Both the position numbers and the translations under genes were made by a program. This document shows, one piece after another, positions 1 through 64,000 of a stretch of 64,000 nucleotides of DNA (position 1 is the stretch's first letter; every line of letters begins with the position of its first letter). A model generated the notes under the pieces. It searched no databases, had not been told where the DNA came from, and was given only the letters and a program-made list of their open reading frames with translations. Origin of the DNA: an uncultured Bacteroidales bacterium (GTDB lineage: Bacteria > Bacteroidota > Bacteroidia > Bacteroidales > Paludibacteraceae); the NCBI GenBank assembly GCA_902800215.1, contig CADCDS010000003.1, positions 47,318 to 111,317 of the forward strand, written 5' to 3'.

Positions 1-1
1 A

Positions 2-1528
2 CGAGAACCGCAGTCAGCATCCTTCTGGAGTGAGAAAGGTCAAGTGTCGTTCTTGAAAGGCGATACCCTGCAAGCCGTGGAGGCTTTTGAACAAGCGGCT
101 AAGTACGACAAGACCAATCCGGCCATCTGGTCTGCGTTGGGTGTGATTAACCTGATGTTAGAGCGGGAAGAAGATGCGTATGTGCAGCTAAGCCAGGCGA
201 TTAACTTAGGTTCAAAATGGGCAGGCGACTATATCAACCGGGGTCTGTTGCATTATCGGAAGCATAACTACCGTGGTGCGTTATCGGATTTTGATCAGGC
301 GGTGAAGATCTCCCCCCGTGATGCGGAGAGTTATTATAACCGCGGTATTATGCGGCAAGAAGTGGGTGACTACAACAAGGCGTTGGAGGACTTGAACACC
401 GCTATTTCCCTGGATCCGGAACGAACAGAGATGCGTTATCAACGCGGCCTGATCGAGTTACAACTCAAACAATGGAGTGCTGTCGTGGAGGATATGAACG
501 CGATGATTGCCCGTTATCCGTATTTCCTGCCGAGTTATTATGTAGCGGCGCAGGCGTGCACCAAGCAGGGTAAGGATAAAGCGGCTTACCGGTACAAGGA
601 GCAAGCGGCGGAATTAGAGCAGCGCAAAGAGGAGATCCAGGCACAGCAGGCGAGTCAGCCGAAGACCGATATGCTGATTGCTGACGCCCAGCCGCAGAAG
701 AAAGACTACCGAAAGGAGTTTTCTGCCAATACCGCGCAAAATCAGACAGATCTTCCGGAAGAGGAAGAGAAATATGAATCTCAGACCCGTGGAACGGTGC
801 AGAAACGCCATCAAGACATCGTGTTAGAGTCCAATATCGTACTCAGTTATTACAGTCAGGATTTGAGTTTGAGACGTACGAACTACTACCATCCGACGGT
901 AGATCAACTCAACAAACGGGAAGTGTTACCGGCGGCCTTGCGTTTTACGTGTCAGGAGTTGACCTTGACGGCAGAGATGGTGGATTTCCATTTTGCGGAG
1001 ATTACCCGTCTGTCGCAGATGATCGACGAAGGACCGACCGCCGCGTTGTATTTCGCTCGAGCGATCGAGTTTGCGGTCGTTCAGGACTACACCAGTGCCA
1101 TTGACGACTGCACGAAAGCGACCTTGTTAGCCGATCCGGATATGACGCTTATTCTGACCTTCTGCCGTGCCAATTGGCGGTATCGTCTGTTTGAATACCA
1201 GCGTGCGACAGGAGAACAGGAAGCGACGGCATCGATGGATTTTGACATCATGCTTCGAGATTATGATCAAGTGATTCGACTGCAGCCGGACTTTGCGTTT
1301 GCATTGTACAACAAGGCCAATATCCTCTGTGCGCAACACGAGTGGAAAGACGCCATCGAGTATTACACGCGTGCCATTGCTCAGGATGTGGATTTTTCCG
1401 AAGCCTATTTTAACAGGGGGTTGACCTATCTCTACACCGGTGAGCACGAGAAAGGTCTGGCGGATTTGAGTAAAGCCGGAGAGTTAGGTATTTACCAGGC
1501 ATATAATTTGATTACCCGATTTAAATGA
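2..1528 (+). CDS. TPR-repeat protein, 5'-truncated by window edge
   Basis: Tetratricopeptide-repeat protein, probably a protein-interaction scaffold. The visible part has at least five TPR units in two blocks, about residues 1-190 and 320-500, with the usual W/L/G/Y/A/F/A/P spacing, for example the YYNRG and AYFNRGLTYLY segments. A charged Gln/Glu-rich linker lies between the blocks. The first start-like codon is GTG at 44, but the frame is open to the left edge and the upstream residues (FWSEKGQV) continue a TPR helix, so the gene starts outside the window. It overlaps the next gene by 4 bp (ATGA), so the four genes up to 5186 look like one operon. The partner is unknown. Confidence 0.85.
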   Translation, partial: REPQSASFWSEKGQVSFLKGDTLQAVEAFEQAAKYDKTNPAIWSALGVINLMLEREEDAYVQLSQAINLGSKWAGDYINRGLLHYRKHNYRGALSDFDQAVKISPRDAESYYNRGIMRQEVGDYNKALEDLNTAISLDPERTEMRYQRGLIELQLKQWSAVVEDMNAMIARYPYFLPSYYVAAQACTKQGKDKAAYRYKEQAAELEQRKEEIQAQQASQPKTDMLIADAQPQKKDYRKEFSANTAQNQTDLPEEEEKYESQTRGTVQKRHQDIVLESNIVLSYYSQDLSLRRTNYYHPTVDQLNKREVLPAALRFTCQELTLTAEMVDFHFAEITRLSQMIDEGPTAALYFARAIEFAVVQDYTSAIDDCTKATLLADPDMTLILTFCRANWRYRLFEYQRATGEQEATASMDFDIMLRDYDQVIRLQPDFAFALYNKANILCAQHEWKDAIEYYTRAIAQDVDFSEAYFNRGLTYLYTGEHEKGLADLSKAGELGIYQAYNLITRFK

Positions 1529-2424
1529 GAGCCATACGACACATATTTATCCTTTGTCTTTTGTCCTTTGTCCTTATTCCGGTAAAAGGTCAGTTGCTAT
1601 ACGAGATTTCGGGTAACGGGGTGAAAGACAAATCGTATCTGTTAGCGACGAACCGTTTGGTGGATATGACTTTTCTGGACACGATACCGAATGTGTTCAA
1701 ATGCTTTGGACAATGCGATAAAGTGATCACGGAATTTGCAATGCAAGACTATGAAGCCTTGTCTGCATTACGCCAGGCAGCGGTGCTACCCGACTCGATT
1801 AAACTGAGTAATTTTTACAGCGAAAGCGAATATACGCTAATTGATAATAGTCTTCGCATTGGTTTGGGCATGGGTTTAGATCAGCTATGCCGCATGAAAC
1901 CGGCGTATCTGACGGAGATGTACCGAACGGAATTGATGAAGAATTGGTTGCAGTTTGACGAGCAGCGATCGATGGAGAGTTTCTTCGAATCGATCGCCGC
2001 AGAACGGGATATGCCGGTGATCGGATTGGATGATATCGGGGAGACGATGTACATGCTTTTTGACCGGGAACCGTTTCATTGGCAGTGCACAGAGTTGCTG
2101 AAAGTGATCGAATATCCGGAGAATGAGGTGAAGCAAGAGAAGACGCTGAAGGCGATGTATCTGGACGGCAGACTGAGCGATATCGCGTACCAGGTGGAAG
2201 GGCCGGATAACAAGACCAGTATCTCCTTTTCGGACTATAAAGTCTATTGTGCGCGAAACAAAGAATGGGTCAAACGGTTAAAGAAACACCTGAAGGACGG
2301 GAATGCGTTTATCACGCTCAATGCCATCTATTTGGGAGGCGAGAAAGGATTAATTGAACAACTACGGGCGGCAGGATATCGGGTTCGGCCCGTGAACAGA
2401 GGAATAAAATTAAAACAACAATAA
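1525..2424 (+). CDS. TraB/GumN family secreted protein
   Basis: 299 aa with an N-terminal signal peptide. The mature part begins with the TraB/GumN pattern: an ISGNG..KSYLLAT strand, DTIPNVF, then a region ending VITEFAM, and a late GLIEQLRAAGYRV segment. The family is related to Tiki-type metalloproteases, but the substrate in Bacteroidota is not known. The start ATG overlaps the stop of the TPR gene, indicating translational coupling. The signal-peptide codons are built from a 7-bp tandem array (1550-1577). Family confidence is good; function is open. Confidence 0.8.
   Translation: MRAIRHIFILCLLSFVLIPVKGQLLYEISGNGVKDKSYLLATNRLVDMTFLDTIPNVFKCFGQCDKVITEFAMQDYEALSALRQAAVLPDSIKLSNFYSESEYTLIDNSLRIGLGMGLDQLCRMKPAYLTEMYRTELMKNWLQFDEQRSMESFFESIAAERDMPVIGLDDIGETMYMLFDREPFHWQCTELLKVIEYPENEVKQEKTLKAMYLDGRLSDIAYQVEGPDNKTSISFSDYKVYCARNKEWVKRLKKHLKDGNAFITLNAIYLGGEKGLIEQLRAAGYRVRPVNRGIKLKQQ
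1550..1577 (+). repeat. Heptamer tandem array in a signal peptide
   Basis: Four 7-bp units close to TCCTTTG encode the hydrophobic core of the TraB/GumN signal peptide. The same unit word recurs at 2995-3022 and 31783-31817. Confidence 0.8.
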
Positions 2425-2425
2425 G

Positions 2426-2983
2426 ATGAAAAAGGTATTTTCTGTATTGGTAGCGCTGACGTTAGCGCTGAGTGTAAACGCCGCTGAACGCGGTAAGTTC
2501 ATTCATGTGGACAACACGGTGAACAAGAACCTGAAACCACAGATTGCATTCCGCATCGACCATAAGGAGGATGCAGATGTAACGACATTGCTGGTGAAGT
2601 TAGTCAGTACCAGTGCGTACTATGAGTTCACCGACGCATCGCGTGTACTCTTTCGTTTGAGTGACGGCAAAGCGATCCGTCTGAACCGTAACGGTGCGGC
2701 AGTAAGCAATGAGAAGAAGTATTCTGAGAAGAAAGGTACGGCAACTATCACGTTCTACCCTACTGTCACGGAGTACGAAGTGACACCGGAGTTGATCGAG
2801 GCATTGGAGAAAGGCGAGACCGTAATCAAGGTGCGTATCGTACCAAAGGAGAATGAACCGAAGGACTACGATATCGTGGAGAGTTATCAGGCACGGTTCT
2901 CTTCTGACCTGCTCAAATCGTATCAGGAAGCGGTGTTAAACAACCGAAAAGCGCACTCCGACATTAGCGATGAGGATTTTTAA
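2426..2983 (+). CDS. Hypothetical secreted protein
   Basis: 185 aa, not recognised. The signal peptide is clear (MKKVFSVLVALTLALSVNA, cleavage after NAA or nearby). The mature protein is lysine- and glutamate-rich, with predicted beta strands (VTTLLVKLVSTSAYYEF, GTATITFYPTVTEYEVT) and no cysteines, which suggests a small beta-sandwich. It starts 1 bp after the preceding stop, and its last 14 bp overlap the start of the amidase-like gene, so it is probably expressed and exported with its neighbours. Confidence 0.7.
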   Translation: MKKVFSVLVALTLALSVNAAERGKFIHVDNTVNKNLKPQIAFRIDHKEDADVTTLLVKLVSTSAYYEFTDASRVLFRLSDGKAIRLNRNGAAVSNEKKYSEKKGTATITFYPTVTEYEVTPELIEALEKGETVIKVRIVPKENEPKDYDIVESYQARFSSDLLKSYQEAVLNNRKAHSDISDEDF

Positions 2984-5186
2984 ACATATATTTATCCTTG
3001 TTCTTTGTGCCTTGTTCTTTGTGCCAGCCAAGGCCGATATCGGCATGCAGGAGTTAGGGGACTCGTTAACCGCATGGACCGGTTTTTCATCCGTGTGGTC
3101 ACCGGCCGTAAAGGTGAAGAACCTGCGTGTGAATGGGAACAAGATCACGGTCAAGACCAATAAAACACTCAAAGATGTACGCTGGACGACCGCCAATATC
3201 GCTGAACTGAAACGCAAAGTGAGTCGTTGGGTGCTGGGTCATGAGAAAGGCAAAGTGACCATTCAGACGGCGAACATCGATATCGAGAATTTGGTTACCA
3301 ACTGCGCCAAAGGCATTCTTGCAACCGGAAAACCACACGACTTATCGGACCGAAACATTGCTTTGTATCCGAGTCACGGTCTGTATTACAACCGGGATCG
3401 GGATGAGTGGATCTGGCAACGTGCTACCTTATGGACCACGGTAGAGGACCTGTACAGCCAGGAATATGTGCGGCTGATCAAGCAGATGTTGGAGAATGCC
3501 GGTGCGACGATCCATATGCCGCGTGCCGGTCTTGAGCAACAACAACGAGGTATCTCCGGCATGCCGGCTTGGACCGAAGGCGCACGCTATTGGTTGATCT
3601 CGCAAGGTGCCGACTCTACCCTTTGGAACTTATACGAAGGGGATGAGTATAAGGATGACATGAAGTGCAGGGCGCTGTGGATCAATTCCTTAGAGACACC
3701 GATCGACCTGTGTCTGGCTTTTCATACCGACGGAAACGACAGCGGCAATGACAGCACGATCATCGGCACGCTGGTTATCTACACTGCCAAGGACGATGAC
3801 GGACATAGCAAGCTGAGAGACGGCAGAGACCGGGAGACCGTGAACCGAAACTTAGCGGATTGGATTCAGACGCAGGTGACGGAAGACTTACGGCATATCG
3901 CGCCGGAATGGACAAGGCGGCAACTCAAAGAAGCCAATTACTGTGAGACGCGTGTGCCGGTGGTGCCGAGTATCATCCTGGAACTGTTGAGTCACAAAAA
4001 CATGGCCGACATGCGGTACGGTTTGGATCCCAAGTTCCGTTTTGCCGCCAGCCGTGCCGTCTATAAAGGCATCTTACGCTATCTGAACGGTACCAACGCG
4101 GTGGTACAACCCTTACCTGTTCAACAATTGGCGATCACACAGGAAGGAGTGTTACAATGGAGACCCACTATTGATAGTCTGGAAACGACGGCTACCCCAT
4201 CCTATTACATGGTGTATATTCAGGAGAATGACGGCGACTGGAATGTCCAGCAAGTGGAAGAAGTGACGGAATTGCAGGTAGAGCTGAAACGCGGAGTACT
4301 ATATAACTACTATGTCGTCGCCGGCAATGAAGGAGGTCTGAGTATGCCGAGTCCTATTGTAAGCGCATATATGAGTGAGCAGGAGAATGCACCTATGGCG
4401 CTGGTGGTGGATGCGTTTGACGATGTGTACGGCGTAGAATGGTTCGCTGACAGCACCTATGCCGGTATCGTGCCGGGCAGTTATGCCTGTGAGAACTATT
4501 TCTCTTGCGCGTATATCGGCGAACAATGGAACTACACCCGCAGCGATGAATGGAAAGATGACGATAACTGCGGTTGGGGAGCTTGTTACCGCGACTATGC
4601 CGGCAAACAAACCATCGGCAACACCCATGACTGGTGTGCCCAACACGGACGAGTACTGCGCCAAATGCGAATCTCGTATGTCAGTTGTACGGCGGGAATG
4701 AAGGAAGCCTTCAGCCTTCAGCCTTCAGTATTCAGTCTTTTGGATATTGTCTGCGGTAGGCAGAGAGATGCATTATCGGCTGAGATCCAACAGTTTATCG
4801 CACCGTATCTAGATAAGGGCGGTAAGTTGTTACTGAGCACCGATCATTTCAGTTCTCTCGATCCCCAATGGGCAAAGAAGTACCTGCACGCGCAGTACTA
4901 TGCGGCGCAGGCTACGCACAGCGGCCGTGTCGTCAGTTCAAGGCATCGCCCGTATCAACTGGTGTTAAGGCCGAATGCGGAACAGCTTTTCACCTGTCAT
5001 CCGGAAGGATTAAAACCGGCGGACAATGAGGCAGAGAAAATTGCCACGTACGCAGATATGCGGTGTCCGGCAGCGATAGGTTATAATCACCGCACCTTAG
5101 TGTTCGGTTTTCCGTTGGAAGCGACGCAGGATTTTGAAAGTATCTGCCAGCATGCGCTCGAATGGCTGATGAATGAGGAGGAATAA
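2970..5186 (+). CDS. Secreted N-acetylmuramoyl-L-alanine amidase-like protein
   Basis: 738 aa. Signal peptide (MRIFKHIFILVLCALFFVPA), then an amidase_3-like domain at about residues 120-370: SHGLYYNRDRDEW, an LAFHTDGND motif matching the zinc-site HTD of the family, and an ILELLSHKN segment where the catalytic Glu is expected. A fibronectin III-like segment follows at about 400-460, then a C-terminal part with Trp-rich and Ser/Asp-rich stretches like proteins often annotated golvesin-like or xanthan lyase in Bacteroidales. Likely acts on peptidoglycan or a cell-surface glycan; the substrate is inferred only. Last gene of the operon, followed by a strong terminator. Confidence 0.72.
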   Translation: MRIFKHIFILVLCALFFVPAKADIGMQELGDSLTAWTGFSSVWSPAVKVKNLRVNGNKITVKTNKTLKDVRWTTANIAELKRKVSRWVLGHEKGKVTIQTANIDIENLVTNCAKGILATGKPHDLSDRNIALYPSHGLYYNRDRDEWIWQRATLWTTVEDLYSQEYVRLIKQMLENAGATIHMPRAGLEQQQRGISGMPAWTEGARYWLISQGADSTLWNLYEGDEYKDDMKCRALWINSLETPIDLCLAFHTDGNDSGNDSTIIGTLVIYTAKDDDGHSKLRDGRDRETVNRNLADWIQTQVTEDLRHIAPEWTRRQLKEANYCETRVPVVPSIILELLSHKNMADMRYGLDPKFRFAASRAVYKGILRYLNGTNAVVQPLPVQQLAITQEGVLQWRPTIDSLETTATPSYYMVYIQENDGDWNVQQVEEVTELQVELKRGVLYNYYVVAGNEGGLSMPSPIVSAYMSEQENAPMALVVDAFDDVYGVEWFADSTYAGIVPGSYACENYFSCAYIGEQWNYTRSDEWKDDDNCGWGACYRDYAGKQTIGNTHDWCAQHGRVLRQMRISYVSCTAGMKEAFSLQPSVFSLLDIVCGRQRDALSAEIQQFIAPYLDKGGKLLLSTDHFSSLDPQWAKKYLHAQYYAAQATHSGRVVSSRHRPYQLVLRPNAEQLFTCHPEGLKPADNEAEKIATYADMRCPAAIGYNHRTLVFGFPLEATQDFESICQHALEWLMNEEE
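2995..3022 (+). repeat. Heptamer tandem array in a signal peptide
   Basis: Four 7-bp units alternating between TCCTTGT-like and TCTTTGT/GCCTTGT, encoding the signal-peptide core of the amidase-like protein. Same word family as 1550-1577. Confidence 0.75.
4707..4741 (+). repeat. Heptamer tandem array inside the amidase-like gene
   Basis: Three perfect GCCTTCA units, then GTATTCA and a decayed unit. They encode the in-frame segment FSLQPSVFSLL. Confidence 0.85.
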
Positions 5187-5217
5187 AAAAAAGAGGCTCA
5201 TATGAGTCTCTTTTTTG
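5186..5217. terminator. Bidirectional rho-independent terminator
   Basis: Near-perfect inverted repeat (AAGAGGCTCAT / ATGAGTCTCTT, one G-T pair) flanked by A and T runs, between convergent genes. It can stop transcription from both sides. Confidence 0.9.
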
Positions 5218-5233
5218 TTCACTGAGGATGCTA

Positions 5234-5446
5234 TTACTTAGCGAGTTCCTCGAGCTGAGCTGCAGCTTCTTCCAGAGTAATTTCCGCCTCAGGAGCAGCC
5301 TCTTCAGTAGCCTCTTCAGCAGCCTCTTTGCAGCATTTGTGCTCTTCAGCTTCCTTGCAGCACTCTTTGTTCTCACCCTTGCAACCGCAAGCAGTAAATG
5401 CCATCGAAGCGCCAAACAGGATAGCGAATAAATAAACCTTCTTCAT
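5234..5446 (-). CDS. Small cysteine- and glutamate-rich lipoprotein
   Basis: 70 aa, not assigned to a named family. A lysine-headed signal sequence ends in a lipobox-like FTAC, so Cys20 would be lipidated. The mature part has paired Cys motifs (CGCKG, ECCKE, KCCKE) followed by an Ala/Glu-rich helix ending LEELAK. The paired cysteines could bind metal, but this is inference. A strong promoter lies at 5520-5551 and a shared terminator at 5186-5217, so it is a single-gene unit. Confidence 0.75.
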   Translation of the reverse strand: MKKVYLFAILFGASMAFTACGCKGENKECCKEAEEHKCCKEAAEEATEEAAPEAEITLEEAAAQLEELAK

Positions 5447-5519
5447 AATTCAATTGAATTTAATGTGTTAATTTAATCTTTTTTGTCCTTTAAAGGACTT
5501 GATTTATCAAAATCGGGTG

Positions 5520-5567
5520 CAAAAGTACAAAAATTTTTGGAGATATGCAAAAAAATGTGTAATTTTG
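5520..5567. promoter_or_regulatory. Interlocked divergent promoters (lipoprotein / queH)
   Basis: Minus promoter: TTTG (complement of 5548-5551), 20 bp, TACTTTTG (complement of 5520-5527). Plus promoter: TTTG 5536-5539, 20 bp, TAATTTTG 5560-5567. Each -33 box lies in the spacer of the other promoter. The 48-bp module matches 22307-22354 at 42 of 48 positions in the opposite orientation. Confidence 0.85.
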
Positions 5568-5595
5568 TATCGTTTTTTTGAAAAATGATATCTGC

Positions 5596-6195
5596 ATGCG
5601 TCAAAAGAGTTCCATTATAGTGCCTCAAGGATGTAAACGTGTACTGCTGCATGCGTGCTGTGCGCCGTGTTCGAGTGCGATCGTGGAATGGTTGCTGGCG
5701 CACGATATCGAGCCGGTGATCTACTATTTTAATCCGAATATCTACCCGCTGGAGGAATATGAGATCCGGAAGAACGAGAGTAAAAGGCATGCGGAAAGTC
5801 TCGGTATCACATGGATAGATGATGACTATCGTCATGATGCCTGGCGGGAAGCGGTGTGCGGATTGGAACACGAGCCGGAGAGAGGAAGACGATGTGAAGC
5901 CTGCTTCTATCACCGACTGCTGGCAACAGCCAAGAAGGCGCATGAGATGGGAATAGAATACTTTGCCACCACCCTCGCCTCGTCCCGTTGGAAGAACTTA
6001 GAACAAATTAACGCCGCCGGACAAGCGGCAGCGTTAATGGTTAATGGCGAAGGGCCAAAGGCGAATGTTCAATTCTGGGCGCAGAACTGGCGGAAAGACG
6101 GTCTTCAGGAACGCAGAAACACGTTACTCAAAGAATACGGATTCTATAACCAGTTATACTGCGGTTGTGAGTTTAGCAACTCTCAAACTGCTTAA
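5596..6195 (+). CDS. queH: Epoxyqueuosine reductase QueH
   Basis: 199 aa. Performs the last step of queuosine synthesis, reducing epoxyqueuosine in tRNA. Shows the family's HACCAPC at the N terminus, YYFNPNIYP, the R-C-E-x-C pair (RRCEACFYHRL), ATTLASSRWKN and a late CGCEFS, giving the cysteines expected for the iron-sulfur cluster and reductase pair. A TTG at 5578 is in frame but lies only about 10 bp after the -7 box, so ATG 5596 is preferred. A heptamer array (6033-6067) adds an NGEGPKAN-type insert. The 3' end overlaps pheS convergently by 23 bp, with no terminator between them. Confidence 0.93.
   Translation: MRQKSSIIVPQGCKRVLLHACCAPCSSAIVEWLLAHDIEPVIYYFNPNIYPLEEYEIRKNESKRHAESLGITWIDDDYRHDAWREAVCGLEHEPERGRRCEACFYHRLLATAKKAHEMGIEYFATTLASSRWKNLEQINAAGQAAALMVNGEGPKANVQFWAQNWRKDGLQERRNTLLKEYGFYNQLYCGCEFSNSQTA
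6033..6067 (+). repeat. Heptamer tandem array inside queH
   Basis: Five 7-bp units: GTTAATG twice, GCGAAGG, GCCAAAG, GCGAATG. It joins two word families seen separately elsewhere (GCGAATG in gcvP). Encodes VNGEGPKAN in frame. Confidence 0.85.
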
Positions 6196-7219
6196 GGAAG
6201 CGTACGTCATTCTCCGAGAACAGGCGCAGGTCCTTGACGCGGTATTTGAGGTTCGTGATACGCTCCACACCCATACCGAAAGCATAACCGCTGTATTCCT
6301 TACTATCTATACCGCAGGCTTCGAGTACGTTGGGGTCCACCATACCGCAGCCGAGGATTTCCACCCAACCGGTGTTTTTGCAGAATGAACATCCTTTGCC
6401 GCCGCAGATATTACAGCTGATATCCATTTCGGCACTCGGTTCCGTGAACGGGAAATACGACGGACGGAGACGAATCTTGGTCTCTGCTCCGAACATCTCC
6501 TTACTGAAATACAGCAATGCTTCCCGCAGGTCAGCAAAGCTGACATTCTTGTCGATATACAGTCCTTCTACCTGATGGAAGAAACAGTGTGCACGCGCCG
6601 AGATAGCTTCGTTACGATATACCCTACCCGGACAGAGCACACGGATCGGCGGTTTCTGGCTGGTCATAACACGTGTCTGCACAGACGAAGTATGGGAACG
6701 CAGCAGGATATCCGTCGGTTTTTGCACGCCGATCTCTTTCTCCACGAAGAACGTATCCTGCATGTCACGAGCCGGGTGTTCGGGTGCAAAATTAAGCATG
6801 CCATAGACGTGCTTGTCATCTTCCACTTCCGGTCCCTGCGCAATGGTGAAACCGATACGGCTGAAGATATCTTCGATCTCTTCACGCACGAGCGACAAAG
6901 GGTGACGGGTACCTAAAGCGATAGGATCCGGCGTACGAGTGAGGTCAACACTTTGGCTGTTGGCTTTTAGCTGTTGGCTTTCGATCGTCTCTTTGAGTTC
7001 ATTGATACGGCTTTCAGTTTCCTGACGCAGCTGGTTCAATAGCTGGCCCAATTCCCGTTTCTGCTCTGCCGGTACGGTACGGAACTCATTGAAGAGCGAG
7101 GTAATCTCGCCTTTCTTACTGAGATACTTGATACGCAGCGCTTCCAATTCTTCCGCATTCGCTGCTTTTAAGTCTTTGACTTGGCCTAATAAGGCTTGAA
7201 TATTTTCTTTTAATTCCAT
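6173..7219 (-). CDS. pheS: Phenylalanine--tRNA ligase alpha subunit
   Basis: 348 aa. Class II aminoacyl-tRNA synthetase subunit that charges tRNA-Phe with PheT (not in the window). N-terminal coiled coil (about 1-85) for tRNA binding, then the catalytic core with motif 2 (GRVYRNEAISARAHCFFHQVEG), a Cys4 insert (CNICGGKGCSFC), LGCGMVDPNVL, and motif 3 (GMGVERI). A longer frame reaches 7273, but MELKEN at 7219 is the family start and fits the 2-bp gap to the upstream gene. The coiled-coil end contains a heptamer array giving QQLKANSQ. Last gene of the gdhA operon. Confidence 0.96.
   Translation of the reverse strand: MELKENIQALLGQVKDLKAANAEELEALRIKYLSKKGEITSLFNEFRTVPAEQKRELGQLLNQLRQETESRINELKETIESQQLKANSQSVDLTRTPDPIALGTRHPLSLVREEIEDIFSRIGFTIAQGPEVEDDKHVYGMLNFAPEHPARDMQDTFFVEKEIGVQKPTDILLRSHTSSVQTRVMTSQKPPIRVLCPGRVYRNEAISARAHCFFHQVEGLYIDKNVSFADLREALLYFSKEMFGAETKIRLRPSYFPFTEPSAEMDISCNICGGKGCSFCKNTGWVEILGCGMVDPNVLEACGIDSKEYSGYAFGMGVERITNLKYRVKDLRLFSENDVRFLKQFESC
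6954..6981. repeat. Heptamer tandem array inside pheS
   Basis: Four 7-bp units alternating TGGCTNT and TGGCTTT/TAGCTGT (coding strand: AGCCAAC/AGCTAAA type). Encodes QQLKANSQS. Same word family as the arrays in alaS and valS. Confidence 0.85.
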
Positions 7220-7221
7220 AA

Positions 7222-7923
7222 TTACTCCAAGAAATAATCCACGGTTGTTACTACGCGTACATGCTTCACCCAAGGCTGGTACTCATCGGACTCGATGGAG
7301 AACTGTCCTTGGCTGGCACGACGGATCGAGCCCAGCGAGCATTGTGCATCCTCTGCAAACTTCTGTGCGACGGTACGTGCGTTACGGGTAGCCTCCTCGA
7401 TCATCGACGGCTTGAGTTCCGGCAGACCGTTGTACTGGTAATCCAGGTTCCAGCTGTTGCTGGTCACAATGATACCCTCTTTGAGCAAGTCCGACTCTTT
7501 ACCTTGACTGCTTACCACCAAGTCCACGTTATCCGTAGAGATGACGAGAGAGGTGCTCAGCGTGTACTTATAGTCAGGCCGGCGGTCGCCGTAATAGCTG
7601 TCCCAATTGTTGGATACAGAGATCGATCCCTGCTGGATATCCTCATTCGAGAATCCCAAGGAGAGAAGATGTCTCTTCACACGGTCGGTGACTCTTGCCA
7701 ATTGCTCATAGAGCGCAGGCAGGTCATTTCCGCTCCATGAGTAAGACAACGGCCAAACGGCATGGTCGGCCGTTACCTCACGGGTACTGAGACCTTTCAC
7801 ACTCACGGCACGGTCTTTCGACGCAAACTTACAGATTCCCTTGTTAATAAAGAATCCTCCCAGACACAAACCGACTGCGATCAGCGCGCCGGCTGCTACA
7901 TTTTTACTCCAATCTACTTTCAT
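7222..7923 (-). CDS. SIMPL domain (DUF541) membrane-anchored protein
   Basis: 233 aa. One N-terminal membrane anchor (about 10-27), then a SIMPL/DUF541 domain: RAVSVKGLSTREVTAD at the start, Q-G-S-I-S in the middle, and MIEEATRNARTVAQKFAED near the end, all typical. The family forms extracytoplasmic oligomers; its function is not settled. It starts 1 bp after the Na/Pi cotransporter stop and ends 2 bp before pheS, so it is co-transcribed. Confidence 0.85.
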   Translation of the reverse strand: MKVDWSKNVAAGALIAVGLCLGGFFINKGICKFASKDRAVSVKGLSTREVTADHAVWPLSYSWSGNDLPALYEQLARVTDRVKRHLLSLGFSNEDIQQGSISVSNNWDSYYGDRRPDYKYTLSTSLVISTDNVDLVVSSQGKESDLLKEGIIVTSNSWNLDYQYNGLPELKPSMIEEATRNARTVAQKFAEDAQCSLGSIRRASQGQFSIESDEYQPWVKHVRVVTTVDYFLE

Positions 7924-7924
7924 A

Positions 7925-9631
7925 TTATTTATCGTGTTTATGCTCGTATAATGCTTCTTCTACGTTGATGATATAATCGCCCATCTTCTCCAGTTCGAGA
8001 ATGATATCCATGTAGTTGACACCGGTGGTATAGTCATATTCCTTCTCGGTGATATGCTGCATGTTCTGGGTCTTGAGTTCATCCCGGAAGTTATTGATCT
8101 CGTTCTCCATGTTCGTCATGGTGAAGAACTCCTCTTCGCTGATGTTTCCATGCTCGAGCGCTTCCACCATCTTGGCTTCCGCACCGCTGAGCAGATACAT
8201 CATCGTCTCCACGTTCTGCTCTTGATAGTCGGTATATTTGATGGCATTATCATGCTTATGGCGGATATACCGGGAGAGATTATAGTTCGCATCACCGACG
8301 GACTCCAACTCACTGACGATACGCAGCATCTTATGCACCTCGTGCTTGGACTGATCGGACAGACGACCGTCAGCCACGTTGTTCAGGTACTGCGCTATCT
8401 CAAACTCCATCCGGTCGCAGATTCCTTCGTATTTCTCGATACGGGAGAAGATCTTGGTGAACTGCGTATCATCCTTCTCGCTGTACAGGTCATGGATCAT
8501 ACCTACCATGCGCTGGGTACGGACACCGAAGACGTGGATTTCCTTCCATGCCTGGAGGATCGACAACTCGGAAGTGGACATCAGACCACCGGAGATAAAA
8601 CGCAACTGGCTGTCCGTATCTTTCTGTTCCGGTTTGGACGGGAGAATCCAGATGACGAGTTTCTCCAAGTACTTGATGAATCCGATGAGGATACAGGTGT
8701 TAAAGACGTTAAAGAAGGTGTGGAACGTAGCCAGGATAGCACTCAACTGAATCGGATCGACGTCGGAGGTCTGACCCGGCGTAAAATCTACGCCCCATAT
8801 ACTGCATACCCCGCCTACGAAAGGCCGGAAAATACAGAGCACCCAGATCACACCGAAGAGGTTAAACACCAGGTGGGCCAACGCGGCACGACGTGCCTGC
8901 ACCGAAGCGGATAAGGCCACGATATTCGACGTGATCGTGGTACCGATGTTCTCACCAAGCACCAATGCTATACCCATATCGATTGGCAGCACATGCGTCG
9001 AGCAGAGGGTCATAGTGATGGCCATGATGGCGGCAGATGACTGCACGGCAAAGGTCAGGATACCACCGACGAGCAAGTACAGGAAATAGCTGCCGTACCC
9101 CCAACTGGAAGTAGCGCCGAAGAAACCCGTCACCGCTGTTTTCTCATGGAGTTCCATGGCCACGGCGTTCTCTTTGAGTGTCGCCAAGCCGAGCAGCATA
9201 AAGGCCAGACCGATGAGGAAATCACCGATGTTTGCTTTCCGTTTCGAATAGATCAGGGCGACCGCCACGACAATGGCAGGGAAGATGATCAGTTTGAGGT
9301 TAAAACTACCACCGCCGGCCACCATGATCCAGGCCGTGAAGGTGGTACCGATGTTCGCACCCATGATGACCGAGATCGCCTGCGCCAAAGAGAGGATGCC
9401 TGCCGACACGAAGCTGACGGTCATCACCGTAGTCGCCGTAGAAGACTGCACCGCTGCGGTAATAAACGAACCCGTCAACACGCCGGTGAAGCGGTTCGTA
9501 GTCATCGTACCCAGCACTTTACTGAGCTTACTACCCGCCATTTTCTGCAGACCTTCGGACATCACCTTCATTCCGTACATCAGCATCGCCACGGAACCGA
9601 AGAGGGTTACAATTTGTAGAGCTAATTCCAT
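7925..9631 (-). CDS. Na+/phosphate cotransporter (NptA/YjbB type) with PhoU-like tail
   Basis: 568 aa inner-membrane protein. Two inverted Na/Pi-cotransporter repeats, each with the QSS signature (AAVQSSTATT and FAVQSSAAIMAI), span about residues 1-310 with 8-10 membrane segments. The cytoplasmic C-terminal half (about 345-565) is helical and PhoU-like, with charged heptads and an LESVGDANYNLSRY motif. It imports, or in some relatives exports, phosphate. Sits between the PEP/pyruvate-binding gene and the SIMPL gene; a heptamer array lies just upstream. Confidence 0.93.
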   Translation of the reverse strand: MELALQIVTLFGSVAMLMYGMKVMSEGLQKMAGSKLSKVLGTMTTNRFTGVLTGSFITAAVQSSTATTVMTVSFVSAGILSLAQAISVIMGANIGTTFTAWIMVAGGGSFNLKLIIFPAIVVAVALIYSKRKANIGDFLIGLAFMLLGLATLKENAVAMELHEKTAVTGFFGATSSWGYGSYFLYLLVGGILTFAVQSSAAIMAITMTLCSTHVLPIDMGIALVLGENIGTTITSNIVALSASVQARRAALAHLVFNLFGVIWVLCIFRPFVGGVCSIWGVDFTPGQTSDVDPIQLSAILATFHTFFNVFNTCILIGFIKYLEKLVIWILPSKPEQKDTDSQLRFISGGLMSTSELSILQAWKEIHVFGVRTQRMVGMIHDLYSEKDDTQFTKIFSRIEKYEGICDRMEFEIAQYLNNVADGRLSDQSKHEVHKMLRIVSELESVGDANYNLSRYIRHKHDNAIKYTDYQEQNVETMMYLLSGAEAKMVEALEHGNISEEEFFTMTNMENEINNFRDELKTQNMQHITEKEYDYTTGVNYMDIILELEKMGDYIINVEEALYEHKHDK

Positions 9632-9642
9632 ATAAATTTATA

Positions 9643-9670
9643 ATTTACCATTTACCATTTACCATTTACA
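9643..9670. repeat. Heptamer tandem array at a gene boundary
   Basis: Four units of ATTTACC (last ATTTACA) across the 3' end of the PEP/pyruvate-binding gene. The stop codon at 9659 lies inside the array. Confidence 0.9.
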
Positions 9671-12595
9671 AATAGCTTTGTTATTAAAGCCATCGACGTA
9701 CATCTCCAGCGGTTTATCGAGCCGGATATGCCGTACCAGTTCTGTTTCTTCCACTGCCGGCATCGCATCCAGTGCAGCGATATCGAGTATATCTTCCGGT
9801 CTCGCCCAAGGATCGATATTCATATATCCGACATTGAAGGACGTGAGGTTCTGGAAGAAATGACTGCCCTGCGACGGTTCGATACGGAAGTTCTCCAGAC
9901 TGCATTCCGCAATCGCTTTGGCTTCGCTGATATCTCCCCAAGCAACCGGTACTCCAAGTGTCGGGATCTGGGATCCCCAACGGCCGTAACCGATCAGCAG
10001 GTACTGTCTTCCTTCCTGCTGCATACGTCTGTTCCATTCCCGGATGGTGTCCGCCATTTCCCGAGTACGCAGGATATCGAATGCTTCCTTGCGCAGGTAG
10101 ATAATATCGCATACGTCCTCTATCTTTCCGATACCCAAGGCATTGCCGGAACGGAGGAGCGCACCGCTCTCATCGATCTTGGACCAATCCACTTCCGCCG
10201 TCAGCGAGTCCGCCGATATAGGCCGGATCTGCAGCACATGGAAGATCTGCGGCTCATGTATCATGTTCACCGCAAACTCGATCTCGACGGGTGTCTTGAT
10301 CTCCTGCTGGGCGATATCCATCAGTTCCCGGATGATCGGTGTCAACGGGAAAGTGTTGAACTTCAACTGCGGTGCAAAAGTAATGATTCTCGGTCCGTCG
10401 GGGTAACAGGAATCGACGATACGCATATTCTCCCGATCGTAAGTAGAAGCAATGAGTTTGAGCGAATCGAATTGACTGCAATCATGCACCGCTATTCGCT
10501 CCAAATTCACCGCATCATCTACCGAAGTCTTGAACCGTTCCGGACTAAGCGACAGCGCTAACATCGACTGCTGCGTTTCCCGCATAGCGAGGTCAACCGT
10601 AGAAGTCTGCAGCACGTTCTTCGGGTACTTGGGACTGAACCGTAACACTTGTTCGCCGTCTACTACCGCCTTACCCAAACCGTAGGCGATCTTGACGATA
10701 CCGTCTTCGGGTTTCTCTTTGCCCACCGGATAGAAATTGATGCTGCGTGCCACACCGGAGATCGTCGGGAAATAGAATCCGTTCTCCTCTTCACCGCATA
10801 CTTCCTGCAGCACAATAGCCATCTTTTCCTCACTCGGCACGTTACCCGTCGAGACGATATACCCACGCGATGCAGCGAAATAAACGGATGCATAAACGGA
10901 TTTCACCGCCTTGCTGAGCATACGCAGCTGCTGGTCCTCATTCTCCGTGTTCGGAATCATGTAGGTGCTATAAACCCCGGCGAAAGGCTGGTAATACGAG
11001 TCTTCCAGTTTAGAAGACGACCGAACCGCTAACGGGCGATGGGTCACCTGAATGAAATGCCGTAAGGCATCCCGTAACTCCAACGGCAGCATCGCTGCCA
11101 CAAACTCCGAGAGGATCTCCTCATCCGTGAGGTCGGCATTGATGACGTATTGAAGACCGTTATCATGGATGAACTGATCGAAATAGTCGGTGGTGATCAC
11201 CATCGTACGCGGCACCAGCACACGCACGTCGGGCCATTTGTCGAACAATTCATATTTCTGCAGCATATGGTTCAGGAAGGCGAGTCCTCTACCCTTTCCT
11301 CCCAGCGCGCCGTCACCGCAACGGGCGAACCAGATGGTGTTGTTATACGTATCCTTGTCGTATTTGGCTACCACACCCAAGGCCTGGTTAATACGGTAGT
11401 CATGAATCAAGCGTATATTAATCTGCCGGATGTTCTCGATATCCGTCTCATCCTGGATCTTGAGTGCACTGACGGGTCGTCCTACAGAGAACAGACCGCG
11501 TGCAAAAAGCCATTTGGACAAGTAGTTGTTATCACTTAACCGCCGGAAAGCAGCCGGCGAGATGGTGGAGATGATGCGTTCGAAGCCTTCCAGGTCTGAC
11601 GCACGCGCAATCTCCTTACCGGTACGGGGATCCCGGGCGATGAAATCACCGAAACCGAACTCCCGTTCGATATATTCGCTTACTTCTTGCAGCAGGGTCT
11701 TGGATTTCTTGACCACAAAACCCACCTTCAGCTTATTGGCCACGGACCGCATGGACTCCTGCGAACTCTGCATGAGGAACGGCATGGTCGGATTCTCTTC
11801 CCGGATGAGCTGGCATAACTCGATACCGGCATCCAGTTTCTCCGACGAAGCCGGATCACCTTTATGCAGCACAAAACCGATATCGGAGATGACACCGATG
11901 ATGTTCCGGCTATAGCGGTTATAGAGTTCGATGGCTTCGTCGTAACAAGTTGCCATCAGCACTTTCGGACGTGCTCGTTTACGGAGTAATTGCTGTTTCT
12001 CATTGAGCGCATCCCGGATGGCGACGGTGTTCTGCTGCAGCACCAGTTTGTAGAGCAGCGGCAGGTAAGTCGAATAATACCGCACACTGTCTTCTACCAG
12101 CAAGATCGCCCGTACCCCTTCTTCCAAGATATCGTGTTCGGCATTGAGCCGGTCCTCTATCAGTTTGATGATGGCGATGATCAGGTCGGTGGAGTTATTC
12201 CAGTTAAAGAGATAGTCCACATAGGACTTATCCTGCTGCTCAATACGCCGGTACACCTCTTTGCTGAACGAAGACAGCAGCACGATCGGACAGGAAGGCA
12301 GCAGCTGCTTGGCCTGCTGCGCAAACTCCCACACATCGTTTCCTCCGGCACTATAGACCACGATGATCAGATCAAACCCTTCGCCATTCGCCCTTATCCG
12401 TTCCAGCGCCTGCTGCGTCGTCTCGGCACGGGTGATCGAAGGAGGATTGCTCAGATTCAACTGCGCATACTCCTGGGCGATCTGCACGTCGATGCGGCCG
12501 TCTTCCTCCAGTGCAAAACTGTCATAGTTATTGCATACCAGCAGGATCCGCCGGACACGTTTCGACATCAACGATGTGTAGTTGCTATTATCCAT
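9659..12595 (-). CDS. PEP synthase-like pyruvate/PEP-binding protein with N-terminal receiver-like domains
   Basis: 978 aa. Residues ~10-340 hold two receiver-like alpha/beta segments (RRILLVCNNYDSF and AILLVEDSVRYYS). About 430-900 is a PPDK N-terminal, ATP-grasp-type domain: CGDGALGGKGRGLAFLN, LAVRSSSKLEDS, FAGVYSTYM and VPRTMVITTDYFDQF. I do not see the phospho-histidine swivel domain or the C-terminal PEP barrel of true PEP synthase, so it probably does not carry out the full reaction. The start at 12595 makes a TAATG overlap with gdhA; an in-frame extension to 12766 would run back into gdhA. Possibly a regulatory phosphotransferase of central metabolism (inference). Confidence 0.8.
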   Translation of the reverse strand: MDNSNYTSLMSKRVRRILLVCNNYDSFALEEDGRIDVQIAQEYAQLNLSNPPSITRAETTQQALERIRANGEGFDLIIVVYSAGGNDVWEFAQQAKQLLPSCPIVLLSSFSKEVYRRIEQQDKSYVDYLFNWNNSTDLIIAIIKLIEDRLNAEHDILEEGVRAILLVEDSVRYYSTYLPLLYKLVLQQNTVAIRDALNEKQQLLRKRARPKVLMATCYDEAIELYNRYSRNIIGVISDIGFVLHKGDPASSEKLDAGIELCQLIREENPTMPFLMQSSQESMRSVANKLKVGFVVKKSKTLLQEVSEYIEREFGFGDFIARDPRTGKEIARASDLEGFERIISTISPAAFRRLSDNNYLSKWLFARGLFSVGRPVSALKIQDETDIENIRQINIRLIHDYRINQALGVVAKYDKDTYNNTIWFARCGDGALGGKGRGLAFLNHMLQKYELFDKWPDVRVLVPRTMVITTDYFDQFIHDNGLQYVINADLTDEEILSEFVAAMLPLELRDALRHFIQVTHRPLAVRSSSKLEDSYYQPFAGVYSTYMIPNTENEDQQLRMLSKAVKSVYASVYFAASRGYIVSTGNVPSEEKMAIVLQEVCGEEENGFYFPTISGVARSINFYPVGKEKPEDGIVKIAYGLGKAVVDGEQVLRFSPKYPKNVLQTSTVDLAMRETQQSMLALSLSPERFKTSVDDAVNLERIAVHDCSQFDSLKLIASTYDRENMRIVDSCYPDGPRIITFAPQLKFNTFPLTPIIRELMDIAQQEIKTPVEIEFAVNMIHEPQIFHVLQIRPISADSLTAEVDWSKIDESGALLRSGNALGIGKIEDVCDIIYLRKEAFDILRTREMADTIREWNRRMQQEGRQYLLIGYGRWGSQIPTLGVPVAWGDISEAKAIAECSLENFRIEPSQGSHFFQNLTSFNVGYMNIDPWARPEDILDIAALDAMPAVEETELVRHIRLDKPLEMYVDGFNNKAICKW

Positions 12596-13950
12596 TATAC
12601 CAAGCCTTGTTCTACCATGGAATTGGCGACTTTCATAAAGCCGGCGATATTGGCACCTTTGACGTAATTGATATAGCCGTCTTCTTCGGTACCGTATTTT
12701 AGACACGCCGCATGGATATCGGCCATGATGGTACGCAGACGCTGGTCCACTTCTTCCGCCGTCCATTTGAGACGCATCGAGTTCTGCGTCATCTCCAGAC
12801 CGGAAGTCGCTACACCACCGGCATTGGATGCCTTACCGGGACTATAGAGGATCTTCGCACCCTGGAAGAGTGCAATCGCTTCCGGAGTACTCGGCATGTT
12901 AGCACCTTCGGTCACACAGAAACAGCCGTTTTTCAAGAGGTTCTCTGCGTCGGCTTTCTCGATCTCGTTCTGCGTAGCACACGGCATAGCGATGTCGCAG
13001 GCGATCTTCCACGGACGTTCCCCTGCGAAATACTGCGCCTGCGGATATTTGGTTACATATTCTTTGATACGGCCGCGGCGGATGTTCTTCAGTTCGAAGA
13101 CATAATTCATCTTCTCCTCGTTCAGACCTTCCGGATCATAGATGAATCCGTCGGAATCGCTGAGCGTGAGCACCTTGGCACCCAGGCGCATCGCCTTTTG
13201 TGCCGCATACTGTGCCACGTTTCCGGCACCCGAGATGCATACTTTCTTGCCTTCAAAACTCTCGCCACGAGTAGCTAACATCGCTTGCGCAAAATAGCAG
13301 GCACCGTAACCCGTTGCTTCCGGCCGCATGAGCGAACCACCCCACATCTGGCCTTTACCGGTCAGCGTACCGGTGAACTCATCGCGCAGACGTTTGTATT
13401 GACCGAACATAAAACCGATCTCACGACCTCCCACTCCTATATCGCCGGCAGGCACGTCGGTATCTGCACCGATATGACGCTGCAGTTCAGTCATGAAACT
13501 CTGGCAGAAACGCATCACCTCGGCATCGGACTTACCACGCGGCGAGAAATCCGAACCACCTTTGGCGCCACCCATCGGTAAGGTCGTTAACGCATTCTTG
13601 AAGGTCTGCTCGAAAGCCAGGAACTTCATGATACTCAGGTTCACAGACGCGTGAAAACGGATACCGCCTTTATACGGACCGATGGCGCTGTTCATCTGCA
13701 CACGGAAACCTCTATTGATCTGTACCTCGCCCTGATCATCCATCCACGGCACACGGAACATGATCACGCGTTCCGGCTCCACGATGCGCTCCATGATCTT
13801 CTGTTCACGAAGATACGGATATGCCATGATCATCGGTGCTACTGATTCGATTACTTCTCTTACTGCCTGGTGAAACTCACTCTCACCCGGGTTTTTGCGT
13901 ACCAATTCGGCCATGAACTCGTCGATATACGCTTGTGTTTGTTTATCCAT
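12595..13950 (-). CDS. gdhA: NADP-specific glutamate dehydrogenase
   Basis: 451 aa, normal length for the hexameric enzyme that aminates 2-oxoglutarate. Seen: PMGGAKGGSDFSPRGKSD with the active-site lysine, DVPAGDIGVGGREIGFM, a dinucleotide fold CISGAGNVAQYAAQKA and the CATQNEIE/ASNAGGVATSGLEM region. Start MDKQTQ at 13950 is the family start; an upstream frame to 13977 is less likely. First gene of a five-gene operon reading to pheS. The promoter 13989-14020 has a near-consensus -7 and a CTTG -33 box. Confidence 0.96.
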   Translation of the reverse strand: MDKQTQAYIDEFMAELVRKNPGESEFHQAVREVIESVAPMIMAYPYLREQKIMERIVEPERVIMFRVPWMDDQGEVQINRGFRVQMNSAIGPYKGGIRFHASVNLSIMKFLAFEQTFKNALTTLPMGGAKGGSDFSPRGKSDAEVMRFCQSFMTELQRHIGADTDVPAGDIGVGGREIGFMFGQYKRLRDEFTGTLTGKGQMWGGSLMRPEATGYGACYFAQAMLATRGESFEGKKVCISGAGNVAQYAAQKAMRLGAKVLTLSDSDGFIYDPEGLNEEKMNYVFELKNIRRGRIKEYVTKYPQAQYFAGERPWKIACDIAMPCATQNEIEKADAENLLKNGCFCVTEGANMPSTPEAIALFQGAKILYSPGKASNAGGVATSGLEMTQNSMRLKWTAEEVDQRLRTIMADIHAACLKYGTEEDGYINYVKGANIAGFMKVANSMVEQGLV

Positions 13951-13988
13951 TTTCGTAAGTGATTTATGTTTCAACATAAAATGCGCTG

Positions 13989-14020
13989 CAAAATTACAAA
14001 AAAAAATTCACTTATGCAAG
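13989..14020 (-). promoter_or_regulatory. gdhA operon promoter
   Basis: On the minus strand CTTG, 20 bp, TAATTTTG. Leader of about 30 nt to gdhA. Confidence 0.75.
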
Positions 14021-14101
14021 ATTTTGGTGCAAAAAATAAAATATGCTTGCATAATTTTTGTTTTTGTGGCAGAAGATTGTTATTTGCAGGACACTGCAAA
14101 T

Positions 14102-14150
14102 GTAATTTCGAGGTGGGACAGCAGAGCTGTGTCGGTGTCCTCGAAATTAC
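14102..14150. other. Large hairpin in the gdhA upstream gap
   Basis: Perfect 12-bp inverted repeat (GTAATTTCGAGG / CCTCGAAATTAC) enclosing a second stem (ACAGC / GCTGT). A further hairpin, ATTTGCA / TGCAAAT, adjoins at 14082-14101. No gene is visible in 13951-14393 apart from this and the two facing promoters. It could be a structured RNA or a remnant of a small mobile repeat. Confidence 0.6.
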
Positions 14151-14179
14151 AAATATTTGATTTTTTTTCTTCAAAAATA

Positions 14180-14211
14180 TTTGCATATGTCAGAAAAAAG
14201 TAGTACCTTTG
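14180..14211 (+). promoter_or_regulatory. Promoter reading rightward
   Basis: TTTG, 20 bp, TACCTTTG. It is the only consensus + promoter before the Abi-like gene and would give a leader of about 175 nt. It faces the minus promoter at 14294-14325. Confidence 0.75.
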
Positions 14212-14293
14212 CGACCGATTTTGAACGCAAGGGTACTATAAAAACGACACCCGATAGTTTGACTTGCGTCAGGGACTACCGGGAATTCCGATG

Positions 14294-14325
14294 CAAAAGT
14301 ACTACATTTTTTTGAATTGTGCAAA
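14294..14325 (-). promoter_or_regulatory. Promoter reading leftward, facing 14180-14211
   Basis: On the minus strand TTTG, 20 bp, TACTTTTG. Transcripts from the two promoters would overlap across 14212-14293. The two promoters form an imperfect inverted repeat; the core GTAGTAC-C/T-TTTGC matches at 12 of 13 bases. Confidence 0.75.
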
Positions 14326-14393
14326 TTTTTGACAAAAAAAATCGTTTTTTATTCAAAAAAAAGAAATTTTTATCAAATAAAATTACATTTTTT

Positions 14394-15086
14394 ATGAAAT
14401 ATACTGATTTTGAGGATATAATGTCGACAGAAAGGATGGGAAGATACCTCGATGCGTGCAACGGCGATACAAACAAGGCCATGACACTGTATCGTAACAA
14501 CTTACACCTTTCACAAGAAGTTTTCACAGTTGTCAGTTGCTTTGAGGTGGCGCTCCGCAATGCTATCGACAAACGAATGGTTGCGTTATTCGGCAACAAT
14601 TGGCTGCGTGATGCGATTATGCCTGGCGGTATATTTGATGATCCAAAGATGGCAGAGTCGCGCACACAAATACAGAAAGCATATAATAAATTGCTACACG
14701 ATGGCACATACAAGCACTCAAAACTCCTATCGGCGCTCAATATGGGTACATGGAAGTATATGTTCGCCAATGTGCAGTATCGAGCTAGCGGCAAATGTTT
14801 GTTGAAGGTATTTCCGAACAAACCAAGGTCATCTGCAGAGTTCAATTGTAACAACACATATATCTTTAATGAGTTGGATAAGGTGAACACATTACGCAAT
14901 CGAATTGCGCACCATGAGCCGATATGCTTTACACACTCATCACAGACAGTTGACACATCGTATATCATCAATGAGTATCAAAAGATTCAAACTCTCTTTG
15001 CATGGATGGGAATAGATAGCCACGCGCTACTCTACGGTCTTGATCATGTGCAAGCAGTTTGTAACAAGATAAATCAGGTAAAATAA
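14394..15086 (+). CDS. Abi-like (Abi_2 family, HEPN-type) protein
   Basis: 230 aa from ATG 14394; a longer frame to 14319 begins in poly-Lys/Phe low complexity and is rejected. Matches the Abi_2 pattern: LYRNNLHLSQEVFTVVSCFEVALRNAID near the N terminus, GTWKYMF in the middle, and LRNRIAHHEPIC near residue 165. The RNRIAH stretch is the R-x4-H motif of HEPN ribonucleases. Family members include abortive-infection phage defence proteins (AbiD/AbiF type). AT-rich compared with the flanks and alone on the + strand beside tRNA-Ser, so likely acquired. Confidence 0.82.
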   Translation: MKYTDFEDIMSTERMGRYLDACNGDTNKAMTLYRNNLHLSQEVFTVVSCFEVALRNAIDKRMVALFGNNWLRDAIMPGGIFDDPKMAESRTQIQKAYNKLLHDGTYKHSKLLSALNMGTWKYMFANVQYRASGKCLLKVFPNKPRSSAEFNCNNTYIFNELDKVNTLRNRIAHHEPICFTHSSQTVDTSYIINEYQKIQTLFAWMGIDSHALLYGLDHVQAVCNKINQVK

Positions 15087-15135
15087 TAAACATCTATAAT
15101 CAAAAGCATCACCAAAGGTTATTATCCTATACTCT

Positions 15136-15163
15136 AAAATTGCAGATTTATGAAACGGCTATT
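15136..15163 (+). repeat. 28-bp direct repeat, copy 1
   Basis: 28 bp (AAAATTGCAGATTTATGAAA followed by CGGCTATT) identical to 16229-16256. Covers the start region and first codons (MKRL) of the lipoprotein gene. Confidence 0.9.
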
Positions 15164-16229
15164 TATTATATTCCTTTCCTGTCTCTGTCTGACGGCTTGT
15201 CACAAAAACACGACAACAAAGAGTACGGAAAAGACAACCGCAGAGGATAGCATCTTGTTGGAAAGCATTAAAAGGGCTACTCTGCAATATGTGGATCAGT
15301 TAAACCAACAATATGAGGAAGATCCCATTGAGCCAACAAACGTTTCTGTCCGCTGGTCTCTCTATCCGGATAAGATGGTATTGGTTAGTTTTAATGATGT
15401 CAATTACACTTTGGCTTTGGTGGATTATCAGGATACCACTATCTCGGACATCCTATCAGACTTTTATGATGTTGAATGCGATAAAATAGACGGCATCGGC
15501 TTGAGCGATTCTGTTAAGATTAGGAACCATTTTAAACGTGGGTATCAATTGAATGATCAGTTGCTGACCATCTCCGATTCCGATATATATGTCTTAAAGG
15601 ACTATAGAGCTGAACCTATTACCGGAAGGAATTTTAGTGATACGTTGCTCTTTGAATTATCAGAAACAACCTATTCCATTGAGAGCGGTAAGTTTGTCAA
15701 AATGCAGCAAAGAGACACCACATTGAGATATTATCAAAGGTCTGTAAAATCTTATTTTAAGGAGTGGATGTATAATAACTACTTGGCGAACTTGTATGAA
15801 AAAATCATGAGGAACGAGACTATCACAGACAAGGAACTTTTACAAGCTATGCCCAAAAACAAGGAACAATACGAGGTGTATGATTATGAATGGAACTACC
15901 CGTGTAACTTTCGGTCTTTGGTATTCGACAGCATGGCGATAGCTCGTTCAAAATACAATCCTCTTTTCCGCGACGCATATATTCGGATGTATCCATGGTC
16001 AGACGGAGCAGGGGCAGAGATACTTTATGAAGGGCATTTTATGTATTTCTTCCACTTGGATTCCGTATATTTCAGAAATGCTGTCCGCCGCATCATACCG
16101 GGATATGCAGATGAGTTCGAGGACGATAGCATCTACGACGAAAAAACCGGAGACGTAGGATGGCTCAGATGGACCCGCGAGCAAAGAGAAGAGATTTTAG
16201 ACTCGTATCATCGTCGGTATAATCATTAA
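15150..16229 (+). CDS. Hypothetical lipoprotein
   Basis: 359 aa, not recognised. Lipoprotein signal MKRLFIIFLSCLCLTAC with lipobox LTAC, so Cys17 would be lipidated. The rest is hydrophilic and rich in Tyr/Asp/Asn, with no repeats or catalytic motif I can name. AT-rich, part of the 14.3-17.2 kb patch. Its leader and first codons are duplicated at the next gene, 14 bp downstream, so the pair is probably co-transcribed. Confidence 0.72.
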   Translation: MKRLFIIFLSCLCLTACHKNTTTKSTEKTTAEDSILLESIKRATLQYVDQLNQQYEEDPIEPTNVSVRWSLYPDKMVLVSFNDVNYTLALVDYQDTTISDILSDFYDVECDKIDGIGLSDSVKIRNHFKRGYQLNDQLLTISDSDIYVLKDYRAEPITGRNFSDTLLFELSETTYSIESGKFVKMQQRDTTLRYYQRSVKSYFKEWMYNNYLANLYEKIMRNETITDKELLQAMPKNKEQYEVYDYEWNYPCNFRSLVFDSMAIARSKYNPLFRDAYIRMYPWSDGAGAEILYEGHFMYFFHLDSVYFRNAVRRIIPGYADEFEDDSIYDEKTGDVGWLRWTREQREEILDSYHRRYNH

Positions 16230-16256
16230 AAATTGCAGATTTATGAAACGGCTATT
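16229..16256 (+). repeat. 28-bp direct repeat, copy 2
   Basis: Second copy of the 15136-15163 repeat, covering the leader and first codons of the next gene. The proteins diverge immediately after. Confidence 0.9.
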
Positions 16257-17196
16257 GTACATATTGCTTATTGGTTGTTGTCATCTCACAGCGCAAGCAT
16301 CAGATACTATCCGCATTGTTGGTACTATCACTGATGAACAAGGAGAACCTATCATCGGTGCCTATATCAAAGCACATGATAGTATTGGTAATGAGCTTTC
16401 CCGGGGGACTGTTTCCGATTATGATGGTAAATTCTACTTAGTGACGCAGCGTTCTCAAAATGTAAAATATCTGGTAGTTTCATATATTTGCTGTTTTCCG
16501 GATACAATATATCTCACAGACGAACCTTTACAAAAATATGACATCACACTCAAGTTCCGGGATGATAACTGTTGGGATGATGTGATTGTAACCGGTTGCT
16601 CACCTTCATTACTTTCTGATACTTTCTTTTATCAATGGCACAAACAATCAGAGGAGTTTGCAAGATTTCATAGTCTGCATAGTAATGCTACCATTGATAG
16701 TGTATTCCAACAAGTTTTCTTGCATTATTCAAATAGAACAACTCATCCATATATTGTTTTGCCCAAATATGTACCGGTAACCATCCTGAATGCGGATTTT
16801 GATGAAAAAAACTATCGTTCAATGCTAGATATTAAAAAAGATAGTTCTTTTATTATTTCTGTAGATTCGACTTACATACCGCATTTAAATGTTAAAAATC
16901 CTGTTTTGTATCTTTTCATGAAACAGGAAGAAGCATTATCAACCTACCTGGGAGGTGTCCCGACTTCCAATGAGATAAATCGCAAGAATGCAGGCAAAGT
17001 AGCTCAATATATGGAAATCAATTATGGTCATTGGGGCGGTTACTGGCATTTGGAAACGATGCCCATTATATATAAGATATACATTTATAATAATGGAGCT
17101 TACATTTCTTTGCGCGATTCCTGGTGCTCCGGGAAAAGCATTTTTATACCAACTCATTCCAATGAGTTTATAGAGGTCAGTAGTTGGATTGAGTGA
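16243..17196 (+). CDS. Secreted protein with carboxypeptidase-regulatory-like domain
   Basis: 317 aa. Signal peptide (MKRLLYILLIGCCHLTAQA), then a CarboxypepD_reg-like beta-sandwich at about 22-105: IRIVGTITDEQGEPIIGAYIKA, a glycine-aspartate turn (SDYDGKFYL) and LVVSYICC. In TonB-dependent receptors this domain sits at the N terminus, but here no plug or barrel follows; the remaining 200 residues are unrecognised. The stop codon lies in the 16-bp att-like copy of the tRNA-Ser 3' end. Low GC, likely part of an acquired segment. Confidence 0.72.
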   Translation: MKRLLYILLIGCCHLTAQASDTIRIVGTITDEQGEPIIGAYIKAHDSIGNELSRGTVSDYDGKFYLVTQRSQNVKYLVVSYICCFPDTIYLTDEPLQKYDITLKFRDDNCWDDVIVTGCSPSLLSDTFFYQWHKQSEEFARFHSLHSNATIDSVFQQVFLHYSNRTTHPYIVLPKYVPVTILNADFDEKNYRSMLDIKKDSSFIISVDSTYIPHLNVKNPVLYLFMKQEEALSTYLGGVPTSNEINRKNAGKVAQYMEINYGHWGGYWHLETMPIIYKIYIYNNGAYISLRDSWCSGKSIFIPTHSNEFIEVSSWIE

Positions 17197-17206
17197 GGGA
17201 TTCGAA
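17191..17206. repeat. att-like partial duplication of the tRNA-Ser 3' end
   Basis: GAGTGAGGGATTCGAA, identical to 17339-17354 inside the tRNA-Ser, in the same orientation and 148 bp away. This is the pattern left by integration at a tRNA gene. No integrase is in the window. Confidence 0.6.
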
Positions 17207-17295
17207 AATTGCCATAGGCAATAATCGTTCGAGCGAAGCGAGATAAGAACCCACCGATCGGGGGTTAAGAAGGCCCTCATCTCCGAATAAAAGAA

Positions 17296-17327
17296 ATAGG
17301 GACGCCCCTTGTGGGTATCCCTATTCT
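17296..17327 (-). terminator. Terminator of tRNA-Ser
   Basis: Inverted repeat AATAGGGA / TCCCTATT with a C/G-rich middle. On the minus strand it is followed by a T-rich run (TTCTTTTATT). Directly downstream of the tRNA. Confidence 0.75.
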
Positions 17328-17334
17328 TTTACCG

Positions 17335-17423
17335 CGGAGAGTGAGGGATTCGAACCCCCGGTACGACGTAATGCGTACACCGCATTTCGAGTGCGGCACT
17401 TTCGACCACTCAGTCAACTCTCC
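17335..17423 (-). tRNA. tRNA-Ser (anticodon CGA)
   Basis: 89 nt on the minus strand. Acceptor stem GGAGAGT pairs with ACTCTCC; anticodon loop CTCGAAA gives CGA, reading UCG; the long variable arm (GTGTACGCATTACGTCGTAC) is typical of class II tRNA-Ser; T arm GGGGGTTCGAATCCC. No CCA is encoded. Own promoter at 17499-17530, and about 70 nt of 5' leader with a TCGAGA/TCTCGA hairpin. The 3' half is partly duplicated at 17191-17206. Confidence 0.95.
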
Positions 17424-17498
17424 TTACCCTTTCCACCGAAAGCGGCTAAGATTAGCCATTTTTCTCGAGAAATATATCTCTCGATTAAAAAGCGGCTG

Positions 17499-17530
17499 CA
17501 AAGGTACTGCTTTTTTTTGAATTGTGCAAA
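17499..17530 (-). promoter_or_regulatory. tRNA-Ser promoter
   Basis: On the minus strand TTTG, 20 bp, TACCTTTG, just after the stop of the YitT gene. Confidence 0.85.
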
Positions 17531-17548
17531 TAAAATCGCAAAAAAATG

Positions 17549-18496
17549 CTATTTCCCTTTAATTTTATCAAATCCGGAGCCGAAAACGCCTCTTACGTCG
17601 GCTATTGAAACGAGTGCATTAGGATCTATCTTGTGGATAATATCCAGCACCAAAGCACTCTCGGGTTTGCGTACGAGCACCGAAATCACCTTAACGGGTT
17701 TCTGTGAATACCAACCTGTTCCATCCAGCACCGTCACACCACGGTTCACAGTAGTATTGATGGCCGTAGCAATCTCATCGTATTTGGAAGAATAGATGAG
17801 GAAATGGACGGAGCGGTGAATACGTGCCATGAGCCAGTCCACAGCGGCGGTATAGGAAACCGTCATACAAACACCATATAAGACACGCTTGATTTTCAGA
17901 TATGCCGGATTTCCTCCCTCTGCCATCATGGACTCAGGAAGCGGCAAGAAGAAAGCAGAGGCAATAATGACGATATCGCACAAAAGCATAATATTTCCCA
18001 AGGAAATATCACGGTAATGATTAATGATCATCGCTACGATATCCGTGCCTCCGGAAGAACCGTTGGCAGCCAAGACGCAGCCGAGACTGAGACCGAACAC
18101 AAAACCGCCGATAATAGCTCCCAGCCAGGGATCTTCAATGATCGGTTCCGGCAGAATCGGGATGACGCTGTACCAGAACGTGATCGCGGCTACGCCTACC
18201 ATCGTCCGGATACAGAACCGCCAACCGACGGTGAGACCGGCGGTGATGAGCAGCAAAGTGTTGAAGACAAAGGTCGTCAGCCAGACGGGAATATCCGTCA
18301 GGTAATAGATAGCGGAACAGATACCCGTCAGTCCTCCACCTACGAACGCATGTGGCAGCAACACCCAGTTGACCATCAGCGCCATAGGCGCTATACCCAG
18401 AATAATAACCAGGTATTCCATTATCATCCGCGAGACAGACTCTTGCGGCGTATTATGCGGGTTAACTAATTTGCTGTAGCGAGGAAGCAAAAGCAT
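17549..18496 (-). CDS. YitT family membrane protein (copy 1)
   Basis: 315 aa. Five or six membrane segments (about 25-200) with the family's LLPHAFVGGGLTGICSAIYYLT and LAANGSSGGTDIVAMIINHYRDISLG, then a cytoplasmic DUF2179 domain (RGVTVLDGTGWYSQKPVKVISVLVRK, then DPNALVSIADVRGVFG). The transported or sensed ligand is unknown. Third gene of a gcvP-yitT-yitT run; the neighbour at 18526 is a clear paralogue, so the pair arose by tandem duplication. Confidence 0.9.
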   Translation of the reverse strand: MLLLPRYSKLVNPHNTPQESVSRMIMEYLVIILGIAPMALMVNWVLLPHAFVGGGLTGICSAIYYLTDIPVWLTTFVFNTLLLITAGLTVGWRFCIRTMVGVAAITFWYSVIPILPEPIIEDPWLGAIIGGFVFGLSLGCVLAANGSSGGTDIVAMIINHYRDISLGNIMLLCDIVIIASAFFLPLPESMMAEGGNPAYLKIKRVLYGVCMTVSYTAAVDWLMARIHRSVHFLIYSSKYDEIATAINTTVNRGVTVLDGTGWYSQKPVKVISVLVRKPESALVLDIIHKIDPNALVSIADVRGVFGSGFDKIKGK

Positions 18497-18525
18497 ATGG
18501 GTAATTGAGTTTAGTTATATATCAT

Positions 18526-19464
18526 TTATCGTCCACTGGACACCGGGTCAAAGCCCTGGCCAAAGACACCACGAACCTGACTTTGACTGACAAAAGCGTT
18601 CGGATCAATGGCCCGTACCAAGCGGAAGATCGTAGCGGACTCATAGGAACGTGCGATCGTTGTGACAACTTTCATCGGCTTTTTGTTATAACCACCTTCG
18701 GCTTCAAGGAAAGTACATCCCCTATGTGCCTGCGTGATGATGGCTTGCGCTATCTCTTCCGGTTTCTGGGTGAAGATCATGAACTGCACGGACTGCCTCA
18801 TTCGGTTCATTACCCAATCTACAGCGGTTGAGCACATGAAGGTATAGGTTAAACCGAACAGGATTTTCTCAATGGCTCCTTGCATTCCTGCCGCTTGAAT
18901 GGTAGGCAAGAAGAAGGCCGAAGAGATAACTATCATATCCGCAAAAAGCAAGACACGTCCCATCGGCAGATGATGGTATTTATTGACAATCATCGCCACC
19001 ACGTCTGTTCCGCCGGTAGAACCGTTATTCAGGAAACAGATCCCCAAGAAACAGCCGGTAAACAAACCGCCGATCACTACCGCCATGAAGGCGTCCGTCA
19101 ACAGAGGAACCGTAGCTATCGGTACCACTTTAAGCCATATCGTAAGCCATAACACACCCCAGACAGTCCGTATAGCATAGCGCCAGCCGACCGTCAAAGC
19201 GGCTATAACGAGCAGCACGACGTTGATTAATAAACTGGAAAGCCATATGGGCATGTACGTGTCCGTTGCAAAATAGATGATCTCGCACAGACCCGTCACG
19301 CCACCTCCGACAACTGCATGAGGTACCAGTAACTGGTTGACCGTCAGCGCATAAGGTATTGTGCTTAAGACTATTAACAGCAATTCCTTTAGCGTGATCC
19401 AGGGCAAGACCTTGTAATACGCGCGTAACTGCTCACGAAGTTTATTGCGCTGCTCTCTCTCCAT
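18526..19464 (-). CDS. YitT family membrane protein (copy 2)
   Basis: 312 aa from ATG 19464; an upstream frame to 19512 overlaps gcvP and is rejected. Same architecture as copy 1: LLVPHAVVGGGVTGLCEIIYFAT, LNNNGSTGGTDVVAMIVNKYHHLPMG, then a DUF2179 domain (GCTFLEAEGGYNKKPMKVVTTI, DPNAFVSQSQVRGVFG). Its start lies 1 bp after the gcvP stop, so it is translationally coupled to glycine decarboxylase. A role linked to glycine or one-carbon metabolism would be speculation. Confidence 0.9.
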   Translation of the reverse strand: MEREQRNKLREQLRAYYKVLPWITLKELLLIVLSTIPYALTVNQLLVPHAVVGGGVTGLCEIIYFATDTYMPIWLSSLLINVVLLVIAALTVGWRYAIRTVWGVLWLTIWLKVVPIATVPLLTDAFMAVVIGGLFTGCFLGICFLNNGSTGGTDVVAMIVNKYHHLPMGRVLLFADMIVISSAFFLPTIQAAGMQGAIEKILFGLTYTFMCSTAVDWVMNRMRQSVQFMIFTQKPEEIAQAIITQAHRGCTFLEAEGGYNKKPMKVVTTIARSYESATIFRLVRAIDPNAFVSQSQVRGVFGQGFDPVSSGR

Positions 19465-19465
19465 A

Positions 19466-22279
19466 TCAGAACTTTGCCACCAGATTTCTATCTCCGAAAC
19501 CGTTGTCCACACGTCCTACGGGGCACCAGAACTTCGTCTGCGCTACCCACTCCGTCGGATACGCAGCCTGCTTACGCGAATAAGGGTGTGTCCACTCGTC
19601 TGCTACTACTTCGTATTCGGGATGCGGTGCGTTAACGAGCACGTTATCGGCCTTATCGGCTTTACCGGATTCAATATCGGCGATCTCTTGGCGGATCTGC
19701 AGCAGCACGTCGCAGAAACGATCGATCTCTTCGAGTGACTCCGACTCGGTAGGCTCCACCATCAGGGTGCCGTGCACCGGGAAGGAGAGTGTCGGCGCAT
19801 GGTAGCCGAAGTCCATGAGACGCTTGGCGATATCTGCCTCGGTGATACCGATTGCATGGAATTGGCGGCAGTCCAGAATCAGTTCATGGCCCACCCTTCC
19901 GTTAGCGCCGGTATAGACGATGCCATATGCCTCTTTGAGACGGGATGCCATGTAGTTAGCGCTGAGAATAGCGGCTGCGGTGGCATGACGCAGTCCTTCG
20001 GCACCCATCATCGCGATATAGCCCCATGAGATAAGCGCCATGTTGGCATTGCCGTACAATGCTGCCGAGACACGGTTATTGTCCTCCGTCGGCAGGCAAT
20101 CTGCCAAAGCTTTCGTGCAACAAACGGCACCGGCACCGGGACCGCCACCTCCGTGAGGAGAAGCAAAGGACTTATGTAAGTTGAGGTGACATACATCCGC
20201 ACCGATGAAGGCGGGATTGGTCCAGCCGATCTGGGCGTTCATGTTAGCACCGTCCATATAAACGAGTCCGCCGTTCTCATGCACCGCCGCAATCATCGCA
20301 CGGATAGCCTGTTCAAAGATACCGTGGGTGGACGGATAGGTGATCATACAGCCGGCGAGGATCTCTTTGTTCGCTTCCGCTTTCGCTTTCCAATCCGCCA
20401 GGTCGGTGTTTCCCCGTTCGTCACATTTGACTACGCAAGGCACGAAACCGGCTTGCACACAGGATGCAGGGTTGGTACCGTGTGCCGAAGCAGGGATAAG
20501 GAGCACTTTGCGGTTTTCCTGGCCTTGCCGGCGCAGGTGTTCCCGGATCACGACCAGACCGGTATATTCGCCTGCAGCACCGGAAGTAGGCTGCAGCGTG
20601 CAGGCATCAAAACCGGTGATGGCGCAGAGCTGGTTCTTCAGCTGCTCCATGATGGCCATGTATCCGTCGGTCTGATCTGCCGGCGCCAGAGGATGCACAT
20701 TCATCGCACCACCGAAGGTGATGGGGATCATCGCAGCCGCCGGGTTGAGTTTCATCGTACAACTGCCTAACGGAATCATCGAGGTGGCTAACGAGATATC
20801 CTTGCGGTCCAGGCGCTTGAGATACCGCATCAGTTCGGTCTCGGTGTGGTATTTTTTAAATACCTCCGCCTGCATATAATCGAGGTCACGCACCCTACTC
20901 TCGTCGATGGCCCAAAGACCTTCAAACGCCTCGTCGGATTCCTCGTACTGCGGCATGTTTCCGGATGCTTCGGCAAAGAGTTCGATCAGGTCGTTCATGT
21001 CATCGATATCAACGGTCTCGTCGATCGACAGACCGATCCATCCTTCGGCATCGTAATAGAGGTTGATGCCCAACTCTTCCGCCTTCACCTTTAGTCCATT
21101 CGCCCATTCGCCATTCGCCCGAATTTTGAGCGTATCGAAAAATTCACTATTCTCCTGCTCATAACCGTAGGCCTGCAGCATTTCGCTCAAATACACGGCT
21201 TTGCCGTGGATGCCTTCGGCGATCTGGCGGATACCTTCCGCACCGTGATAGACACCGTACATTCCGGCCATCATCGCCGACAATGCCTCGGCGGTACAGA
21301 TGTTCGACGTTGCTTTCTCACGTTTGATATGCTGTTCACGGGTCTGCAGCGCCAGACGGAAAGCCGGGTGCTCGTATTTGTCTTTACTCAGGCCGATGAT
21401 ACGTCCCGGCATATCGCGTTTGTACTCATCGCGTGTAGCCATATAACCGGCGGTAGGACCGCCAAAGCCCATCGGTAAACCGAAGCGTTGGGCGGTACCG
21501 CACATGATATCCGCATCTAAGGGTTTCAATAAGGCCAATGCAAGCAGGTCAGCCACCACCGTCACTTTCATTCCCGCCGCATGGCAGTCCTCTATGAAAG
21601 TCTCGTAATCCTCGATGGCACCGTCGCTGTTCGGCCATTGCACCAAGGCGCCGAAGAACTCGGCAGACGGTTCAAAATCGGCATAACTGCCGGTCACGAT
21701 CTCGATGTCCTGTCCTTTCGCACGCGTGCGTAGTACAGATAAGGTGTTCGGCCATACTTTCTCGTCCACAAACACCTTGCGCACGTTGGCTTTCACCTGA
21801 TCCCGGCTGCGCAGGTTCCGCATCATCGTCACCGACTCGGCAGCAGAAGTGGCTTCATCCAACAAAGAGCAGTTCGCCAACGGCAGACCCGTCAGGTCGC
21901 TGACCATGGTCTGGAACACAAACAGCGCTTCCAACCGGCCTTGACTCACCTCGGCCTGGTACGGCGTGTAACTCGTGTACCAAACAGGGTTCTCCAAGAT
22001 ATTCCGGCGGATGACGGCAGGCGTGATCGTGCCGTACCAACCGCGACCAATATACGAACGTGCCGGCAGGTTCTCCGCCAGCAGTTCATCCGCATTCTCC
22101 AGGTACTTCTGTTCCGTCAACGGCTCGTCCAGTTCGATCGGTTCCGGCAGCAGGATATCCGCCGGCATCGTCTCCTTCACCAACCCTTCCATCGACTCGG
22201 CGCCAATCGCCTCAAGCATCTTTTTTTCGTCTTCTACTGTCAGTCCGATATGACGGGACTCCAAGTAATTTACCTGCAT
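19466..22279 (-). CDS. gcvP: Glycine dehydrogenase (decarboxylating), P protein
   Basis: 937 aa, full-length fused P protein. PLP enzyme of the glycine cleavage system that decarboxylates glycine and passes aminomethyl to lipoyl-H protein. Seen: HIGLTVEDEKKML start, SLLDEATSAAE, GPTAGYMATRDEY, PLGSCTMKLNPAA and the PLP lysine motif HLNLHKSFASPHGGGGPG. Start MQVNYL at 22279. An array at 21096-21117 gives an RANGEWANGL insert. Transcribed from the 22307-22354 module; the other gcv genes are not in the window, but a lipoate ligase lies at 45.9 kb. Confidence 0.96.
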   Translation of the reverse strand: MQVNYLESRHIGLTVEDEKKMLEAIGAESMEGLVKETMPADILLPEPIELDEPLTEQKYLENADELLAENLPARSYIGRGWYGTITPAVIRRNILENPVWYTSYTPYQAEVSQGRLEALFVFQTMVSDLTGLPLANCSLLDEATSAAESVTMMRNLRSRDQVKANVRKVFVDEKVWPNTLSVLRTRAKGQDIEIVTGSYADFEPSAEFFGALVQWPNSDGAIEDYETFIEDCHAAGMKVTVVADLLALALLKPLDADIMCGTAQRFGLPMGFGGPTAGYMATRDEYKRDMPGRIIGLSKDKYEHPAFRLALQTREQHIKREKATSNICTAEALSAMMAGMYGVYHGAEGIRQIAEGIHGKAVYLSEMLQAYGYEQENSEFFDTLKIRANGEWANGLKVKAEELGINLYYDAEGWIGLSIDETVDIDDMNDLIELFAEASGNMPQYEESDEAFEGLWAIDESRVRDLDYMQAEVFKKYHTETELMRYLKRLDRKDISLATSMIPLGSCTMKLNPAAAMIPITFGGAMNVHPLAPADQTDGYMAIMEQLKNQLCAITGFDACTLQPTSGAAGEYTGLVVIREHLRRQGQENRKVLLIPASAHGTNPASCVQAGFVPCVVKCDERGNTDLADWKAKAEANKEILAGCMITYPSTHGIFEQAIRAMIAAVHENGGLVYMDGANMNAQIGWTNPAFIGADVCHLNLHKSFASPHGGGGPGAGAVCCTKALADCLPTEDNNRVSAALYGNANMALISWGYIAMMGAEGLRHATAAAILSANYMASRLKEAYGIVYTGANGRVGHELILDCRQFHAIGITEADIAKRLMDFGYHAPTLSFPVHGTLMVEPTESESLEEIDRFCDVLLQIRQEIADIESGKADKADNVLVNAPHPEYEVVADEWTHPYSRKQAAYPTEWVAQTKFWCPVGRVDNGFGDRNLVAKF
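21096..21117. repeat. Heptamer array inside gcvP
   Basis: Three CCATTCG units, one preceded by an extra C (coding strand CGAATGG). Encodes ANGEWANG in frame. Same word family as in queH and, with two units, in the PEP/pyruvate-binding gene near 12381. Confidence 0.75.
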
Positions 22280-22306
22280 AAATAAAAATATTTTAAAAAT
22301 TTGCTG

Positions 22307-22354
22307 CAAAGTTACACTTTTTTTTGCATATATCCAAATTTTTTTGTAATTTTG
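22307..22354. promoter_or_regulatory. Interlocked divergent promoters (gcvP / hpf)
   Basis: Minus: TTTG (complement of 22335-22338), 20 bp, TAACTTTG (complement of 22307-22314). Plus: TTTG 22323-22326, 20 bp, TAATTTTG 22347-22354. Same geometry and 42 of 48 identity with 5520-5567 in the opposite orientation. Confidence 0.87.
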
Positions 22355-22391
22355 CAGCAGATTTTAGTTTAACCCTTAAAAACATACTACT

Positions 22392-22667
22392 ATGAACATG
22401 ACTATCAATGCCGTAAACTTCGAGATGGCAGAGAAACTCGAGCAGTTTATTGAGAAGAAGATGAATCGTTTTGAGCGTCATTTGAACGCCGACGACCAGG
22501 TAGAGATTCGCATGTCGGTCATCAAGCCGCAGACGAATGCCAACAAGGAGGTGAAAGTTCGTATCGCCGGTCTGTTCGCCGAGAAGACCGCAGACACGTT
22601 TGAAGAAGGTCTCGATGCCTGCCTCAACGCTTTAGAGTCCCAACTGGAGAAACGCAAAAACGCCTAA
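22392..22667 (+). CDS. hpf: Ribosome hibernation-promoting factor (short HPF/YfiA)
   Basis: 91 aa, short-form S30EA family. It binds the 30S subunit at the decoding site and silences idle ribosomes. Pattern seen: MNMTINAVNFEMAEKLEQFIEKKMNRFERHL, DQVEIRMSV, KEVKVRIAGLFAEKTADTFEEGLDACLNALESQLEK. The long-form C-terminal dimerisation domain is absent. Monocistronic, with a strong promoter and a terminator, and divergent from gcvP. Confidence 0.93.
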   Translation: MNMTINAVNFEMAEKLEQFIEKKMNRFERHLNADDQVEIRMSVIKPQTNANKEVKVRIAGLFAEKTADTFEEGLDACLNALESQLEKRKNA

Positions 22668-22687
22668 TTTCTATCCGTTAGATAACA

Positions 22688-22716
22688 AAAGGAGCCCATT
22701 GGACTCCTTTTTTTGT
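22688..22716 (+). terminator. hpf terminator
   Basis: AAAGGAG...CTCCTTT stem followed by a T run. Confidence 0.88.
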
Positions 22717-22763
22717 GTATAAAATATTCTATATTATTTAAAAGTTATAGACCCTAATTATTT

Positions 22764-22818
22764 CGCACTTATCGCGCACAAATGACGCACTTATCTCGTA
22801 CTTATCACGCACTTATAT
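22764..22818. repeat. 11-bp tandem array, five units
   Basis: Five exact 11-bp steps near CGCACTTATCN (minus strand ATAAGTGCGTG) in the hpf-fbp gap. The same 11-mer family recurs at 26518-26561. One unit per helical turn would put every copy on the same DNA face. Confidence 0.85.
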
Positions 22819-22942
22819 TGGTATTATATACTACGTATATAATACTGGATAGTTGATTGATTTTCGGTGAAATGTACAACAAATTTTTCTCTTTTTATTT
22901 CTCCACCGCTACGCTTTGTCGATTATTTTTTTTTTCAAAAAT

Positions 22943-22974
22943 CTTGCATATATGCAAAAAAAGCAGTACCTTTG
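22943..22974 (+). promoter_or_regulatory. fbp promoter
   Basis: CTTG, 20 bp, TACCTTTG. The expected start of transcription is only about 10-15 nt before the fbp start codon. Confidence 0.8.
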
Positions 22975-22989
22975 CAGCAAAATTTGAGA

Positions 22990-24939
22990 ATGACTATGAC
23001 AGACGAGCGTTATCTGCAGTTATTGAGTGAGAAATTTCCGAACTCGCAGGCGGTGATCACGGAGTTGATTAACCTGCGGGCGATCTTATCGTTACCGAAA
23101 GGGACGGAGCATTTTGTGAGTGATCTTCACGGTGCTTCTTCGGCGTTCATCCATATGATCAAGAACGCGTCGGGTGTGGTAAGGAGAAAGGTGGATGAGG
23201 TGTATGGCGAGACGATGCCGGAAGAAGAGAAGCGGGCGTTATGTGCGCTGATCTACTATCCGGACGAGCGGATCGAATATGAGAAGACGGTGCAGCCGGA
23301 CATGGAAGCATGGTACAAGATCCGTCTGTCGCAGACGGTAGAGATCGCCCGGGCGGTGACGATCAAATACAGCCGGTCCAAAGTGCATAAGCTGTTACCA
23401 CCGGACTATGCGTATATCATCAAGGAGTTGCTTCACGAGACGAACTTAGAGCAGCATGACCGGAACACGTACTACCACGCCATCATCGATGCGATCATCG
23501 AGACGGGTTGTGCGGACCAGCTGCTGATAGCGATATGCTACCTGATTCACAGTCTGACGATTGACACGCTGCATATCGTCGGCGATATCTTCGACCGAGG
23601 ATCCGGGGCAGCGAAGATCATGGACGTGCTGAGTACGGTGCGTGACTACGATATCCAGTGGGGCAACCACGATATCGAATGGATGGGTGCGATGACGGGA
23701 AATATGGCGCTGCTGGCGACGGTGCTGCGGGTATCGATCCGGTACGCGAACATCGAGACGCTGGAAGAAGGATACGGCATCAACCTGCTGCCGCTTGCCA
23801 ATTTTGCGATGACCGTGTACGGCGATGACCCGTGCGTCATATGGCAGACGAAGGACTTCGATAACAATCCCCGCCTGACACGAAGCGCCCAGTTGATGGC
23901 GAAGATGCATAAGGCGATATCGATCATTCAGTTTAAGTTAGAAGGCCAGACGGTGCTTCGGCATCCGGAATGGGGGATGGATGACCGAGCGATACTCCAT
24001 AAGTGTAAAGTGGAAAGTGGAAAGTGGAAAGTGGATGGTCAAGTATTACTTGACCAGAATTTGCCGACTATCGATCCAAAGGACCCGTATGCGCTAAGTC
24101 AGGAGGAGCAGGATCTGATGGATCAGTTATGGCGGTCGTTTAGGAAGAGCGAGAAGATGCAGAAACATCTAAAGATGCTGTACGAACACGGATCGCTATA
24201 TCTGGTGCGGAACGGTTTCCTACTCTACCATGCGGCGATACCGTTGAATGCGGACGGTTCGTTCACGGAGGCGGAGGTATGCGGCAAGCGCGTAAGCGGA
24301 AAGGCGCTGATGGACCGCACGGATGCGATCATCCGGCAGGCGTATTACGGTACGGGCAAGGCGAAAGCGGATGCATTAGATTATATGCTGTACTTATGGG
24401 AAGGCGCCAACTCGCCGCTGTACAATAAGGATAAGATGACGACATTTGAACGTTATTTCTTACCGAAAGGTGAGGCTTGGGAGGAACATAAGGGCGCGTA
24501 TTTCACCTTAGCGGACGATGAGAAGATCTGCGAGCAGATTCTGAAAGAGTTCGGTTTAGACCCTGCGACGGGACGTATTGTGAACGGTCACGTGCCGGTT
24601 CGCACCATCAAAGGAGAGACACCGATGCGTGCTAATGGTAAGCGATTCGTGATCGACGGCGGTTTCAGTAAGCCGTATCAGGAGAAGACCGGTATCGCCG
24701 GATATACGCTGATCTACAATAGTCACGGAATCCAGTTGGTGGAGCATGAGAGTTTTGAGAGTCGGGAGCAGGCGGTGCTGTCGGGTAACGATATCCATAA
24801 CCGGACACTGCTGCAGGATTTTACCGGCAAGCGCATGCGCATCAAGGATACGGATAAGGGAAAGGAGCTGCTCGAGCAGATAGATGCACTCGAACAACTC
24901 CTTGCGATGTATCGGAACGGTTCCCTGCGGGAACGTTAA
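22990..24939 (+). CDS. fbp: Fructose-1,6-bisphosphatase class 3
   Basis: 649 aa, the Firmicutes/Bacteroidota class III enzyme that hydrolyses fructose 1,6-bisphosphate in gluconeogenesis. Seen: PKGTEHFVSDLHGA, HIVGDIFDRGSGAAKIMD, WGNHDIEWMGAM (calcineurin-like metal sites) and the C-terminal NGHVPVRTIKGETP and GGFSKPYQEKTGIAGYTLIYNS. The frame runs back to 22867, but that precedes the promoter; ATG 22990 or 22996 is used. An in-frame heptamer array near residue 340 adds KVESGKWKV. The stop lies in an 8-bp array and the terminator lies inside the convergent ddh. Confidence 0.95.
   Translation: MTMTDERYLQLLSEKFPNSQAVITELINLRAILSLPKGTEHFVSDLHGASSAFIHMIKNASGVVRRKVDEVYGETMPEEEKRALCALIYYPDERIEYEKTVQPDMEAWYKIRLSQTVEIARAVTIKYSRSKVHKLLPPDYAYIIKELLHETNLEQHDRNTYYHAIIDAIIETGCADQLLIAICYLIHSLTIDTLHIVGDIFDRGSGAAKIMDVLSTVRDYDIQWGNHDIEWMGAMTGNMALLATVLRVSIRYANIETLEEGYGINLLPLANFAMTVYGDDPCVIWQTKDFDNNPRLTRSAQLMAKMHKAISIIQFKLEGQTVLRHPEWGMDDRAILHKCKVESGKWKVDGQVLLDQNLPTIDPKDPYALSQEEQDLMDQLWRSFRKSEKMQKHLKMLYEHGSLYLVRNGFLLYHAAIPLNADGSFTEAEVCGKRVSGKALMDRTDAIIRQAYYGTGKAKADALDYMLYLWEGANSPLYNKDKMTTFERYFLPKGEAWEEHKGAYFTLADDEKICEQILKEFGLDPATGRIVNGHVPVRTIKGETPMRANGKRFVIDGGFSKPYQEKTGIAGYTLIYNSHGIQLVEHESFESREQAVLSGNDIHNRTLLQDFTGKRMRIKDTDKGKELLEQIDALEQLLAMYRNGSLRER
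24007..24034 (+). repeat. Heptamer tandem array inside fbp
   Basis: Four perfect AAAGTGG units, encoding KVESGKWKV in frame. Confidence 0.92.
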
Positions 24940-24974
24940 ACTGTTAAAACGTTAAATTGTTAAACTGTTATACG
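24935..24974. repeat. 8-bp tandem array at the fbp stop
   Basis: Five 8-bp units GTTAAANN (last GTTATACG). It contains the fbp stop codon and the ddh stop codon. Word family related to 60194-60233. Confidence 0.88.
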
Positions 24975-25825
24975 AGAGCCTTGATGAGGCTCTCTTTTGT
25001 TCCCGGGAGGAGATCTATCGGGCGAATTTCGATCATGGTCTTGGCACCATATTCGCCGCGTTCTTTCATCCGCAGAGCGGCACGGGCGCAGGAGAGCATG
25101 ACCTGACCGGTGAGGGCCGGGTTATTGATGGTCATGTTAAACTCAAAACGCTGATTATGGGTGTTGCCGGAGACGCCGTTACGCACCAGGTTCACCCCAT
25201 GCGCGACGTTATTGAGGGCATCGACGCTGTCCACCGGGATGACGTGGGTCTCGTCGTGTGCGAAATAGTCATCGGCCAGGATTGCAGCTTCAACGGTCTT
25301 GAAGTCAGCACCGTCTTCGAGTTCGACATACACCATACGGCGATGGATACCGGTTCCCAAGGGGATGGTCATAGACAGAGCGTTCTTCACACCGGGTTTG
25401 GACTTCGCAGCTACCGTGTGGCCCATCGAACGACCGGGACCGAAATTGGTGTAGGTCAGGCCTTGGGGTGCCAACGCCAGAAGGATGGCACGAATCATGG
25501 AGTCCGATCCCGGATCCCAACCGGCGGAGAGGATGCTAACGGCTTTGTTCTGTACGCATACCGGGTCTAAGGCGCTACGGAGCGACCATATCTGACCATG
25601 GATATCGAAACTGTCCACCGTGCAGATTCCACGAGCGGCCAGGACGGTGGCGAACTTCTGCACTTCACGCGTCGGGGTACAGATCAGGACGGCATCTGCA
25701 TCGATGCAATCCAAACAATCATTGTGATGATAGATGCCGGTGAGTTCCATATCCGGCGCTGCTTTGATGGCTTCTTCGGCGGCACGGCCAATATTGCCGT
25801 AACCTAAAATTGCAATTTTTTTCAT
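24968..25825 (-). CDS. ddh: meso-Diaminopimelate D-dehydrogenase
   Basis: 285 aa. Makes meso-diaminopimelate directly from tetrahydrodipicolinate, NH3 and NADPH. Seen: N-terminal Rossmann motif KKIAILGYGNIGRAAEEAI, the VLICTPTREV stretch, CTVDSFDIH, SAGWDPGSDSMIRAI, GPGRSMGHTVAAK and a C-terminal ALRMKERGEYGAKTMIEI. Start at ATG 25825. Its last codons contain the terminator of fbp. Own promoter at 25845-25876. DapL and DapF encoded 5-7 kb away give a second route to the same product. Confidence 0.94.
   Translation of the reverse strand: MKKIAILGYGNIGRAAEEAIKAAPDMELTGIYHHNDCLDCIDADAVLICTPTREVQKFATVLAARGICTVDSFDIHGQIWSLRSALDPVCVQNKAVSILSAGWDPGSDSMIRAILLALAPQGLTYTNFGPGRSMGHTVAAKSKPGVKNALSMTIPLGTGIHRRMVYVELEDGADFKTVEAAILADDYFAHDETHVIPVDSVDALNNVAHGVNLVRNGVSGNTHNQRFEFNMTINNPALTGQVMLSCARAALRMKERGEYGAKTMIEIRPIDLLPGTKESLIKALV
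24974..24999 (+). terminator. fbp terminator inside the ddh 3' coding end
   Basis: GAGAGCC / GGCTCTC stem with a 7-nt loop followed by TTTTG on the + strand. It overlaps ddh codons for KESLIKAL. Confidence 0.75.
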
Positions 25826-25844
25826 ATCAATCAATTTTGCGGTG

Positions 25845-25876
25845 CAAAATTACTGCTTTTTTTTGAATTATGCAAA
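25845..25876 (-). promoter_or_regulatory. ddh promoter
   Basis: On the minus strand TTTG, 20 bp, TAATTTTG. Confidence 0.87.
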
Positions 25877-25890
25877 TAATTGGACTATTT

Positions 25891-26403
25891 TTATTGATTT
25901 TGGTCCGATTTGAGAGTCTGCACAATCATGGCACGGATAAAGGTGTTGAGTGTGCGATATTGGCGACGCTGGATTTTGATTGAATTGGGATTATATTGCG
26001 GATCGGTCTTGGGGAGAACAGGGGCTTGCGGATCGGGTTTGGTCAGTTGGGCGAAAAAACGCGTTTTGAACTGCGCCAATTGTCGGCGAAGGTCTTCTGT
26101 TTGCGCGCGGAGTTCGTCGGGCATAGCTGCCAGTTCCTCATCGGTTAACTTGCCGGATTGAATGATGAGTGTGGTCATACGACTAGCTTCGGCAAAGGAA
26201 TTGATGTTACGGAGTTCAGTACCTTTAGGCGGATTCTTCTTGTAATCGCGCGGATTAAGGATCTCGTACGCCTCTTGTGCGCCATAATTAATGACTTTTC
26301 CCGTTACGGAGCGGTACTTCTTCTGCCGGAAGACGGTGTTGTCGCGTTTGTTGAGTTTGCCACGAACATGATCGAAGGCAACGTGTAAGTCTATTTTTGC
26401 CAT
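25891..26403 (-). CDS. Hypothetical basic protein
   Basis: 170 aa, not recognised. Very basic and polar, no signal or membrane segment. N terminus MAKIDLHVAFDHVRGKLNKRDNTVFRQKKYR, a TGKVINYGAQEAYEI segment, a predicted helical middle (LTDEELAAMPDELRAQTEDLRRQLAQFK) and a basic C-terminal helix. Could bind nucleic acid, but no motif proves it. The nearest promoter (26705-26736) gives a leader of about 295 nt that contains the second 11-bp array. Confidence 0.65.
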   Translation of the reverse strand: MAKIDLHVAFDHVRGKLNKRDNTVFRQKKYRSVTGKVINYGAQEAYEILNPRDYKKNPPKGTELRNINSFAEASRMTTLIIQSGKLTDEELAAMPDELRAQTEDLRRQLAQFKTRFFAQLTKPDPQAPVLPKTDPQYNPNSIKIQRRQYRTLNTFIRAMIVQTLKSDQNQ

Positions 26404-26517
26404 AAAAATCGGGTTATGATTGTATTATATATATAAATATATATAATAGTATTTATTGTTAAAATTTGAGCCTATTTCGGGCTTGTTTTTGCGTTGTCGT
26501 TAGGGTCTGGTTAGCCA

Positions 26518-26561
26518 AGCCACCTACTAACCACACACTTATCACCCACTAATCACCCACT
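26518..26561. repeat. 11-bp tandem array, four units
   Basis: Four 11-bp steps (minus strand close to ATTAGTGGGTG and ATAAGTGTGTG), related to the 22764-22818 array. It lies in the transcribed leader of the 25891-26403 gene. The rest of 26404-26704 shows an AT-rich alternating tract at 26428-26452 and no gene. Confidence 0.75.
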
Positions 26562-26704
26562 CAAACATAAACTTGAGATCAACGGAACCATTATGCGGGA
26601 TAGTACTTGACAGGTACATAAGAGGTTGGGGATTAATCGTGTTTTATAATTTCAAGTGCAAACCGGTTAAGGAACCGGAGCCGGAAAGTTTGTAAAACCG
26701 AGTG

Positions 26705-26736
26705 CAAAGGTACAAAATAATTTTGACATATGCAAA
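26705..26736 (-). promoter_or_regulatory. Promoter of the 25891-26403 gene, or of an unknown RNA
   Basis: On the minus strand TTTG, 20 bp, TACCTTTG, a perfect match, about 300 bp from the next start codon. Confidence 0.82.
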
Positions 26737-26892
26737 TTTTTTGATGTAGAAATTTCATTTAAGGTACTTTACGAGGAGGCCTAGGCAGCCTAAATCGCTT
26801 ATGCTACCCTTGAATAACGAGGAAAGACAGAACCGGATAATCGGGATAATGGACGTTTTTTTTAGCGGAGGATCACATCCTCCTGTATAAGA

Positions 26893-26930
26893 GAAAAAAA
26901 ATCCGCCCGGCACATTGAGGGTGTCGGGCG
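26893..26930 (-). terminator. Terminator of the 26987-27583 gene
   Basis: On the minus strand a GC-rich stem (CGCCCGACAC / GTGCCGGGCG) followed by eight T. A second small hairpin, GGAGGAT...ATCCTCC, lies at 26867-26883. Nothing else is visible in 26740-26890. Confidence 0.88.
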
Positions 26931-26986
26931 AGAATTGAAAGGCTGGCAACCTAGACCGCTACGCTATCCTGTTGGGACTTATGAGA

Positions 26987-27583
26987 TTAGTTAAATAAAT
27001 CTGTTTGAGACGATTTTGCCTTAAAATAGTCATAAACAATATTTTCGTTCAAAAGATTAATTATATCATTAAACTCACTTTCCTCTTGTAATACCCAATA
27101 CACATCTTGATCTATATATTCATTAGATGATGCTTTTGCATTTGTATATACAACCATTGCACATGTCCCATCTTTAAAAACAAAAAATTTCGGTGTTATA
27201 CGTTGATTAAAGGCGAACCACCATTTTGAACCGTACCATGCTATAGTTACTTTAGGGAATGAGATAGGAAAATCCTTAGTAATATCTTTGACATTGTTTT
27301 CAATAGCTGTCTTTTTCCATTCTAAGAATTTATCGCGAATTTGTATTAATGCGTCTTTAAAGGAAATAAGATCCTTGCTTTCAATACCTAGTACTACATC
27401 ATCTGATTTATGCTCACCTCCTACTTCGATGTATAAATCAAACTTGTTGTTTTTGGGTTCTGATGCTTTAATAGCGTATGATTTGCCATCAAAATAACTC
27501 ATGGAATAACTTCCAATTTTCTCTTGTGCGAAAGAAATTGCACTAAGAATAATAGCGCAAAGTAAAATAACTATTTTTTTCAT
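26987..27583 (-). CDS. Hypothetical secreted protein
   Basis: 198 aa, not recognised. Signal peptide MKKIVILLCAIILSAISFA, cleavage before Q-E-K. The mature part has alternating beta and helical stretches, with aromatic-rich strands (VTIAWYGSKWWFAFNQ, FFVFKDGTCAMVVYT) and a helix LISFKDALIQIRDKFLEWKK. AT-rich, like the toxin-antitoxin genes beside it. It has its own GC-rich terminator and no consensus promoter that I can find. Confidence 0.7.
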   Translation of the reverse strand: MKKIVILLCAIILSAISFAQEKIGSYSMSYFDGKSYAIKASEPKNNKFDLYIEVGGEHKSDDVVLGIESKDLISFKDALIQIRDKFLEWKKTAIENNVKDITKDFPISFPKVTIAWYGSKWWFAFNQRITPKFFVFKDGTCAMVVYTNAKASSNEYIDQDVYWVLQEESEFNDIINLLNENIVYDYFKAKSSQTDLFN

Positions 27584-27657
27584 AATTCATAGTGGCAGTT
27601 ATATCCCATCGCCCCGTCGGTTTTAATGATTATTGTTGAGTTAATTGTATACAAAAA

Positions 27658-27739
27658 CGTGAGCCAACTGCTATTGGTTCTTTCGGGCTTGGACTCCCAT
27701 CGTATCCAATATGCAGACAGCTCACGCATAAACGTGAGC
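27658..27739. other. Structured element with repeated CGTGAGC
   Basis: CGTGAGC at 27658, its inverse GCTCACG at 27720 and a further direct copy at 27733. Inner segments GCTATTGG and CCAATATGC also pair, giving a long imperfect stem. In the 310-bp gap 27584-27893, which holds no convincing gene. Confidence 0.5.
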
Positions 27740-27893
27740 GTCTTGCATTATTTTTCGGAATACGATTTTTCAAAGTGTCCAAGTTTGAAAGAATCCTCAA
27801 ATAAAGCAAACGCTTATTTTATCTATGTAGCGCACACTTGCGCTTGTCCTTCTGTTTTACGTCGGGAAGCGACAGACGCGAAAACCTCGCGTG

Positions 27894-28289
27894 TTATTTA
27901 ATCATACTCAGTATTCGGTCTATAAATTGTTTTGTTTGTTCAATTCGCGGAAGGGTATCTTCTTCCGTTGCATTATATGTGCAATTATAATCGCTCTTTT
28001 CGCGCATTGTTTGTAACTGAGAATAGAAAGCGCCATCTTCCTTCGATAAAATGCCAGGCTTCACATAATATTGATGCAACATAATAACTGCACCTTGATG
28101 CGAACCGACATTATAATGATCATGAATAAGCAACGCACTAACAGCGTGAAAAGCCGCATAATAAAGTCTATTTGCGATATTATTCCAAAGTCCTGCCTGA
28201 CGCAGTACTTCCATCTCTGCAAAAGTGTTTAATGCCTTCTCTTGCTCCAGATTAACGATAATCTGTCTTTCTTCATCGTTGAGACTCAT
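27894..28289 (-). CDS. HEPN domain protein (UPF0332-like), toxin partner of MNT
   Basis: 131 aa. Helical HEPN fold: an ANRLYYAAFHAVSALLI helix and the family motif MREKSDYNC, which stands where R-x4-6-H catalyses RNA cleavage in other HEPN toxins; here it is R-x4-Y, so the nuclease role is uncertain. Its start overlaps the stop of the MNT gene by 4 bp. The HEPN/MNT pair matches type VII-style toxin-antitoxin modules in which the nucleotidyltransferase neutralises the HEPN protein. Confidence 0.85.
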   Translation of the reverse strand: MSLNDEERQIIVNLEQEKALNTFAEMEVLRQAGLWNNIANRLYYAAFHAVSALLIHDHYNVGSHQGAVIMLHQYYVKPGILSKEDGAFYSQLQTMREKSDYNCTYNATEEDTLPRIEQTKQFIDRILSMIK

Positions 28290-28606
28290 ACCAATTGAAT
28301 TTTATCACGTTCGACATTTTTATAGAAAGGCAAAAAACTCATTTTTTGCCATTCCTGCTGTGAATAAGTGTGTACGCTGAAATACTGCCCAAGGCTAAAG
28401 CCCAGCTCCATCAGAGGATAGGAGATTTCTGCAAAATCAGAATTTTCTCTCTGCGGACGGTTAAGCAAAACTAGCAAATCCCAATCTGAATCCGTACGGT
28501 TGTCGCCACGAGCACGAGAACCGTATAATATCAGATGGCTTCCTTGAGGAAGAAGTTCCTTTCCAAGGCGCTTAATTCGAGCTAAAATATTTTGCTTATC
28601 TGTCAT
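28286..28606 (-). CDS. MNT-type nucleotidyltransferase (antitoxin)
   Basis: 106 aa. Minimal nucleotidyltransferase with GSRARGDNRTDSDWDLLVL, the GS-x-DxD metal-binding motif of MntA-like enzymes, and a short helical tail. In characterised pairs the enzyme AMPylates the HEPN toxin. Upstream gene of the pair, promoter at 28626-28657, overlapped by glmS terminator sequence on its other side. Confidence 0.88.
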   Translation of the reverse strand: MTDKQNILARIKRLGKELLPQGSHLILYGSRARGDNRTDSDWDLLVLLNRPQRENSDFAEISYPLMELGFSLGQYFSVHTYSQQEWQKMSFLPFYKNVERDKIQLV

Positions 28607-28625
28607 TCGTTTTGACTTTGCGCTG

Positions 28626-28657
28626 CAAAATTACAATAATTTTTTGATATATGCAAA
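28626..28657 (-). promoter_or_regulatory. MNT/HEPN promoter
   Basis: On the minus strand TTTG, 20 bp, TAATTTTG. No inverted-repeat operator is evident. Confidence 0.85.
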
Positions 28658-28667
28658 TTTATTGCAT

Positions 28668-28695
28668 AAAAAAACGCCCGAAGGCGTTCTTTTTA
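28668..28695 (-). terminator. glmS terminator
   Basis: On the minus strand AACGCC TTCG GGCGTT followed by a T run, a classic stable tetraloop. Confidence 0.93.
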
Positions 28696-28707
28696 CTATC
28701 CTGTTGA

Positions 28708-30564
28708 TTATTCCACTGTTACTGATTTGGCAAGGTTACGTGGTTGATCAACGTCGCAGCCTTTGACGACGGCTATGTGGTAGGCTAATAACTGGAGAGG
28801 GATGACGGTGAGCAGCGGTGTGAGACACTCTTCCGTTGCCGGCACTTCGATGCAGTAGTCAGCGATCTTGCTGACCAGTTCATCGCCTTCCGTGACGACA
28901 GCGATGACCCTACCCTTCCGGGCCTTGATCTCCTGGATGTTACTTACGATCTTCTCGTAGGTGCCGCAGTGCGGTGCGACGACGACCACCGGCATCTCTT
29001 GTGAGATGAGGGCGATAGGTCCGTGTTTCATCTCGGCAGCGGGATAGCCTTCGGCATGGATATAAGAGATCTCCTTCAGTTTGAGTGCGCCTTCCAAAGC
29101 CACGGGGAAGTTATATCCTCGACCGAGGTAGATGAAGTTCTGGGCATAGGAGAAGATCTTTGCAAAGTCACCGATGAGCTTGTCTTGTCCCAAAACCCGT
29201 TCGATCTTAGACGGTATCTGACCTAACTCACGCACGATACGCAGGTACTGCTCCTCATTAATCGTTCCTTTCTCGCGACCGATACAGAGCGCGAGCATCG
29301 TTAGAGCGGTTACCTGTGCAGTAAACGCCTTGGTGGATGCCACACCAATCTCGGGACCGACGTGGGTATAACAACCGCTGTCCGAGACACGGGGGATGGA
29401 AGCACCGACGACGTTACAGATGGAGAAGATGAAGGCACCTTTCTCTTTAGCAAGTTGGATAGCGGCCAGTGTATCGGCGGTCTCACCGGACTGCGAGATG
29501 GCGATGACGACATCGTCCTTGTTGATGACGGGTTTGCGGTAGCGGAACTCAGACGAGTACTCCACCTCGACGGGTATCTGCGCAAACTCTTCGATGGCAT
29601 ACATGGCGATGAGGCCGGCATGCCAGGAGGTGCCGCAGGCGGTGATGATGATGCGCTTGGCGTTGAGGAAACGGTCCTTGTTATCAATGAATCCGGAGAG
29701 GGCGATGTTGTCCTGCCGCACGTTGACACGACCACGCATAGAGTCCGTGAGGGTACGCGGTTGCTCGAAGATCTCCTTGAGCATGAAATGCGGATAGCCG
29801 CCTTTCTCGAGTTGGGAAAGGGAGAGTTCAAGGCGTTTGATCTCAGGCGTTTTCTGCACGTTGCCGATGGTAGTAACGGTTACGGGTGACGGGTTATCGG
29901 TTACGGGGTGAATGACCACTACTTCTTCATCTTCAATATAGATGACCTTATCCGTGTACTCGACGATGGGGGTGGCATCGGAAGCGAGAAAATACTCATC
30001 TTCGCCGATACCGACGACGAGCGGAGAACCTTTGCGGGCGGCAATGAGGGTGTCCGGATGGGTCTTATCCAAGATCGAGATGGCATAGGCTCCGATGACC
30101 TGTTGGAGCGCCAGTTGCACAGCGGTCTTGAGGTCCACGTGCCGGTTGACCTGGGTGTATTCGATGAGTTGGACGAGCACCTCGGTGTCGGTGTCGGACT
30201 TGAAGGTGTAGCCCTGCTCCATGAGTCCGGCTTTGAGCACGGCGTAGTTCTCAATGATGCCGTTATGGATGATGGCCAGGCGCTCCGACTCGGAGTAATG
30301 CGGATGGGCGTTCACCGTATTTGGTTCTCCATGAGTCGCCCAGCGCGTATGGGCGATGCCTATATTGCCGCACGTATCTTTCTCGGCACAGAAAGCCTCG
30401 AGTTCAGCTACTTTTCCTTTGGCTTTATATACGTTGAGTTGTCCGGCTTCGTTGATGAGCGCCACACCGGCACTGTCGTACCCGCGGTACTCCAAACGAT
30501 GCAAGCCTTTAATCAAAATCGGGTACGCTTTGCGTTTACCGATATATCCTACAATTCCACACAT
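28708..30564 (-). CDS. glmS: Glutamine--fructose-6-phosphate aminotransferase
   Basis: 618 aa. Makes glucosamine 6-phosphate for peptidoglycan and LPS. N-terminal glutaminase with catalytic Cys exposed after Met removal (MCGIVGYIGKRKAYP), HTRWATHGEPN, then two SIS isomerase domains (CGTSWHAGL, ISQSGETADTLAAI) and the conserved C-terminal PRNLAKSVTVE. Start at 30564; the track to 30576 adds only MQIT. A heptamer array at 29875-29909 adds TDNPSPVTV to the linker between domains. No glmS ribozyme is evident upstream. Confidence 0.97.
   Translation of the reverse strand: MCGIVGYIGKRKAYPILIKGLHRLEYRGYDSAGVALINEAGQLNVYKAKGKVAELEAFCAEKDTCGNIGIAHTRWATHGEPNTVNAHPHYSESERLAIIHNGIIENYAVLKAGLMEQGYTFKSDTDTEVLVQLIEYTQVNRHVDLKTAVQLALQQVIGAYAISILDKTHPDTLIAARKGSPLVVGIGEDEYFLASDATPIVEYTDKVIYIEDEEVVVIHPVTDNPSPVTVTTIGNVQKTPEIKRLELSLSQLEKGGYPHFMLKEIFEQPRTLTDSMRGRVNVRQDNIALSGFIDNKDRFLNAKRIIITACGTSWHAGLIAMYAIEEFAQIPVEVEYSSEFRYRKPVINKDDVVIAISQSGETADTLAAIQLAKEKGAFIFSICNVVGASIPRVSDSGCYTHVGPEIGVASTKAFTAQVTALTMLALCIGREKGTINEEQYLRIVRELGQIPSKIERVLGQDKLIGDFAKIFSYAQNFIYLGRGYNFPVALEGALKLKEISYIHAEGYPAAEMKHGPIALISQEMPVVVVAPHCGTYEKIVSNIQEIKARKGRVIAVVTEGDELVSKIADYCIEVPATEECLTPLLTVIPLQLLAYHIAVVKGCDVDQPRNLAKSVTVE
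29875..29909. repeat. Heptamer tandem array inside glmS
   Basis: Five units of ACGGGTT type (AACGGTT, ACGGGTG, ACGGGTT, ATCGGTT, ACGGGGT). Same word family, inverted, as the AACCCGT arrays at 56175 and 61097. Encodes TDNPSPVTVT. Confidence 0.87.
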
Positions 30565-30586
30565 AGTGATTTGCAATTTTGCGCTG

Positions 30587-30618
30587 CAAAATTACTAAAA
30601 ATTATTTGTTTATGCAAT
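30587..30618 (-). promoter_or_regulatory. glmS promoter
   Basis: On the minus strand ATTG, 20 bp, TAATTTTG; overlaps the last codons of dapL. Confidence 0.65.
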
Positions 30619-31773
30619 AGTTTTCATTCTTTTTAGTGCCTCTTCGACATCTTTTCTGTCCGAGAAGGCCGAAAAACGCACAAATCCCTGTCCGGCATCG
30701 CCAAAACCGACACCCGGAGTACAGATGATCTGACAGGTATGGAGCAGATGATCGAAGAACGACCAGGAGTCGTATCCTTGCGGCACGCGGCACCATATAT
30801 AAGGTGCGTTCTCACCTCCGTACACCTCGTATCCCATCGCGATGAGTCCGCCGGCGATGAGCTGCGCCGTTTGTTTGTAGTACGCCAGATTAGCGGCGAT
30901 GCCGCGTTTGCCTTCGGGCGTGAAAGTAGCTTGGGCAGCCCGCTGAGCGACATAGGACGTGCCGTTGTACTTGGTACATTGGCGCCGCAACCACATGGCA
31001 TTGAGGCCGGTCTGTTTGGGCACGATCGTGTAACCGCAGCGCACGGCCGTAAAACCGGCACTCTTACTGAAACTGCGCACTTCGATAGCGACCTGTTGCG
31101 CTCCTTCTATCTCATAGATGCTATGGGGCACGTCCGGATCTTCGATGAAGGCCTCGTAGGCGGCGTCGAAGATGATGATGCTATGGTTGGTCCGGGCATA
31201 TTCGACCCATCGCTGCAGCTCGGCACGAGTCAGCACCGTTCCCGTCGGGTTATTGGGCAGACAGAGATAGATGATATCCGCTTTCTGCTTGGGCAGTTCG
31301 GGCACAAAGCCGTTGGCGATCGTACAGGGCAGCGGGATGATCGTTCGTCCTGCCATGATACTGCTGTCCATGTACGCCGGGTACGAGGGGTCGAGGATCG
31401 CTACGCTGTTGGCACTGAGAAACAGTTCGCTCAGGTTGCCCAGATCGCTGCCGGCTCCTTCGCTGATAAAGACCTCGTCTATATCCAAGTTCACTCCCCG
31501 CGGCGTGTATTCGTTGTCGATCACTGCTTGGCGAAGCCAAGGGTATCCCTCTTCGGGTCCGTAACCGCGGAAGGTGGCCAGTGCCGCCAATTCGTTGACC
31601 GCTTGATGCATGGCATCGATGATGGCGGGTGGCAGCGGACGGGTGACATCCCCTACTCCCATGCGCAAGAGATGAGCATCCGGATGGAGGGTTTTATACG
31701 CGTCCGCACGTACCTCTATCTCTTTGAACAGGTACCTGTTCGGCAGTTGGTCAAAATGGATGTTTCTATTCAT
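30610..31773 (-). CDS. dapL: LL-diaminopimelate aminotransferase
   Basis: 387 aa. PLP enzyme that converts tetrahydrodipicolinate and glutamate in one step to LL-diaminopimelate. Seen: LFKEIEVRADAYKTLHPDAHLLRMGVGDVTRPLP, GYGPEEGYPWLRQAV, FISEGAGSDLGNL, PNNPTGTVL and the PLP lysine in VRSFSKSAGFTAVRCGY. The N terminus is typical of DapL rather than of general aminotransferases. Overlaps dapF by 8 bp, so the two LL-DAP enzymes are translated together. Confidence 0.93.
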   Translation of the reverse strand: MNRNIHFDQLPNRYLFKEIEVRADAYKTLHPDAHLLRMGVGDVTRPLPPAIIDAMHQAVNELAALATFRGYGPEEGYPWLRQAVIDNEYTPRGVNLDIDEVFISEGAGSDLGNLSELFLSANSVAILDPSYPAYMDSSIMAGRTIIPLPCTIANGFVPELPKQKADIIYLCLPNNPTGTVLTRAELQRWVEYARTNHSIIIFDAAYEAFIEDPDVPHSIYEIEGAQQVAIEVRSFSKSAGFTAVRCGYTIVPKQTGLNAMWLRRQCTKYNGTSYVAQRAAQATFTPEGKRGIAANLAYYKQTAQLIAGGLIAMGYEVYGGENAPYIWCRVPQGYDSWSFFDHLLHTCQIICTPGVGFGDAGQGFVRFSAFSDRKDVEEALKRMKTIA

Positions 31774-32590
31774 TCTTAAATTCCTTTGTACATTGTACCT
31801 CGTCCTTTGTACTTTCCTTAAGTCCCCATTCCCCTCGGAACACTTCGGTGGCTGGGCCGGTCATGAAGACAGGAGAGGTATTCCCTTTCCATTGGATAAT
31901 CAGGTCTCCGCCGGGCAGATGAACGGTCACATTCCGCTCCGTCAAGTCATGGAAGATAGCCGCCACCGCCGATGCACAGGCCCCCGTTCCGCATGCCAGG
32001 GTCTCTCCGGAACCGCGTTCTATCACACGGACATCCAACTCCTTCGCGTTACGCACACGGACAAACTCTATATTCGTGTTTTCCGGTAACTGCGATACCG
32101 TGTCCCGGAAGAAGACGGCATGCGGATTGCCCATGTTGACAGACGTATAACCGATAGGATCCAAACCGCTTTGGATAGACTCCGGTCGGATGACCGGTTT
32201 ACCCATATTCACCGTCACTTGATCTACTATTTCTTTATCCACATGCAGTGCCAGCGAACGGATGCCTGCGAGGGTCTCTATCTGCATATGCACATCGCGA
32301 CAAAGACCACTCTCGAACAGGTATTTTGCCACACAACGAATGGCATTACCGCACATTTCCGCTTCGCTTCCATCCGCATTGAAGATACGCATCTTGGCAT
32401 CCGCTTCTTTGGACGGCTGAATGAGCACGAGTCCGTCAGAACCGATACCGAAATGTCGGTCAGAGACGGCACGCGCTAAAGCCGCCAAATCAGTCTTGGC
32501 AATGATTTCAGCCGTGGTCTTAAGGAAACAATTTATATACACATAGTCATTTCCCAGACCATGCATTTTGATGAACGGAAGAATTTTCAT
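31766..32590 (-). CDS. dapF: Diaminopimelate epimerase
   Basis: 274 aa. Interconverts LL- and meso-diaminopimelate using two cysteines. Both catalytic regions are visible: EMCGNAIRCVAKY and LACGTGACASAV; also FIKMHGLGNDYVYIN at the N terminus and RHFGIGSDGLVLI. The C-terminal tail DEVQCTKEFKNE is encoded by a heptamer array and is probably not part of the fold. Overlaps pyrG by 4 bp and dapL by 8 bp. Confidence 0.96.
   Translation of the reverse strand: MKILPFIKMHGLGNDYVYINCFLKTTAEIIAKTDLAALARAVSDRHFGIGSDGLVLIQPSKEADAKMRIFNADGSEAEMCGNAIRCVAKYLFESGLCRDVHMQIETLAGIRSLALHVDKEIVDQVTVNMGKPVIRPESIQSGLDPIGYTSVNMGNPHAVFFRDTVSQLPENTNIEFVRVRNAKELDVRVIERGSGETLACGTGACASAVAAIFHDLTERNVTVHLPGGDLIIQWKGNTSPVFMTGPATEVFRGEWGLKESTKDEVQCTKEFKNE
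31783..31817. repeat. Heptamer tandem array at the dapF 3' end
   Basis: Four to five 7-bp units, CCTTTGT twice with ACATTGT and ACCTCGT between. Same word as in the signal peptides at 1550 and 2995. Encodes the C-terminal tail of DapF. Confidence 0.72.
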
Positions 32591-34200
32591 TTGTCCTTTG
32601 ATGCTTTAATACATGCCGCAACAAAATCCAGAAACAACGGATGCGGATGTAAGACCGTTGAACTGTATTCGGGGTGAAACTGCGTGCCGATATACCAGCG
32701 TAAGGCTGGTATCTCCATAATCTCCACTAAATCAGAAGAAGGGTTGATACCCGCACATTTCATTCCACGCTTCTCATATTCATCCTTATAGGAATTATTG
32801 AACTCATAACGATGACGGTGTCTTTCCTTAATGAGCGTTTGCCCGTGATAAGCCTGCGAGGTACGGCTGCCTTGGGTTATGGCACACTCGTACGCGCCGA
32901 GTCGCATCGTTCCGCCTTTCTGCGTGATGTTCTTCTGCTCCGCCATCATATCAATGACATTATGCGGTGTCGTTTCGTCCATCTCGCTACTATTGGCATC
33001 TTGGTAGCCTAACACATTACGCGCGAACTCAATCACCATCATCTGGAAGCCGAGACAGATACCGAATGTGGGAATATCGTGCGTACGGGTATATTCTGCG
33101 GCCAGAATCTTGCCATCTATGCCGCGTTGCCCGAACCCGGGACAAATGACAATACCGGCTATTCCGGATAGTTGTTCGGCTACGTTATCGCGCGTGATAA
33201 ACTCACTGTTGATAAAATGAATCTTCACCTTATAACCCCTGTATGTGCCCGCATGCGCGAGGCTCTCACGAATACTCTTGTACGCATCTTGCAGGTCGTA
33301 TTTGCCGACCAGACCTATATGCAGCACTTCGTCTGCACGTTTACGGCAGTCCAAAAAATCCAACCACGATTTCAGATCAGGTTTTGTAGGTCTTTTGATG
33401 CCCATCTTACTCAAGATAACCCTGTCCAGTTGATGCTCATACATATTGATGGGCACTTCGTAGATACTCGGCAGGTCTTGACTTTGAATCACCGCCTCCG
33501 GTGCAACGTTGCAGAAATGCGCCACTTTATTACGCAATTCATCGCTCAGATGATGTTCCGTACGAAGTATAAGCACCTCCGGTTGGATTCCAAGTCCTTG
33601 CAGTTGTTTGACACTGGTCTGCGTCGGCTTGGTCTTCAGTTCGTCTGCGGCAGCCAGATAAGGCACGTAGGTAAGATGCACATTGAGCGCCCGCTGGGGG
33701 CCGAGTTCCCAGCGTAATTGACGGATAGCCTCCAAGAATGGCTGACTTTCTATATCGCCTATTGTACCGCCTATCTCCGTAATAACGAAGTCTAACGGTT
33801 GTTTGGTGGCATTGAGCAAAATACGCCGTTTTATCTCGTCCGTGATGTGCGGAACGACCTGTATCGTTTTACCTAAATAATCTCCACGGCGTTCTTTCTC
33901 TATCACACTCAAGTAGATACGACCGGTCGTAACACTATTGTCGCGCGTGGTCTCTATACCCGTAAATCGCTCATAGTGCCCGAGGTCAAGGTCGGTCTCC
34001 ATACCGTCCGCCGTCACGTAACACTCGCCGTGCTCGTACGGATTCAATGTGCCCGGGTCGATGTTTATATAGGGATCGAACTTCTGAATCGTTATCCGAT
34101 ACCCACGCGCCTGGAGTAACTTACCCAAGGATGCCGAGATGATACCCTTACCCAACGATGAAGCTACACCTCCGGTAATAAAGATATACTTCGTTTCCAT
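32587..34200 (-). CDS. pyrG: CTP synthase
   Basis: 537 aa. Aminates UTP to CTP with glutamine. N-terminal synthase domain (TGGVASSLGKGIISASLGKLL, KFDPYINIDPGTLNPYEHGE) and C-terminal class I glutaminase (CPGFGQRGIDGK, PTFGICLGFQMMVIEF with the nucleophilic Cys, GTQFHPEYSS). Its start ATG overlaps the stop of the upstream aminotransferase (TAATG). Part of the glnN operon, linking glutamine supply to its use. Confidence 0.97.
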   Translation of the reverse strand: METKYIFITGGVASSLGKGIISASLGKLLQARGYRITIQKFDPYINIDPGTLNPYEHGECYVTADGMETDLDLGHYERFTGIETTRDNSVTTGRIYLSVIEKERRGDYLGKTIQVVPHITDEIKRRILLNATKQPLDFVITEIGGTIGDIESQPFLEAIRQLRWELGPQRALNVHLTYVPYLAAADELKTKPTQTSVKQLQGLGIQPEVLILRTEHHLSDELRNKVAHFCNVAPEAVIQSQDLPSIYEVPINMYEHQLDRVILSKMGIKRPTKPDLKSWLDFLDCRKRADEVLHIGLVGKYDLQDAYKSIRESLAHAGTYRGYKVKIHFINSEFITRDNVAEQLSGIAGIVICPGFGQRGIDGKILAAEYTRTHDIPTFGICLGFQMMVIEFARNVLGYQDANSSEMDETTPHNVIDMMAEQKNITQKGGTMRLGAYECAITQGSRTSQAYHGQTLIKERHRHRYEFNNSYKDEYEKRGMKCAGINPSSDLVEIMEIPALRWYIGTQFHPEYSSTVLHPHPLFLDFVAACIKASKDK

Positions 34201-35360
34201 TACATGAATACATTTTTAATTCGCCGCATGGCCTCCTCTATCTGTTCGGTGGAGATGGCATAGGAGAGCCGGATGCAGGCAGGGGATCCGAAGGCGGAGC
34301 CGGGCACGACAGCGACGTGTGCTTTTTCCAAGAGCATCTGAGTTACGGCATCGCCGTCGCCTATCGCACTCACGTCGGGGAAGAGATAGAAGGCACCTTG
34401 CGATTTGTTAAACTTCCATCCGGGGATGTCCGCCGCCAGACGACAGATCAGATCGCGTCGCTGTTCAAACACCCGGCGCATCTGCTCCACACAATTTTGC
34501 GGACCGTTGAGTGCCGTTTCAGCGGCTTTCTGCGCGACCATGGTGGCACAGGTTAGTTGCTGGCCCTGCAAACGGATACAGGCATTGAGGAAAGGGCGGT
34601 TTTTGGTCATCAGCCATCCAATCCGGTATCCGGTCATAGCATAGGCTTTGCTGACACCATTGATGAGGATGAGCCGCTCGGACAGGACGTCAAAAGCCGC
34701 CAGACTCAAAGGAGAAATATCGTATGCCAAGGAGGCGTAGATCTCATCGGAGAGAATATATACTTCGGGAAAATCACGTAATACGTTCATTAACTCCGTT
34801 AGTTTTTCCCGGTTATAGACGGATCCCGTGGGGTTATTCGGCGAGCAGAGGATGAGCATACGCGTTTTGTCCGTCAAGGCAGCACGTAGCTGTTGTGCGG
34901 TCATACAATAATCCTCTTCCATATTCGTTTGCACCGCCACCACTTTTCCTCCTGCCAGTTTCACCATCTCGCTGTAACTGACCCAACTCGGCATGGGGAT
35001 GATGACCTCATCGCCCGGGTTGATGGCAGTCTGAATGGCATTGTAGATCGCCATTTTGGCACCCACCGACACCATGACATCTTCGGCTTCCCACGCGATG
35101 CGGTTTCCTATAAGACTGTTCTGTTTCCGTGCCACCGCGGCACGTAAAGAAGCAAGTCCGGCTACAGCACCGTAATGTGAGAATCCGTTTTCGACCGCTT
35201 CCTGCGCCGCGTGCCGGATGTGGGCAGGCGTCTCAAAATCCGGTTCGCCGAGCGACATGCTGATCACATCGATGCCTGCCGCTTTCATCTCCCGGGCTTT
35301 AGCCGCCATGGCCAGACTCTGCGAGGCCGCTATCTGTTGTATTCTGTCTGCTATCTGCAT
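34200..35360 (-). CDS. Aspartate aminotransferase, class I
   Basis: 386 aa. PLP fold type I: DVISMSLGEPDFETP, YGAVAGLASLRAAVARK, MPSWVSYSEMVKLAGGKVV, CSPNNPTGSVY, and the PLP lysine in LINGVSKAYAMTGYRIGW. The pattern fits the AspAT 1-gamma type (aspartate to oxaloacetate), but a related aminotransferase cannot be excluded. Lies between glnN and pyrG in one transcript; a heptamer array fills the gap to glnN. Confidence 0.88.
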   Translation of the reverse strand: MQIADRIQQIAASQSLAMAAKAREMKAAGIDVISMSLGEPDFETPAHIRHAAQEAVENGFSHYGAVAGLASLRAAVARKQNSLIGNRIAWEAEDVMVSVGAKMAIYNAIQTAINPGDEVIIPMPSWVSYSEMVKLAGGKVVAVQTNMEEDYCMTAQQLRAALTDKTRMLILCSPNNPTGSVYNREKLTELMNVLRDFPEVYILSDEIYASLAYDISPLSLAAFDVLSERLILINGVSKAYAMTGYRIGWLMTKNRPFLNACIRLQGQQLTCATMVAQKAAETALNGPQNCVEQMRRVFEQRRDLICRLAADIPGWKFNKSQGAFYLFPDVSAIGDGDAVTQMLLEKAHVAVVPGSAFGSPACIRLSYAISTEQIEEAMRRIKNVFM

Positions 35361-35368
35361 GCTATAAA

Positions 35369-35396
35369 GGTTATTGGTTATAGGTGATAGGTTAAT
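35369..35396. repeat. Heptamer tandem array between glnN and the aminotransferase gene
   Basis: Four units GGTTATN/GGTGATA/GGTTAAT. Contains the glnN stop codon. Inverted relative of the CCTATCA array at 37700. Confidence 0.85.
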
Positions 35397-37587
35397 GTAT
35401 AAACATTAATTCACGATATTTTGGCAGGGTCCAGAGTTCATCATCGATGATGAGTTCGAGGGCGTCGGCATGGTCACGGATCTCGGCCATGAGTGGAAGA
35501 ACATTATCGTGATACGCAATGGCTTTGGCACGCTCGTCGGGTTGACGGTTGGCTTTATGGCGTGCTTCGGTCATGCGTTCGACGCCATCGAAGATAGCAC
35601 CCGAGTGCTGCTCGATCTGCTTGATGATGCTGTAGTCCATGGCGTTGAGCGAAGCGGTCTCATCTGCCGAGAAGACCTGCTTGACGGCAAGGACATTTTG
35701 CAGCAGCATCGTCTGATAGCGTTTGGCAGCCGGCAGCACATGGTTAACGACAAGGTCACCCATGACGCGGCTTTCGATCTGCAGTTTCTTGACGTAGGTC
35801 TCCCATTTGACTTCACATCGACTTTGCAGTTCCGCGCGTGTGAGTACACCTGTACGCTCGAACATTGTTATACTGGTGTCACTCAGGTAGCGGTCAATGA
35901 CGTAAGGCACGCTTTGCTCGCAGTCCAGTCCCCGCTTGTCAGCTTCGGTTTTCCATTCATCAGAATAACCGTTTCCATCAAAACGGATGGCTTTGCATGC
36001 CACGATATATTTCTTGATGACATCGAAGAGGACACGCTCTTTGGCTTCGCCTTTCTCGATACGTGCATCCACTTCTTCTTTGAAGAGTATCAACTGTTCC
36101 GCGACAGCGGCATTGAGTGCCAGCATGGCGGCACCGCAGTTAGCGGACGAACCGACCGCACGGAACTCAAAACGGTTTCCGGTAAAGGCAAAGGGCGAAG
36201 TGCGGTTACGGTCGGTGTTATCCAGGAGGATCTCCGGGATATTCGCAACTCCGAGTTTCATCTCTTTCTTGGCGTTGATGATGATAGCTTCTTCAGCGGT
36301 CGCATGCTCGAGTTTATCCAGCACCTCGCTGATCTGCTTGCCCAAGAAGACGGAGATGATAGCCGGCGGTGCCTCGTTAGCACCGAGACGATGCTCATTG
36401 GTGGCCGAGACGATGGAGGCTTTGAGAAGTCCGTTATGGCGCTGTACGGCCATGAGGACGTTGACGAGGAAGGTGATGAACTGCAGGTTCTGGTAAGGGT
36501 TCTTACCCGGCGCCAAGAGGTTGATACCGGTGTTGGTCTCCATGGACCAATTGCAATGTTTACCGCTACCATTGACGCCTGCATAGGGTTTCTCGTGCAG
36601 CAGTACCCGGAAATGATGTTTCTCGGCTACCCGCTCCATGATAGACATGACGAGCAGGTTATGGTCGTTAGCGAGGTTGACATCCTCGTAGATAGGTGCC
36701 ATCTCGAACTGATTCGGCGCTACCTCGTTATGGCGTGTACGCACCGGGATTCCGGCTTTGAGTGCTTCGTATTCGAGTTCCCTCATGAAGGCGAGTACCC
36801 GTGCCGGAATGGCTCCGAAATAATGGTCTTCGAGTTGTTGCGACTTAGCACTGTTATGTCCCATGAGGGTACGACCGGTGAGCATGAGATCCGGCCGGGC
36901 GTTATAAAGCGCTTCGTCCACCAGGAAATACTCCTGCTCCCATCCGAGGTTCGCATGCACATGCTTGACCTGTTTGTCAAAGTACGCACATACCTCACGA
37001 GCGGCATGACAGAGCGATGCCGTGGAACGAATGAGGGGTGTCTTATAGTCGAGTGCTTCACCGGTGTAAGCGACGAAGACCGTAGGAATACAGAGTGTGT
37101 CGCCGATAAGGAAGACGGGGGACGAAGGGTCCCAAGCCGAGTACCCGCGTGCCTCAAAGGTGTTTCGGATACCACCGTTCGGGAAAGACGATGCATCGGG
37201 TTCCTGCTGGTAAAGACTATCCCCGCTGAACTCTTCGATCAGGGCACCGTTCTTGAGGGTGAAGAACGCATCGTGCTTCTCTGCCGTACCTCCGGTGAGG
37301 GGTTGAAACCAATGGGTGAAATGGGTTGCACCTCGGTCCATTGCCCATTTGCGGATACCGATTGCTACAACGCCGGCGATGTCGCGATGGATGGTGCGAC
37401 CATTGTCCACGTCATCGAACAACTGGTCTAACACCTCCTGCGCGATATATTCCTTCATTTTCTCACGTGTGAACACATCGGAAGCGAAATAGTCACGGAC
37501 TCTTTCGTCATTGGAGATTGGAGATTGGAGATTGGAGATTTGATGATCAAATGCAGTTTTTAACGCATCAAAACGGATATTGCTCAT
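35392..37587 (-). CDS. glnN: Glutamine synthetase type III
   Basis: 731 aa, normal for the dodecameric GlnN of Bacteroidota and cyanobacteria. Makes glutamine from glutamate and ammonia. Seen: THFTHWFQPLTGGTAEKHDAF, GGIRNTFEARGYSAWDPSSP, GWEQEYFLVD, RHNEVAPNQFEMAPIYE, GVNGSGKHCNWSM and NRTSPFAFTGNRFEFRAVGSS. Start ATG 37587. The N terminus contains a heptamer array encoding QISNLQSPISN, absent from the conserved part of the family. First gene of the operon to dapL, promoter 37640-37671. Confidence 0.96.
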   Translation of the reverse strand: MSNIRFDALKTAFDHQISNLQSPISNDERVRDYFASDVFTREKMKEYIAQEVLDQLFDDVDNGRTIHRDIAGVVAIGIRKWAMDRGATHFTHWFQPLTGGTAEKHDAFFTLKNGALIEEFSGDSLYQQEPDASSFPNGGIRNTFEARGYSAWDPSSPVFLIGDTLCIPTVFVAYTGEALDYKTPLIRSTASLCHAAREVCAYFDKQVKHVHANLGWEQEYFLVDEALYNARPDLMLTGRTLMGHNSAKSQQLEDHYFGAIPARVLAFMRELEYEALKAGIPVRTRHNEVAPNQFEMAPIYEDVNLANDHNLLVMSIMERVAEKHHFRVLLHEKPYAGVNGSGKHCNWSMETNTGINLLAPGKNPYQNLQFITFLVNVLMAVQRHNGLLKASIVSATNEHRLGANEAPPAIISVFLGKQISEVLDKLEHATAEEAIIINAKKEMKLGVANIPEILLDNTDRNRTSPFAFTGNRFEFRAVGSSANCGAAMLALNAAVAEQLILFKEEVDARIEKGEAKERVLFDVIKKYIVACKAIRFDGNGYSDEWKTEADKRGLDCEQSVPYVIDRYLSDTSITMFERTGVLTRAELQSRCEVKWETYVKKLQIESRVMGDLVVNHVLPAAKRYQTMLLQNVLAVKQVFSADETASLNAMDYSIIKQIEQHSGAIFDGVERMTEARHKANRQPDERAKAIAYHDNVLPLMAEIRDHADALELIIDDELWTLPKYRELMFIH
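37511..37540. repeat. Heptamer tandem array inside glnN
   Basis: Four perfect TTGGAGA units. Coding strand TCTCCAA gives QISNLQSPISN. Same words in the GSCFA gene (55955) and at 58353. Confidence 0.95.
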
Positions 37588-37639
37588 ATTTTTGACGTTA
37601 TTTTTTGTTTTTAATCCGATTCATTTTCAAAATCGACCG

Positions 37640-37671
37640 CAAAATTACACAAAAAAAATGACATACGCAAG
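37640..37671 (-). promoter_or_regulatory. glnN operon promoter
   Basis: On the minus strand CTTG, 20 bp, TAATTTTG. Confidence 0.8.
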
Positions 37672-37699
37672 AGCATACATCATTTTTTTGTATTTTTTC

Positions 37700-37734
37700 C
37701 CTATCACCTATAACCTATCACCTTTCGCCATTAC
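37700..37734. repeat. Heptamer tandem array at the 3' end of the hydrolase gene
   Basis: Units CCTATCA, CCTATAA, CCTATCA, CCTTTCG, CCATTAC. The hydrolase stop codon (37718) and the codons for SNGER lie in it. Confidence 0.85.
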
Positions 37735-38803
37735 TCATCATCTCCACCACTTTGGGGAAGAAACGGGCGGATGCCCGGAGATGGGAGCCGTAGTTGCGGA
37801 TGTCAAAGGTGATATTCGGTTGATCCGGTAAACAACGGCGGAGGTGTTCTGCGCAAAGGGAGGTTACGACATTATCCTTGGTGGAATGGAAGACATAGAG
37901 GGGAGCCTTAGGAATCCAGGAAGGACAGATGATCTGTTGGTCAGCGATCTTGTCATTCAACGGATAGCGCACAAGACTGGAGCGTTTGAAACCCTCATAG
38001 ATCGACTTCATTTCCGGCAGGGAGGAATCCATCGCTTTGGGTGACATCCAGGTCTTAAGCCGATGATCCGTAAACTTAAAGAAGAGTTGGGAAGTAGAAT
38101 ACTCCTTACGTGCCAGATAGCGATCATAGATATCCTGCATCTTAGGCGTGAAATAGTCGGAGTAGTTGAGATGGAGGTCATAGGCGACATCGGTGCCGAC
38201 CACTAACATCGGTACAACAGCGGGCATGAACACTTTCTTCTTGGCGAGCGCATCGTCATAAGTAACCGCCACGTCGTAGGGTCCACCGCCTGCGTAGCAG
38301 GCCATGACGTGGTACCGATCGGCGTACTCTTCTTCCATTACCTTCATGGTCCACACGGCCGACGCACCGCCTTGCGAATAGCCGACGATATAGACGCTGT
38401 CGAGGGAGCACGCAAATTGCAAGCTATCGAGCATCGGATGGAGGACGGATAGCATATCGGCGCAGTTATGGGCGGTGAGTTCACCAGCCAGATAGGGATG
38501 CGGCAGATCCACCGTGACGCCATACCCGATGAGATCGGGCATGAGGAGGATATAATCCTCCTTGAAATAGGCGGCTTCACCGGTAGGTTTTATCGACGGC
38601 GTCTGGTCATTGGACGCGATGGTATAATGCGGAATGAGCACCACCCCTTTAGGCGTCTTATCCAAAGGATAAGAGAGCAGACCGGAGAGGGTGATAGAAT
38701 CCCCGTGCTGGTCGATGGACCGATAGAGCACGGCTTGCTCTTTGTTAGTCGCCAGCGCTTGAAGGCTGAGCGCTAAAAGGAGGATGAACGATAAGCGACG
38801 CAT
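37718..38803 (-). CDS. Secreted alpha/beta hydrolase (lipase/esterase-like)
   Basis: 361 aa. Signal peptide MRRLSFILLLALSLQALA. Alpha/beta hydrolase fold with KGVVLIPHYTIA, LLMPDLIGYG, the nucleophile elbow YIVGYSQGGASAVWTM (Ser), an acid after PLYVFHSTKDNVVTS, and a likely catalytic His in NYGSHLRAS. It resembles secretory lipases, but the substrate is unknown. Starts 1 bp after the BspA-like gene stop, so it is co-expressed with it. Its final residues come from a heptamer array. Confidence 0.82.
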   Translation of the reverse strand: MRRLSFILLLALSLQALATNKEQAVLYRSIDQHGDSITLSGLLSYPLDKTPKGVVLIPHYTIASNDQTPSIKPTGEAAYFKEDYILLMPDLIGYGVTVDLPHPYLAGELTAHNCADMLSVLHPMLDSLQFACSLDSVYIVGYSQGGASAVWTMKVMEEEYADRYHVMACYAGGGPYDVAVTYDDALAKKKVFMPAVVPMLVVGTDVAYDLHLNYSDYFTPKMQDIYDRYLARKEYSTSQLFFKFTDHRLKTWMSPKAMDSSLPEMKSIYEGFKRSSLVRYPLNDKIADQQIICPSWIPKAPLYVFHSTKDNVVTSLCAEHLRRCLPDQPNITFDIRNYGSHLRASARFFPKVVEMMSNGER

Positions 38804-38804
38804 G

Positions 38805-41147
38805 TTATTTCACTTTTTGTCCTTGAATGGTATAGAGTTGATCGTCTTGCAGGATATAAACGGATCCTTGACGAATGAGTTTCTGCGCTTTGTTAGCCGG
38901 GTTCACAACCACATCTGCGGTGTTAGATGGGTTATTGGACTCATACACCGCCACCAGCACGATGCCGTCTGACAGCATACCTTGCTGTACCTGCCAGCCA
39001 ATGAATGTAAAGCCTTCGAAATGCGGTTCATGGGGTACTGCCCATGTCTGCGCCTCCATATAGAAGGTTGTTGAGTCTTGCTTGAGGTAGGTAACAGGAA
39101 TAATCTTATCTTCGAACTGCAAGTCGGTAGCTACACCAATAATATTGTAGAATTCTTTCCACACATCCGCGGCCTGATAGAGGTCAATATAATCCATCGG
39201 CACATAGAGAATACAGGTCTGTTTATTCACATTATACAACGCGCGGGTAGGAATCGATTGCGGCGTGATGGCATAGTTATGAATCGCCTTCAGTTTGGAG
39301 CAGTTGTAGAATGCATCCTGATTGATCGTAGTGACAGACGACGGGATCAACACGTCTTCCAGCGCCCTACATTCCTCCAAGACACTGGTAGCTAAGGTCT
39401 TTATGCCCTTTGGAAATTCGAAGTTCTTGATGGATGTACAAGACTTGAACGCAGATTGACCGATAGAGGTAACGGTCTGAGGGATCGTAACATCATGGAG
39501 CAAGGAACAATTCTGGAAAGCAGACGCACCGATGGTTGTCAGTTTCTCGGGCAAGGCAATGTTCTCCAGTTTGTTCATCATATAGCACAAGGATCCGGGG
39601 ATCGTCTGCACACTGTCACCCAGGATGAAAGATGTGATCTTCGAATCGGTACTATAGAACGGTGCAGCGTCTCCGGTACTGATAGAGCAGGTCTTAGGCA
39701 GCCATGTGACCGAGGTCGTCGGGTTACCTTGGAAAGCCGCACTTCCAATGGAAGTCACGGTACTTGGGATCGTGATCTGAGCCAGTTTGCAGAATTCGAA
39801 TGCCCGTTGGTTGATGGTCTTCAGACCTTCATGCAGATTCACATTCGCTAGTTTGGAACAGCCGTAGAAGGCGTCCGTACTGATGGTCGTCAAGGTCGCC
39901 GGCAGTTCAATGGACTCCAGTGAAGTACAGCCTTCAAAGAAACTAACTGGAAGGGTATTCTGCGTTACGGGCAGGTTGATGGATTTCAAATTCGTGCAGT
40001 AATAAAATGCATATTGACCCAGCGAAGAAACCGAAGGCGGAAGGACGATCGTATCCAGCAGACTCATCTTATAGCAGATGTACGAAGGCACTGTCTGCAC
40101 GCTGTCGCCAAAGGTGAAGGATGTGATTTTCGAGTCTGTGCTGTAGAACGGTGCATATTCTCCTGTACCAATGGAGCAGTTCTTCGGAAGCCATGTGACC
40201 GAGGTGGTCGGGTTACTTTTGAACGCCCCATTACCGATGGATGTTACCGTACTCGGAACAGTGATTTCTGCCAGTTTACAGTTATAGAACGCACGTTGGT
40301 TTATGGTCGTTATACCTTCATGCAGGGTCACATTTTTCAGCGACGTACAACCATAGAAAGCATCCTGGCTGATGGTGGTCAGCGTAGCAGGCAGCTCGAT
40401 GGACTCCAATGATGTACAGCCTTCGAAGAAACTTACCGGAAGGGTCTTCTGCGTGACAGGAAGGTTGATGGATTTGAGAGATGTGCAGTACATGAACGCG
40501 TTCTGACCGAGCGAACTAACGGAGGACGGCAGCACGATCGTATCCAGTTGGCTCATCTTATAGCAAATATACGAAGGCACGGTCTGCACTTGGTTTCCGA
40601 ACGTGAACGAAGCAACCTGCGAGTTGGCGTTATAGAAAGGAGAATCTTCTCCCGTTCCGACAGAGCAATTAGCCGGCAGCCAAGTAACCGACTTGATGGG
40701 ATTGTTGTAAAATGCCTTATTTCCCATAGATGTCACCGTACTCGGGACAATGATCGTGTCCAGGTTACAGGAATAAAATGCTCTAAGACCAATCGTCGTC
40801 AGTCCTTCCGGCAAATTTACACTGCCTAATTTGGTACAATAATAGAAGGCGTCCGTGTTGATGGTCGTAATACTGTTTGGAAGAGTGACGGACTGCAAGT
40901 TCGTGCAACTCTCAAATGCTGACGTACCGATGGTCGTCACCGGATAGGTGTAGTTATTATACGTCACGGATGCCGGGATGGTGATATCAATAAAACCGGC
41001 ATAAGCCGACTTGTCTGTCGTCTGGTCTTGGACCAAGGTGGCGGTCGTGTTTCCTAAGGAAAAATAGAAACCGTTAATTTTGACGGTCTCGGCCATCATA
41101 CTTGTAGCGCATACGAGCGCAAGGATAATTACAGTTAATTTCTTCAT
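38805..41147 (-). CDS. BspA-type leucine-rich repeat surface protein
   Basis: 780 aa from ATG 41147; the upstream frame precedes the promoter. Signal peptide MKKLTVIILALVCATSMMA, then LRR_5 (BspA) repeats: AF..CT.L..I.LP..VT.I. An exact 163-residue superunit beginning WLP(A/K)NCS is tandemly duplicated (40682-40194 and 40193-39705), with a third degenerate copy. A Listeria-Bacteroides-like segment follows, and the C terminus, IRQGSVYILQDDQLYTIQG, is a tail common in exported Bacteroidales proteins. Such proteins bind host or matrix ligands. Promoter 41168-41199. Confidence 0.9.
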   Translation of the reverse strand: MKKLTVIILALVCATSMMAETVKINGFYFSLGNTTATLVQDQTTDKSAYAGFIDITIPASVTYNNYTYPVTTIGTSAFESCTNLQSVTLPNSITTINTDAFYYCTKLGSVNLPEGLTTIGLRAFYSCNLDTIIVPSTVTSMGNKAFYNNPIKSVTWLPANCSVGTGEDSPFYNANSQVASFTFGNQVQTVPSYICYKMSQLDTIVLPSSVSSLGQNAFMYCTSLKSINLPVTQKTLPVSFFEGCTSLESIELPATLTTISQDAFYGCTSLKNVTLHEGITTINQRAFYNCKLAEITVPSTVTSIGNGAFKSNPTTSVTWLPKNCSIGTGEYAPFYSTDSKITSFTFGDSVQTVPSYICYKMSLLDTIVLPPSVSSLGQYAFYYCTNLKSINLPVTQNTLPVSFFEGCTSLESIELPATLTTISTDAFYGCSKLANVNLHEGLKTINQRAFEFCKLAQITIPSTVTSIGSAAFQGNPTTSVTWLPKTCSISTGDAAPFYSTDSKITSFILGDSVQTIPGSLCYMMNKLENIALPEKLTTIGASAFQNCSLLHDVTIPQTVTSIGQSAFKSCTSIKNFEFPKGIKTLATSVLEECRALEDVLIPSSVTTINQDAFYNCSKLKAIHNYAITPQSIPTRALYNVNKQTCILYVPMDYIDLYQAADVWKEFYNIIGVATDLQFEDKIIPVTYLKQDSTTFYMEAQTWAVPHEPHFEGFTFIGWQVQQGMLSDGIVLVAVYESNNPSNTADVVVNPANKAQKLIRQGSVYILQDDQLYTIQGQKVK
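39705..40682 (-). repeat. Two tandem 489-bp superunits in the BspA-like gene
   Basis: Residues 156-318 and 319-481 align unit to unit (both include SFFEGCTSLESIELPATLTT). A third partial copy follows. Could recombine to change protein length. Confidence 0.85.
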
Positions 41148-41167
41148 ATCAAAACAATTTTGCGGTG

Positions 41168-41199
41168 CAAAATTACATAAAAAAAATGACATACGCAAA
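41168..41199 (-). promoter_or_regulatory. BspA-like gene promoter
   Basis: On the minus strand TTTG, 20 bp, TAATTTTG. Confidence 0.87.
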
Positions 41200-41217
41200 T
41201 GTATGTCACTTTTTTTG

Positions 41218-42969
41218 TTATTTTACCAGAATTTTCTTGGTATGCCACTCTCCATCGTAGTACGATTTGATGAAATAGACACCGATCGGGAGTTGACTTG
41301 TGTTCACTTCACCGTTATAGACTCCTAACAATTTACCGCTTATATCGACGAGGTAATGGATGCCTTCCCCATGCGGGATGTCGGGGTTGTTCTCCAGATC
41401 CTTTGCGTCAAAGGGATTTGGTATAAATTGGTCATTGGATATTGGATATTGGATATCGGATTCTTCGCAACTCGGCATTGCCGAGAACTCCACGATGGTG
41501 CGTACAAGCATGTCGTTCAGGTGCTCCACCTTGAGGCTGTCGGTGGTTGGTTTGAGATGGGTGTCGCCGATACCGGAGTCGTCAGTCAGGAAGAAGGAGG
41601 TGCCGTTGGTGACCAAAGCAATGCAACGCATGAGCAGTTCAGCACTTTCCTCTATTCCGCTGCAAACGACCGGCACGATACGAATACCTTGTGCGGCGGC
41701 GTTGAGCACTTGTTCGTGCAGCAAGGCGACGGTGGCAGAATCCTGATGACAGGGAGCATCTAATATAAGGAACGCGATGCGTGCGCGTGCGTTAGAGTCC
41801 CATCCGCCGGAGTTGATAGCCGCCATGAGTGCTTCAGGCACCGCTTCGGGATAGTCACCTCCCCCACCCGCTGACTGCTGATCGATGAAGGACTTGGTGG
41901 TCTCCACATCTTCCGTCAGACGGGACAGGCGGGTGATATACTCATCTCCGTGATCGCGATAGACAACAGCGCCGGTACGGATATTCAGACCATTGGTCGC
42001 TTCTTTGGCACGGCTGATGACATCCTTCATCTCAGCCTGCAGGTAACGCAACTCATCGCCCATCGAACCCGTAGCGTCAAAGACGAAGAACACATCTACA
42101 TCGGGACCTTGGCCGTTAGCTGTTGGCTGTTGGCATTCCTCATCGACCACAATCGTCATCCACTCCGGTTGATCGACATCTGCCGTTTGACCGAACAGAC
42201 CGTTCCACAGTTCGGCTTTACCGGTGTTATCCGTGACGGCTTGGAAGACCGTGTTGCCTTGCTTGTCCGTCAGGTTAACCGGATAATTGGCGATCGGATA
42301 GCCGGCTTGGTTCTTGACCTGGACCGTAAACCGATGCTTGGGCGATAACTTCCAATTCTTCACATGCGCCTTATGGGTGCTGTCGATGACGGTCGGCCAG
42401 AAATACCACTTGGCAAAATCATTCACTTCGCCTGCGGTTAAGCGGCCTGCAGAGAGGTCGTTAGCGGACTCGACGATACCTAATGTTTCCACTTCCACCA
42501 TAGGCATCGCTTCGGAATGCTTAGCCGGTTTGGTATGCTTGGACGGTTTGGTTTTTGCAGACGTTCGAAGGTAGTATGTATCCTTCATTGCTGAAACACG
42601 CCCGTAACCGACGACCTTCTCTTCGGCCACGAACATCCCATCTTCCTCTTCATATTCAAAGAGCAAATCATCGTGTTGGGGCGGTGTGTAGGGAACGGCG
42701 GTCAGGGTGACGATAGTGAGGCCGGAAACAGGAGTCGCTATCTTAAGCGGCAGGAAACGCTGATTCTCAAAAGCCAGACTATCGATGCCTTTCAGTTGTT
42801 CGGGTTTAAACACCACCCTACCGTCATACGAGGTAAAGAGGGTATCGGTACCGGCGATGACGGCTACATCATTAAGCAGCGCCTTCGTCGAGTCCATCAC
42901 GATGACCGTGGTAGCTTTTGCAGCGGTCAAACAGAGCAATAATGCACAAAGAGAGACAAATTTCTTCAT
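41218..42969 (-). CDS. Secreted vWA-domain protein with T9SS sorting tail
   Basis: 583 aa from ATG 42969. Signal peptide MKKFVSLCALLLCLTAAKA. N-terminal half of beta-rich segments, then a vWA domain at about 290-490 with a MIDAS-like motif VFFVFDATGSMGDEL (D-x-T-G-S) and AFLILDAPCH. The C-terminal 30 residues (LPIGVYFIKSYYDGEWHTKK) match the type A sorting domain of type IX secretion, so it is probably exported to the surface. Two heptamer arrays fall inside it (41427 and 42111). No consensus promoter seen. Confidence 0.85.
   Translation of the reverse strand: MKKFVSLCALLLCLTAAKATTVIVMDSTKALLNDVAVIAGTDTLFTSYDGRVVFKPEQLKGIDSLAFENQRFLPLKIATPVSGLTIVTLTAVPYTPPQHDDLLFEYEEEDGMFVAEEKVVGYGRVSAMKDTYYLRTSAKTKPSKHTKPAKHSEAMPMVEVETLGIVESANDLSAGRLTAGEVNDFAKWYFWPTVIDSTHKAHVKNWKLSPKHRFTVQVKNQAGYPIANYPVNLTDKQGNTVFQAVTDNTGKAELWNGLFGQTADVDQPEWMTIVVDEECQQPTANGQGPDVDVFFVFDATGSMGDELRYLQAEMKDVISRAKEATNGLNIRTGAVVYRDHGDEYITRLSRLTEDVETTKSFIDQQSAGGGGDYPEAVPEALMAAINSGGWDSNARARIAFLILDAPCHQDSATVALLHEQVLNAAAQGIRIVPVVCSGIEESAELLMRCIALVTNGTSFFLTDDSGIGDTHLKPTTDSLKVEHLNDMLVRTIVEFSAMPSCEESDIQYPISNDQFIPNPFDAKDLENNPDIPHGEGIHYLVDISGKLLGVYNGEVNTSQLPIGVYFIKSYYDGEWHTKKILVK
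41427..41461. repeat. Heptamer tandem array inside the vWA gene (a)
   Basis: ATTGGTC, then three perfect ATTGGAT and ATCGGAT. Encodes SDIQYPISNDQF, close to the SPISN peptide of glnN. Confidence 0.92.
42111..42138. repeat. Heptamer tandem array inside the vWA gene (b)
   Basis: GGCCGTT, AGCTGTT, GGCTGTT and a decayed unit. Encodes CQQPTANGQG; same word family as in alaS and pheS. Confidence 0.82.
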
Positions 42970-43015
42970 AAATAACCAATTTTTACCAAATAATTTACAA
43001 TAATTATGCCAAAGA

Positions 43016-43047
43016 CTTGCATAATTCAAATTTTTGTTGTAATTTTG
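43016..43047 (+). promoter_or_regulatory. glyS promoter
   Basis: CTTG, 20 bp, TAATTTTG. The leader begins with a perfect hairpin, CCGGAT TAG ATCCGG (43058-43072), which may stabilise the 5' end. Confidence 0.8.
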
Positions 43048-43111
43048 CACCGCAAAACCGGATTAGATCCGGACCAAGATATTTCGCAGTATAGAAAATA
43101 ATTATAGCTTT

Positions 43112-44689
43112 ATGGCACAACAAACTCAAGAAGAAACATTTAAGAAAATCGTGGCGCATTGCAAGGAGTACGGATTTGTTTTTCCGAGCAGTGAGATCTA
43201 CGACGGTCTGGGCGCTGTGTATGACTACGGTCAGAACGGCGTGGAGTTGAAGAACAATATCAAGCGTTACTGGTGGGATTCGATGACGCTGCTGCACGAG
43301 AATATCGTGGGTATCGACGCGGCTATCTTCATGCACCCGACGACATGGAAAGCGTCCGGTCACGTGGATGCGTTCAATGATCCGTTGATCGACAATAGGG
43401 ACAGTAAGAAGCGTTACCGTGCCGACGTGCTGATCGAAGATCAGATCGCTAAATATGACGAGAAGATCGCCAAAGAGGTAGAGAAAGCACGCAAGCGTTT
43501 TGGTGACTCGTTCGACGAGGAGATGTTCAAGGCTACCAACGAGCGCGTCAAAGAGCATATTGCCAAACGGGAAGCGCTGCATGAGCGTTTTGCGAAAGCG
43601 ATGAACGATAACAACTTAGAGGAGTTGAAACAGATCATCCTGGATGAAGAGATCGTTTGTCCGATCAGCGGTACACGTAACTGGACCGACGTGCGTCAGT
43701 TCAACCTCATGTTCTCCACCGAGATGGGTTCGACATCCGACGGTGCGATGAAGATATACCTTCGTCCGGAAACGGCACAAGGTATCTTCGTGAACTTCCT
43801 CAACGTTCAGAAAACCGGTCGTATGAAGATTCCGTTCGGTATCGCACAGATCGGTAAAGCCTTCCGTAACGAGATCGTAGCTCGTCAGTTCATCTTCCGT
43901 ATGCGTGAGTTTGAGCAGATGGAGATGCAGTTCTTTGTAAGACCGGGTGAGGAACTCAAGTGGTTTGAGCACTGGAAGCAATTCCGTCTCAAATGGCACA
44001 AAGCGCTGGGTCTGGGTGACGAGAAATATCGTTTCCACGACCATGATAAGTTGGCGCACTATGCCAATGCTGCTACCGATATCGAGTTCCAAATGCCGTT
44101 CGGTTTCAAGGAGGTGGAAGGTATCCACAGCCGTACGAATTTTGACTTGAGCAGTCACGCGAAATATTCGGGCAAGAAGATCGAGTACTTCGATCCGGAA
44201 CTCAACCAGAGTTACACGCCGTATGTGATCGAGACCTCGATCGGTGTGGATCGTATGTTCCTCAGCGTCATGTGTTCGTCGTACGAAGAGCAACAACTTG
44301 AAGGTGGTGACACCCGTGTGGTACTGCACTTGCCGCCGGTACTGGCTCCGGTCAAGGCATGTATCATGCCGCTCGTCAAGAAAGACGGGCTGCCCGAGAA
44401 AGCCCGCGAGATCATGAACGAACTCAAGTTCGACTTCAAGGTAGCATACGACGAGAAAGACAGTATCGGTAAGCGTTACCGTCGTCAGGATGCAGTGGGT
44501 ACACCGTTCTGTATCACCGTCGATCATGACACGGAGAAAGACGGCTGCGTCACCGTTCGTTACCGCGACACGATGCTGCAGGATCGCGTGAAGATCGAAG
44601 ATCTGCATGAGATCATCCGCAAGGCTACCGATGCCAAGGAACTCTACCGCAAGATCGTAGGTGACAGTTTCGAGGACACGAATGAATAA
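43112..44689 (+). CDS. glyS: Glycine--tRNA ligase (homodimeric type)
   Basis: 525 aa. Class II synthetase of the alpha2 (eukaryote/archaeal-like) type: KIVAHCKEYGFVFPSSEIY, VYDYGQNGVELKNNIKRYWW, YLRPETAQGIFVNFLNV, PFGIAQIGKAFRNEI (motif 2), the anticodon-binding C-terminal domain (LAPVKACIMPLVKKDGLPEKA) and FCITVDHDT. Own promoter and a shared terminator, so it is monocistronic. Unlike alaS, valS and pheS, it carries no heptamer insert. Confidence 0.96.
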   Translation: MAQQTQEETFKKIVAHCKEYGFVFPSSEIYDGLGAVYDYGQNGVELKNNIKRYWWDSMTLLHENIVGIDAAIFMHPTTWKASGHVDAFNDPLIDNRDSKKRYRADVLIEDQIAKYDEKIAKEVEKARKRFGDSFDEEMFKATNERVKEHIAKREALHERFAKAMNDNNLEELKQIILDEEIVCPISGTRNWTDVRQFNLMFSTEMGSTSDGAMKIYLRPETAQGIFVNFLNVQKTGRMKIPFGIAQIGKAFRNEIVARQFIFRMREFEQMEMQFFVRPGEELKWFEHWKQFRLKWHKALGLGDEKYRFHDHDKLAHYANAATDIEFQMPFGFKEVEGIHSRTNFDLSSHAKYSGKKIEYFDPELNQSYTPYVIETSIGVDRMFLSVMCSSYEEQQLEGGDTRVVLHLPPVLAPVKACIMPLVKKDGLPEKAREIMNELKFDFKVAYDEKDSIGKRYRRQDAVGTPFCITVDHDTEKDGCVTVRYRDTMLQDRVKIEDLHEIIRKATDAKELYRKIVGDSFEDTNE

Positions 44690-44719
44690 AAAAAAGCGGA
44701 GCGTTGAGCTCCGTTTTTT
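44690..44719. terminator. Bidirectional terminator between glyS and the aminotransferase gene
   Basis: A run, CGGAGC GTTGA GCTCCG stem, T run; convergent genes on both sides. Confidence 0.9.
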
Positions 44720-45905
44720 ATGCGTTATAGGCTTCGAGTGCTTTACGAAGGACGATCATCGCTTGACGAAGGTCGTCCTTGTTTAATACATAGGCCATAC
44801 GCACTTGGTGACGACCGTCTTCGGGGTTGGTGTAGAAACCCGTTCCGGGTGCCATCATAATGGTCGCGCCTTCGTATGTGAAGTCCGTGAGACACCATTT
44901 GCAGAACTTCTCCACATCGTCTACCGGCAGTTCCACCATGACGTAGAACGCGCCTGTCGGAGCCGGGGCAAAGACACCCGGGATCTGATTGAGTTGGTCG
45001 ATAAGGAAATTACGGCGTCCAAGGTACTCGTCATAGACTTCCTGCATATACTCTTCCGGTGTGGAGAGGGATGCTTCGGCCACCACCTGACCGAATAAAG
45101 GAGGACTGAGACGCGCCTGGCAGAATTTCATGACCGCTTCACGCACCGCTTTGTTCTTGGTGATCAACGCACCGATACGGATACCGCACTCGGAATAACG
45201 CTTGGACACGCTATCGACGAGGATGACGTTATCCTCAATGCCTTCGAGGTGGCAAGCGGAGATATAGGGTGACTTGGTGTAGATAAACTCCCGGTACACC
45301 TCATCAGAGATGAGGTAGAGGTTGTATTTCTTGACCAGATCGCGTATCTGCCGCATCTCCTGCTTGGTGTACAAGTAGCCCGTCGGGTTGTTGGGGTTAC
45401 AGATGAGGATGGCACGCGTCTTGGGGGTGATCTGTTTCTCAAACTCCTCTACCGGCGGTAGTTTAAAACCGTTCTTGATATCGGTTTTCACGGACTTAAC
45501 CACCGCACCGCAAGAGATCGCAAAAGCCATATAGTTGGCATACGACGGGTCGGTGACGATGATCTCGTCGCCCGGGTTGAGACAACTCATGTACGCAAAC
45601 ATAATGGCCTCCGAACCACCGGAGGTGATGATGATTTCATCGGGAGAGAGGTCAATACCGTACTCGGCGTAATAGCTGACCATTTTCGTGCGCAGGGATT
45701 TGAGACCCTGCGACGGGGAATAGGCCAGAATATCCTGATGAAAATTCTTCACCGCCTCGAGTGCTTGCGGTGGAGTCTGGATATCCGGCTGACCGATGTT
45801 GAGGTGATAGACATGCACCCCTGCTAATTTTGCTGCGTCGGCATATTTGGCCAATTTACGAATCGGGCTCTCAGGCATCGATTGTGCCCGTAAACTTATT
45901 TCCAT
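44718..45905 (-). CDS. Class I/II PLP-dependent aminotransferase
   Basis: 395 aa. PLP fold type I: VYHLNIGQPDIQTPPQALEAV, YSPSQGLKSLRTKMVSYY, ITSGGSEAIMFAYMSCLNPGD, CNPNNPTGYLYT, the PLP lysine in LVDSVSKRYSECGIRIG and an arginine near RHQVRMAYVL. Substrate not clear; relatives are annotated aspartate or alanine aminotransferases. Start 45905 overlaps lplA by 35 bp; MPESPIRK at 45878 is an alternative. Last gene of the nitroreductase-pdxA-alaS run. Confidence 0.87.
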   Translation of the reverse strand: MEISLRAQSMPESPIRKLAKYADAAKLAGVHVYHLNIGQPDIQTPPQALEAVKNFHQDILAYSPSQGLKSLRTKMVSYYAEYGIDLSPDEIIITSGGSEAIMFAYMSCLNPGDEIIVTDPSYANYMAFAISCGAVVKSVKTDIKNGFKLPPVEEFEKQITPKTRAILICNPNNPTGYLYTKQEMRQIRDLVKKYNLYLISDEVYREFIYTKSPYISACHLEGIEDNVILVDSVSKRYSECGIRIGALITKNKAVREAVMKFCQARLSPPLFGQVVAEASLSTPEEYMQEVYDEYLGRRNFLIDQLNQIPGVFAPAPTGAFYVMVELPVDDVEKFCKWCLTDFTYEGATIMMAPGTGFYTNPEDGRHQVRMAYVLNKDDLRQAMIVLRKALEAYNA

Positions 45906-46509
45906 ATTCTTCTATATATGCGCGTAGCGCGTGTATATCCGCGAACGCGTCGGTTAATTCTTTCAGATTCATTACCCGTTGCCGTACCGATGCCACACCG
46001 TGTTTCGCCAGTTTGGCTTGGGTAGGTGTGATGGCATGCTGCAGGGCATCGAGATTCACATCATACAGCATCGTTCCATGCACGATCGTTCCCGTAGGTG
46101 TCGTATAACATGCCCAGCCGGATACCTTGTGGTCCTCCACCAAAATATCATTATGTACGGTCGTCACGGCCGGTATGTTTTTAGCAGTCAACGCATCGCG
46201 AATGAGTTGTAGAAAATCCTCAAACACTTGTTCGCTGTGTATATCGGGCGTCACAAAGGAAATCATGAGGTTACCCTGATCCGCATAAACGCACCCTCCT
46301 CCACTCTTTCGCTGCACGACAGCGATACCGTTTTCCGCACAATAGGCTTCGTTCACTTCCACCTCTGCCGACTGATGCCGACCATAGATGACCGTCGGTT
46401 GCACGATCCAGGTGAAGAGCGTAGGCTCCTTGACTTCCTTGACCAACTCCTGCTCGATCTGCAGGTACTGCGCCAAAGACAAATCTTCCGGATAGTGAAC
46501 TACAAGCAT
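45871..46509 (-). CDS. lplA: Lipoate--protein ligase A family protein
   Basis: 212 aa, shorter than E. coli LplA (no C-terminal accessory domain). BPL/LplA/LipB catalytic fold: TVIYGRHQSAEVEVNEAYC, the RKSGGGCVYADQGNLMISFV signature (RRxGGGxVyhD-like), HNDILVEDHKVSGWACY with the catalytic lysine in the KVSG stretch, and HGTMLYDVN. Likely attaches lipoate to E2 or H proteins. Overlaps guaD by 10 bp and the aminotransferase gene by 35 bp. Confidence 0.9.
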   Translation of the reverse strand: MLVVHYPEDLSLAQYLQIEQELVKEVKEPTLFTWIVQPTVIYGRHQSAEVEVNEAYCAENGIAVVQRKSGGGCVYADQGNLMISFVTPDIHSEQVFEDFLQLIRDALTAKNIPAVTTVHNDILVEDHKVSGWACYTTPTGTIVHGTMLYDVNLDALQHAITPTQAKLAKHGVASVRQRVMNLKELTDAFADIHALRAYIEEYGNKFTGTIDA

Positions 46510-47777
46510 GGTTCGGTTAACTCAACACCCCGGCAAAAACGGCGTTTGATATCGCGGTCGTCACCGAGGTAGATATAGCGTTCAATTCGCTGCTCGAGCG
46601 AGTAATTATCGTAGTTGAGATAACGGTCATCCACCAGCAGGGCGTCAAACTCATAGCCCGGTTCAAAACTACCCACTTTGCCGAAGAACGATCCTCCGCC
46701 TTTGGTAGCGAGATAAAAGACCTCACTGAGACTGAGGAACGGCATCTCACCGCGTGTCTGGGCGTAGTTGAGTTTGGATACCTGGATGGCATACTGCATG
46801 ACGCGCAACATCGACATATGGTGTCCGGCCGATACATCCGTACCCAGCGCCACGTGGATACCGGCGTTTAGGAACTTACGGATCGGCGCCATACCGGAGG
46901 ACAAGTTACTGTTCGACATCGGGCAGTGTACTACGTACACACCGTTCTTACGCATGAGCTCCATCTCCTCGCCGTCCGTGTAACAACAATGTGCCATGAG
47001 CGTCGGGGTCTGGCCGAAGAGACCGTATTTGTTGTACGCATCGCCGTAACAGGTGGTGTCCGGTTCGAGTTCCTTGACCCAACTGATCTCGGAACGGTTT
47101 TCCGACAGGTGGGACTGTACCGGCAGACCGGTCTCCGCCGCATAGTCGCCCAAGGCACGCAGCATCTTATCCGAGCAGGAAGGCACGAAACGCGGCGTGA
47201 TGATCGGCGTCACAAGACCGTTACCGTGCTCGTCCAGATGGGCCTTCAGCATGCGCATACCGTCGATCAGTTCAGCGGTTGTGTTCTGCAGCGTATCAGG
47301 ACTATTGCGGTTCATACCTACCATTCCTACCATCGCTCCCATGCCGGCTTGAATAAAGAGATCGGCAAGGATACGGGTAGATTCCGGATGGATGGTAGCA
47401 AAGACGGCACTGCGCATCGTTCCCTGCATCCACAGTTCATGCACAAAACGGCGGTACAGTCGACGGGCGTACTCCGGATCGGCATACTTGGCCTCCTCCG
47501 GGAAGGTATAGGTATTCAACCACGGAAGAAGTTCCAGATCCAAGGCCAGACCCATGTTCCGGTACTGCGGTGCATGGACATGCATGTCATTGAAAGCCGG
47601 GATAAGCAGTTTATCTCCAAAATCCATGACTTGTCGCCGCCAGTCCATGTTTTCCGGCAGTTCAGTATAGATCCCTTCGATCAGACCGTTGGACTTCACC
47701 ACAATATAACCGTGCGGAATGATCTCAAAATGATCCGGCGTCGGGGTATAAAGGATATTCGCTCGATAGATTTTCAT
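46500..47777 (-). CDS. guaD: Guanine deaminase-like amidohydrolase
   Basis: 425 aa. Metal-dependent amidohydrolase converting guanine to xanthine. Metal and substrate sites visible: PAFNDMHVHAPQYRNMGL (H-x-H plus the APQ typical of guanine deaminases), TPRFVPSCSDKML, VQSHLSENRSE, LMAHCCYTDGEE and ALGTDVSAGHHMSM. Overlaps lplA and gtrA by a few bases, so it is co-translated. Purine salvage role from family knowledge. Confidence 0.9.
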   Translation of the reverse strand: MKIYRANILYTPTPDHFEIIPHGYIVVKSNGLIEGIYTELPENMDWRRQVMDFGDKLLIPAFNDMHVHAPQYRNMGLALDLELLPWLNTYTFPEEAKYADPEYARRLYRRFVHELWMQGTMRSAVFATIHPESTRILADLFIQAGMGAMVGMVGMNRNSPDTLQNTTAELIDGMRMLKAHLDEHGNGLVTPIITPRFVPSCSDKMLRALGDYAAETGLPVQSHLSENRSEISWVKELEPDTTCYGDAYNKYGLFGQTPTLMAHCCYTDGEEMELMRKNGVYVVHCPMSNSNLSSGMAPIRKFLNAGIHVALGTDVSAGHHMSMLRVMQYAIQVSKLNYAQTRGEMPFLSLSEVFYLATKGGGSFFGKVGSFEPGYEFDALLVDDRYLNYDNYSLEQRIERYIYLGDDRDIKRRFCRGVELTEPCL

Positions 47778-48250
47778 TTTTTCTTGTTTTTAAAGAAGAA
47801 CAGACAGATGAAATAGTTGACAATTCCGGCAATGAAGATGACCAAGTAACTGGTATGCTCATTGGACCAGGTAGGCAGCAGGTTGTTAAATACCGGCAGG
47901 AGGAACACCTGTATCGGGAAGTTAATGATACGTGCCAACACAAATCCGCCGGCATTCTTCCATTGGGGCCGTGTGCCGAAGGTGTACCAGTTTGACAGCA
48001 GATAGTTCGGTATCATCTCAAAGACGTATCCCAAGGTGAAGGCGATGAAATAGAGCACACCGCTCTTCACATCCGGATCCAGGTTAAACACACTCATCGA
48101 GGTGGTGAAGAACCAGGTCTGGATGAACACACCGAGTCCACCCACCACCGAGAACCGAATAGCGGTTCTAAGCAGTCGAGGCAGGTAACTCGACGGGAAC
48201 ACAATAGGAATGGTAAACTCCTTATCTTTGATTTTGATACTAATCTGCAT
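47774..48250 (-). CDS. GtrA-like membrane protein
   Basis: 158 aa with four membrane segments (about 30-55, 66-86, 100-122, 133-153). The GtrA pattern is present: FSVVGGLGVFIQTWFF in helix 1, YFIAFTLGYVFEMIPNYLLSNWYTF in helix 2-3, and a lysine-rich end. The family often flips or carries polyprenyl-linked sugars. No glycosyltransferase is adjacent; it sits between alaS and guaD, and the reason is unclear. Confidence 0.83.
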   Translation of the reverse strand: MQISIKIKDKEFTIPIVFPSSYLPRLLRTAIRFSVVGGLGVFIQTWFFTTSMSVFNLDPDVKSGVLYFIAFTLGYVFEMIPNYLLSNWYTFGTRPQWKNAGGFVLARIINFPIQVFLLPVFNNLLPTWSNEHTSYLVIFIAGIVNYFICLFFFKNKKK

Positions 48251-48257
48251 ATGTCGT

Positions 48258-50870
48258 TTATTGTAAAGCGGCTAATAACTCTTCCAAAGCTGCTTTCAGT
48301 CCGTTGACATCACGACCGCCGGCTGTAGCCATCCACGGTTGACCGCCTCCACCGCCTTGAATATGCTTGGCAGCAGACTTGATCATCGCGCCTGCATTCT
48401 TTCCGGCATCAACGAGCGGTTGGGACAAGAAGACGGATATCATCGGTTTTCCCTCCCATTCGGTCGCACCTACTACAGCAAAATGCACGTCGGTGAACTT
48501 ACCGCGTAATAACGGCATCACACCACGGATCATCTCCGGGTTCTGTTCGCCTTCCAGACGGACTAACTTGATATCTCCGAAGTCCTCCGCACGGTTGATG
48601 AGGATATCTCTAAACTGCGCTATCTTCTCTGCGGTGAACTGCTCGATCTGCTTCTTAAGCGCCGCATTCTCATCAATGGATTTCTGAATAGCGTTCACCA
48701 GATCGGGTGCGTTATGCAAGGTCTCCCGTAAGTTATTCAGCATATCTTGCGCCGCATAGAACACTTCATCCGCCTTAGCAGCCGTCACCGCTTCGATACG
48801 ACGTACGCCGGCCGCGACACTGGTCTCCATGATGATACGGATAGAACCGATACGACCGGTACTCGACACGTGGCATCCACCGCAGAGTTCTACCGAGTCA
48901 CCGAACTTGATCACACGCACATCGTCTCCGTATTTTTCTCCGAATAAAGCCATTGCACCCATCGCTTTGGCTTCGGCAATCGGCGTGTGCCTACTCTCCT
49001 CCAAACGGAAGTCACGACGCACAAACGCATTCGCTACTTTCTCCACCTGACGCAGTTCTTCCGGCGTCACCTTCTGGAAATGACTGAAGTCAAAACGCAG
49101 GCTGTCGGGTGTCACCAAACTACCCTTCTGCTCCACATGCTTACCCAACACTTCACGCAACGCGTGGTGAAGGATATGCGTAGCCGAGTGGTTACATGCA
49201 ATCGCCTGACGACGGTCGGCATCTACGGTAGCTGTTAGCTGTTGGCTATTGGCTATTAGCTCTTCCGGCAGTTCTGCCAGAATATGTACCGGTAAGTTAT
49301 TCTCTTTCTTAGTATCCAACACGCGAACATTTCCGAGCGTACCTGTATCACCAACTTCACCACCCATCTCGGCGTAGAACGGTGTCTTATCGAGTACGAC
49401 CTGATAGAACGATTTACCTTTCTGACTCACCTGACGATACCGCAGGATACGGCATTCTACGGACAGTTGGTCATAACCCACAAACTCCGTATCGCCTTCA
49501 GCCAGTACAGTCCAGTCACCCAGATCCTGCTTATTGGCCGAACGACCCATCTCCTTCTGGTGCTCCAAGGCCTTGTTATACTCCTCCTCATTGGTGGTAA
49601 AGCCGTTCTCACGCAAGATCAATTCCGTCAGATCCAAGGGGAAGCCGTAGGTATCTTTGAGTGTAAACACATCCACACCCGAGATCTCCGTCTTACCGGC
49701 TTTGCGTGCATCATCCATCAGTTTATCCAACAAACCGATACCCTTATCCAGCGTACGTAGGAAAGCTTCCTCTTCACTCTTAATCACCGGTGTGATCTGT
49801 GCCTGCTGTGCTTTGAGTTCCGGATACGCTTCACCGAGGTCTTCGATGAGTTGCGGAACGAGTTGGTACAGGAATGCGCTGCGCATACCTAAGAACGTAT
49901 ATCCATAACGAACAGCACGCCGTAAGATACGACGGATGACATAACCGGCTTTCTCGTTACTCGGCAACTGACCGTCGGTGATGGCAAACGCGATCGTACG
50001 AATATGATCGGCAATAACACGCATCGCGATATCGATCTTCTCATCCTTACCGTATTCACAACCGCAGATAGCGCCGATACGACGCAGCATCGGCTGGAAG
50101 ACATCCGTATCGTAGTTACTGGTCTTGCCCTGAATCGTACGCACCAGACGCTCAAAACCCATTCCGGTGTCGATCACTTTCTTGGCCAGCGGTTCGAGAG
50201 ACCCATCCGCCTTGCGGTTATATTGCATGAAGACGATGTTCCAGATCTCGATCACCTGCGGATGATCTTTGTTCACTAACTCACGTCCCGGCACTTTGGC
50301 ACGTTCTTCTGCAGAGCGGCTATCGACATGAATCTCACTACACGGACCGCAAGGACCCGTATCACCCATCTCCCAGAAGTTATCATGCTTGTTACCGTTC
50401 AAAATATGATCCGCCGGTAAGTGTTTCGCCCAGATAGAAGCAGCCTCGTCATCCCGACTCAGACCTTCTTCCGGAGAACCTTCAAACACCGTGGCATACA
50501 AGTTAGCCGGATCGATCTTGAGCACATCGACGATATATTCCCATGCGAAGTCGATCGCTTCTTTCTTGAAATAATCGCCGAAGGACCAGTTGCCTAACAT
50601 CTCGAACATGGTGTGGTGGTAGGTATCGTGACCTACTTCTTCCAGGTCATTATGTTTTCCCGACACACGCAGACATTTCTGGCTGTCTGCCACACGGGGA
50701 TATTTGATAGGATCATTGCCTAAGATGATACCCTTCCACGGGTTCATGCCGGCATTGGTGAACATCAGCGTAGGATCATCCTTAATCACCATCGGAGCTG
50801 AAGGAACTACTTGGTGTCCCTTCGATGCCATAAAGTCCAAAAAACTTTGTCTAATTTCTTTACTTGTCAT
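48258..50870 (-). CDS. alaS: Alanine--tRNA ligase
   Basis: 870 aa, full length. Class II catalytic core ([51 protein letters not shown]), editing domain with zinc ligands HSATH and CGGCH ([26 protein letters not shown]), and the C-Ala glycine-rich end ([14 protein letters not shown]). Between the core and editing domain, a heptamer array encodes [14 protein letters not shown]. Preceded by pdxA (6-bp gap) and followed by gtrA (7-bp gap). Confidence 0.97.
49230..49264. repeat. Heptamer tandem array inside alaS
   Basis: AGCTGTT twice, GGCTATT twice, AGCTCTT. Encodes [10 protein letters not shown]. Confidence 0.93.
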
Positions 50871-50876
50871 ATATGG

Positions 50877-51983
50877 TTATTCTTTATTTTCCTGATATCT
50901 TGTGGTTTTGAAATCAATAAACTCCCGACGGGGTTTACCTTCGGTGTCCGGTCGCTCAATGAAGGGCAGAGGATCGGCACGCAGTTCATCATATTCCGCC
51001 CGTTGCCGCAGCACGTCGATGGCCATAAAAAGGGCATTACGCATGGATCGTTCATCGGCCTGGTTCTTTCCGGCGATGTCGTATCCCGTACCGTGATCGG
51101 GTGAAGTGCGTACGATGTTCAGTCCCGCCGTGTAGTTCACTCCCGTCATATCGAGCGTCTTAAACGGAATCAGGCCCTGATCATGATACATCGCCAGCAC
51201 AGCATCGAACTGCACAAAATGCCCCGTTCCGAAGAATCCGTCTGCGGCATAAGGACCAAACGCCCAGATACCTTGTTTCATCGCTTGCTCCAACGCCGGA
51301 ATAATGATCTCCTGCTCCTCTTTTCCCATCAGGCCTTGGTCTCCGGCATGCGGATTCAATGCCAGCACGGCGATGCGGGGTTTCTCATAACCGAAGTCCC
51401 GTTTGAGACTGTTGTTCAACAGCGTCAGCTTGGACAGGATGCGTTCCTCGGTGATCTGTGCCGGGATATCGGCGATCGACACGTGGTTACAAACCAATGC
51501 CACCCGCAGGTTTCCGCTGCATAGCATCATCAGGCTTCCACCATTTGCATCATTTGCACCATTAAAACATTTCTCAAGATATTCCGTGTGTCCTCCGTGC
51601 AGCGCTTCCTTATTGATCGGCGCGGTCACGATCGCCTGCACCTTACCGGCTTTCAGATCCGCACAGGCACGATCCAACGATGCCTTCGCCGCCTTGTTGG
51701 ACATCTCCGTGTTCTTACCAAACTCCACCGGCACGTTATCCGTGTAACAGCTGATCAGGTTCAGACGTCCGTCTTTCGCCTGTTCCGGCGTGTCGATCAA
51801 GTTCCACGTGATGTTCCGGTATTCCTCATCCAAAGTCTGAATATGTTGCTTGGCGACCGCTGCATTTCCGTAGATCACCGGGCGCATGATCTCAAACACA
51901 TACCCGTTGAGCAGTGCTTTGATGATCACCTCGTATCCTACTCCGTTCGTATCACCGGCCGTTATTGCAATGATAGGTTTCAT
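50877..51983 (-). CDS. pdxA: 4-Hydroxythreonine-4-phosphate dehydrogenase
   Basis: 368 aa. NAD-dependent step of the DXP-dependent pyridoxal phosphate pathway. Seen: PIIAITAGDTNGVGYEVIIKAL, VTAPINKEALHGGHTEYL with the metal/substrate His, NPHAGDQGLMGKEE, ADGFFGTGHFVQFDAVLAMYHDQGLIPFKTL and RTSPDHGTGYDIAGK. A 9-bp array near residue 145 adds NGANDANGG. Follows the nitroreductase gene by 26 bp that are themselves a heptamer array. It feeds PLP to the many PLP enzymes in the window (inference). Confidence 0.96.
   Translation of the reverse strand: MKPIIAITAGDTNGVGYEVIIKALLNGYVFEIMRPVIYGNAAVAKQHIQTLDEEYRNITWNLIDTPEQAKDGRLNLISCYTDNVPVEFGKNTEMSNKAAKASLDRACADLKAGKVQAIVTAPINKEALHGGHTEYLEKCFNGANDANGGSLMMLCSGNLRVALVCNHVSIADIPAQITEERILSKLTLLNNSLKRDFGYEKPRIAVLALNPHAGDQGLMGKEEQEIIIPALEQAMKQGIWAFGPYAADGFFGTGHFVQFDAVLAMYHDQGLIPFKTLDMTGVNYTAGLNIVRTSPDHGTGYDIAGKNQADERSMRNALFMAIDVLRQRAEYDELRADPLPFIERPDTEGKPRREFIDFKTTRYQENKE
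51541..51567. repeat. 9-bp tandem array inside pdxA
   Basis: CCATTTGCA, TCATTTGCA, CCATTAAAA; coding strand gives NGANDANGG. Period 9 keeps frame. Confidence 0.65.
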
Positions 51984-52018
51984 AAAATCAAAAATCTAAA
52001 ATCTAAAATTTAAAATTG
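51984..52018. repeat. Heptamer tandem array between pdxA and the nitroreductase gene
   Basis: Five AAAATCT-type units (AAAATCA, AAAATCT twice, AAAATTT, AAAATTG). Fills the whole gap and includes the nitroreductase stop codon. Confidence 0.9.
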
Positions 52019-52525
52019 TTCGTTATGAATTTTCTCGTACTTCAGTCGAGAAAGGTCATACGAACTTCGCTCTTCATCGGGGTAGCCCAATGTAATTGCA
52101 CACAGCACCACTTTATCTTCCGGAATATCGAACAACTGCCGTGTCAGTTCAGGCGCACCTTCCCGTTCATACACATGGCACCAGCAGGCTCCGACACCTT
52201 GTTCCGCAGCCGCTAACAGAATATGCTCCGCAGCGATGGCACCGTCTGCCATCCAGGTGTTGTCACACAAGTTGGGATCCAAAGCAATGACGATCGCTGC
52301 CGTCGCAGTGTTGAACATCTGACTTCCATAGGTGCGACAGCCGGCTAACGGACGCAGTTTTGCCTCGTCATGCGTCACGATGAATTCCCACGGACAGGTC
52401 CGTTTGGCACTCGGACTCATCAACGCACAGCGCAGCATATAATCGATCTTCTCCTGCTCCACGGGTTGAGCAGTGAACTTACGGATAGACCGCCGTTTTT
52501 GGCACAATTGTTCGAAAGTATCCAT
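52010..52525 (-). CDS. Nitroreductase family protein
   Basis: 171 aa from ATG 52525. FMN-dependent nitroreductase fold: CQKRRSIRKFTAQPVEQEKIDYMLRCALMSPSAKRTCPWEFIVTHDE, GAIAAEHILLAAAEQGVGACW and LCAITLGYPDEE. Short version of the family, as in many Bacteroidales. Substrate unknown; cytoplasmic redox enzyme. First gene of a seven-gene minus operon through pdxA and alaS, promoter 52545-52576. Confidence 0.9.
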   Translation of the reverse strand: MDTFEQLCQKRRSIRKFTAQPVEQEKIDYMLRCALMSPSAKRTCPWEFIVTHDEAKLRPLAGCRTYGSQMFNTATAAIVIALDPNLCDNTWMADGAIAAEHILLAAAEQGVGACWCHVYEREGAPELTRQLFDIPEDKVVLCAITLGYPDEERSSYDLSRLKYEKIHNEQF

Positions 52526-52544
52526 ATTTATCCAATTTAGCGCA

Positions 52545-52576
52545 CAAAGGTACAACTTTTTTTTGATATACGCAAG
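52545..52576 (-). promoter_or_regulatory. Nitroreductase-pdxA-alaS operon promoter
   Basis: On the minus strand CTTG, 20 bp, TACCTTTG. Confidence 0.78.
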
Positions 52577-52601
52577 CGCGCGCGATTTTTTTTAATAATT
52601 A

Positions 52602-52633
52602 TTTGTGTATGTCATTTTTTTTTTGTACCTTTG
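52602..52633 (+). promoter_or_regulatory. valS promoter
   Basis: TTTG, 20 bp, TACCTTTG. The leader of about 80 nt has a small GCCC/GGGC hairpin at 52680; I see no T-box. Confidence 0.87.
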
Positions 52634-52717
52634 CACGCTTTTTGTGTAAATCACAAATCAAAAATTTGAAACAATCGTGCCCTTCAGGGCTAAGAAATAA
52701 TAAATCATAAATTATCT

Positions 52718-55345
52718 ATGGATAGTAAATATAATCCTACGGACATTGAAGCACGCTGGTATCAATACTGGCTGGACAACAAGTTATTCCACTCCGAACC
52801 GGACGGTCGCGAACCGTTTACCATCGTCATTCCGCCGCCTAATGTAACGGGTGTGCTGCATATGGGTCACGTGCTCAACGAGACGATCCAGGATATCCTC
52901 GTGCGTCGTGCACGTCTGGAAGGTAAGAACGCTTGTTGGGTTCCGGGTACCGACCATGCTTCGATTGCTACCGAAGCCAAGGTTATCAAGCGCCTGAAGG
53001 AACAAGGAATCAACAAGTCGGACTTGACGCGTGAACAATTCCTCAAACATGCCTGGGATTGGACCGATGAGCACGGAGGAATCATCTTAAGACAGCTTCG
53101 CAAACTCGGTTGTTCCTGCGATTGGGATCGTACGTCCTTTACCATGGACGAGACCCGTTCCAAAGCGGTCATCAAGGTGTTCTGCGACCTGTATAACAAA
53201 GGTCTCATCTACCGTGGTTTGCGGATGGTGAACTGGGATCCGGAACGACAGACGGCTCTTTCCGACGAGGAGGTGATCTACCACGACGAGCATAACAAGT
53301 TCTACTATCTCCGTTACGAAGTTGCGGAAGAACCCGGCAAATACGCTATTGTGGCTACCACTCGTCCGGAGACGATTTTCGGCGATATCGCCGTGTGCAT
53401 CAACCCCAAGGAGGAGAAGAACCAATGGCTCAAAGGCAAGCATGTGATCGTGCCGGGTGTCGGTCGTGTGATCCCGATCATTGAGGACCGTTATGTAGAG
53501 ATCGGTTTCGGTACCGGATGCCTCAAAGTGACGCCGGCACATGATGTGAATGACTATGCCTTGGGACAGAAATATAACCTCAAGACCATCGACATCTTCA
53601 CCGCCGATGCTCATCTGAACATGGACACAGTGGAAGAAGAGCTGCAACCGAACGTACGCAAATACCACGGTATGGATCGTTTTGACTGCCGCAAGCAGAT
53701 CGTCGAAGATCTGCAGGCACTCAACCTCGTGGAGAAGATCGAAGACTACGACAACAAGGTCGGTTATTCCGAGCGTACGAATGTACCTATCGAGCCGCGG
53801 TTGAGTCTCCAATGGTTCGTGAAGATGCAGCATTTTGCCGATATCGCATTACCTCCGGTAATGAACGACGACATCGTCTTCTATCCAACCAAATACAAGA
53901 ACACCTATCGTAACTGGCTCGAGAACATCAAAGACTGGTGTATCTCCCGTCAACTCTGGTGGGGTCACCGCATCCCGGCGTACTACGATGCCGACTTGTT
54001 GGCACAGACCGGTCTGGAGAACTACCCGGATGACAAGATCATCGTTTCCGAGACCAAGCCCGAAGGCAACTACGTGCAAGACGAAGGAGCGTTGGATACC
54101 TGGTTCAGCAGCTGGTTATGGCCGATCTCGCTGTTCAACGGTATTGAAGAACCGAACAACAAAGAGATCAATTACTATTACCCGACGGCAGATCTTGTAA
54201 CCGGTCCGGATATCATCTTCTTCTGGGTAGCACGTATGATCATGGCCGGTTATGAATACCAAGGTAAGATGCCGTTCAAGCACGTCTATTTCACGGGTAT
54301 CGTACGCGATAAATTAGGTCGTAAGATGAGTAAATCGCTGGGTAACAGCCCGGATCCGCTGGATCTGATCGAGCGTTTCGGTGCTGACGGTGTCCGCATG
54401 GGTATTTTGCTCAGTGCACCTGCCGGAAACGACATCCTCTACGATGATTCGCTGTGCGAACAAGGACGTAACTTCTGCAATAAGATCTGGAACTGTTTCC
54501 GCATGGTGAAGGGTCTCGAAGTAGCAGACATCGCACAACCGGAGACCAGCCAATATGCGATCGACTGGTTTAATGCGAAGTTAGCGGAGACGGAAGCAAA
54601 TATAGCCGATTTGTTCAGCAAATACCGCCTGTCCGAAGCCCTCATGGAGATCTACAAACTCTACTGCGACGAGTTCAGCGGATGGTATTTGGAGATGATC
54701 AAACCGGGTTATCAACAACCGATCGACAAAGCGACCTATGAGGCAACACTGGCCTTCTTCGATCGTCTGCTCCGTGTGCTCCACCCATTCATGCCGTTCA
54801 TCACGGAAGAACTCTGGCAGAACCTCTACGAGCGTAAGGCCGGCGAAAGCATTATGAATGCCGAGATACCGGTATCCCGGGATACCGAGAAACCGGAAAT
54901 CCTCGGTCAAATCGAGACTCTCAAAGAGATCATCACCAATATCCGTGCTATTCGTGCATCGAAGAATATCCCGCAAAAAGAGCGCCTGACGCTCATTTCG
55001 CCCGAACCGCTTAACGCACTGGTAGACAAGCTGGCTAACGTTGAGGTAGAGCTAACAGCTAACAGCCAAAAGCTAACTGCCAATTGCTCCAAGTTCATCG
55101 TTGGTACCACGGAGTTCGCTATCCCGATGGATGCGTTCATCAATGTGGACGAAGAGATCCAAAAACTCGAAGCCGATCTGGCGCACCAACAAGGATTCCT
55201 GAAAGGGGTAATGGCGAAACTGAGTAACGAACGGTTTGTAGCCAACGCGAAACCGGAGATCGTGGAGTTAGAGCGCAAAAAGAAAAGCGACGCGGAATCC
55301 CGTATCGCTGCCATCGAAGAAGCTATTAAAGCTCTGAAAAACTAA
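52718..55345 (+). CDS. valS: Valine--tRNA ligase
   Basis: 875 aa, full length class I synthetase. HIGH-type motif [16 protein letters not shown], editing (CP1) domain with [13 protein letters not shown] and [13 protein letters not shown] motif [16 protein letters not shown], helical anticodon domain and a C-terminal coiled coil ([19 protein letters not shown]). A heptamer array near residue 780, just before the coiled coil, encodes [13 protein letters not shown]. Own promoter; the stop lies in a perfect 9-bp inverted repeat. Confidence 0.97.
55051..55085 (+). repeat. Heptamer tandem array inside valS
   Basis: GCTAACA twice, GCCAAAA, GCTAACT, GCCAATT. Encodes [11 protein letters not shown], a 7-residue peptide repeat. 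Confidence 0.94.
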
Positions 55346-55360
55346 CGTTTTAACGTTAGT
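55341..55360. terminator. Inverted repeat between valS and the GSCFA gene
   Basis: Perfect 9-bp stem ACTAACGTT / AACGTTAGT with a 2-nt spacer, covering the valS stop and the GSCFA stop region. There is no T run, so terminator function is uncertain. Confidence 0.45.
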
Positions 55361-56174
55361 GCAACGCCAAATGATGCTCGTGTTTCCAACGTTTATGTTG
55401 GAGCACGAGTTCATTTTTTGTGGGATTCGTGCAGAACGTATCCACGAACCGCTCCCAGATATAGTTCACCGCCAAAGAGGACGGATGCACTAAATCATCG
55501 GCATAGAACCGATAATCCCGTAACTCATCGAGCATAATCTCATAGCTTGGATAGTAATCACCTAACTGCTCTACGGCTTGCAAAAGGGTCGCTTTACTGA
55601 GTTGGTTCTCATGTAAACCGTCACGTATATGCCGAATCGGAGAAACGGTAAAAAGCCAGTGTTTATCGGGATACTGTGCCAAGATGGGTTTCCAGGCCTC
55701 CACGATCTCTTCCACCGTCAGACGGCGTCTGGTAAAAGCACTCTCCGGTAACTTATGACAATTACCTACTATCTTGCCATCTTTCTCGTACACCCAAGCG
55801 GTACCAAAGGTAACGATCACCACTGTCGCCTCCTTCAAGGCCTTTTGCATCGTCTCAATGGAAGCTCTTATTACATTCTCCGCTTCGGATTTATCAGCAC
55901 GAGAGAAAGAACCATGATGCGACATTGCATGCCATAAACCTTCGTGGTAAACCAGTTGGAGATTGGAAATTGGAGATTGGAGATTGATGGCTTGTGCGAT
56001 AGACAAGGGATTATAAAGCGTTCCGAAAGGATTGCAAGTGACATGCAGATAGCGTTGTGCCATCTGTTCGCCTATCTCATCGGAGAAACACGAACCCAGC
56101 ATCAGGATCTTATCCTCATACCCGATCTTCCATTCGGAAGGCTTAATATCTACTATAGTCTGCAATTTAACCAT
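55356..56174 (-). CDS. GSCFA domain protein
   Basis: 272 aa. The name-giving motif is clear (ILMLGSCFSDEIGEQM), followed by NPFGTLYNPLSIA, VTFGTAWVYE, TVSPIRHIRDGLHENQLSKA, YPSYEIMLDELRDYRFYADDLVHPSS: an SGNH-like esterase family found in Bacteroidota and Alphaproteobacteria. Substrate unknown, perhaps acylated cell-wall or lipid material (inference). A heptamer array inserts NLQSPISNLQ after PLSIAQAI. Overlaps no gene; 26 bp downstream of the LolC-like gene. Confidence 0.87.
   Translation of the reverse strand: MVKLQTIVDIKPSEWKIGYEDKILMLGSCFSDEIGEQMAQRYLHVTCNPFGTLYNPLSIAQAINLQSPISNLQLVYHEGLWHAMSHHGSFSRADKSEAENVIRASIETMQKALKEATVVIVTFGTAWVYEKDGKIVGNCHKLPESAFTRRRLTVEEIVEAWKPILAQYPDKHWLFTVSPIRHIRDGLHENQLSKATLLQAVEQLGDYYPSYEIMLDELRDYRFYADDLVHPSSLAVNYIWERFVDTFCTNPTKNELVLQHKRWKHEHHLALH
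55955..55989. repeat. Heptamer tandem array inside the GSCFA gene
   Basis: GTTGGAG, ATTGGAA, ATTGGAG twice, ATTGATG. Encodes INLQSPISNLQ, nearly the glnN peptide. Confidence 0.93.
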
Positions 56175-56202
56175 AACCCGTAACCTGTAACCCGTAACCC
56201 TT
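56175..56202. repeat. Heptamer tandem array between the LolC-like and GSCFA genes
   Basis: AACCCGT, AACCTGT, AACCCGT, AACCCTT; fills the gap exactly, touching the start codon of one gene and the stop of the other. Confidence 0.92.
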
Positions 56203-57430
56203 ATTCAAAATGCATCACTTTAGCCGGATTTATCTTAGAGATGATCATAGACGGTAACAGCAGTACCGTAAAGGACAGCAGCACCGTGATCGCATTAATC
56301 GCCACGATCCATCCCCACGGGAAGGCGATAGGCACGGTGTCCACATAATAGGTAGCGGCTTCGAGTGGTATCAGGTGACCCCAATACTGCACGGCCGCGA
56401 TCAGTAATCCCACGATATTACCCCATAATACCCCTTTTCCGATAAGCATCGCCGCCTGGATCAGGAAGATATGCCGGATAAAACGGTTATTGGCACCTAA
56501 GGCTTTGAGCGTTCCGATCAACTGCACACTCTCCAAGATCAATATAATCAGACTCGACACGATGGTGAATCCGGCCACTAATAACATCAACACGATGATG
56601 ATCACCACGTTCATGTCCAGCAGGTCTAACCACATGAAGATCTTCGGATTTTTCTCGTATAGGTTCTCTACAAAATACAAGGCGTATCCGTCTTCGTCTA
56701 CGTGGTTGACTGTAGCGAAGTAGATATCATCGTAAGCTTGCTCTAAATTCGCTACGTCATCCAGCCGGATATCCACTCCTGAACAGAGTGAGTCCGACCA
56801 GTGTTGTACCTGCCGGGCTGTGGGTAAAGTAGTGAGAACAAACAGGTCGTCGTATTGGGAGAATCCCGAGTCATACAAACCCGATATCGTCCATTTGCGT
56901 GCTTTTACATCCTTGTTATCGATGAAATAATTGAGCACCGAATGGCCCACCTGTAACTGCAGTTGACGCGCCACGGAAGTGGAGAGAAGCACTTCATTCG
57001 GTTGTTTAGGAAGTTCGCCCTCCGTCAGGCAGGAAGCAAAGAACGCCCACTCGTCCGTGCCCTTCAGCACCATACCTTGAAAGGCTGAATCGGTCTTGAG
57101 CATACCCGGTTTGGTGATGAACGGTGTGGCACTGACCACATGCTCAAAACGGCTTAACTGCTTCAGCAGACTGTCCGTCACTTCGATCGGATGTAAGTCA
57201 TAGGTGTCGTTGGTTTCAAAACTAACCACCTGAATATGCGCACCAAAACCGGCGATCTTGTTCGTGATCGTCTGCTTGAATCCCACCACGATACACACCG
57301 TCAGCAGCATCACCGCCACACCAACCATCATGCCGATCAAAGCCACACGCACCGCCGGACGTGACTGACGTTTCTTTCCCTTTTGCGAGAAATAGAGACG
57401 GGATGCTATTTTAAAAGCATTATTTGGCAT
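56201..57430 (-). CDS. LolC/LolE-like ABC transporter permease
   Basis: 409 aa from ATG 57430; upstream frame to 57661 runs through the opposite gene and is rejected. N-terminal ARLYFSQKGKK type lead, membrane segment 1 (about 40-65: ALIGMMVGVAVMLLTVCIVVGFKQTI), a large periplasmic MacB-like domain, then three C-terminal membrane segments of the FtsX fold (about 275-405). Likely extracts lipoproteins from the inner membrane; its ATPase is not in the window. Start codons of this gene and the divergent 57455 gene are only 24 bp apart. Confidence 0.87.
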   Translation of the reverse strand: MPNNAFKIASRLYFSQKGKKRQSRPAVRVALIGMMVGVAVMLLTVCIVVGFKQTITNKIAGFGAHIQVVSFETNDTYDLHPIEVTDSLLKQLSRFEHVVSATPFITKPGMLKTDSAFQGMVLKGTDEWAFFASCLTEGELPKQPNEVLLSTSVARQLQLQVGHSVLNYFIDNKDVKARKWTISGLYDSGFSQYDDLFVLTTLPTARQVQHWSDSLCSGVDIRLDDVANLEQAYDDIYFATVNHVDEDGYALYFVENLYEKNPKIFMWLDLLDMNVVIIIVLMLLVAGFTIVSSLIILILESVQLIGTLKALGANNRFIRHIFLIQAAMLIGKGVLWGNIVGLLIAAVQYWGHLIPLEAATYYVDTVPIAFPWGWIVAINAITVLLSFTVLLLPSMIISKINPAKVMHFE

Positions 57431-57454
57431 GATTTTTGTTATATATTTTTCGTT

Positions 57455-57859
57455 ATGAAAAATAAACTGTTTATTCTTTTTTCCCTCGTTCTCTTGGCGG
57501 GTACCATGATGGCACAAGAGGAGGCGGATCGTCCTCAGCGTACGCCGGAGGAGGAAGCGTTCAAGCAAACGACACGTCTGGTACGTGAGTTGGGTATCAC
57601 CGATTCGGTGCGTTTTGACACCATCTACCGCATGCATCTCAAGTATGCCCGTTGGCGGCAAAAAGGCCTGTCGAGATCGGAGAACTTAGAGCGCATGAAT
57701 GCGATTCATAGGGAACTGCAGAACCTGCTTACCGAAGAGGAACTCAAGCAGTTTATGAATCATCCCGCAGAAGATCCTCGTCATCCACATGGAAGACCAA
57801 TGTTAACGTCACCCAGACCACCACTGCCATCAGACTCCCTACAAACAGACCGGCGATGA
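57455..57859 (+). CDS. Small secreted Spy/CpxP-like protein
   Basis: 134 aa from ATG 57455. Signal peptide MKNKLFILFSLVLLAGTMMA. Helical mature part EEEAFKQTTRLVRELGITDSVRFDTIYRMHLKYARWR ... ERMNAIHRELQNLLTEEELKQFMNH, which resembles the periplasmic Spy/CpxP-like and DUF4890 proteins in layout, though without a sequence signature I can prove. The last 36 residues are Pro/Arg-rich and overlap the PAP2 gene antiparallel by 107 bp. Chaperone or stress role is inference. Confidence 0.65.
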   Translation: MKNKLFILFSLVLLAGTMMAQEEADRPQRTPEEEAFKQTTRLVRELGITDSVRFDTIYRMHLKYARWRQKGLSRSENLERMNAIHRELQNLLTEEELKQFMNHPAEDPRHPHGRPMLTSPRPPLPSDSLQTDRR

Positions 57860-58343
57860 TATCGGTGGGGTAATGCACCCCCAGATAAATGCGGCTGTAG
57901 CATACCAAAGCCACCCAAAGCATAAGCAGAATGGTGGCTATTTTTTTGCGGTACAGCAGACTGAACAGCAATGCCACCGCCATCGAATTGGCCGCATGAC
58001 TACTGCAAAAACCGTACATTCCGCCTTTATAACCGTTCACGAGATGCAACAACGGCACCGAACCGTCATGCGTCGGTCGCAGACGACAAATCAGTGGTTT
58101 TAATATTCCGCTGCTGATGTAGTCACTTAAGGCGACAGCTATCGCAAAACCGATCAGGATGGTAAACAACGTATGCATCGTACCTGACCAGGTTTTTCTT
58201 TTATAGGCAAAGCCCAGTAAAACAAGCAGTAGGACGTATAACGGAATCCAGGTAGTCGGTGTACTTACCGTCCACATGAAACTGTCCAGAAACGCACTGT
58301 GATGCCCGTTTACCCAAACTACTATATCTGTATCTATACTCAT
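57753..58343 (-). CDS. PAP2 superfamily phosphatase
   Basis: 196 aa with five to six membrane segments. All three catalytic motifs are present: KPLICRLRP, YGFCSSHAANS and SRIYLGVHYPTD. Such proteins dephosphorylate undecaprenyl diphosphate or phosphatidyl phosphates at the membrane. Last gene of the ffh-prfA-rsmE run. Its final membrane helix is encoded where the 57455 gene reads on the other strand, so this gene is the better supported of the two there. Confidence 0.9.
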   Translation of the reverse strand: MSIDTDIVVWVNGHHSAFLDSFMWTVSTPTTWIPLYVLLLVLLGFAYKRKTWSGTMHTLFTILIGFAIAVALSDYISSGILKPLICRLRPTHDGSVPLLHLVNGYKGGMYGFCSSHAANSMAVALLFSLLYRKKIATILLMLWVALVCYSRIYLGVHYPTDIIAGLFVGSLMAVVVWVTLTLVFHVDDEDLLRDDS

Positions 58344-58352
58344 TGATTATAT

Positions 58353-58394
58353 ATCCAATTTCCAATCTCCAATTTCCAATCTCCAATATCCAAT
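58353..58394. repeat. Heptamer tandem array between rsmE and the PAP2 gene
   Basis: Six units NTCCAAT with the first base alternating A, T, C, T, C, A. Fills the 50-bp gap and touches the rsmE stop. Confidence 0.94.
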
Positions 58395-59098
58395 TACTCG
58401 TTTACGAGTACCGCCGTATGACAAGCCACCATAGCGGCAGTCTCCGTGCGCAGACGTGCGGCACCCAAACTCACCGGCACATAACCGTTCGCCAAGGCCC
58501 ACTCCACTTCCGGCGGCGAGAAATCACCTTCTGCGCCGATCAGCACCGTCGTCTCGTGCCCACGCACAATGCGTTGCTGCAGGGCATACTTATGATCCGA
58601 CGGCTCGTACCCTTCGATACAATGTGCGATGAACTTATCGCCTTCCACCTGCAGGTCGGTCATCCTCGTTAAGGGTTGCAACACCGGGAAACGGGTTTTC
58701 AGACTCTGCTTGGCAGCAGAAACCAGGATCTTCTGTAACCGCTCGTGGTTGATCGTCTTCCGTTCCGAATGGTCGCACAGGATCGGGATGATCTCATCCA
58801 CACCCATCTCCACACATTTCTCGATGCACCATTCCAGGCGATCGATGTTCTTGGTAGGTGCCACGCATATGCGGATGAATCCCTCATGCAGCGGTGTCGG
58901 TGTCTCCACCTGATCGATCTTCAGCTCGCAATGCTTCCGATGCGGATTGGTGATGGTGCAGCGGTATAACTGCCCTGCCCCGTCGGTCACCAGGATCTCA
59001 TCCCCCGCCGTGCGGCGCAACACCTGCACACAATGACCGCTTTCCTCTTCCGGAAGCGTCAGCGTTTCTTTGATATTTGGTGCATAAAATAAATACAT
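58394..59098 (-). CDS. rsmE: 16S rRNA m3U1498 methyltransferase RsmE
   Basis: 234 aa. SPOUT methyltransferase that methylates U1498. N-terminal PUA-like part (MYLFYAPNIKETLTLPEEESGHCVQVLRRTAGDEI), KNIDRLEWCIEKCVEMGVDEIIPILCDHSERK, and the knotted SAM site GAEGDFSPPEVEWALANGYVPVSLGAARLRTETAAM, all typical. Follows prfA across a 28-bp gap made of an 8-bp array. Confidence 0.95.
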   Translation of the reverse strand: MYLFYAPNIKETLTLPEEESGHCVQVLRRTAGDEILVTDGAGQLYRCTITNPHRKHCELKIDQVETPTPLHEGFIRICVAPTKNIDRLEWCIEKCVEMGVDEIIPILCDHSERKTINHERLQKILVSAAKQSLKTRFPVLQPLTRMTDLQVEGDKFIAHCIEGYEPSDHKYALQQRIVRGHETTVLIGAEGDFSPPEVEWALANGYVPVSLGAARLRTETAAMVACHTAVLVNE

Positions 59099-59100
59099 GT

Positions 59101-59132
59101 CGTCATATCGTCATGACGTCATTTCGTCATAA
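59101..59132. repeat. 8-bp tandem array between prfA and rsmE
   Basis: Four units CGTCATNN (AT, GA, TT, AA). Contains the prfA stop codon. Confidence 0.9.
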
Positions 59133-60194
59133 CTCACTTTCCTTCATTCGTTCTGCGTTCTCCGCTACCTGCAGTGCATCGATCACGCCTTGGATATCGC
59201 CATCCATGAAGGCGGCTAAGTTATAGACGGTATAACCGATACGGTGGTCGGTGATACGGCCTTGCGGATAGTTATACGTCCGTATCTTCGCACTGCGGTC
59301 ACCCGTGGACACCATGGTCTTACGGCGTGCTGCGATGTCATCGATATATTTCTGATGCTCCTTATCGTAGATCTGCGTACGCAGGCGCGCAAGCGCACGT
59401 TCTTTATTTTTAGGTTGGTCACGCGTCTCGGTACACTCGATCAATATCTCCTGCACTTCGCCCGTGTTGGGGTTCTTCCAGTTATAGCGAAGCCGCACAC
59501 CGGACTCCACCTTGTTCACGTTCTGTCCGCCTGCACCGCCGGAACGGAAAGTCTCCCATTTGATCTCTCCCTCGTTGATGTGCACCTCAAACTCATCCGC
59601 TTCGGGTAAGACGGCTACGGTAGCCGCCGAGGTATGTACTCTACCCTGGGTCTCCGTCACCGGCACACGCTGCACGCGGTGTACACCCGACTCGTATTTG
59701 AGTGTCCCATAGACGTTCTCTCCCGTCACGTTGAAGATGATCTCCTTATACCCGCCCACAGCACCTTCGCTGAACGAGGAGATCGTATATTTGAATCCCT
59801 TGATCTCAAAGTATTTGGTGTACATCCGGAACAGGTCACCGGCGAAGAGCGATGCTTCGTCACCACCGGTACCGCCACGAATCTCCATGACGACGTTCTT
59901 GCCGTCTTCGGGATCTTGGGGTAAGAGTTGGAGTTTGAGTTCTTCTTCGAGTTGAGGAATCTGCGGCTCCAGTTCATCGATCGCCTCTTTATAGTTGATC
60001 TCCTTGGCTTCCTTGAGGTCATCTAAGGCCTGACGGTATCTGCGTGCACACTCGAGTACGCGTTCCAAGTCATGGTAGTCCCGGTTCAGACGCACATAAC
60101 GCGCCTGATCGGCAATGACGGCAGGGTCTGTAATGAGTAGCGATACCTCGTGAAACTTCGCCTCGAGTCCTTCTATTTTATCGAGTATATTCAT
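59127..60194 (-). CDS. prfA: Peptide chain release factor 1
   Basis: 355 aa. Releases peptides at UAA/UAG. Seen: acidic domain 1 helices, MEIRGGTGGDEASLFAGDLFRMY, the stop-codon-reading PxT motif in RVPVTETQGRVHTSAATVAVLP, which marks RF1 rather than RF2, and the catalytic GGQ in FRSGGAGGQNVNKVESGVRL. Between folD and rsmE in a minus operon. Confidence 0.96.
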   Translation of the reverse strand: MNILDKIEGLEAKFHEVSLLITDPAVIADQARYVRLNRDYHDLERVLECARRYRQALDDLKEAKEINYKEAIDELEPQIPQLEEELKLQLLPQDPEDGKNVVMEIRGGTGGDEASLFAGDLFRMYTKYFEIKGFKYTISSFSEGAVGGYKEIIFNVTGENVYGTLKYESGVHRVQRVPVTETQGRVHTSAATVAVLPEADEFEVHINEGEIKWETFRSGGAGGQNVNKVESGVRLRYNWKNPNTGEVQEILIECTETRDQPKNKERALARLRTQIYDKEHQKYIDDIAARRKTMVSTGDRSAKIRTYNYPQGRITDHRIGYTVYNLAAFMDGDIQGVIDALQVAENAERMKESEL

Positions 60195-60233
60195 TAACGA
60201 TTTAACAGTTTAACGTTTTAACGATTTAACGCC
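60194..60233. repeat. 8-bp tandem array between folD and prfA
   Basis: Five units TTAACNNN (GAT, AGT, GTT, GAT, GCC). Touches the prfA start codon and contains the folD stop. Related to 24935-24974 by its TTAAAC/GTTTAA words. Confidence 0.92.
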
Positions 60234-61096
60234 GCCTGCAACGTATTTTGCAGGAGGCTGACGATGGTCATGGGTCCTACACCACCGGGAACGGGGGTTA
60301 TATAGGCGGCTTTGGGTGCCACGTTGTCGAAGTCTACGTCTCCGACGAGATGACCGTCCACACGGTTGATACCCACGTCGATGACGACAACTCCTTCTTT
60401 CACCATATCTGCCGTCAGCAATCCGGGACTACCGGCAGCTACGATGATGATATCCGCCGTGCGGCAGATAGCGCCTAAGTCCTGCGTCTTGCTATGACAG
60501 ATCGTGACGGTAGCGTCTCCTAAAGAGGCGGCACTCATGCCCGGTAAACTCAGATACGGACGTTGCATAAGCAGCATAGCGATCGGTTTGCCTACTATGT
60601 TCGATCGGCCGATGACCACTACGTGCCGACCTTCCGTCTGGATCTGATACCGTGCCAACAGTTCCCGGATCCCCCGTGGTGTGGCACTAATGATCGACGG
60701 CAGACCCTGAACAGTGCGGCCTACGTTCTCCGGCGTCAGGCCATCCACATCCTTCCGGTAGTCGATAGCGGAGAGGATACGCGTCTCGTTGATATGATCG
60801 GGCAAGGGTAACTGCACGATGAAACCGTCTATCGTCCCGTCGTTGTTCAGTCGATGCACCTCGGACAACAGGGTCTGCTCCGTAATCTCCGTCTCATATG
60901 CGATCTTCACCGCTTCAATTCCCACTTCCGCACAGGCCTTTAGCTTATTGTTCACATAGGTCTCACTCGCCGGATTATGTCCCACAATCACGATCGCTAA
61001 CTTCGGCACTCGCTGTCCCGAAGCCTTGATGGCGTCTATCTCCGTGCGTAACTCACCACGTATCTCCGCTGCTATTTTCTTTCCGTCTAATATCAT
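60218..61096 (-). CDS. folD: Bifunctional methylenetetrahydrofolate dehydrogenase/cyclohydrolase
   Basis: 292 aa. Interconverts methylene-, methenyl- and formyl-THF with NADP. Seen: PKLAIVIVGHNPASETYVNNKLKACAEVGIEA with the catalytic lysine, GFIVQLPLPDHINE, VDGLTPENVG, VVIGRSNIVGKPIAMLL, VGDVDFDNV and PVPGGVGPMTIVSLLQNTL. Supplies one-carbon units together with the glycine cleavage system. Flanked on both sides by short arrays. Confidence 0.97.
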   Translation of the reverse strand: MILDGKKIAAEIRGELRTEIDAIKASGQRVPKLAIVIVGHNPASETYVNNKLKACAEVGIEAVKIAYETEITEQTLLSEVHRLNNDGTIDGFIVQLPLPDHINETRILSAIDYRKDVDGLTPENVGRTVQGLPSIISATPRGIRELLARYQIQTEGRHVVVIGRSNIVGKPIAMLLMQRPYLSLPGMSAASLGDATVTICHSKTQDLGAICRTADIIIVAAGSPGLLTADMVKEGVVVIDVGINRVDGHLVGDVDFDNVAPKAAYITPVPGGVGPMTIVSLLQNTLQAALNR

Positions 61097-61138
61097 AACC
61101 TGTAACCTGTAACCCGTAACCCGTAACCTGTAACCCTT
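61097..61138. repeat. Heptamer tandem array upstream of folD
   Basis: Six units AACCYGT (last AACCCTT). Fills the gap between folD and the upstream gene, starting at the first base after the folD start codon. Confidence 0.95.
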
Positions 61139-61760
61139 ACCACCGGTAATTTCCGTGTCTATGTTTATGTTTGTAGATACCGTAACCTGCCAGGCCTATA
61201 ATAAACAAGCCGAACAGCACCAAGGCGATGATCAGTTTGGGATCACCTCCATTGGCTTTGAACCATCGTCTGAGGTTTTTGAAGATGGAGTTCCATTCGC
61301 GTCCGTCGATCGTGACATTATCGTTCTTCTTGGGCGGTCGATATACGTTATGGTGTTCTCCGGTCACGGTGCGTACCAAGCTATCCATCTGCAGTTCCGT
61401 CTTCAGGCTGTCCGCGAAGAGCAGCTTGTCCGATTCCGCGACCTTGTCGATATTCAGTGCATCTACCTTCTCGACTACCTCGTCGTTTCCTTCGGGATAC
61501 AACACCTTAAAATCCTCACGGTACACATCATACAGTTTGTATAAGCCAAACCCTACAGCTGCTATCAAGATAACCAGCAGACCGACCCATGCCTGCTTGT
61601 CCTTATTCTTGAGCCATCCGGCAAAATCGATCGACTTCTTCGATTGTTTGCCATAACTGTGCTCGTAGTAATGATGGTGATGATGGTGGTGGTGCTGTTC
61701 CTGCTCCGCCTTCTTCTCCTCCCATCGCGGCTGATATGTCTTTTCGTCGCTATCTGCCAT
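61137..61760 (-). CDS. Histidine-rich two-helix membrane protein
   Basis: 207 aa, not recognised. Cytoplasmic N terminus with eight consecutive histidines (residues 24-31, mixed CAT/CAC codons, so native and not a tag), then membrane segments at about 58-75 and 177-197 and a periplasmic domain between them with no motif known to me. The His run could bind Ni or Zn; this is inference. Start overlaps the ffh stop (TAATG), so it is coupled to ffh; a link with membrane protein insertion is possible but unproven. Confidence 0.72.
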   Translation of the reverse strand: MADSDEKTYQPRWEEKKAEQEQHHHHHHHHYYEHSYGKQSKKSIDFAGWLKNKDKQAWVGLLVILIAAVGFGLYKLYDVYREDFKVLYPEGNDEVVEKVDALNIDKVAESDKLLFADSLKTELQMDSLVRTVTGEHHNVYRPPKKNDNVTIDGREWNSIFKNLRRWFKANGGDPKLIIALVLFGLFIIGLAGYGIYKHKHRHGNYRW

Positions 61761-63091
61761 TATTTCCTTTTCATTTGCTGAACCTTCCTCATCATCTTCG
61801 AGGTTTGCTCGAATTGTTTGAGGAAGCGGTTCAGTTCAACGATGGTTACACCGGCACCTTTGGCGATACGGTTCTTACGGCTACCGTTGAGTAAAGCCGG
61901 ATTGGAGCGTTCCGCCGGAGTCATGGAGTTGATCATTGCCTCGATGGGTTTGAACGCATCATCGCTGATCTCCACGTTCTTCATCGCCTTGTCCATACCC
62001 GGGATCATCCCCATCAGGTCTTTCATAGAACCCATCTTCTTGATCTGGTTCAACTGGCCCATGAAGTCATTGAAGTCAAACTGGTTCTTGGCGATCTTCT
62101 TCGCTACGCGGCGTGCTTCTTCCTCATCGTACTGTTCCTGGGCGCGTTCTACCAGAGAAACGACGTCACCCATACCCAAGATACGGTCCGCCATACGAGC
62201 CGGATGGAACACATCCAGCGCCTCCATCTTCTCGCCCGTACCGATGAACTTAATCGGTTTGTTGACCACCGAACGGATACTCAACGCGGCACCACCACGT
62301 GCGTCACCGTCTAACTTCGTCAGGATCACACCGTCAAAATCCAGACGGTCGTTGAACTCCTTGGCGGTGTTCACGGCATCCTGACCGGTCATGGCATCCA
62401 CCACGAACAGGGTCTCAGACGGTTGGATAGCCTGCTTGATGGCAGCGATCTCGTTCATCATCTGCTCATCGATAGCCAGACGACCGGCGGTATCCACGAT
62501 CACGACGTCGTAACCGAACTTACGTGCTTCGGCTATCGCATCCTGCGCAATCTTAACGGGGTCTCCACCATTAAGCGGCTTGGCCGCGTCACCATTTATC
62601 AATCCACCATTAGCGAATACCTTCGCTCCGATCTGCTCTCCGAGTACGCGTAACTGCTCGATAGCCGCCGGACGATAGACGTCGCAGGCAGCCAGCATCA
62701 CGCGTTTGCCTTTCTTCGTCTGCAGGTAGTTCGCCAGTTTGGACGCAAAAGTCGTTTTACCGCTACCTTGCAGACCGGACATCAGGATTACCGCCGGAGA
62801 CCCCTTCAGATTGATCTCCTGCGCTTCACCTCCCATCAAGGCTGCTAACTCATCGTGCGTGATCTTGATCATCAACTGACCCGGCCGCACGGCGTTGATC
62901 ACGTTCTGACCCAACGCTTTCTCTTTCACCTGGTCGGTGAACTGCTTGGCGGTCTTGTAGTTGACATCGGCTTCCAGCAAGGCCTTACGGATATCTTTTA
63001 CCGTCTCCGCAATATTGATTTCGGTGATTCTACCCTCACCTTTCAGAATCTTAAAACTCCGTTCTAATCGTTCACTTAAATTATCAAACAT
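61760..63091 (-). CDS. ffh: Signal recognition particle protein Ffh
   Basis: 443 aa from ATG 63091; the frame to 63157 precedes the promoter. GTPase that targets nascent membrane proteins. N domain helices 1-85, G domain with GLQGSGKTTFASKLA, DVYRPAAIEQL, VDTAGRLAIDEQMMNEI and TKLDGDARGGAALS, then a Met-rich M domain (MGSMKDLMGMIPGMDKAM) and a final MMRKVQQMKRK. Residues 161-176 carry an extra NGGLINGDAAKPLNGG where relatives have a short loop before DPVKIAQ. First gene of the operon. Confidence 0.96.
   Translation of the reverse strand: MFDNLSERLERSFKILKGEGRITEINIAETVKDIRKALLEADVNYKTAKQFTDQVKEKALGQNVINAVRPGQLMIKITHDELAALMGGEAQEINLKGSPAVILMSGLQGSGKTTFASKLANYLQTKKGKRVMLAACDVYRPAAIEQLRVLGEQIGAKVFANGGLINGDAAKPLNGGDPVKIAQDAIAEARKFGYDVVIVDTAGRLAIDEQMMNEIAAIKQAIQPSETLFVVDAMTGQDAVNTAKEFNDRLDFDGVILTKLDGDARGGAALSIRSVVNKPIKFIGTGEKMEALDVFHPARMADRILGMGDVVSLVERAQEQYDEEEARRVAKKIAKNQFDFNDFMGQLNQIKKMGSMKDLMGMIPGMDKAMKNVEISDDAFKPIEAMINSMTPAERSNPALLNGSRKNRIAKGAGVTIVELNRFLKQFEQTSKMMRKVQQMKRK
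62564..62611. repeat. Degenerate repeat insert inside ffh
   Basis: TAATGGTGGA occurs twice about 36 bp apart with a related AAATGGTGA between. In frame, encodes three NG-G/D steps. Period is weak, so this is a lower-confidence member of the array set. Confidence 0.5.
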
Positions 63092-63115
63092 AGTACTCCA
63101 TATTAATTGCGGCTG

Positions 63116-63147
63116 CAAAATTACAAAAAAAAAATGACATATGCAAG
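63116..63147 (-). promoter_or_regulatory. ffh operon promoter
   Basis: On the minus strand CTTG, 20 bp, TAATTTTG. Confidence 0.8.
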
Positions 63148-63194
63148 CATATGCCATTCTTTTTGCAGATTTTTCTGCATTTTAGCACGGATCA

Positions 63195-63428
63195 TCAGTA
63201 AACTGTTCCAGAACAGGTATCTTTTGCATCCACTTGCTGGGCCTTATGAAGCATGATTTGGAACGAGTCTTGCTCCTGATATAGCATTACTTCCTCCACC
63301 GAGACTTCCTCTTCTATTACTTCTGTTTGTAGAGGAGGTGTTTCTGCATGCTTTTTGAAGAATATGGTATGAATCCCATATCCAAGTCCCGTTACAAATA
63401 CTAATGTGAGAACAACATCTTCTCTCAT
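63195..63428 (-). CDS. Small hypothetical membrane-anchored protein
   Basis: 77 aa, not recognised. One predicted membrane segment near the N terminus (VVLTLVFVTGLGYGIHTIFF) followed by a Glu/Val-rich stretch (VIEEEVSVEEV). AT content and codon use look coding, but a clean -7 box is missing: a TTTG-like -33 near 63509 faces a degenerate TGCCATTA. A TGCAGA/TCTGCA hairpin lies downstream at 63165-63180. It may be real, at moderate confidence. Confidence 0.5.
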   Translation of the reverse strand: MREDVVLTLVFVTGLGYGIHTIFFKKHAETPPLQTEVIEEEVSVEEVMLYQEQDSFQIMLHKAQQVDAKDTCSGTVY

Positions 63429-63534
63429 GTATTACTATATTTTAATTGTTTAGTCAATTAAGTATCATTTCACGGTGTAATGGCACAAAAATTATGCCAT
63501 TTATGCAAATAAAAGTGCATTTTTTGTGCAGATT

Positions 63535-64000
63535 CTACTCAAGGATGGGTGTCATGGCGCCGAGGAAGACACGGCTGAAGGCCTGACGACGACGTGCAAA
63601 GGTGTGGAGGCGATGCATTTCTATCGGTTCGAAAGTAACATCAGAGGGAGTTGGTTTTTCCTCGGGTATTTCAGGGGATTTGGCGGCATCACGGGCGGCT
63701 TGAAGGGCACGGTAGATGGAGACGTAGGTATATTGATAGAAACGGGCGTAGGGTTTGAGGCCGGGTTCGGGTTGTTTATGGGCTTTGAAGACGTTGAAAT
63801 AATGGTTCAGGAAACGGATACGCCATTCGAGGGCTTCCATGGAATGGTCGCGTTCGAGGGCATGTGCTTGTCGTTGGGCTTCTTTGATGAGTTCACGGTT
63901 TGCTACACAGGCAGCGGACCAGTGTTTGGGAAAATGGTAAGTATAGAGTTCGAAGAGGCCAGGACGGTGACGGGAAGGGCGGACGACGATGTGTTTGCGG
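63535..64000 (-). CDS. Hypothetical protein, truncated by right window edge
   Basis: At least 154 aa visible; the first internal Met is at 63840, but the frame is open to the right edge with sensible sequence (RHRPGLFELYTYHFPKHW, SAACVANRELIKEAQRQAHALERD), so the start lies outside. Mostly helical, basic and aromatic-rich, with no signal or membrane segment. I do not recognise the family. GC and codon use match the housekeeping genes rather than the AT-rich patches. Confidence 0.65.
   Translation of the reverse strand, partial: RKHIVVRPSRHRPGLFELYTYHFPKHWSAACVANRELIKEAQRQAHALERDHSMEALEWRIRFLNHYFNVFKAHKQPEPGLKPYARFYQYTYVSIYRALQAARDAAKSPEIPEEKPTPSDVTFEPIEMHRLHTFARRRQAFSRVFLGAMTPILE

Follow-up and report, generated by a model that had tools for sequence, protein, structure and literature searches.

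The window analysed here, 64,000 nucleotides from the genome of an uncultured gut bacterium of the order Bacteroidales, family Paludibacteraceae (source genome, G000), carries short tandem arrays within genes such as alaS, valS and that of glutamine synthetase III as well as in the gaps between genes. The only known RNA family found in it was tRNA. A first-pass annotation had listed 28 coordinates, 22 of them assigned period 7, three period 8, one period 9 and two period 11. When the best of periods 5-13 was determined at each of them, the stated period came out first in 27 of 28; the array at 21096 has its best score at period 8 and not at 7. TRF, run at score 30, recovers every coordinate except 29875. 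The arrays are given below with the evidence for each.

1546..1575, minus: period-7 GGACAAA, near the start of plus-strand ORF 1525-2424 (TRF, autocorrelation)
2996..3025, minus: period-7/14 CCTTGTTCTTTGTG, near the start of plus-strand ORF 2970-5186 (TRF)
4706..4739, minus: period-7 GGCTGAA, within plus-strand ORF 2970-5186 (TRF, autocorrelation)
6033..6047, no strand: GTTAATG, two units, weak (TRF, period score)
6953..6979, plus: period-7 TTGGCTG, within a pheS-like gene (6173-7273, minus strand) (TRF, Pfam)
9635..9669, minus: period-7 GGTAAAT, gap between two minus-strand ORFs (TRF, autocorrelation)
21096..21120, minus: mixed 7/8 array GCGAATGG, within a gcvP-like gene (TRF, Pfam, period score)
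22764..22816, no strand: period-11 array (TRF, period score)
24001..24035, plus: period-7 GGAAAGT, within an FBPase_2 gene (TRF, autocorrelation, Pfam)
24935..24970, plus: period-8 GTTAAANY, 3' end of the FBPase_2 gene (TRF)
26521..26561, no strand: period-11 array (TRF, period score)
29875..29900, plus: weak period-7 GGGTTAC/GGGTGAC (period score; absent from the TRF list)
31784..31815, minus: period-7 GTACAAA/GGACAAA, gene junction (TRF)
35368..35394, plus: period-7 GGTTATA, gap between co-directional ORFs (TRF)
37510..37540, plus: period-7 ATTGGAG, within the glutamine synthetase III gene (TRF, Pfam)
37700..37723, minus: period-7 GGTGATA (TRF)
41427..41461, plus: period-7 ATTGGAT, within a VWA-domain gene (TRF, autocorrelation, Pfam)
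42109..42134, plus: period-7 TTGGCTG, within the same VWA-domain gene (TRF)
49229..49261, plus: period-7 TAGCTGT, within alaS, reads ANSQQLTA (TRF)
51539..51563, no strand: period-9 array, within ORF 50877-51983, pdxA-like by reading (TRF, period score)
51983..52016, minus: period-7 GATTTTA, immediately upstream of the start of ORF 50877-51983 (TRF, autocorrelation)
55050..55077, minus: period-7 AGCTAAC, within valS (TRF)
55956..55986, plus: period-7 ATTGGAG, within ORF 55356-56174 (TRF)
56174..56200, minus: period-7 GGGTTAC, fills a stop-to-start gap (TRF)
58354..58395, minus: period-7 ATTGGAN, stop-to-start gap (TRF)
59096..59131, minus: period-8 ATGACGNN, between prfA and rsmE (TRF)
60194..60231, minus: period-8 GTTAAANY, between folD and prfA (TRF)
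61096..61136, minus: period-7 GGTTACG/GGTTACA, immediately upstream of folD (TRF)

Eight of these arrays (2995, 6033, 6954, 21096, 29875, 31783, 35369 and 42111) are weak. Their scores fall within the top 0.8-1.7% of random window places, which themselves include arrays, so that by themselves they would be unremarkable. Arrays were counted by autocorrelation at a score of at least 12, with Markov sequences as controls, and the window gave 12 arrays of period 7 against 0.0 in 10 first-order Markov sequences, 3 of period 8 and 0-1 at the other periods of 4-13. The census of the source genome covered 444 kb (the window and 19 further stretches of 20 kb) and yielded 73 strong arrays of period 7, 18 of period 8, 5 of period 11 and at most 2 for each remaining period of 4-13; three order-3 Markov sequences gave 0.0 at periods 7 and 8. 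An excess of period 7 over shuffled sequence, whose absence had been set beforehand as a refuting outcome, is therefore present (73 against 0.0 in 444 kb), and each of the five congeners sampled has period 7, followed by 8, strongly in excess. The description of a strict 7-bp period holds as regards the dominance of 7 and is slightly too strong otherwise, since period 8 constitutes a real second class. Higher-order periods of 14 and 21 bp are abundant in the 444 kb, from which it follows that slippage is still active.

By placement, 42 of the 85 period-7 arrays of G000 lie within genes and 41 in co-directional gaps, which are strongly favoured per kb. The G skew places 22 of the in-gene arrays antisense, 19 sense and 1 neither way. 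Those 41 arrays come from 26.9 kb of co-directional gap sequence, whereas 6.4 kb of divergent gap yielded none. Divergent gaps are not free of arrays, though: G000 has 3 of period 8 there, and the congener G014 has 6 of period 7. As for the unit itself, 20 ATTGGAN arrays of G000 (87 units) deviate from their own consensus 1, 1, 2, 1, 9, 5 and 25 times at the successive positions (chi2 73, 6 df), and in the classes examined units consist of a fixed core and one or more free positions.

A longer member of the population, E1, is heptamer-periodic and forms an imperfect palindrome predicted to fold into a hairpin (-16.1 kcal/mol sense, -19.4 antisense). Selection on this hairpin at the RNA level is not supported, the antisense fold being the more stable. 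The genus set comprises 41 draft genomes, i.e. G000 and 40 congeners, with one genome per species; in it, G015 has 13 E1 matches, which fall at 12 places, G000 has 3 and the 39 other congeners have 0; the reversed control gave 0. Among 295 genomes drawn from the order it was found in G000 only. E1 is dispersed and mostly intergenic, and it is placed stop-to-start on one strand at 11 of 15 places and on the opposite strand at 1 of 15. Nearly the same 38-nt order is kept at the 12 places of G015, and we infer that E1 is a whole array copied with its unit order and its hairpin form.

Recurrence of words at unlinked sites was compared with 200 draws of genomic heptamers. The 85 period-7 arrays of G000 contain 160 same-word pairs, about 40 times the expectation (mean 3.7, maximum 11). 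G015 shows 79 pairs against 2.7, but 8 of its 10 stretches were chosen over E1 matches, which biases both density and words towards E1; once recomputed without E1-like arrays the figure is 44 against 1.7. The values for G006 (51 against 1.6), G030 (15 against 0.7) and G014 (9 against 0.5) point the same way, although these four relatives are not random samples, several stretches of G006 and G030 having been chosen where earlier searches had matches. Among the words reported as recurring in the window, ATTGGAG, AGCTGTT, AACCCGT, CCTTTGT and CCTATCA do occur in separate arrays, while GCGAATG is limited to one window array, GGCGAAT/GGCGAAA arrays being present elsewhere in G000. The period-8 array at 24935 has a near copy at L001:5292-5327.

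The inventory amounts to dozens of words per genome, the commonest word of G000 accounting for 15 of 85 arrays and free-position variants being common. The words also differ from species to species. Three successive ATTGGAN units give 84 overlapping matches in G000 and are matched in 12 of 40 congeners (range 0-20), whereas ATTTGAN, one base away, gives 79 in G034 and 12 in G000. The same-word rate is 0.018-0.037 within genomes and 0.000-0.023 between them; counting against dispersal, the rate between G030 and G006 (0.023) nearly equals the internal rate of G030 (0.024). Each lineage thus has a limited, lineage-specific set of words at unlinked sites, and because words differ between species, movement of the repeats from site to site inside a lineage is suggested. 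Spreading over short distances is not supported: an excess of same words within 5 kb appears in G000 alone (p=0.033) and is not significant in the four other genomes.

The order of variant units was also compared between loci. G015 has 66 pairs with common order against 10.3 by unit shuffling, falling to 6 against 5.0 without E1; the signal in G000 is weak (30 against 18.7, or 29 against 15.5 without E1), and no sharing beyond unit shuffling was found in G006, G030 and G014. Direct copying of whole arrays was accordingly discarded as a general rule, and most arrays are not verbatim copies, because unit order is little shared apart from E1. The proposal of a dispersing or templated process is therefore supported as to dispersal within lineages and not supported as to templating.

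The history of individual sites was followed in 439 non-redundant orthologous comparisons, in which 309 sites lacked an array, 107 had another word and 23 the same word. The other refuting outcome set beforehand, arrays fixed at the same loci with the same units across distant genera, did not arise either. Where words differ, a word has a frequency of 0.036 in its own genome and 0.013 in that of the partner; in 52 such pairs it is commoner in its own genome in 28 and in the partner's in 13, with 11 ties. The site at 1546 holds two other heptamer arrays in G006 and none in G030, and that at 4706 another word in G006 and none in G030. At 9635, G015 has E1, G003, G002 and G030 have other short arrays, and G004 and G035 none. 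CTTTCAA-type arrays occupy the 21096 site in G015 and G030; the 31784 site shows a TTTCACC type in G030, a CAAATCT type in G006 and a gap of 14-15 nt in G003, G002 and G004. The valS array at 55050 has the same word in G015 and other words in G035, G007 and G017, the closest pair among 30 valS genes being 86% identical over 1652 aligned bases. Other words are found at 55956 in G030, G034 and G006, with none in G003, G026, G002 and G027. At 58354 there is ATTTGAR in G006 and G026, period-8 GTTAAACY in G021, AATCATA in G030 and nothing in G003, G034 and G027. The 59096 array is identical in G030, replaced by a TAACCCG/TAACCCA array in G006 and absent in G003, G034 and G026, and the 60194 site holds ATTGAAG in G003 and is empty in G030, G026 and G006.

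Net length change was taken at first from the most extreme comparison per array, and medians gave the same picture. For 31 gap arrays (median length 32 bp, 50 comparisons), the net gain has a median of 30 bp. For arrays in genes, 28 of 29 comparisons give a net difference divisible by 3 despite the 7-bp unit. The array in glutamine synthetase III (37510) represents +9 bp against five relatives and 0 against G002; the one in alaS (49229) represents +9 bp against G030, G003 and G027, 0 against G002 and G004, and is shorter than in five others. Among the 31 gap arrays 4 showed no net gain, as did 4 of the 18 in genes, which counts against insertion. Arrays are nevertheless mostly gained as insertions where some 30 bp are tolerated, that is, in co-directional gaps and in genes with the frame kept, and the word at a given site differs between species. 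In arrays common to orthologous sites, 251 of 256 bases are unchanged, against an identity of about 0.47-0.85 at third positions in the flanks; this near-invariance is not predicted by neutral dispersal alone. A local seed was also sought in empty orthologues. The full word was present in 6 of 111 against 2.2 permuted, at a neutral divergence that is high here: planted seeds gave 29 at 20% divergence and 7.1-3.7 at 40-50%, and third codon positions diverge by about 40-50%. The mean best match to the word was 5.28 against 5.09 +/- 0.06, a weak local excess.

Heptanucleotides are the commonest long simple sequence repeats in many bacteria, and polymerase slippage has been proposed for them (Mrazek et al. 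2007, cited in PMC4679880 and PMC4692102). Period 7 as the commonest class and plausible step-wise slippage are shared with the present arrays; on the other hand, words here recur beyond chance, differ by species and at orthologous sites, and roughly one array in two sits within a gene even though a unit of 7 is not divisible by 3. Direct repeats of TAACTGA are described from marine Beggiatoaceae, some Cyanobacteria and five Bacteroidetes (PMC4679880); they too are dispersed heptamer arrays of few units, often in gaps just before start codons, with no mobilising mechanism evident, but they involve one word, related heptamers being rarely repeated, whereas the present arrays use dozens of words that include free positions, comprise a second class of period 8 and in many cases lie within genes. 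The GGGAATC/GGGGA(T/C)T repeats of Xanthomonas and Nostoc (PMC4692102) also combine conserved and free positions; they have mostly four units, and their length and sequence vary between related species, as here, though that paper deals with a single type of G-quadruplex-forming word in each genome. In both single-word types the same word occurs at many unlinked sites, also the case here, but one word dominates and placement is mainly intergenic near starts. The likeness to cyanobacterial heptamers that had been suggested is one of form, and it fails for the number of words and the share within genes. Borg tandem repeats (PMC9879509) likewise turn over fast, lie in gaps and ORFs and add protein residues; however, they are mostly perfect and unique to a locus, the authors hold that local sequence gives rise to them, and those in ORFs have unit lengths divisible by three, while here words recur across loci and the frame is kept by net length. 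With REPINs and REP-RAYT (PMC3116915), E1 shares a short dispersed hairpin and a lineage-limited burst, but its building blocks are heptamers, most of its copies sit stop-to-start on one strand, and a Y1 transposase was looked for in G015 and not found. No paper on heptamer dialects of Bacteroidales was found in the literature searched, with subscription journals and preprints outside it. The heptanucleotide excess is already known, and the multi-word dialects appear to be new.

The reading preferred here, to which a probability of about 0.5 is given, treats the arrays as short tandem repeats (~30 bp) that form a dispersing population, copied in trans and then subject to slippage and selection. 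During replication or repair, a whole tract or just one or two of its units would be copied to a new site by template switching primed by the short repeated core, which would make a dedicated transposase unneeded. Slippage by 7, 14 or 21 bp at a time would then lengthen and homogenise the tract, and selection would clear copies that disrupt a gene or promoter. In this comparison between species with one genome each, no pair of donor and recipient was observed directly. Independent local slippage, in which the polymerase slips by about 7 bp (its footprint, an idea credited to Mrazek et al. 2007 in PMC4679880 and PMC4692102) and words recur through slippage-prone sequences, is an unlikely source of the whole pattern. 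It accommodates the dominance of period 7 with its 14/21-bp repeats, the weak word excess in empty orthologues and the little-shared variant order, E1 aside; the excess of same-word pairs, the amplification of cores one base apart in different species and the conserved order of E1 speak against it, and the first-pass statement that slippage at single sites does not explain recurring words is borne out by these data and by the orthologous sites. A further view, likewise unlikely, takes the arrays for tandem binding sites or RNA elements between cistrons, whose words recur by selection and not by copying while host-factor specificity drifts between species. Dozens of words per genome, arrays within genes on either strand, their absence at most orthologous sites and those that divergent gaps do hold are difficult for it, even if it would suit the fixed places of the free positions, the near-unchanged shared arrays, the strand bias of E1 and the rarity of period-7 arrays in the divergent gaps of G000.

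It seems quite unlikely that rumen and gut Bacteroidales possess an array-writing process, namely an enzyme or repair route that would write a core and one or two unspecified bases with period 7/8 at many sites, its word drifting as a lineage-wide dialect; if it existed, arrays across the chromosome would evolve in concert, like telomere or satellite repeats. Known mobile machinery, either REP/REPIN-type hairpins moved by RAYT or an RT writing from an RNA template, is very improbable: E1 resembles REPINs as a dispersed, mostly intergenic hairpin, but most words are not palindromic and the enzymes are patchy. RVT_1 is present in 10 of 41 draft genomes, including G030 and G015 (one), and was not detected in the other 31, among them G000, G006 and G014. 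Y1_Tnp exceeds the cut-off in 13 of 41, with mostly partial matches elsewhere (two in G000, ~24 bits) and no match at E<=0.001 in the drafts of G006, G014 and G015, the last being the richest in E1 and only 78% complete, which makes gene absence there weak evidence. Ku was found in 0 of 41 drafts. RT, RAYT and Ku were therefore rejected as drivers; it seems that no RT, Y1 transposase or Ku is required and that no single driver is needed.

The dominance of heptanucleotides has been an open question since at least the 2007 survey (cited in PMC4679880). A genus with many recurring words that differ between species at comparable orthologous points makes it testable: the birth of an array at a new site can be separated from growth in place, and insertions are marked as empty site, other word or same word across some 40 genomes. 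Besides, conserved enzymes (alaS, valS, glutamine synthetase) owe several of their residues here to inserted repeats, a point of importance to annotation and to the modelling of protein evolution.

Short tandem arrays with a period mainly of 7 and secondly of 8 nucleotides are dispersed in this Paludibacteraceae draft genome (G000; 1.96 Mb, 30 contigs, 85% complete), of which the window is G000:C3:47318-111317. The first-pass annotation had listed 28 array coordinates in the window by eye; arrays were detected there by a tandem-repeat finder (TRF) and by an independent autocorrelation count, and the claimed period was the best one at 27 of 28, although the arrays are weak at eight. At an autocorrelation score of at least 12, the window holds 12 arrays of period 7 and 3 of period 8, and 444 kb of G000 holds 73 and 18, respectively, versus 0.0 in shuffled sequence for either period, which bears out the period-7 excess. 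Period-11 arrays are fewer than those of period 7 (3-8 per genome at score 12 in all five genomes sampled). Other repeats of the window are:

22764-22816, period-11 array
26521-26561, period-11 array
39604-40589, 489-bp tandem duplication (77% matches) within a BspA-type leucine-rich-repeat gene

Period-7 arrays are present in all four further congeners sampled (185-200 kb each, in non-random stretches).

Arrays per 100 kb at a score of at least 10
G015: 36.5 (stretches picked over the element E1, a longer heptamer-periodic hairpin)
G006: 29.5
G030: 18.5
G014: 16.2
G000: 19.1

In a wider survey of 80 alaS loci of Bacteroidales records (1.0 Mb), period 7 leads the short periods with 40 arrays; period 8 has 9, and no other period within 4-13 has more than 5. 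Of the longer periods, two multiples of 7 have 26 (period 14) and 27 (period 21) arrays, period 22 has 18 and period 15 has 8. The spread of period-7 arrays is uneven: among genus-like loci 7 of 16 have them, among other loci 13 of 53, and in a third group, assigned to named isolates from other genera but including one metagenome bin (L088), none of 11. The closest alaS records in one public collection are Bacteroidales or Paludibacteraceae metagenome genomes, many of stated ruminant or gut source. Gene names are based on Pfam or on reading of translations; the names alaS, valS, prfA, folD, rsmE, pdxA, GSCFA and PAP2 are putative, by reading. In protein, full-length ValS matches from 36 genomes of the same genus (G001-G036) show 69-93% identity, a few genomes giving partial matches alone, and the closest pair among 30 valS genes reaches 86% identity in DNA.

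The unit sequences, or words, recur within a genome: 160 same-word pairs were counted among 85 arrays of G000, versus 3.7 for random genomic heptamers (maximum 11 in 200 draws). The dialect, or set of leading words, differs by species: ATTGGAG/GGAGATT (15 arrays) and GGGTTAC (9) in G000, AATAGCC/AATAGCT in G015 (AAAGGTG and AAAGTCG without E1-like arrays), AAATTTC and AAATCAT in G006, and AACTCAT in G014. In whole-genome pattern searches, where overlapping matches do not equal independent loci and reversed-pattern controls gave at most 10 per genome, three ATTGGA-N units plus ATT gave 84 overlapping matches in G000, 1-20 in 12 of 40 other congeners and none in 28, and three ATTTGA-N units gave 79 in G034 and 12 in G000, with no other genome exceeding 17. 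The contrast between dialects is incomplete, word sharing between G030 and G006 being nearly as frequent as within G030.

When unit variability was tabulated for nine word classes, the 87 units in 20 arrays of class ATTGGAN were found to deviate from the own-array consensus nearly always at positions 5-7 (1, 1, 2, 1, 9, 5 and 25 by position; chi2 73). Deviations are as sharply confined in the period-8 class GTTAAANY; other classes, for example AAATTTG of G006 and the GCT class of G015, have at least three variable positions. The ATTGGAN pattern is not one that random mutational decay produces.

According to our own simple gene calls, 42 of the 85 period-7 arrays of G000 lie in genes, 41 in co-directional gaps (26.9 kb), one in a convergent gap (5.7 kb), one at an edge and none in divergent gaps (6.4 kb). 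The divergent gaps of G000 hold 3 period-8 arrays, and in G014 6 period-7 arrays lie within 5.6 kb of such gaps. The co-directional gaps in the sampled stretches of G015 (104 called) contain 54 arrays (47 of period 7, 7 of period 8) and are the densest of the five species, but 8 of its 10 stretches were picked over E1 matches.

Judging from alignments to array-free orthologues, array gain is mostly insertion. Gap arrays (n=31, orthologue well aligned) have a median length of 32 bp and a median net gain of 30 bp (quartiles 15.5 and 48 bp), and gene arrays (n=18) a median net gain of 11.5 bp, comparisons being excluded where more than 30 flanking bases failed to align; 4 of 31 and 4 of 18, respectively, have no net gain. 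Within genes, the net length change is a multiple of three in 28 of 29 comparisons.

An orthologous site in the analysed sequence of another species was found for 182 of 430 arrays with enough flank, and the 461 resulting comparisons comprise 150 with some array, partner arrays being accepted at a looser score of 7, and 311 without. The non-redundant comparisons comprise 309 array-free, 107 with a different word and 23 with the same word within one mismatch, although several of the 23 show one locus from both sides or agree by chance; of the dispersing or templated process that the first-pass annotation had proposed, they support the dispersal. Three sites illustrate the turnover:

Gap before the PAP2-like gene: ATTGGAN in G000; ATTTGAR in G006 and G026; GTTAAACY (period 8) in G021; AATCATA in G030; no array in G003, G034 and G027
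Gap before rsmE: ATGACGNN in G000 and, without a single difference, in G030; some ten units of TAACCCG/TAACCCA in G006; no array in G003, G034 and G026
One valS loop: AGCTAAC in G000 and G015; GGTTACG in G035; CTCAACG in G007; CAACCTG in G017; no clear array by eye in most other genomes (30 compared in all)

Among 52 differing-word pairs of sampled species, the genome that carries the word at the site also has it more often overall in 28 and the partner's genome does in 13, with 11 ties.

Across all 8 distinct loci with exactly equal consensus words in two species, a set that cannot include arrays decayed past recognition, 251 of 256 array bases are identical despite flanks that are 0.47-0.85 identical at the least conserved codon phase, which argues that arrays are either replaced outright or nearly unchanging. 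This near-constancy could come from purifying selection, recent short-tract exchange or homogenisation. Around one common array of G015 and G030 (L186:16228-16250 and L213:3087 onward) more than 80 bases are identical, the least conserved codon phase of these loci being 73-74% identical, and this suggests recent exchange of a short tract. The window also has what appears to be a defence-type island, exchanged recently, near tRNA-Ser (17334-17423): within 14175-16227, one part, which carries an Abi_2-like gene (14319-15086), shares 95% identity with G030:C7:62400-63397 and the adjoining part 92% with G004:C50:17672-18761, both well above the usual 70-80% in the same search.

E1, which came to light when unlinked loci of G000 and G015 proved to share an identical 51-base stretch, has the form ACWTTAGCTGTTAGCCGTTAGCNNTTAGCTAATAGCCAATAGCC(AATAGCC)AARAGCYAAAGT in our own reading of its copies, some of which deviate, and is heptamer-periodic with an imperfect hairpin. 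Its 38-base core, with up to 3 mismatches allowed, matches 13 times (at 12 places) in G015, 3 times in G000 and in none of 39 congeners; among 295 genomes drawn from the order, a draw without G015, G000 alone carries it. At 11 of 15 places E1 lies between a stop codon and the next ORF's start, both on its strand, versus 1 of 15 in the mirrored opposite-strand test, a place that also passes the same-strand test. Of the other four, one is the end of an ORF with no evident start to follow, two come after tRNA-like sequence and one reads as a different, promoter-like setting. Flanking sequence indicates orthology between G000 and G015 for at least two of the places. Four short stretches of the window (37615-37705, 41135-41237, 13963-14174 and 17439-17566) match many separate places in ten relatives, among the matches listed, and may be conserved promoter architecture or a dispersed repeat of another kind.

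Word recurrence, dialects, insertion, turnover and one clear dispersal are established; in the mechanism proposed, an array would be copied in trans by template switching and would then grow by slippage. A start from a local seed is possible: the full word stands in the array-free orthologue in 6 of 111 cases, versus 2.2 when permuted, and seeds planted at 40-50% divergence give 7.1-3.7. Verbatim copying as a rule was rejected, since pairs with a 21-base match exceed unit shuffles (six each) in G015 through E1 (66 versus 10.3; without E1, 6 versus 5.0) and weakly in G000 (30 versus 18.7; without E1, 29 versus 15.5), but not in G006 (10 versus 8.3), G030 (2 versus 1.5) or G014 (1 versus 5.0). 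Neither reverse transcriptase, Y1 transposase nor Ku seems to be required, because they were found in 10, 13 (above cut-off) and 0 of 41 genomes, respectively, all of them drafts in which any single absence is weak.

Published work has heptanucleotides as the most frequent class of long repeat in many bacteria, and describes some genomes in which one word, such as TAACTGA, GGGAATC or GATAGRA, is dispersed (PMC4679880, PMC4692102, PMC6749651); Borg repeats are described as each unique to its locus, with a local origin held by the authors (PMC9879509). Multi-word, species-specific heptamer dialects in Bacteroidales were not found in the literature searched. The heptanucleotide excess and single-word dispersal are already in print, and multi-word species-specific dialects appear to be newly described.
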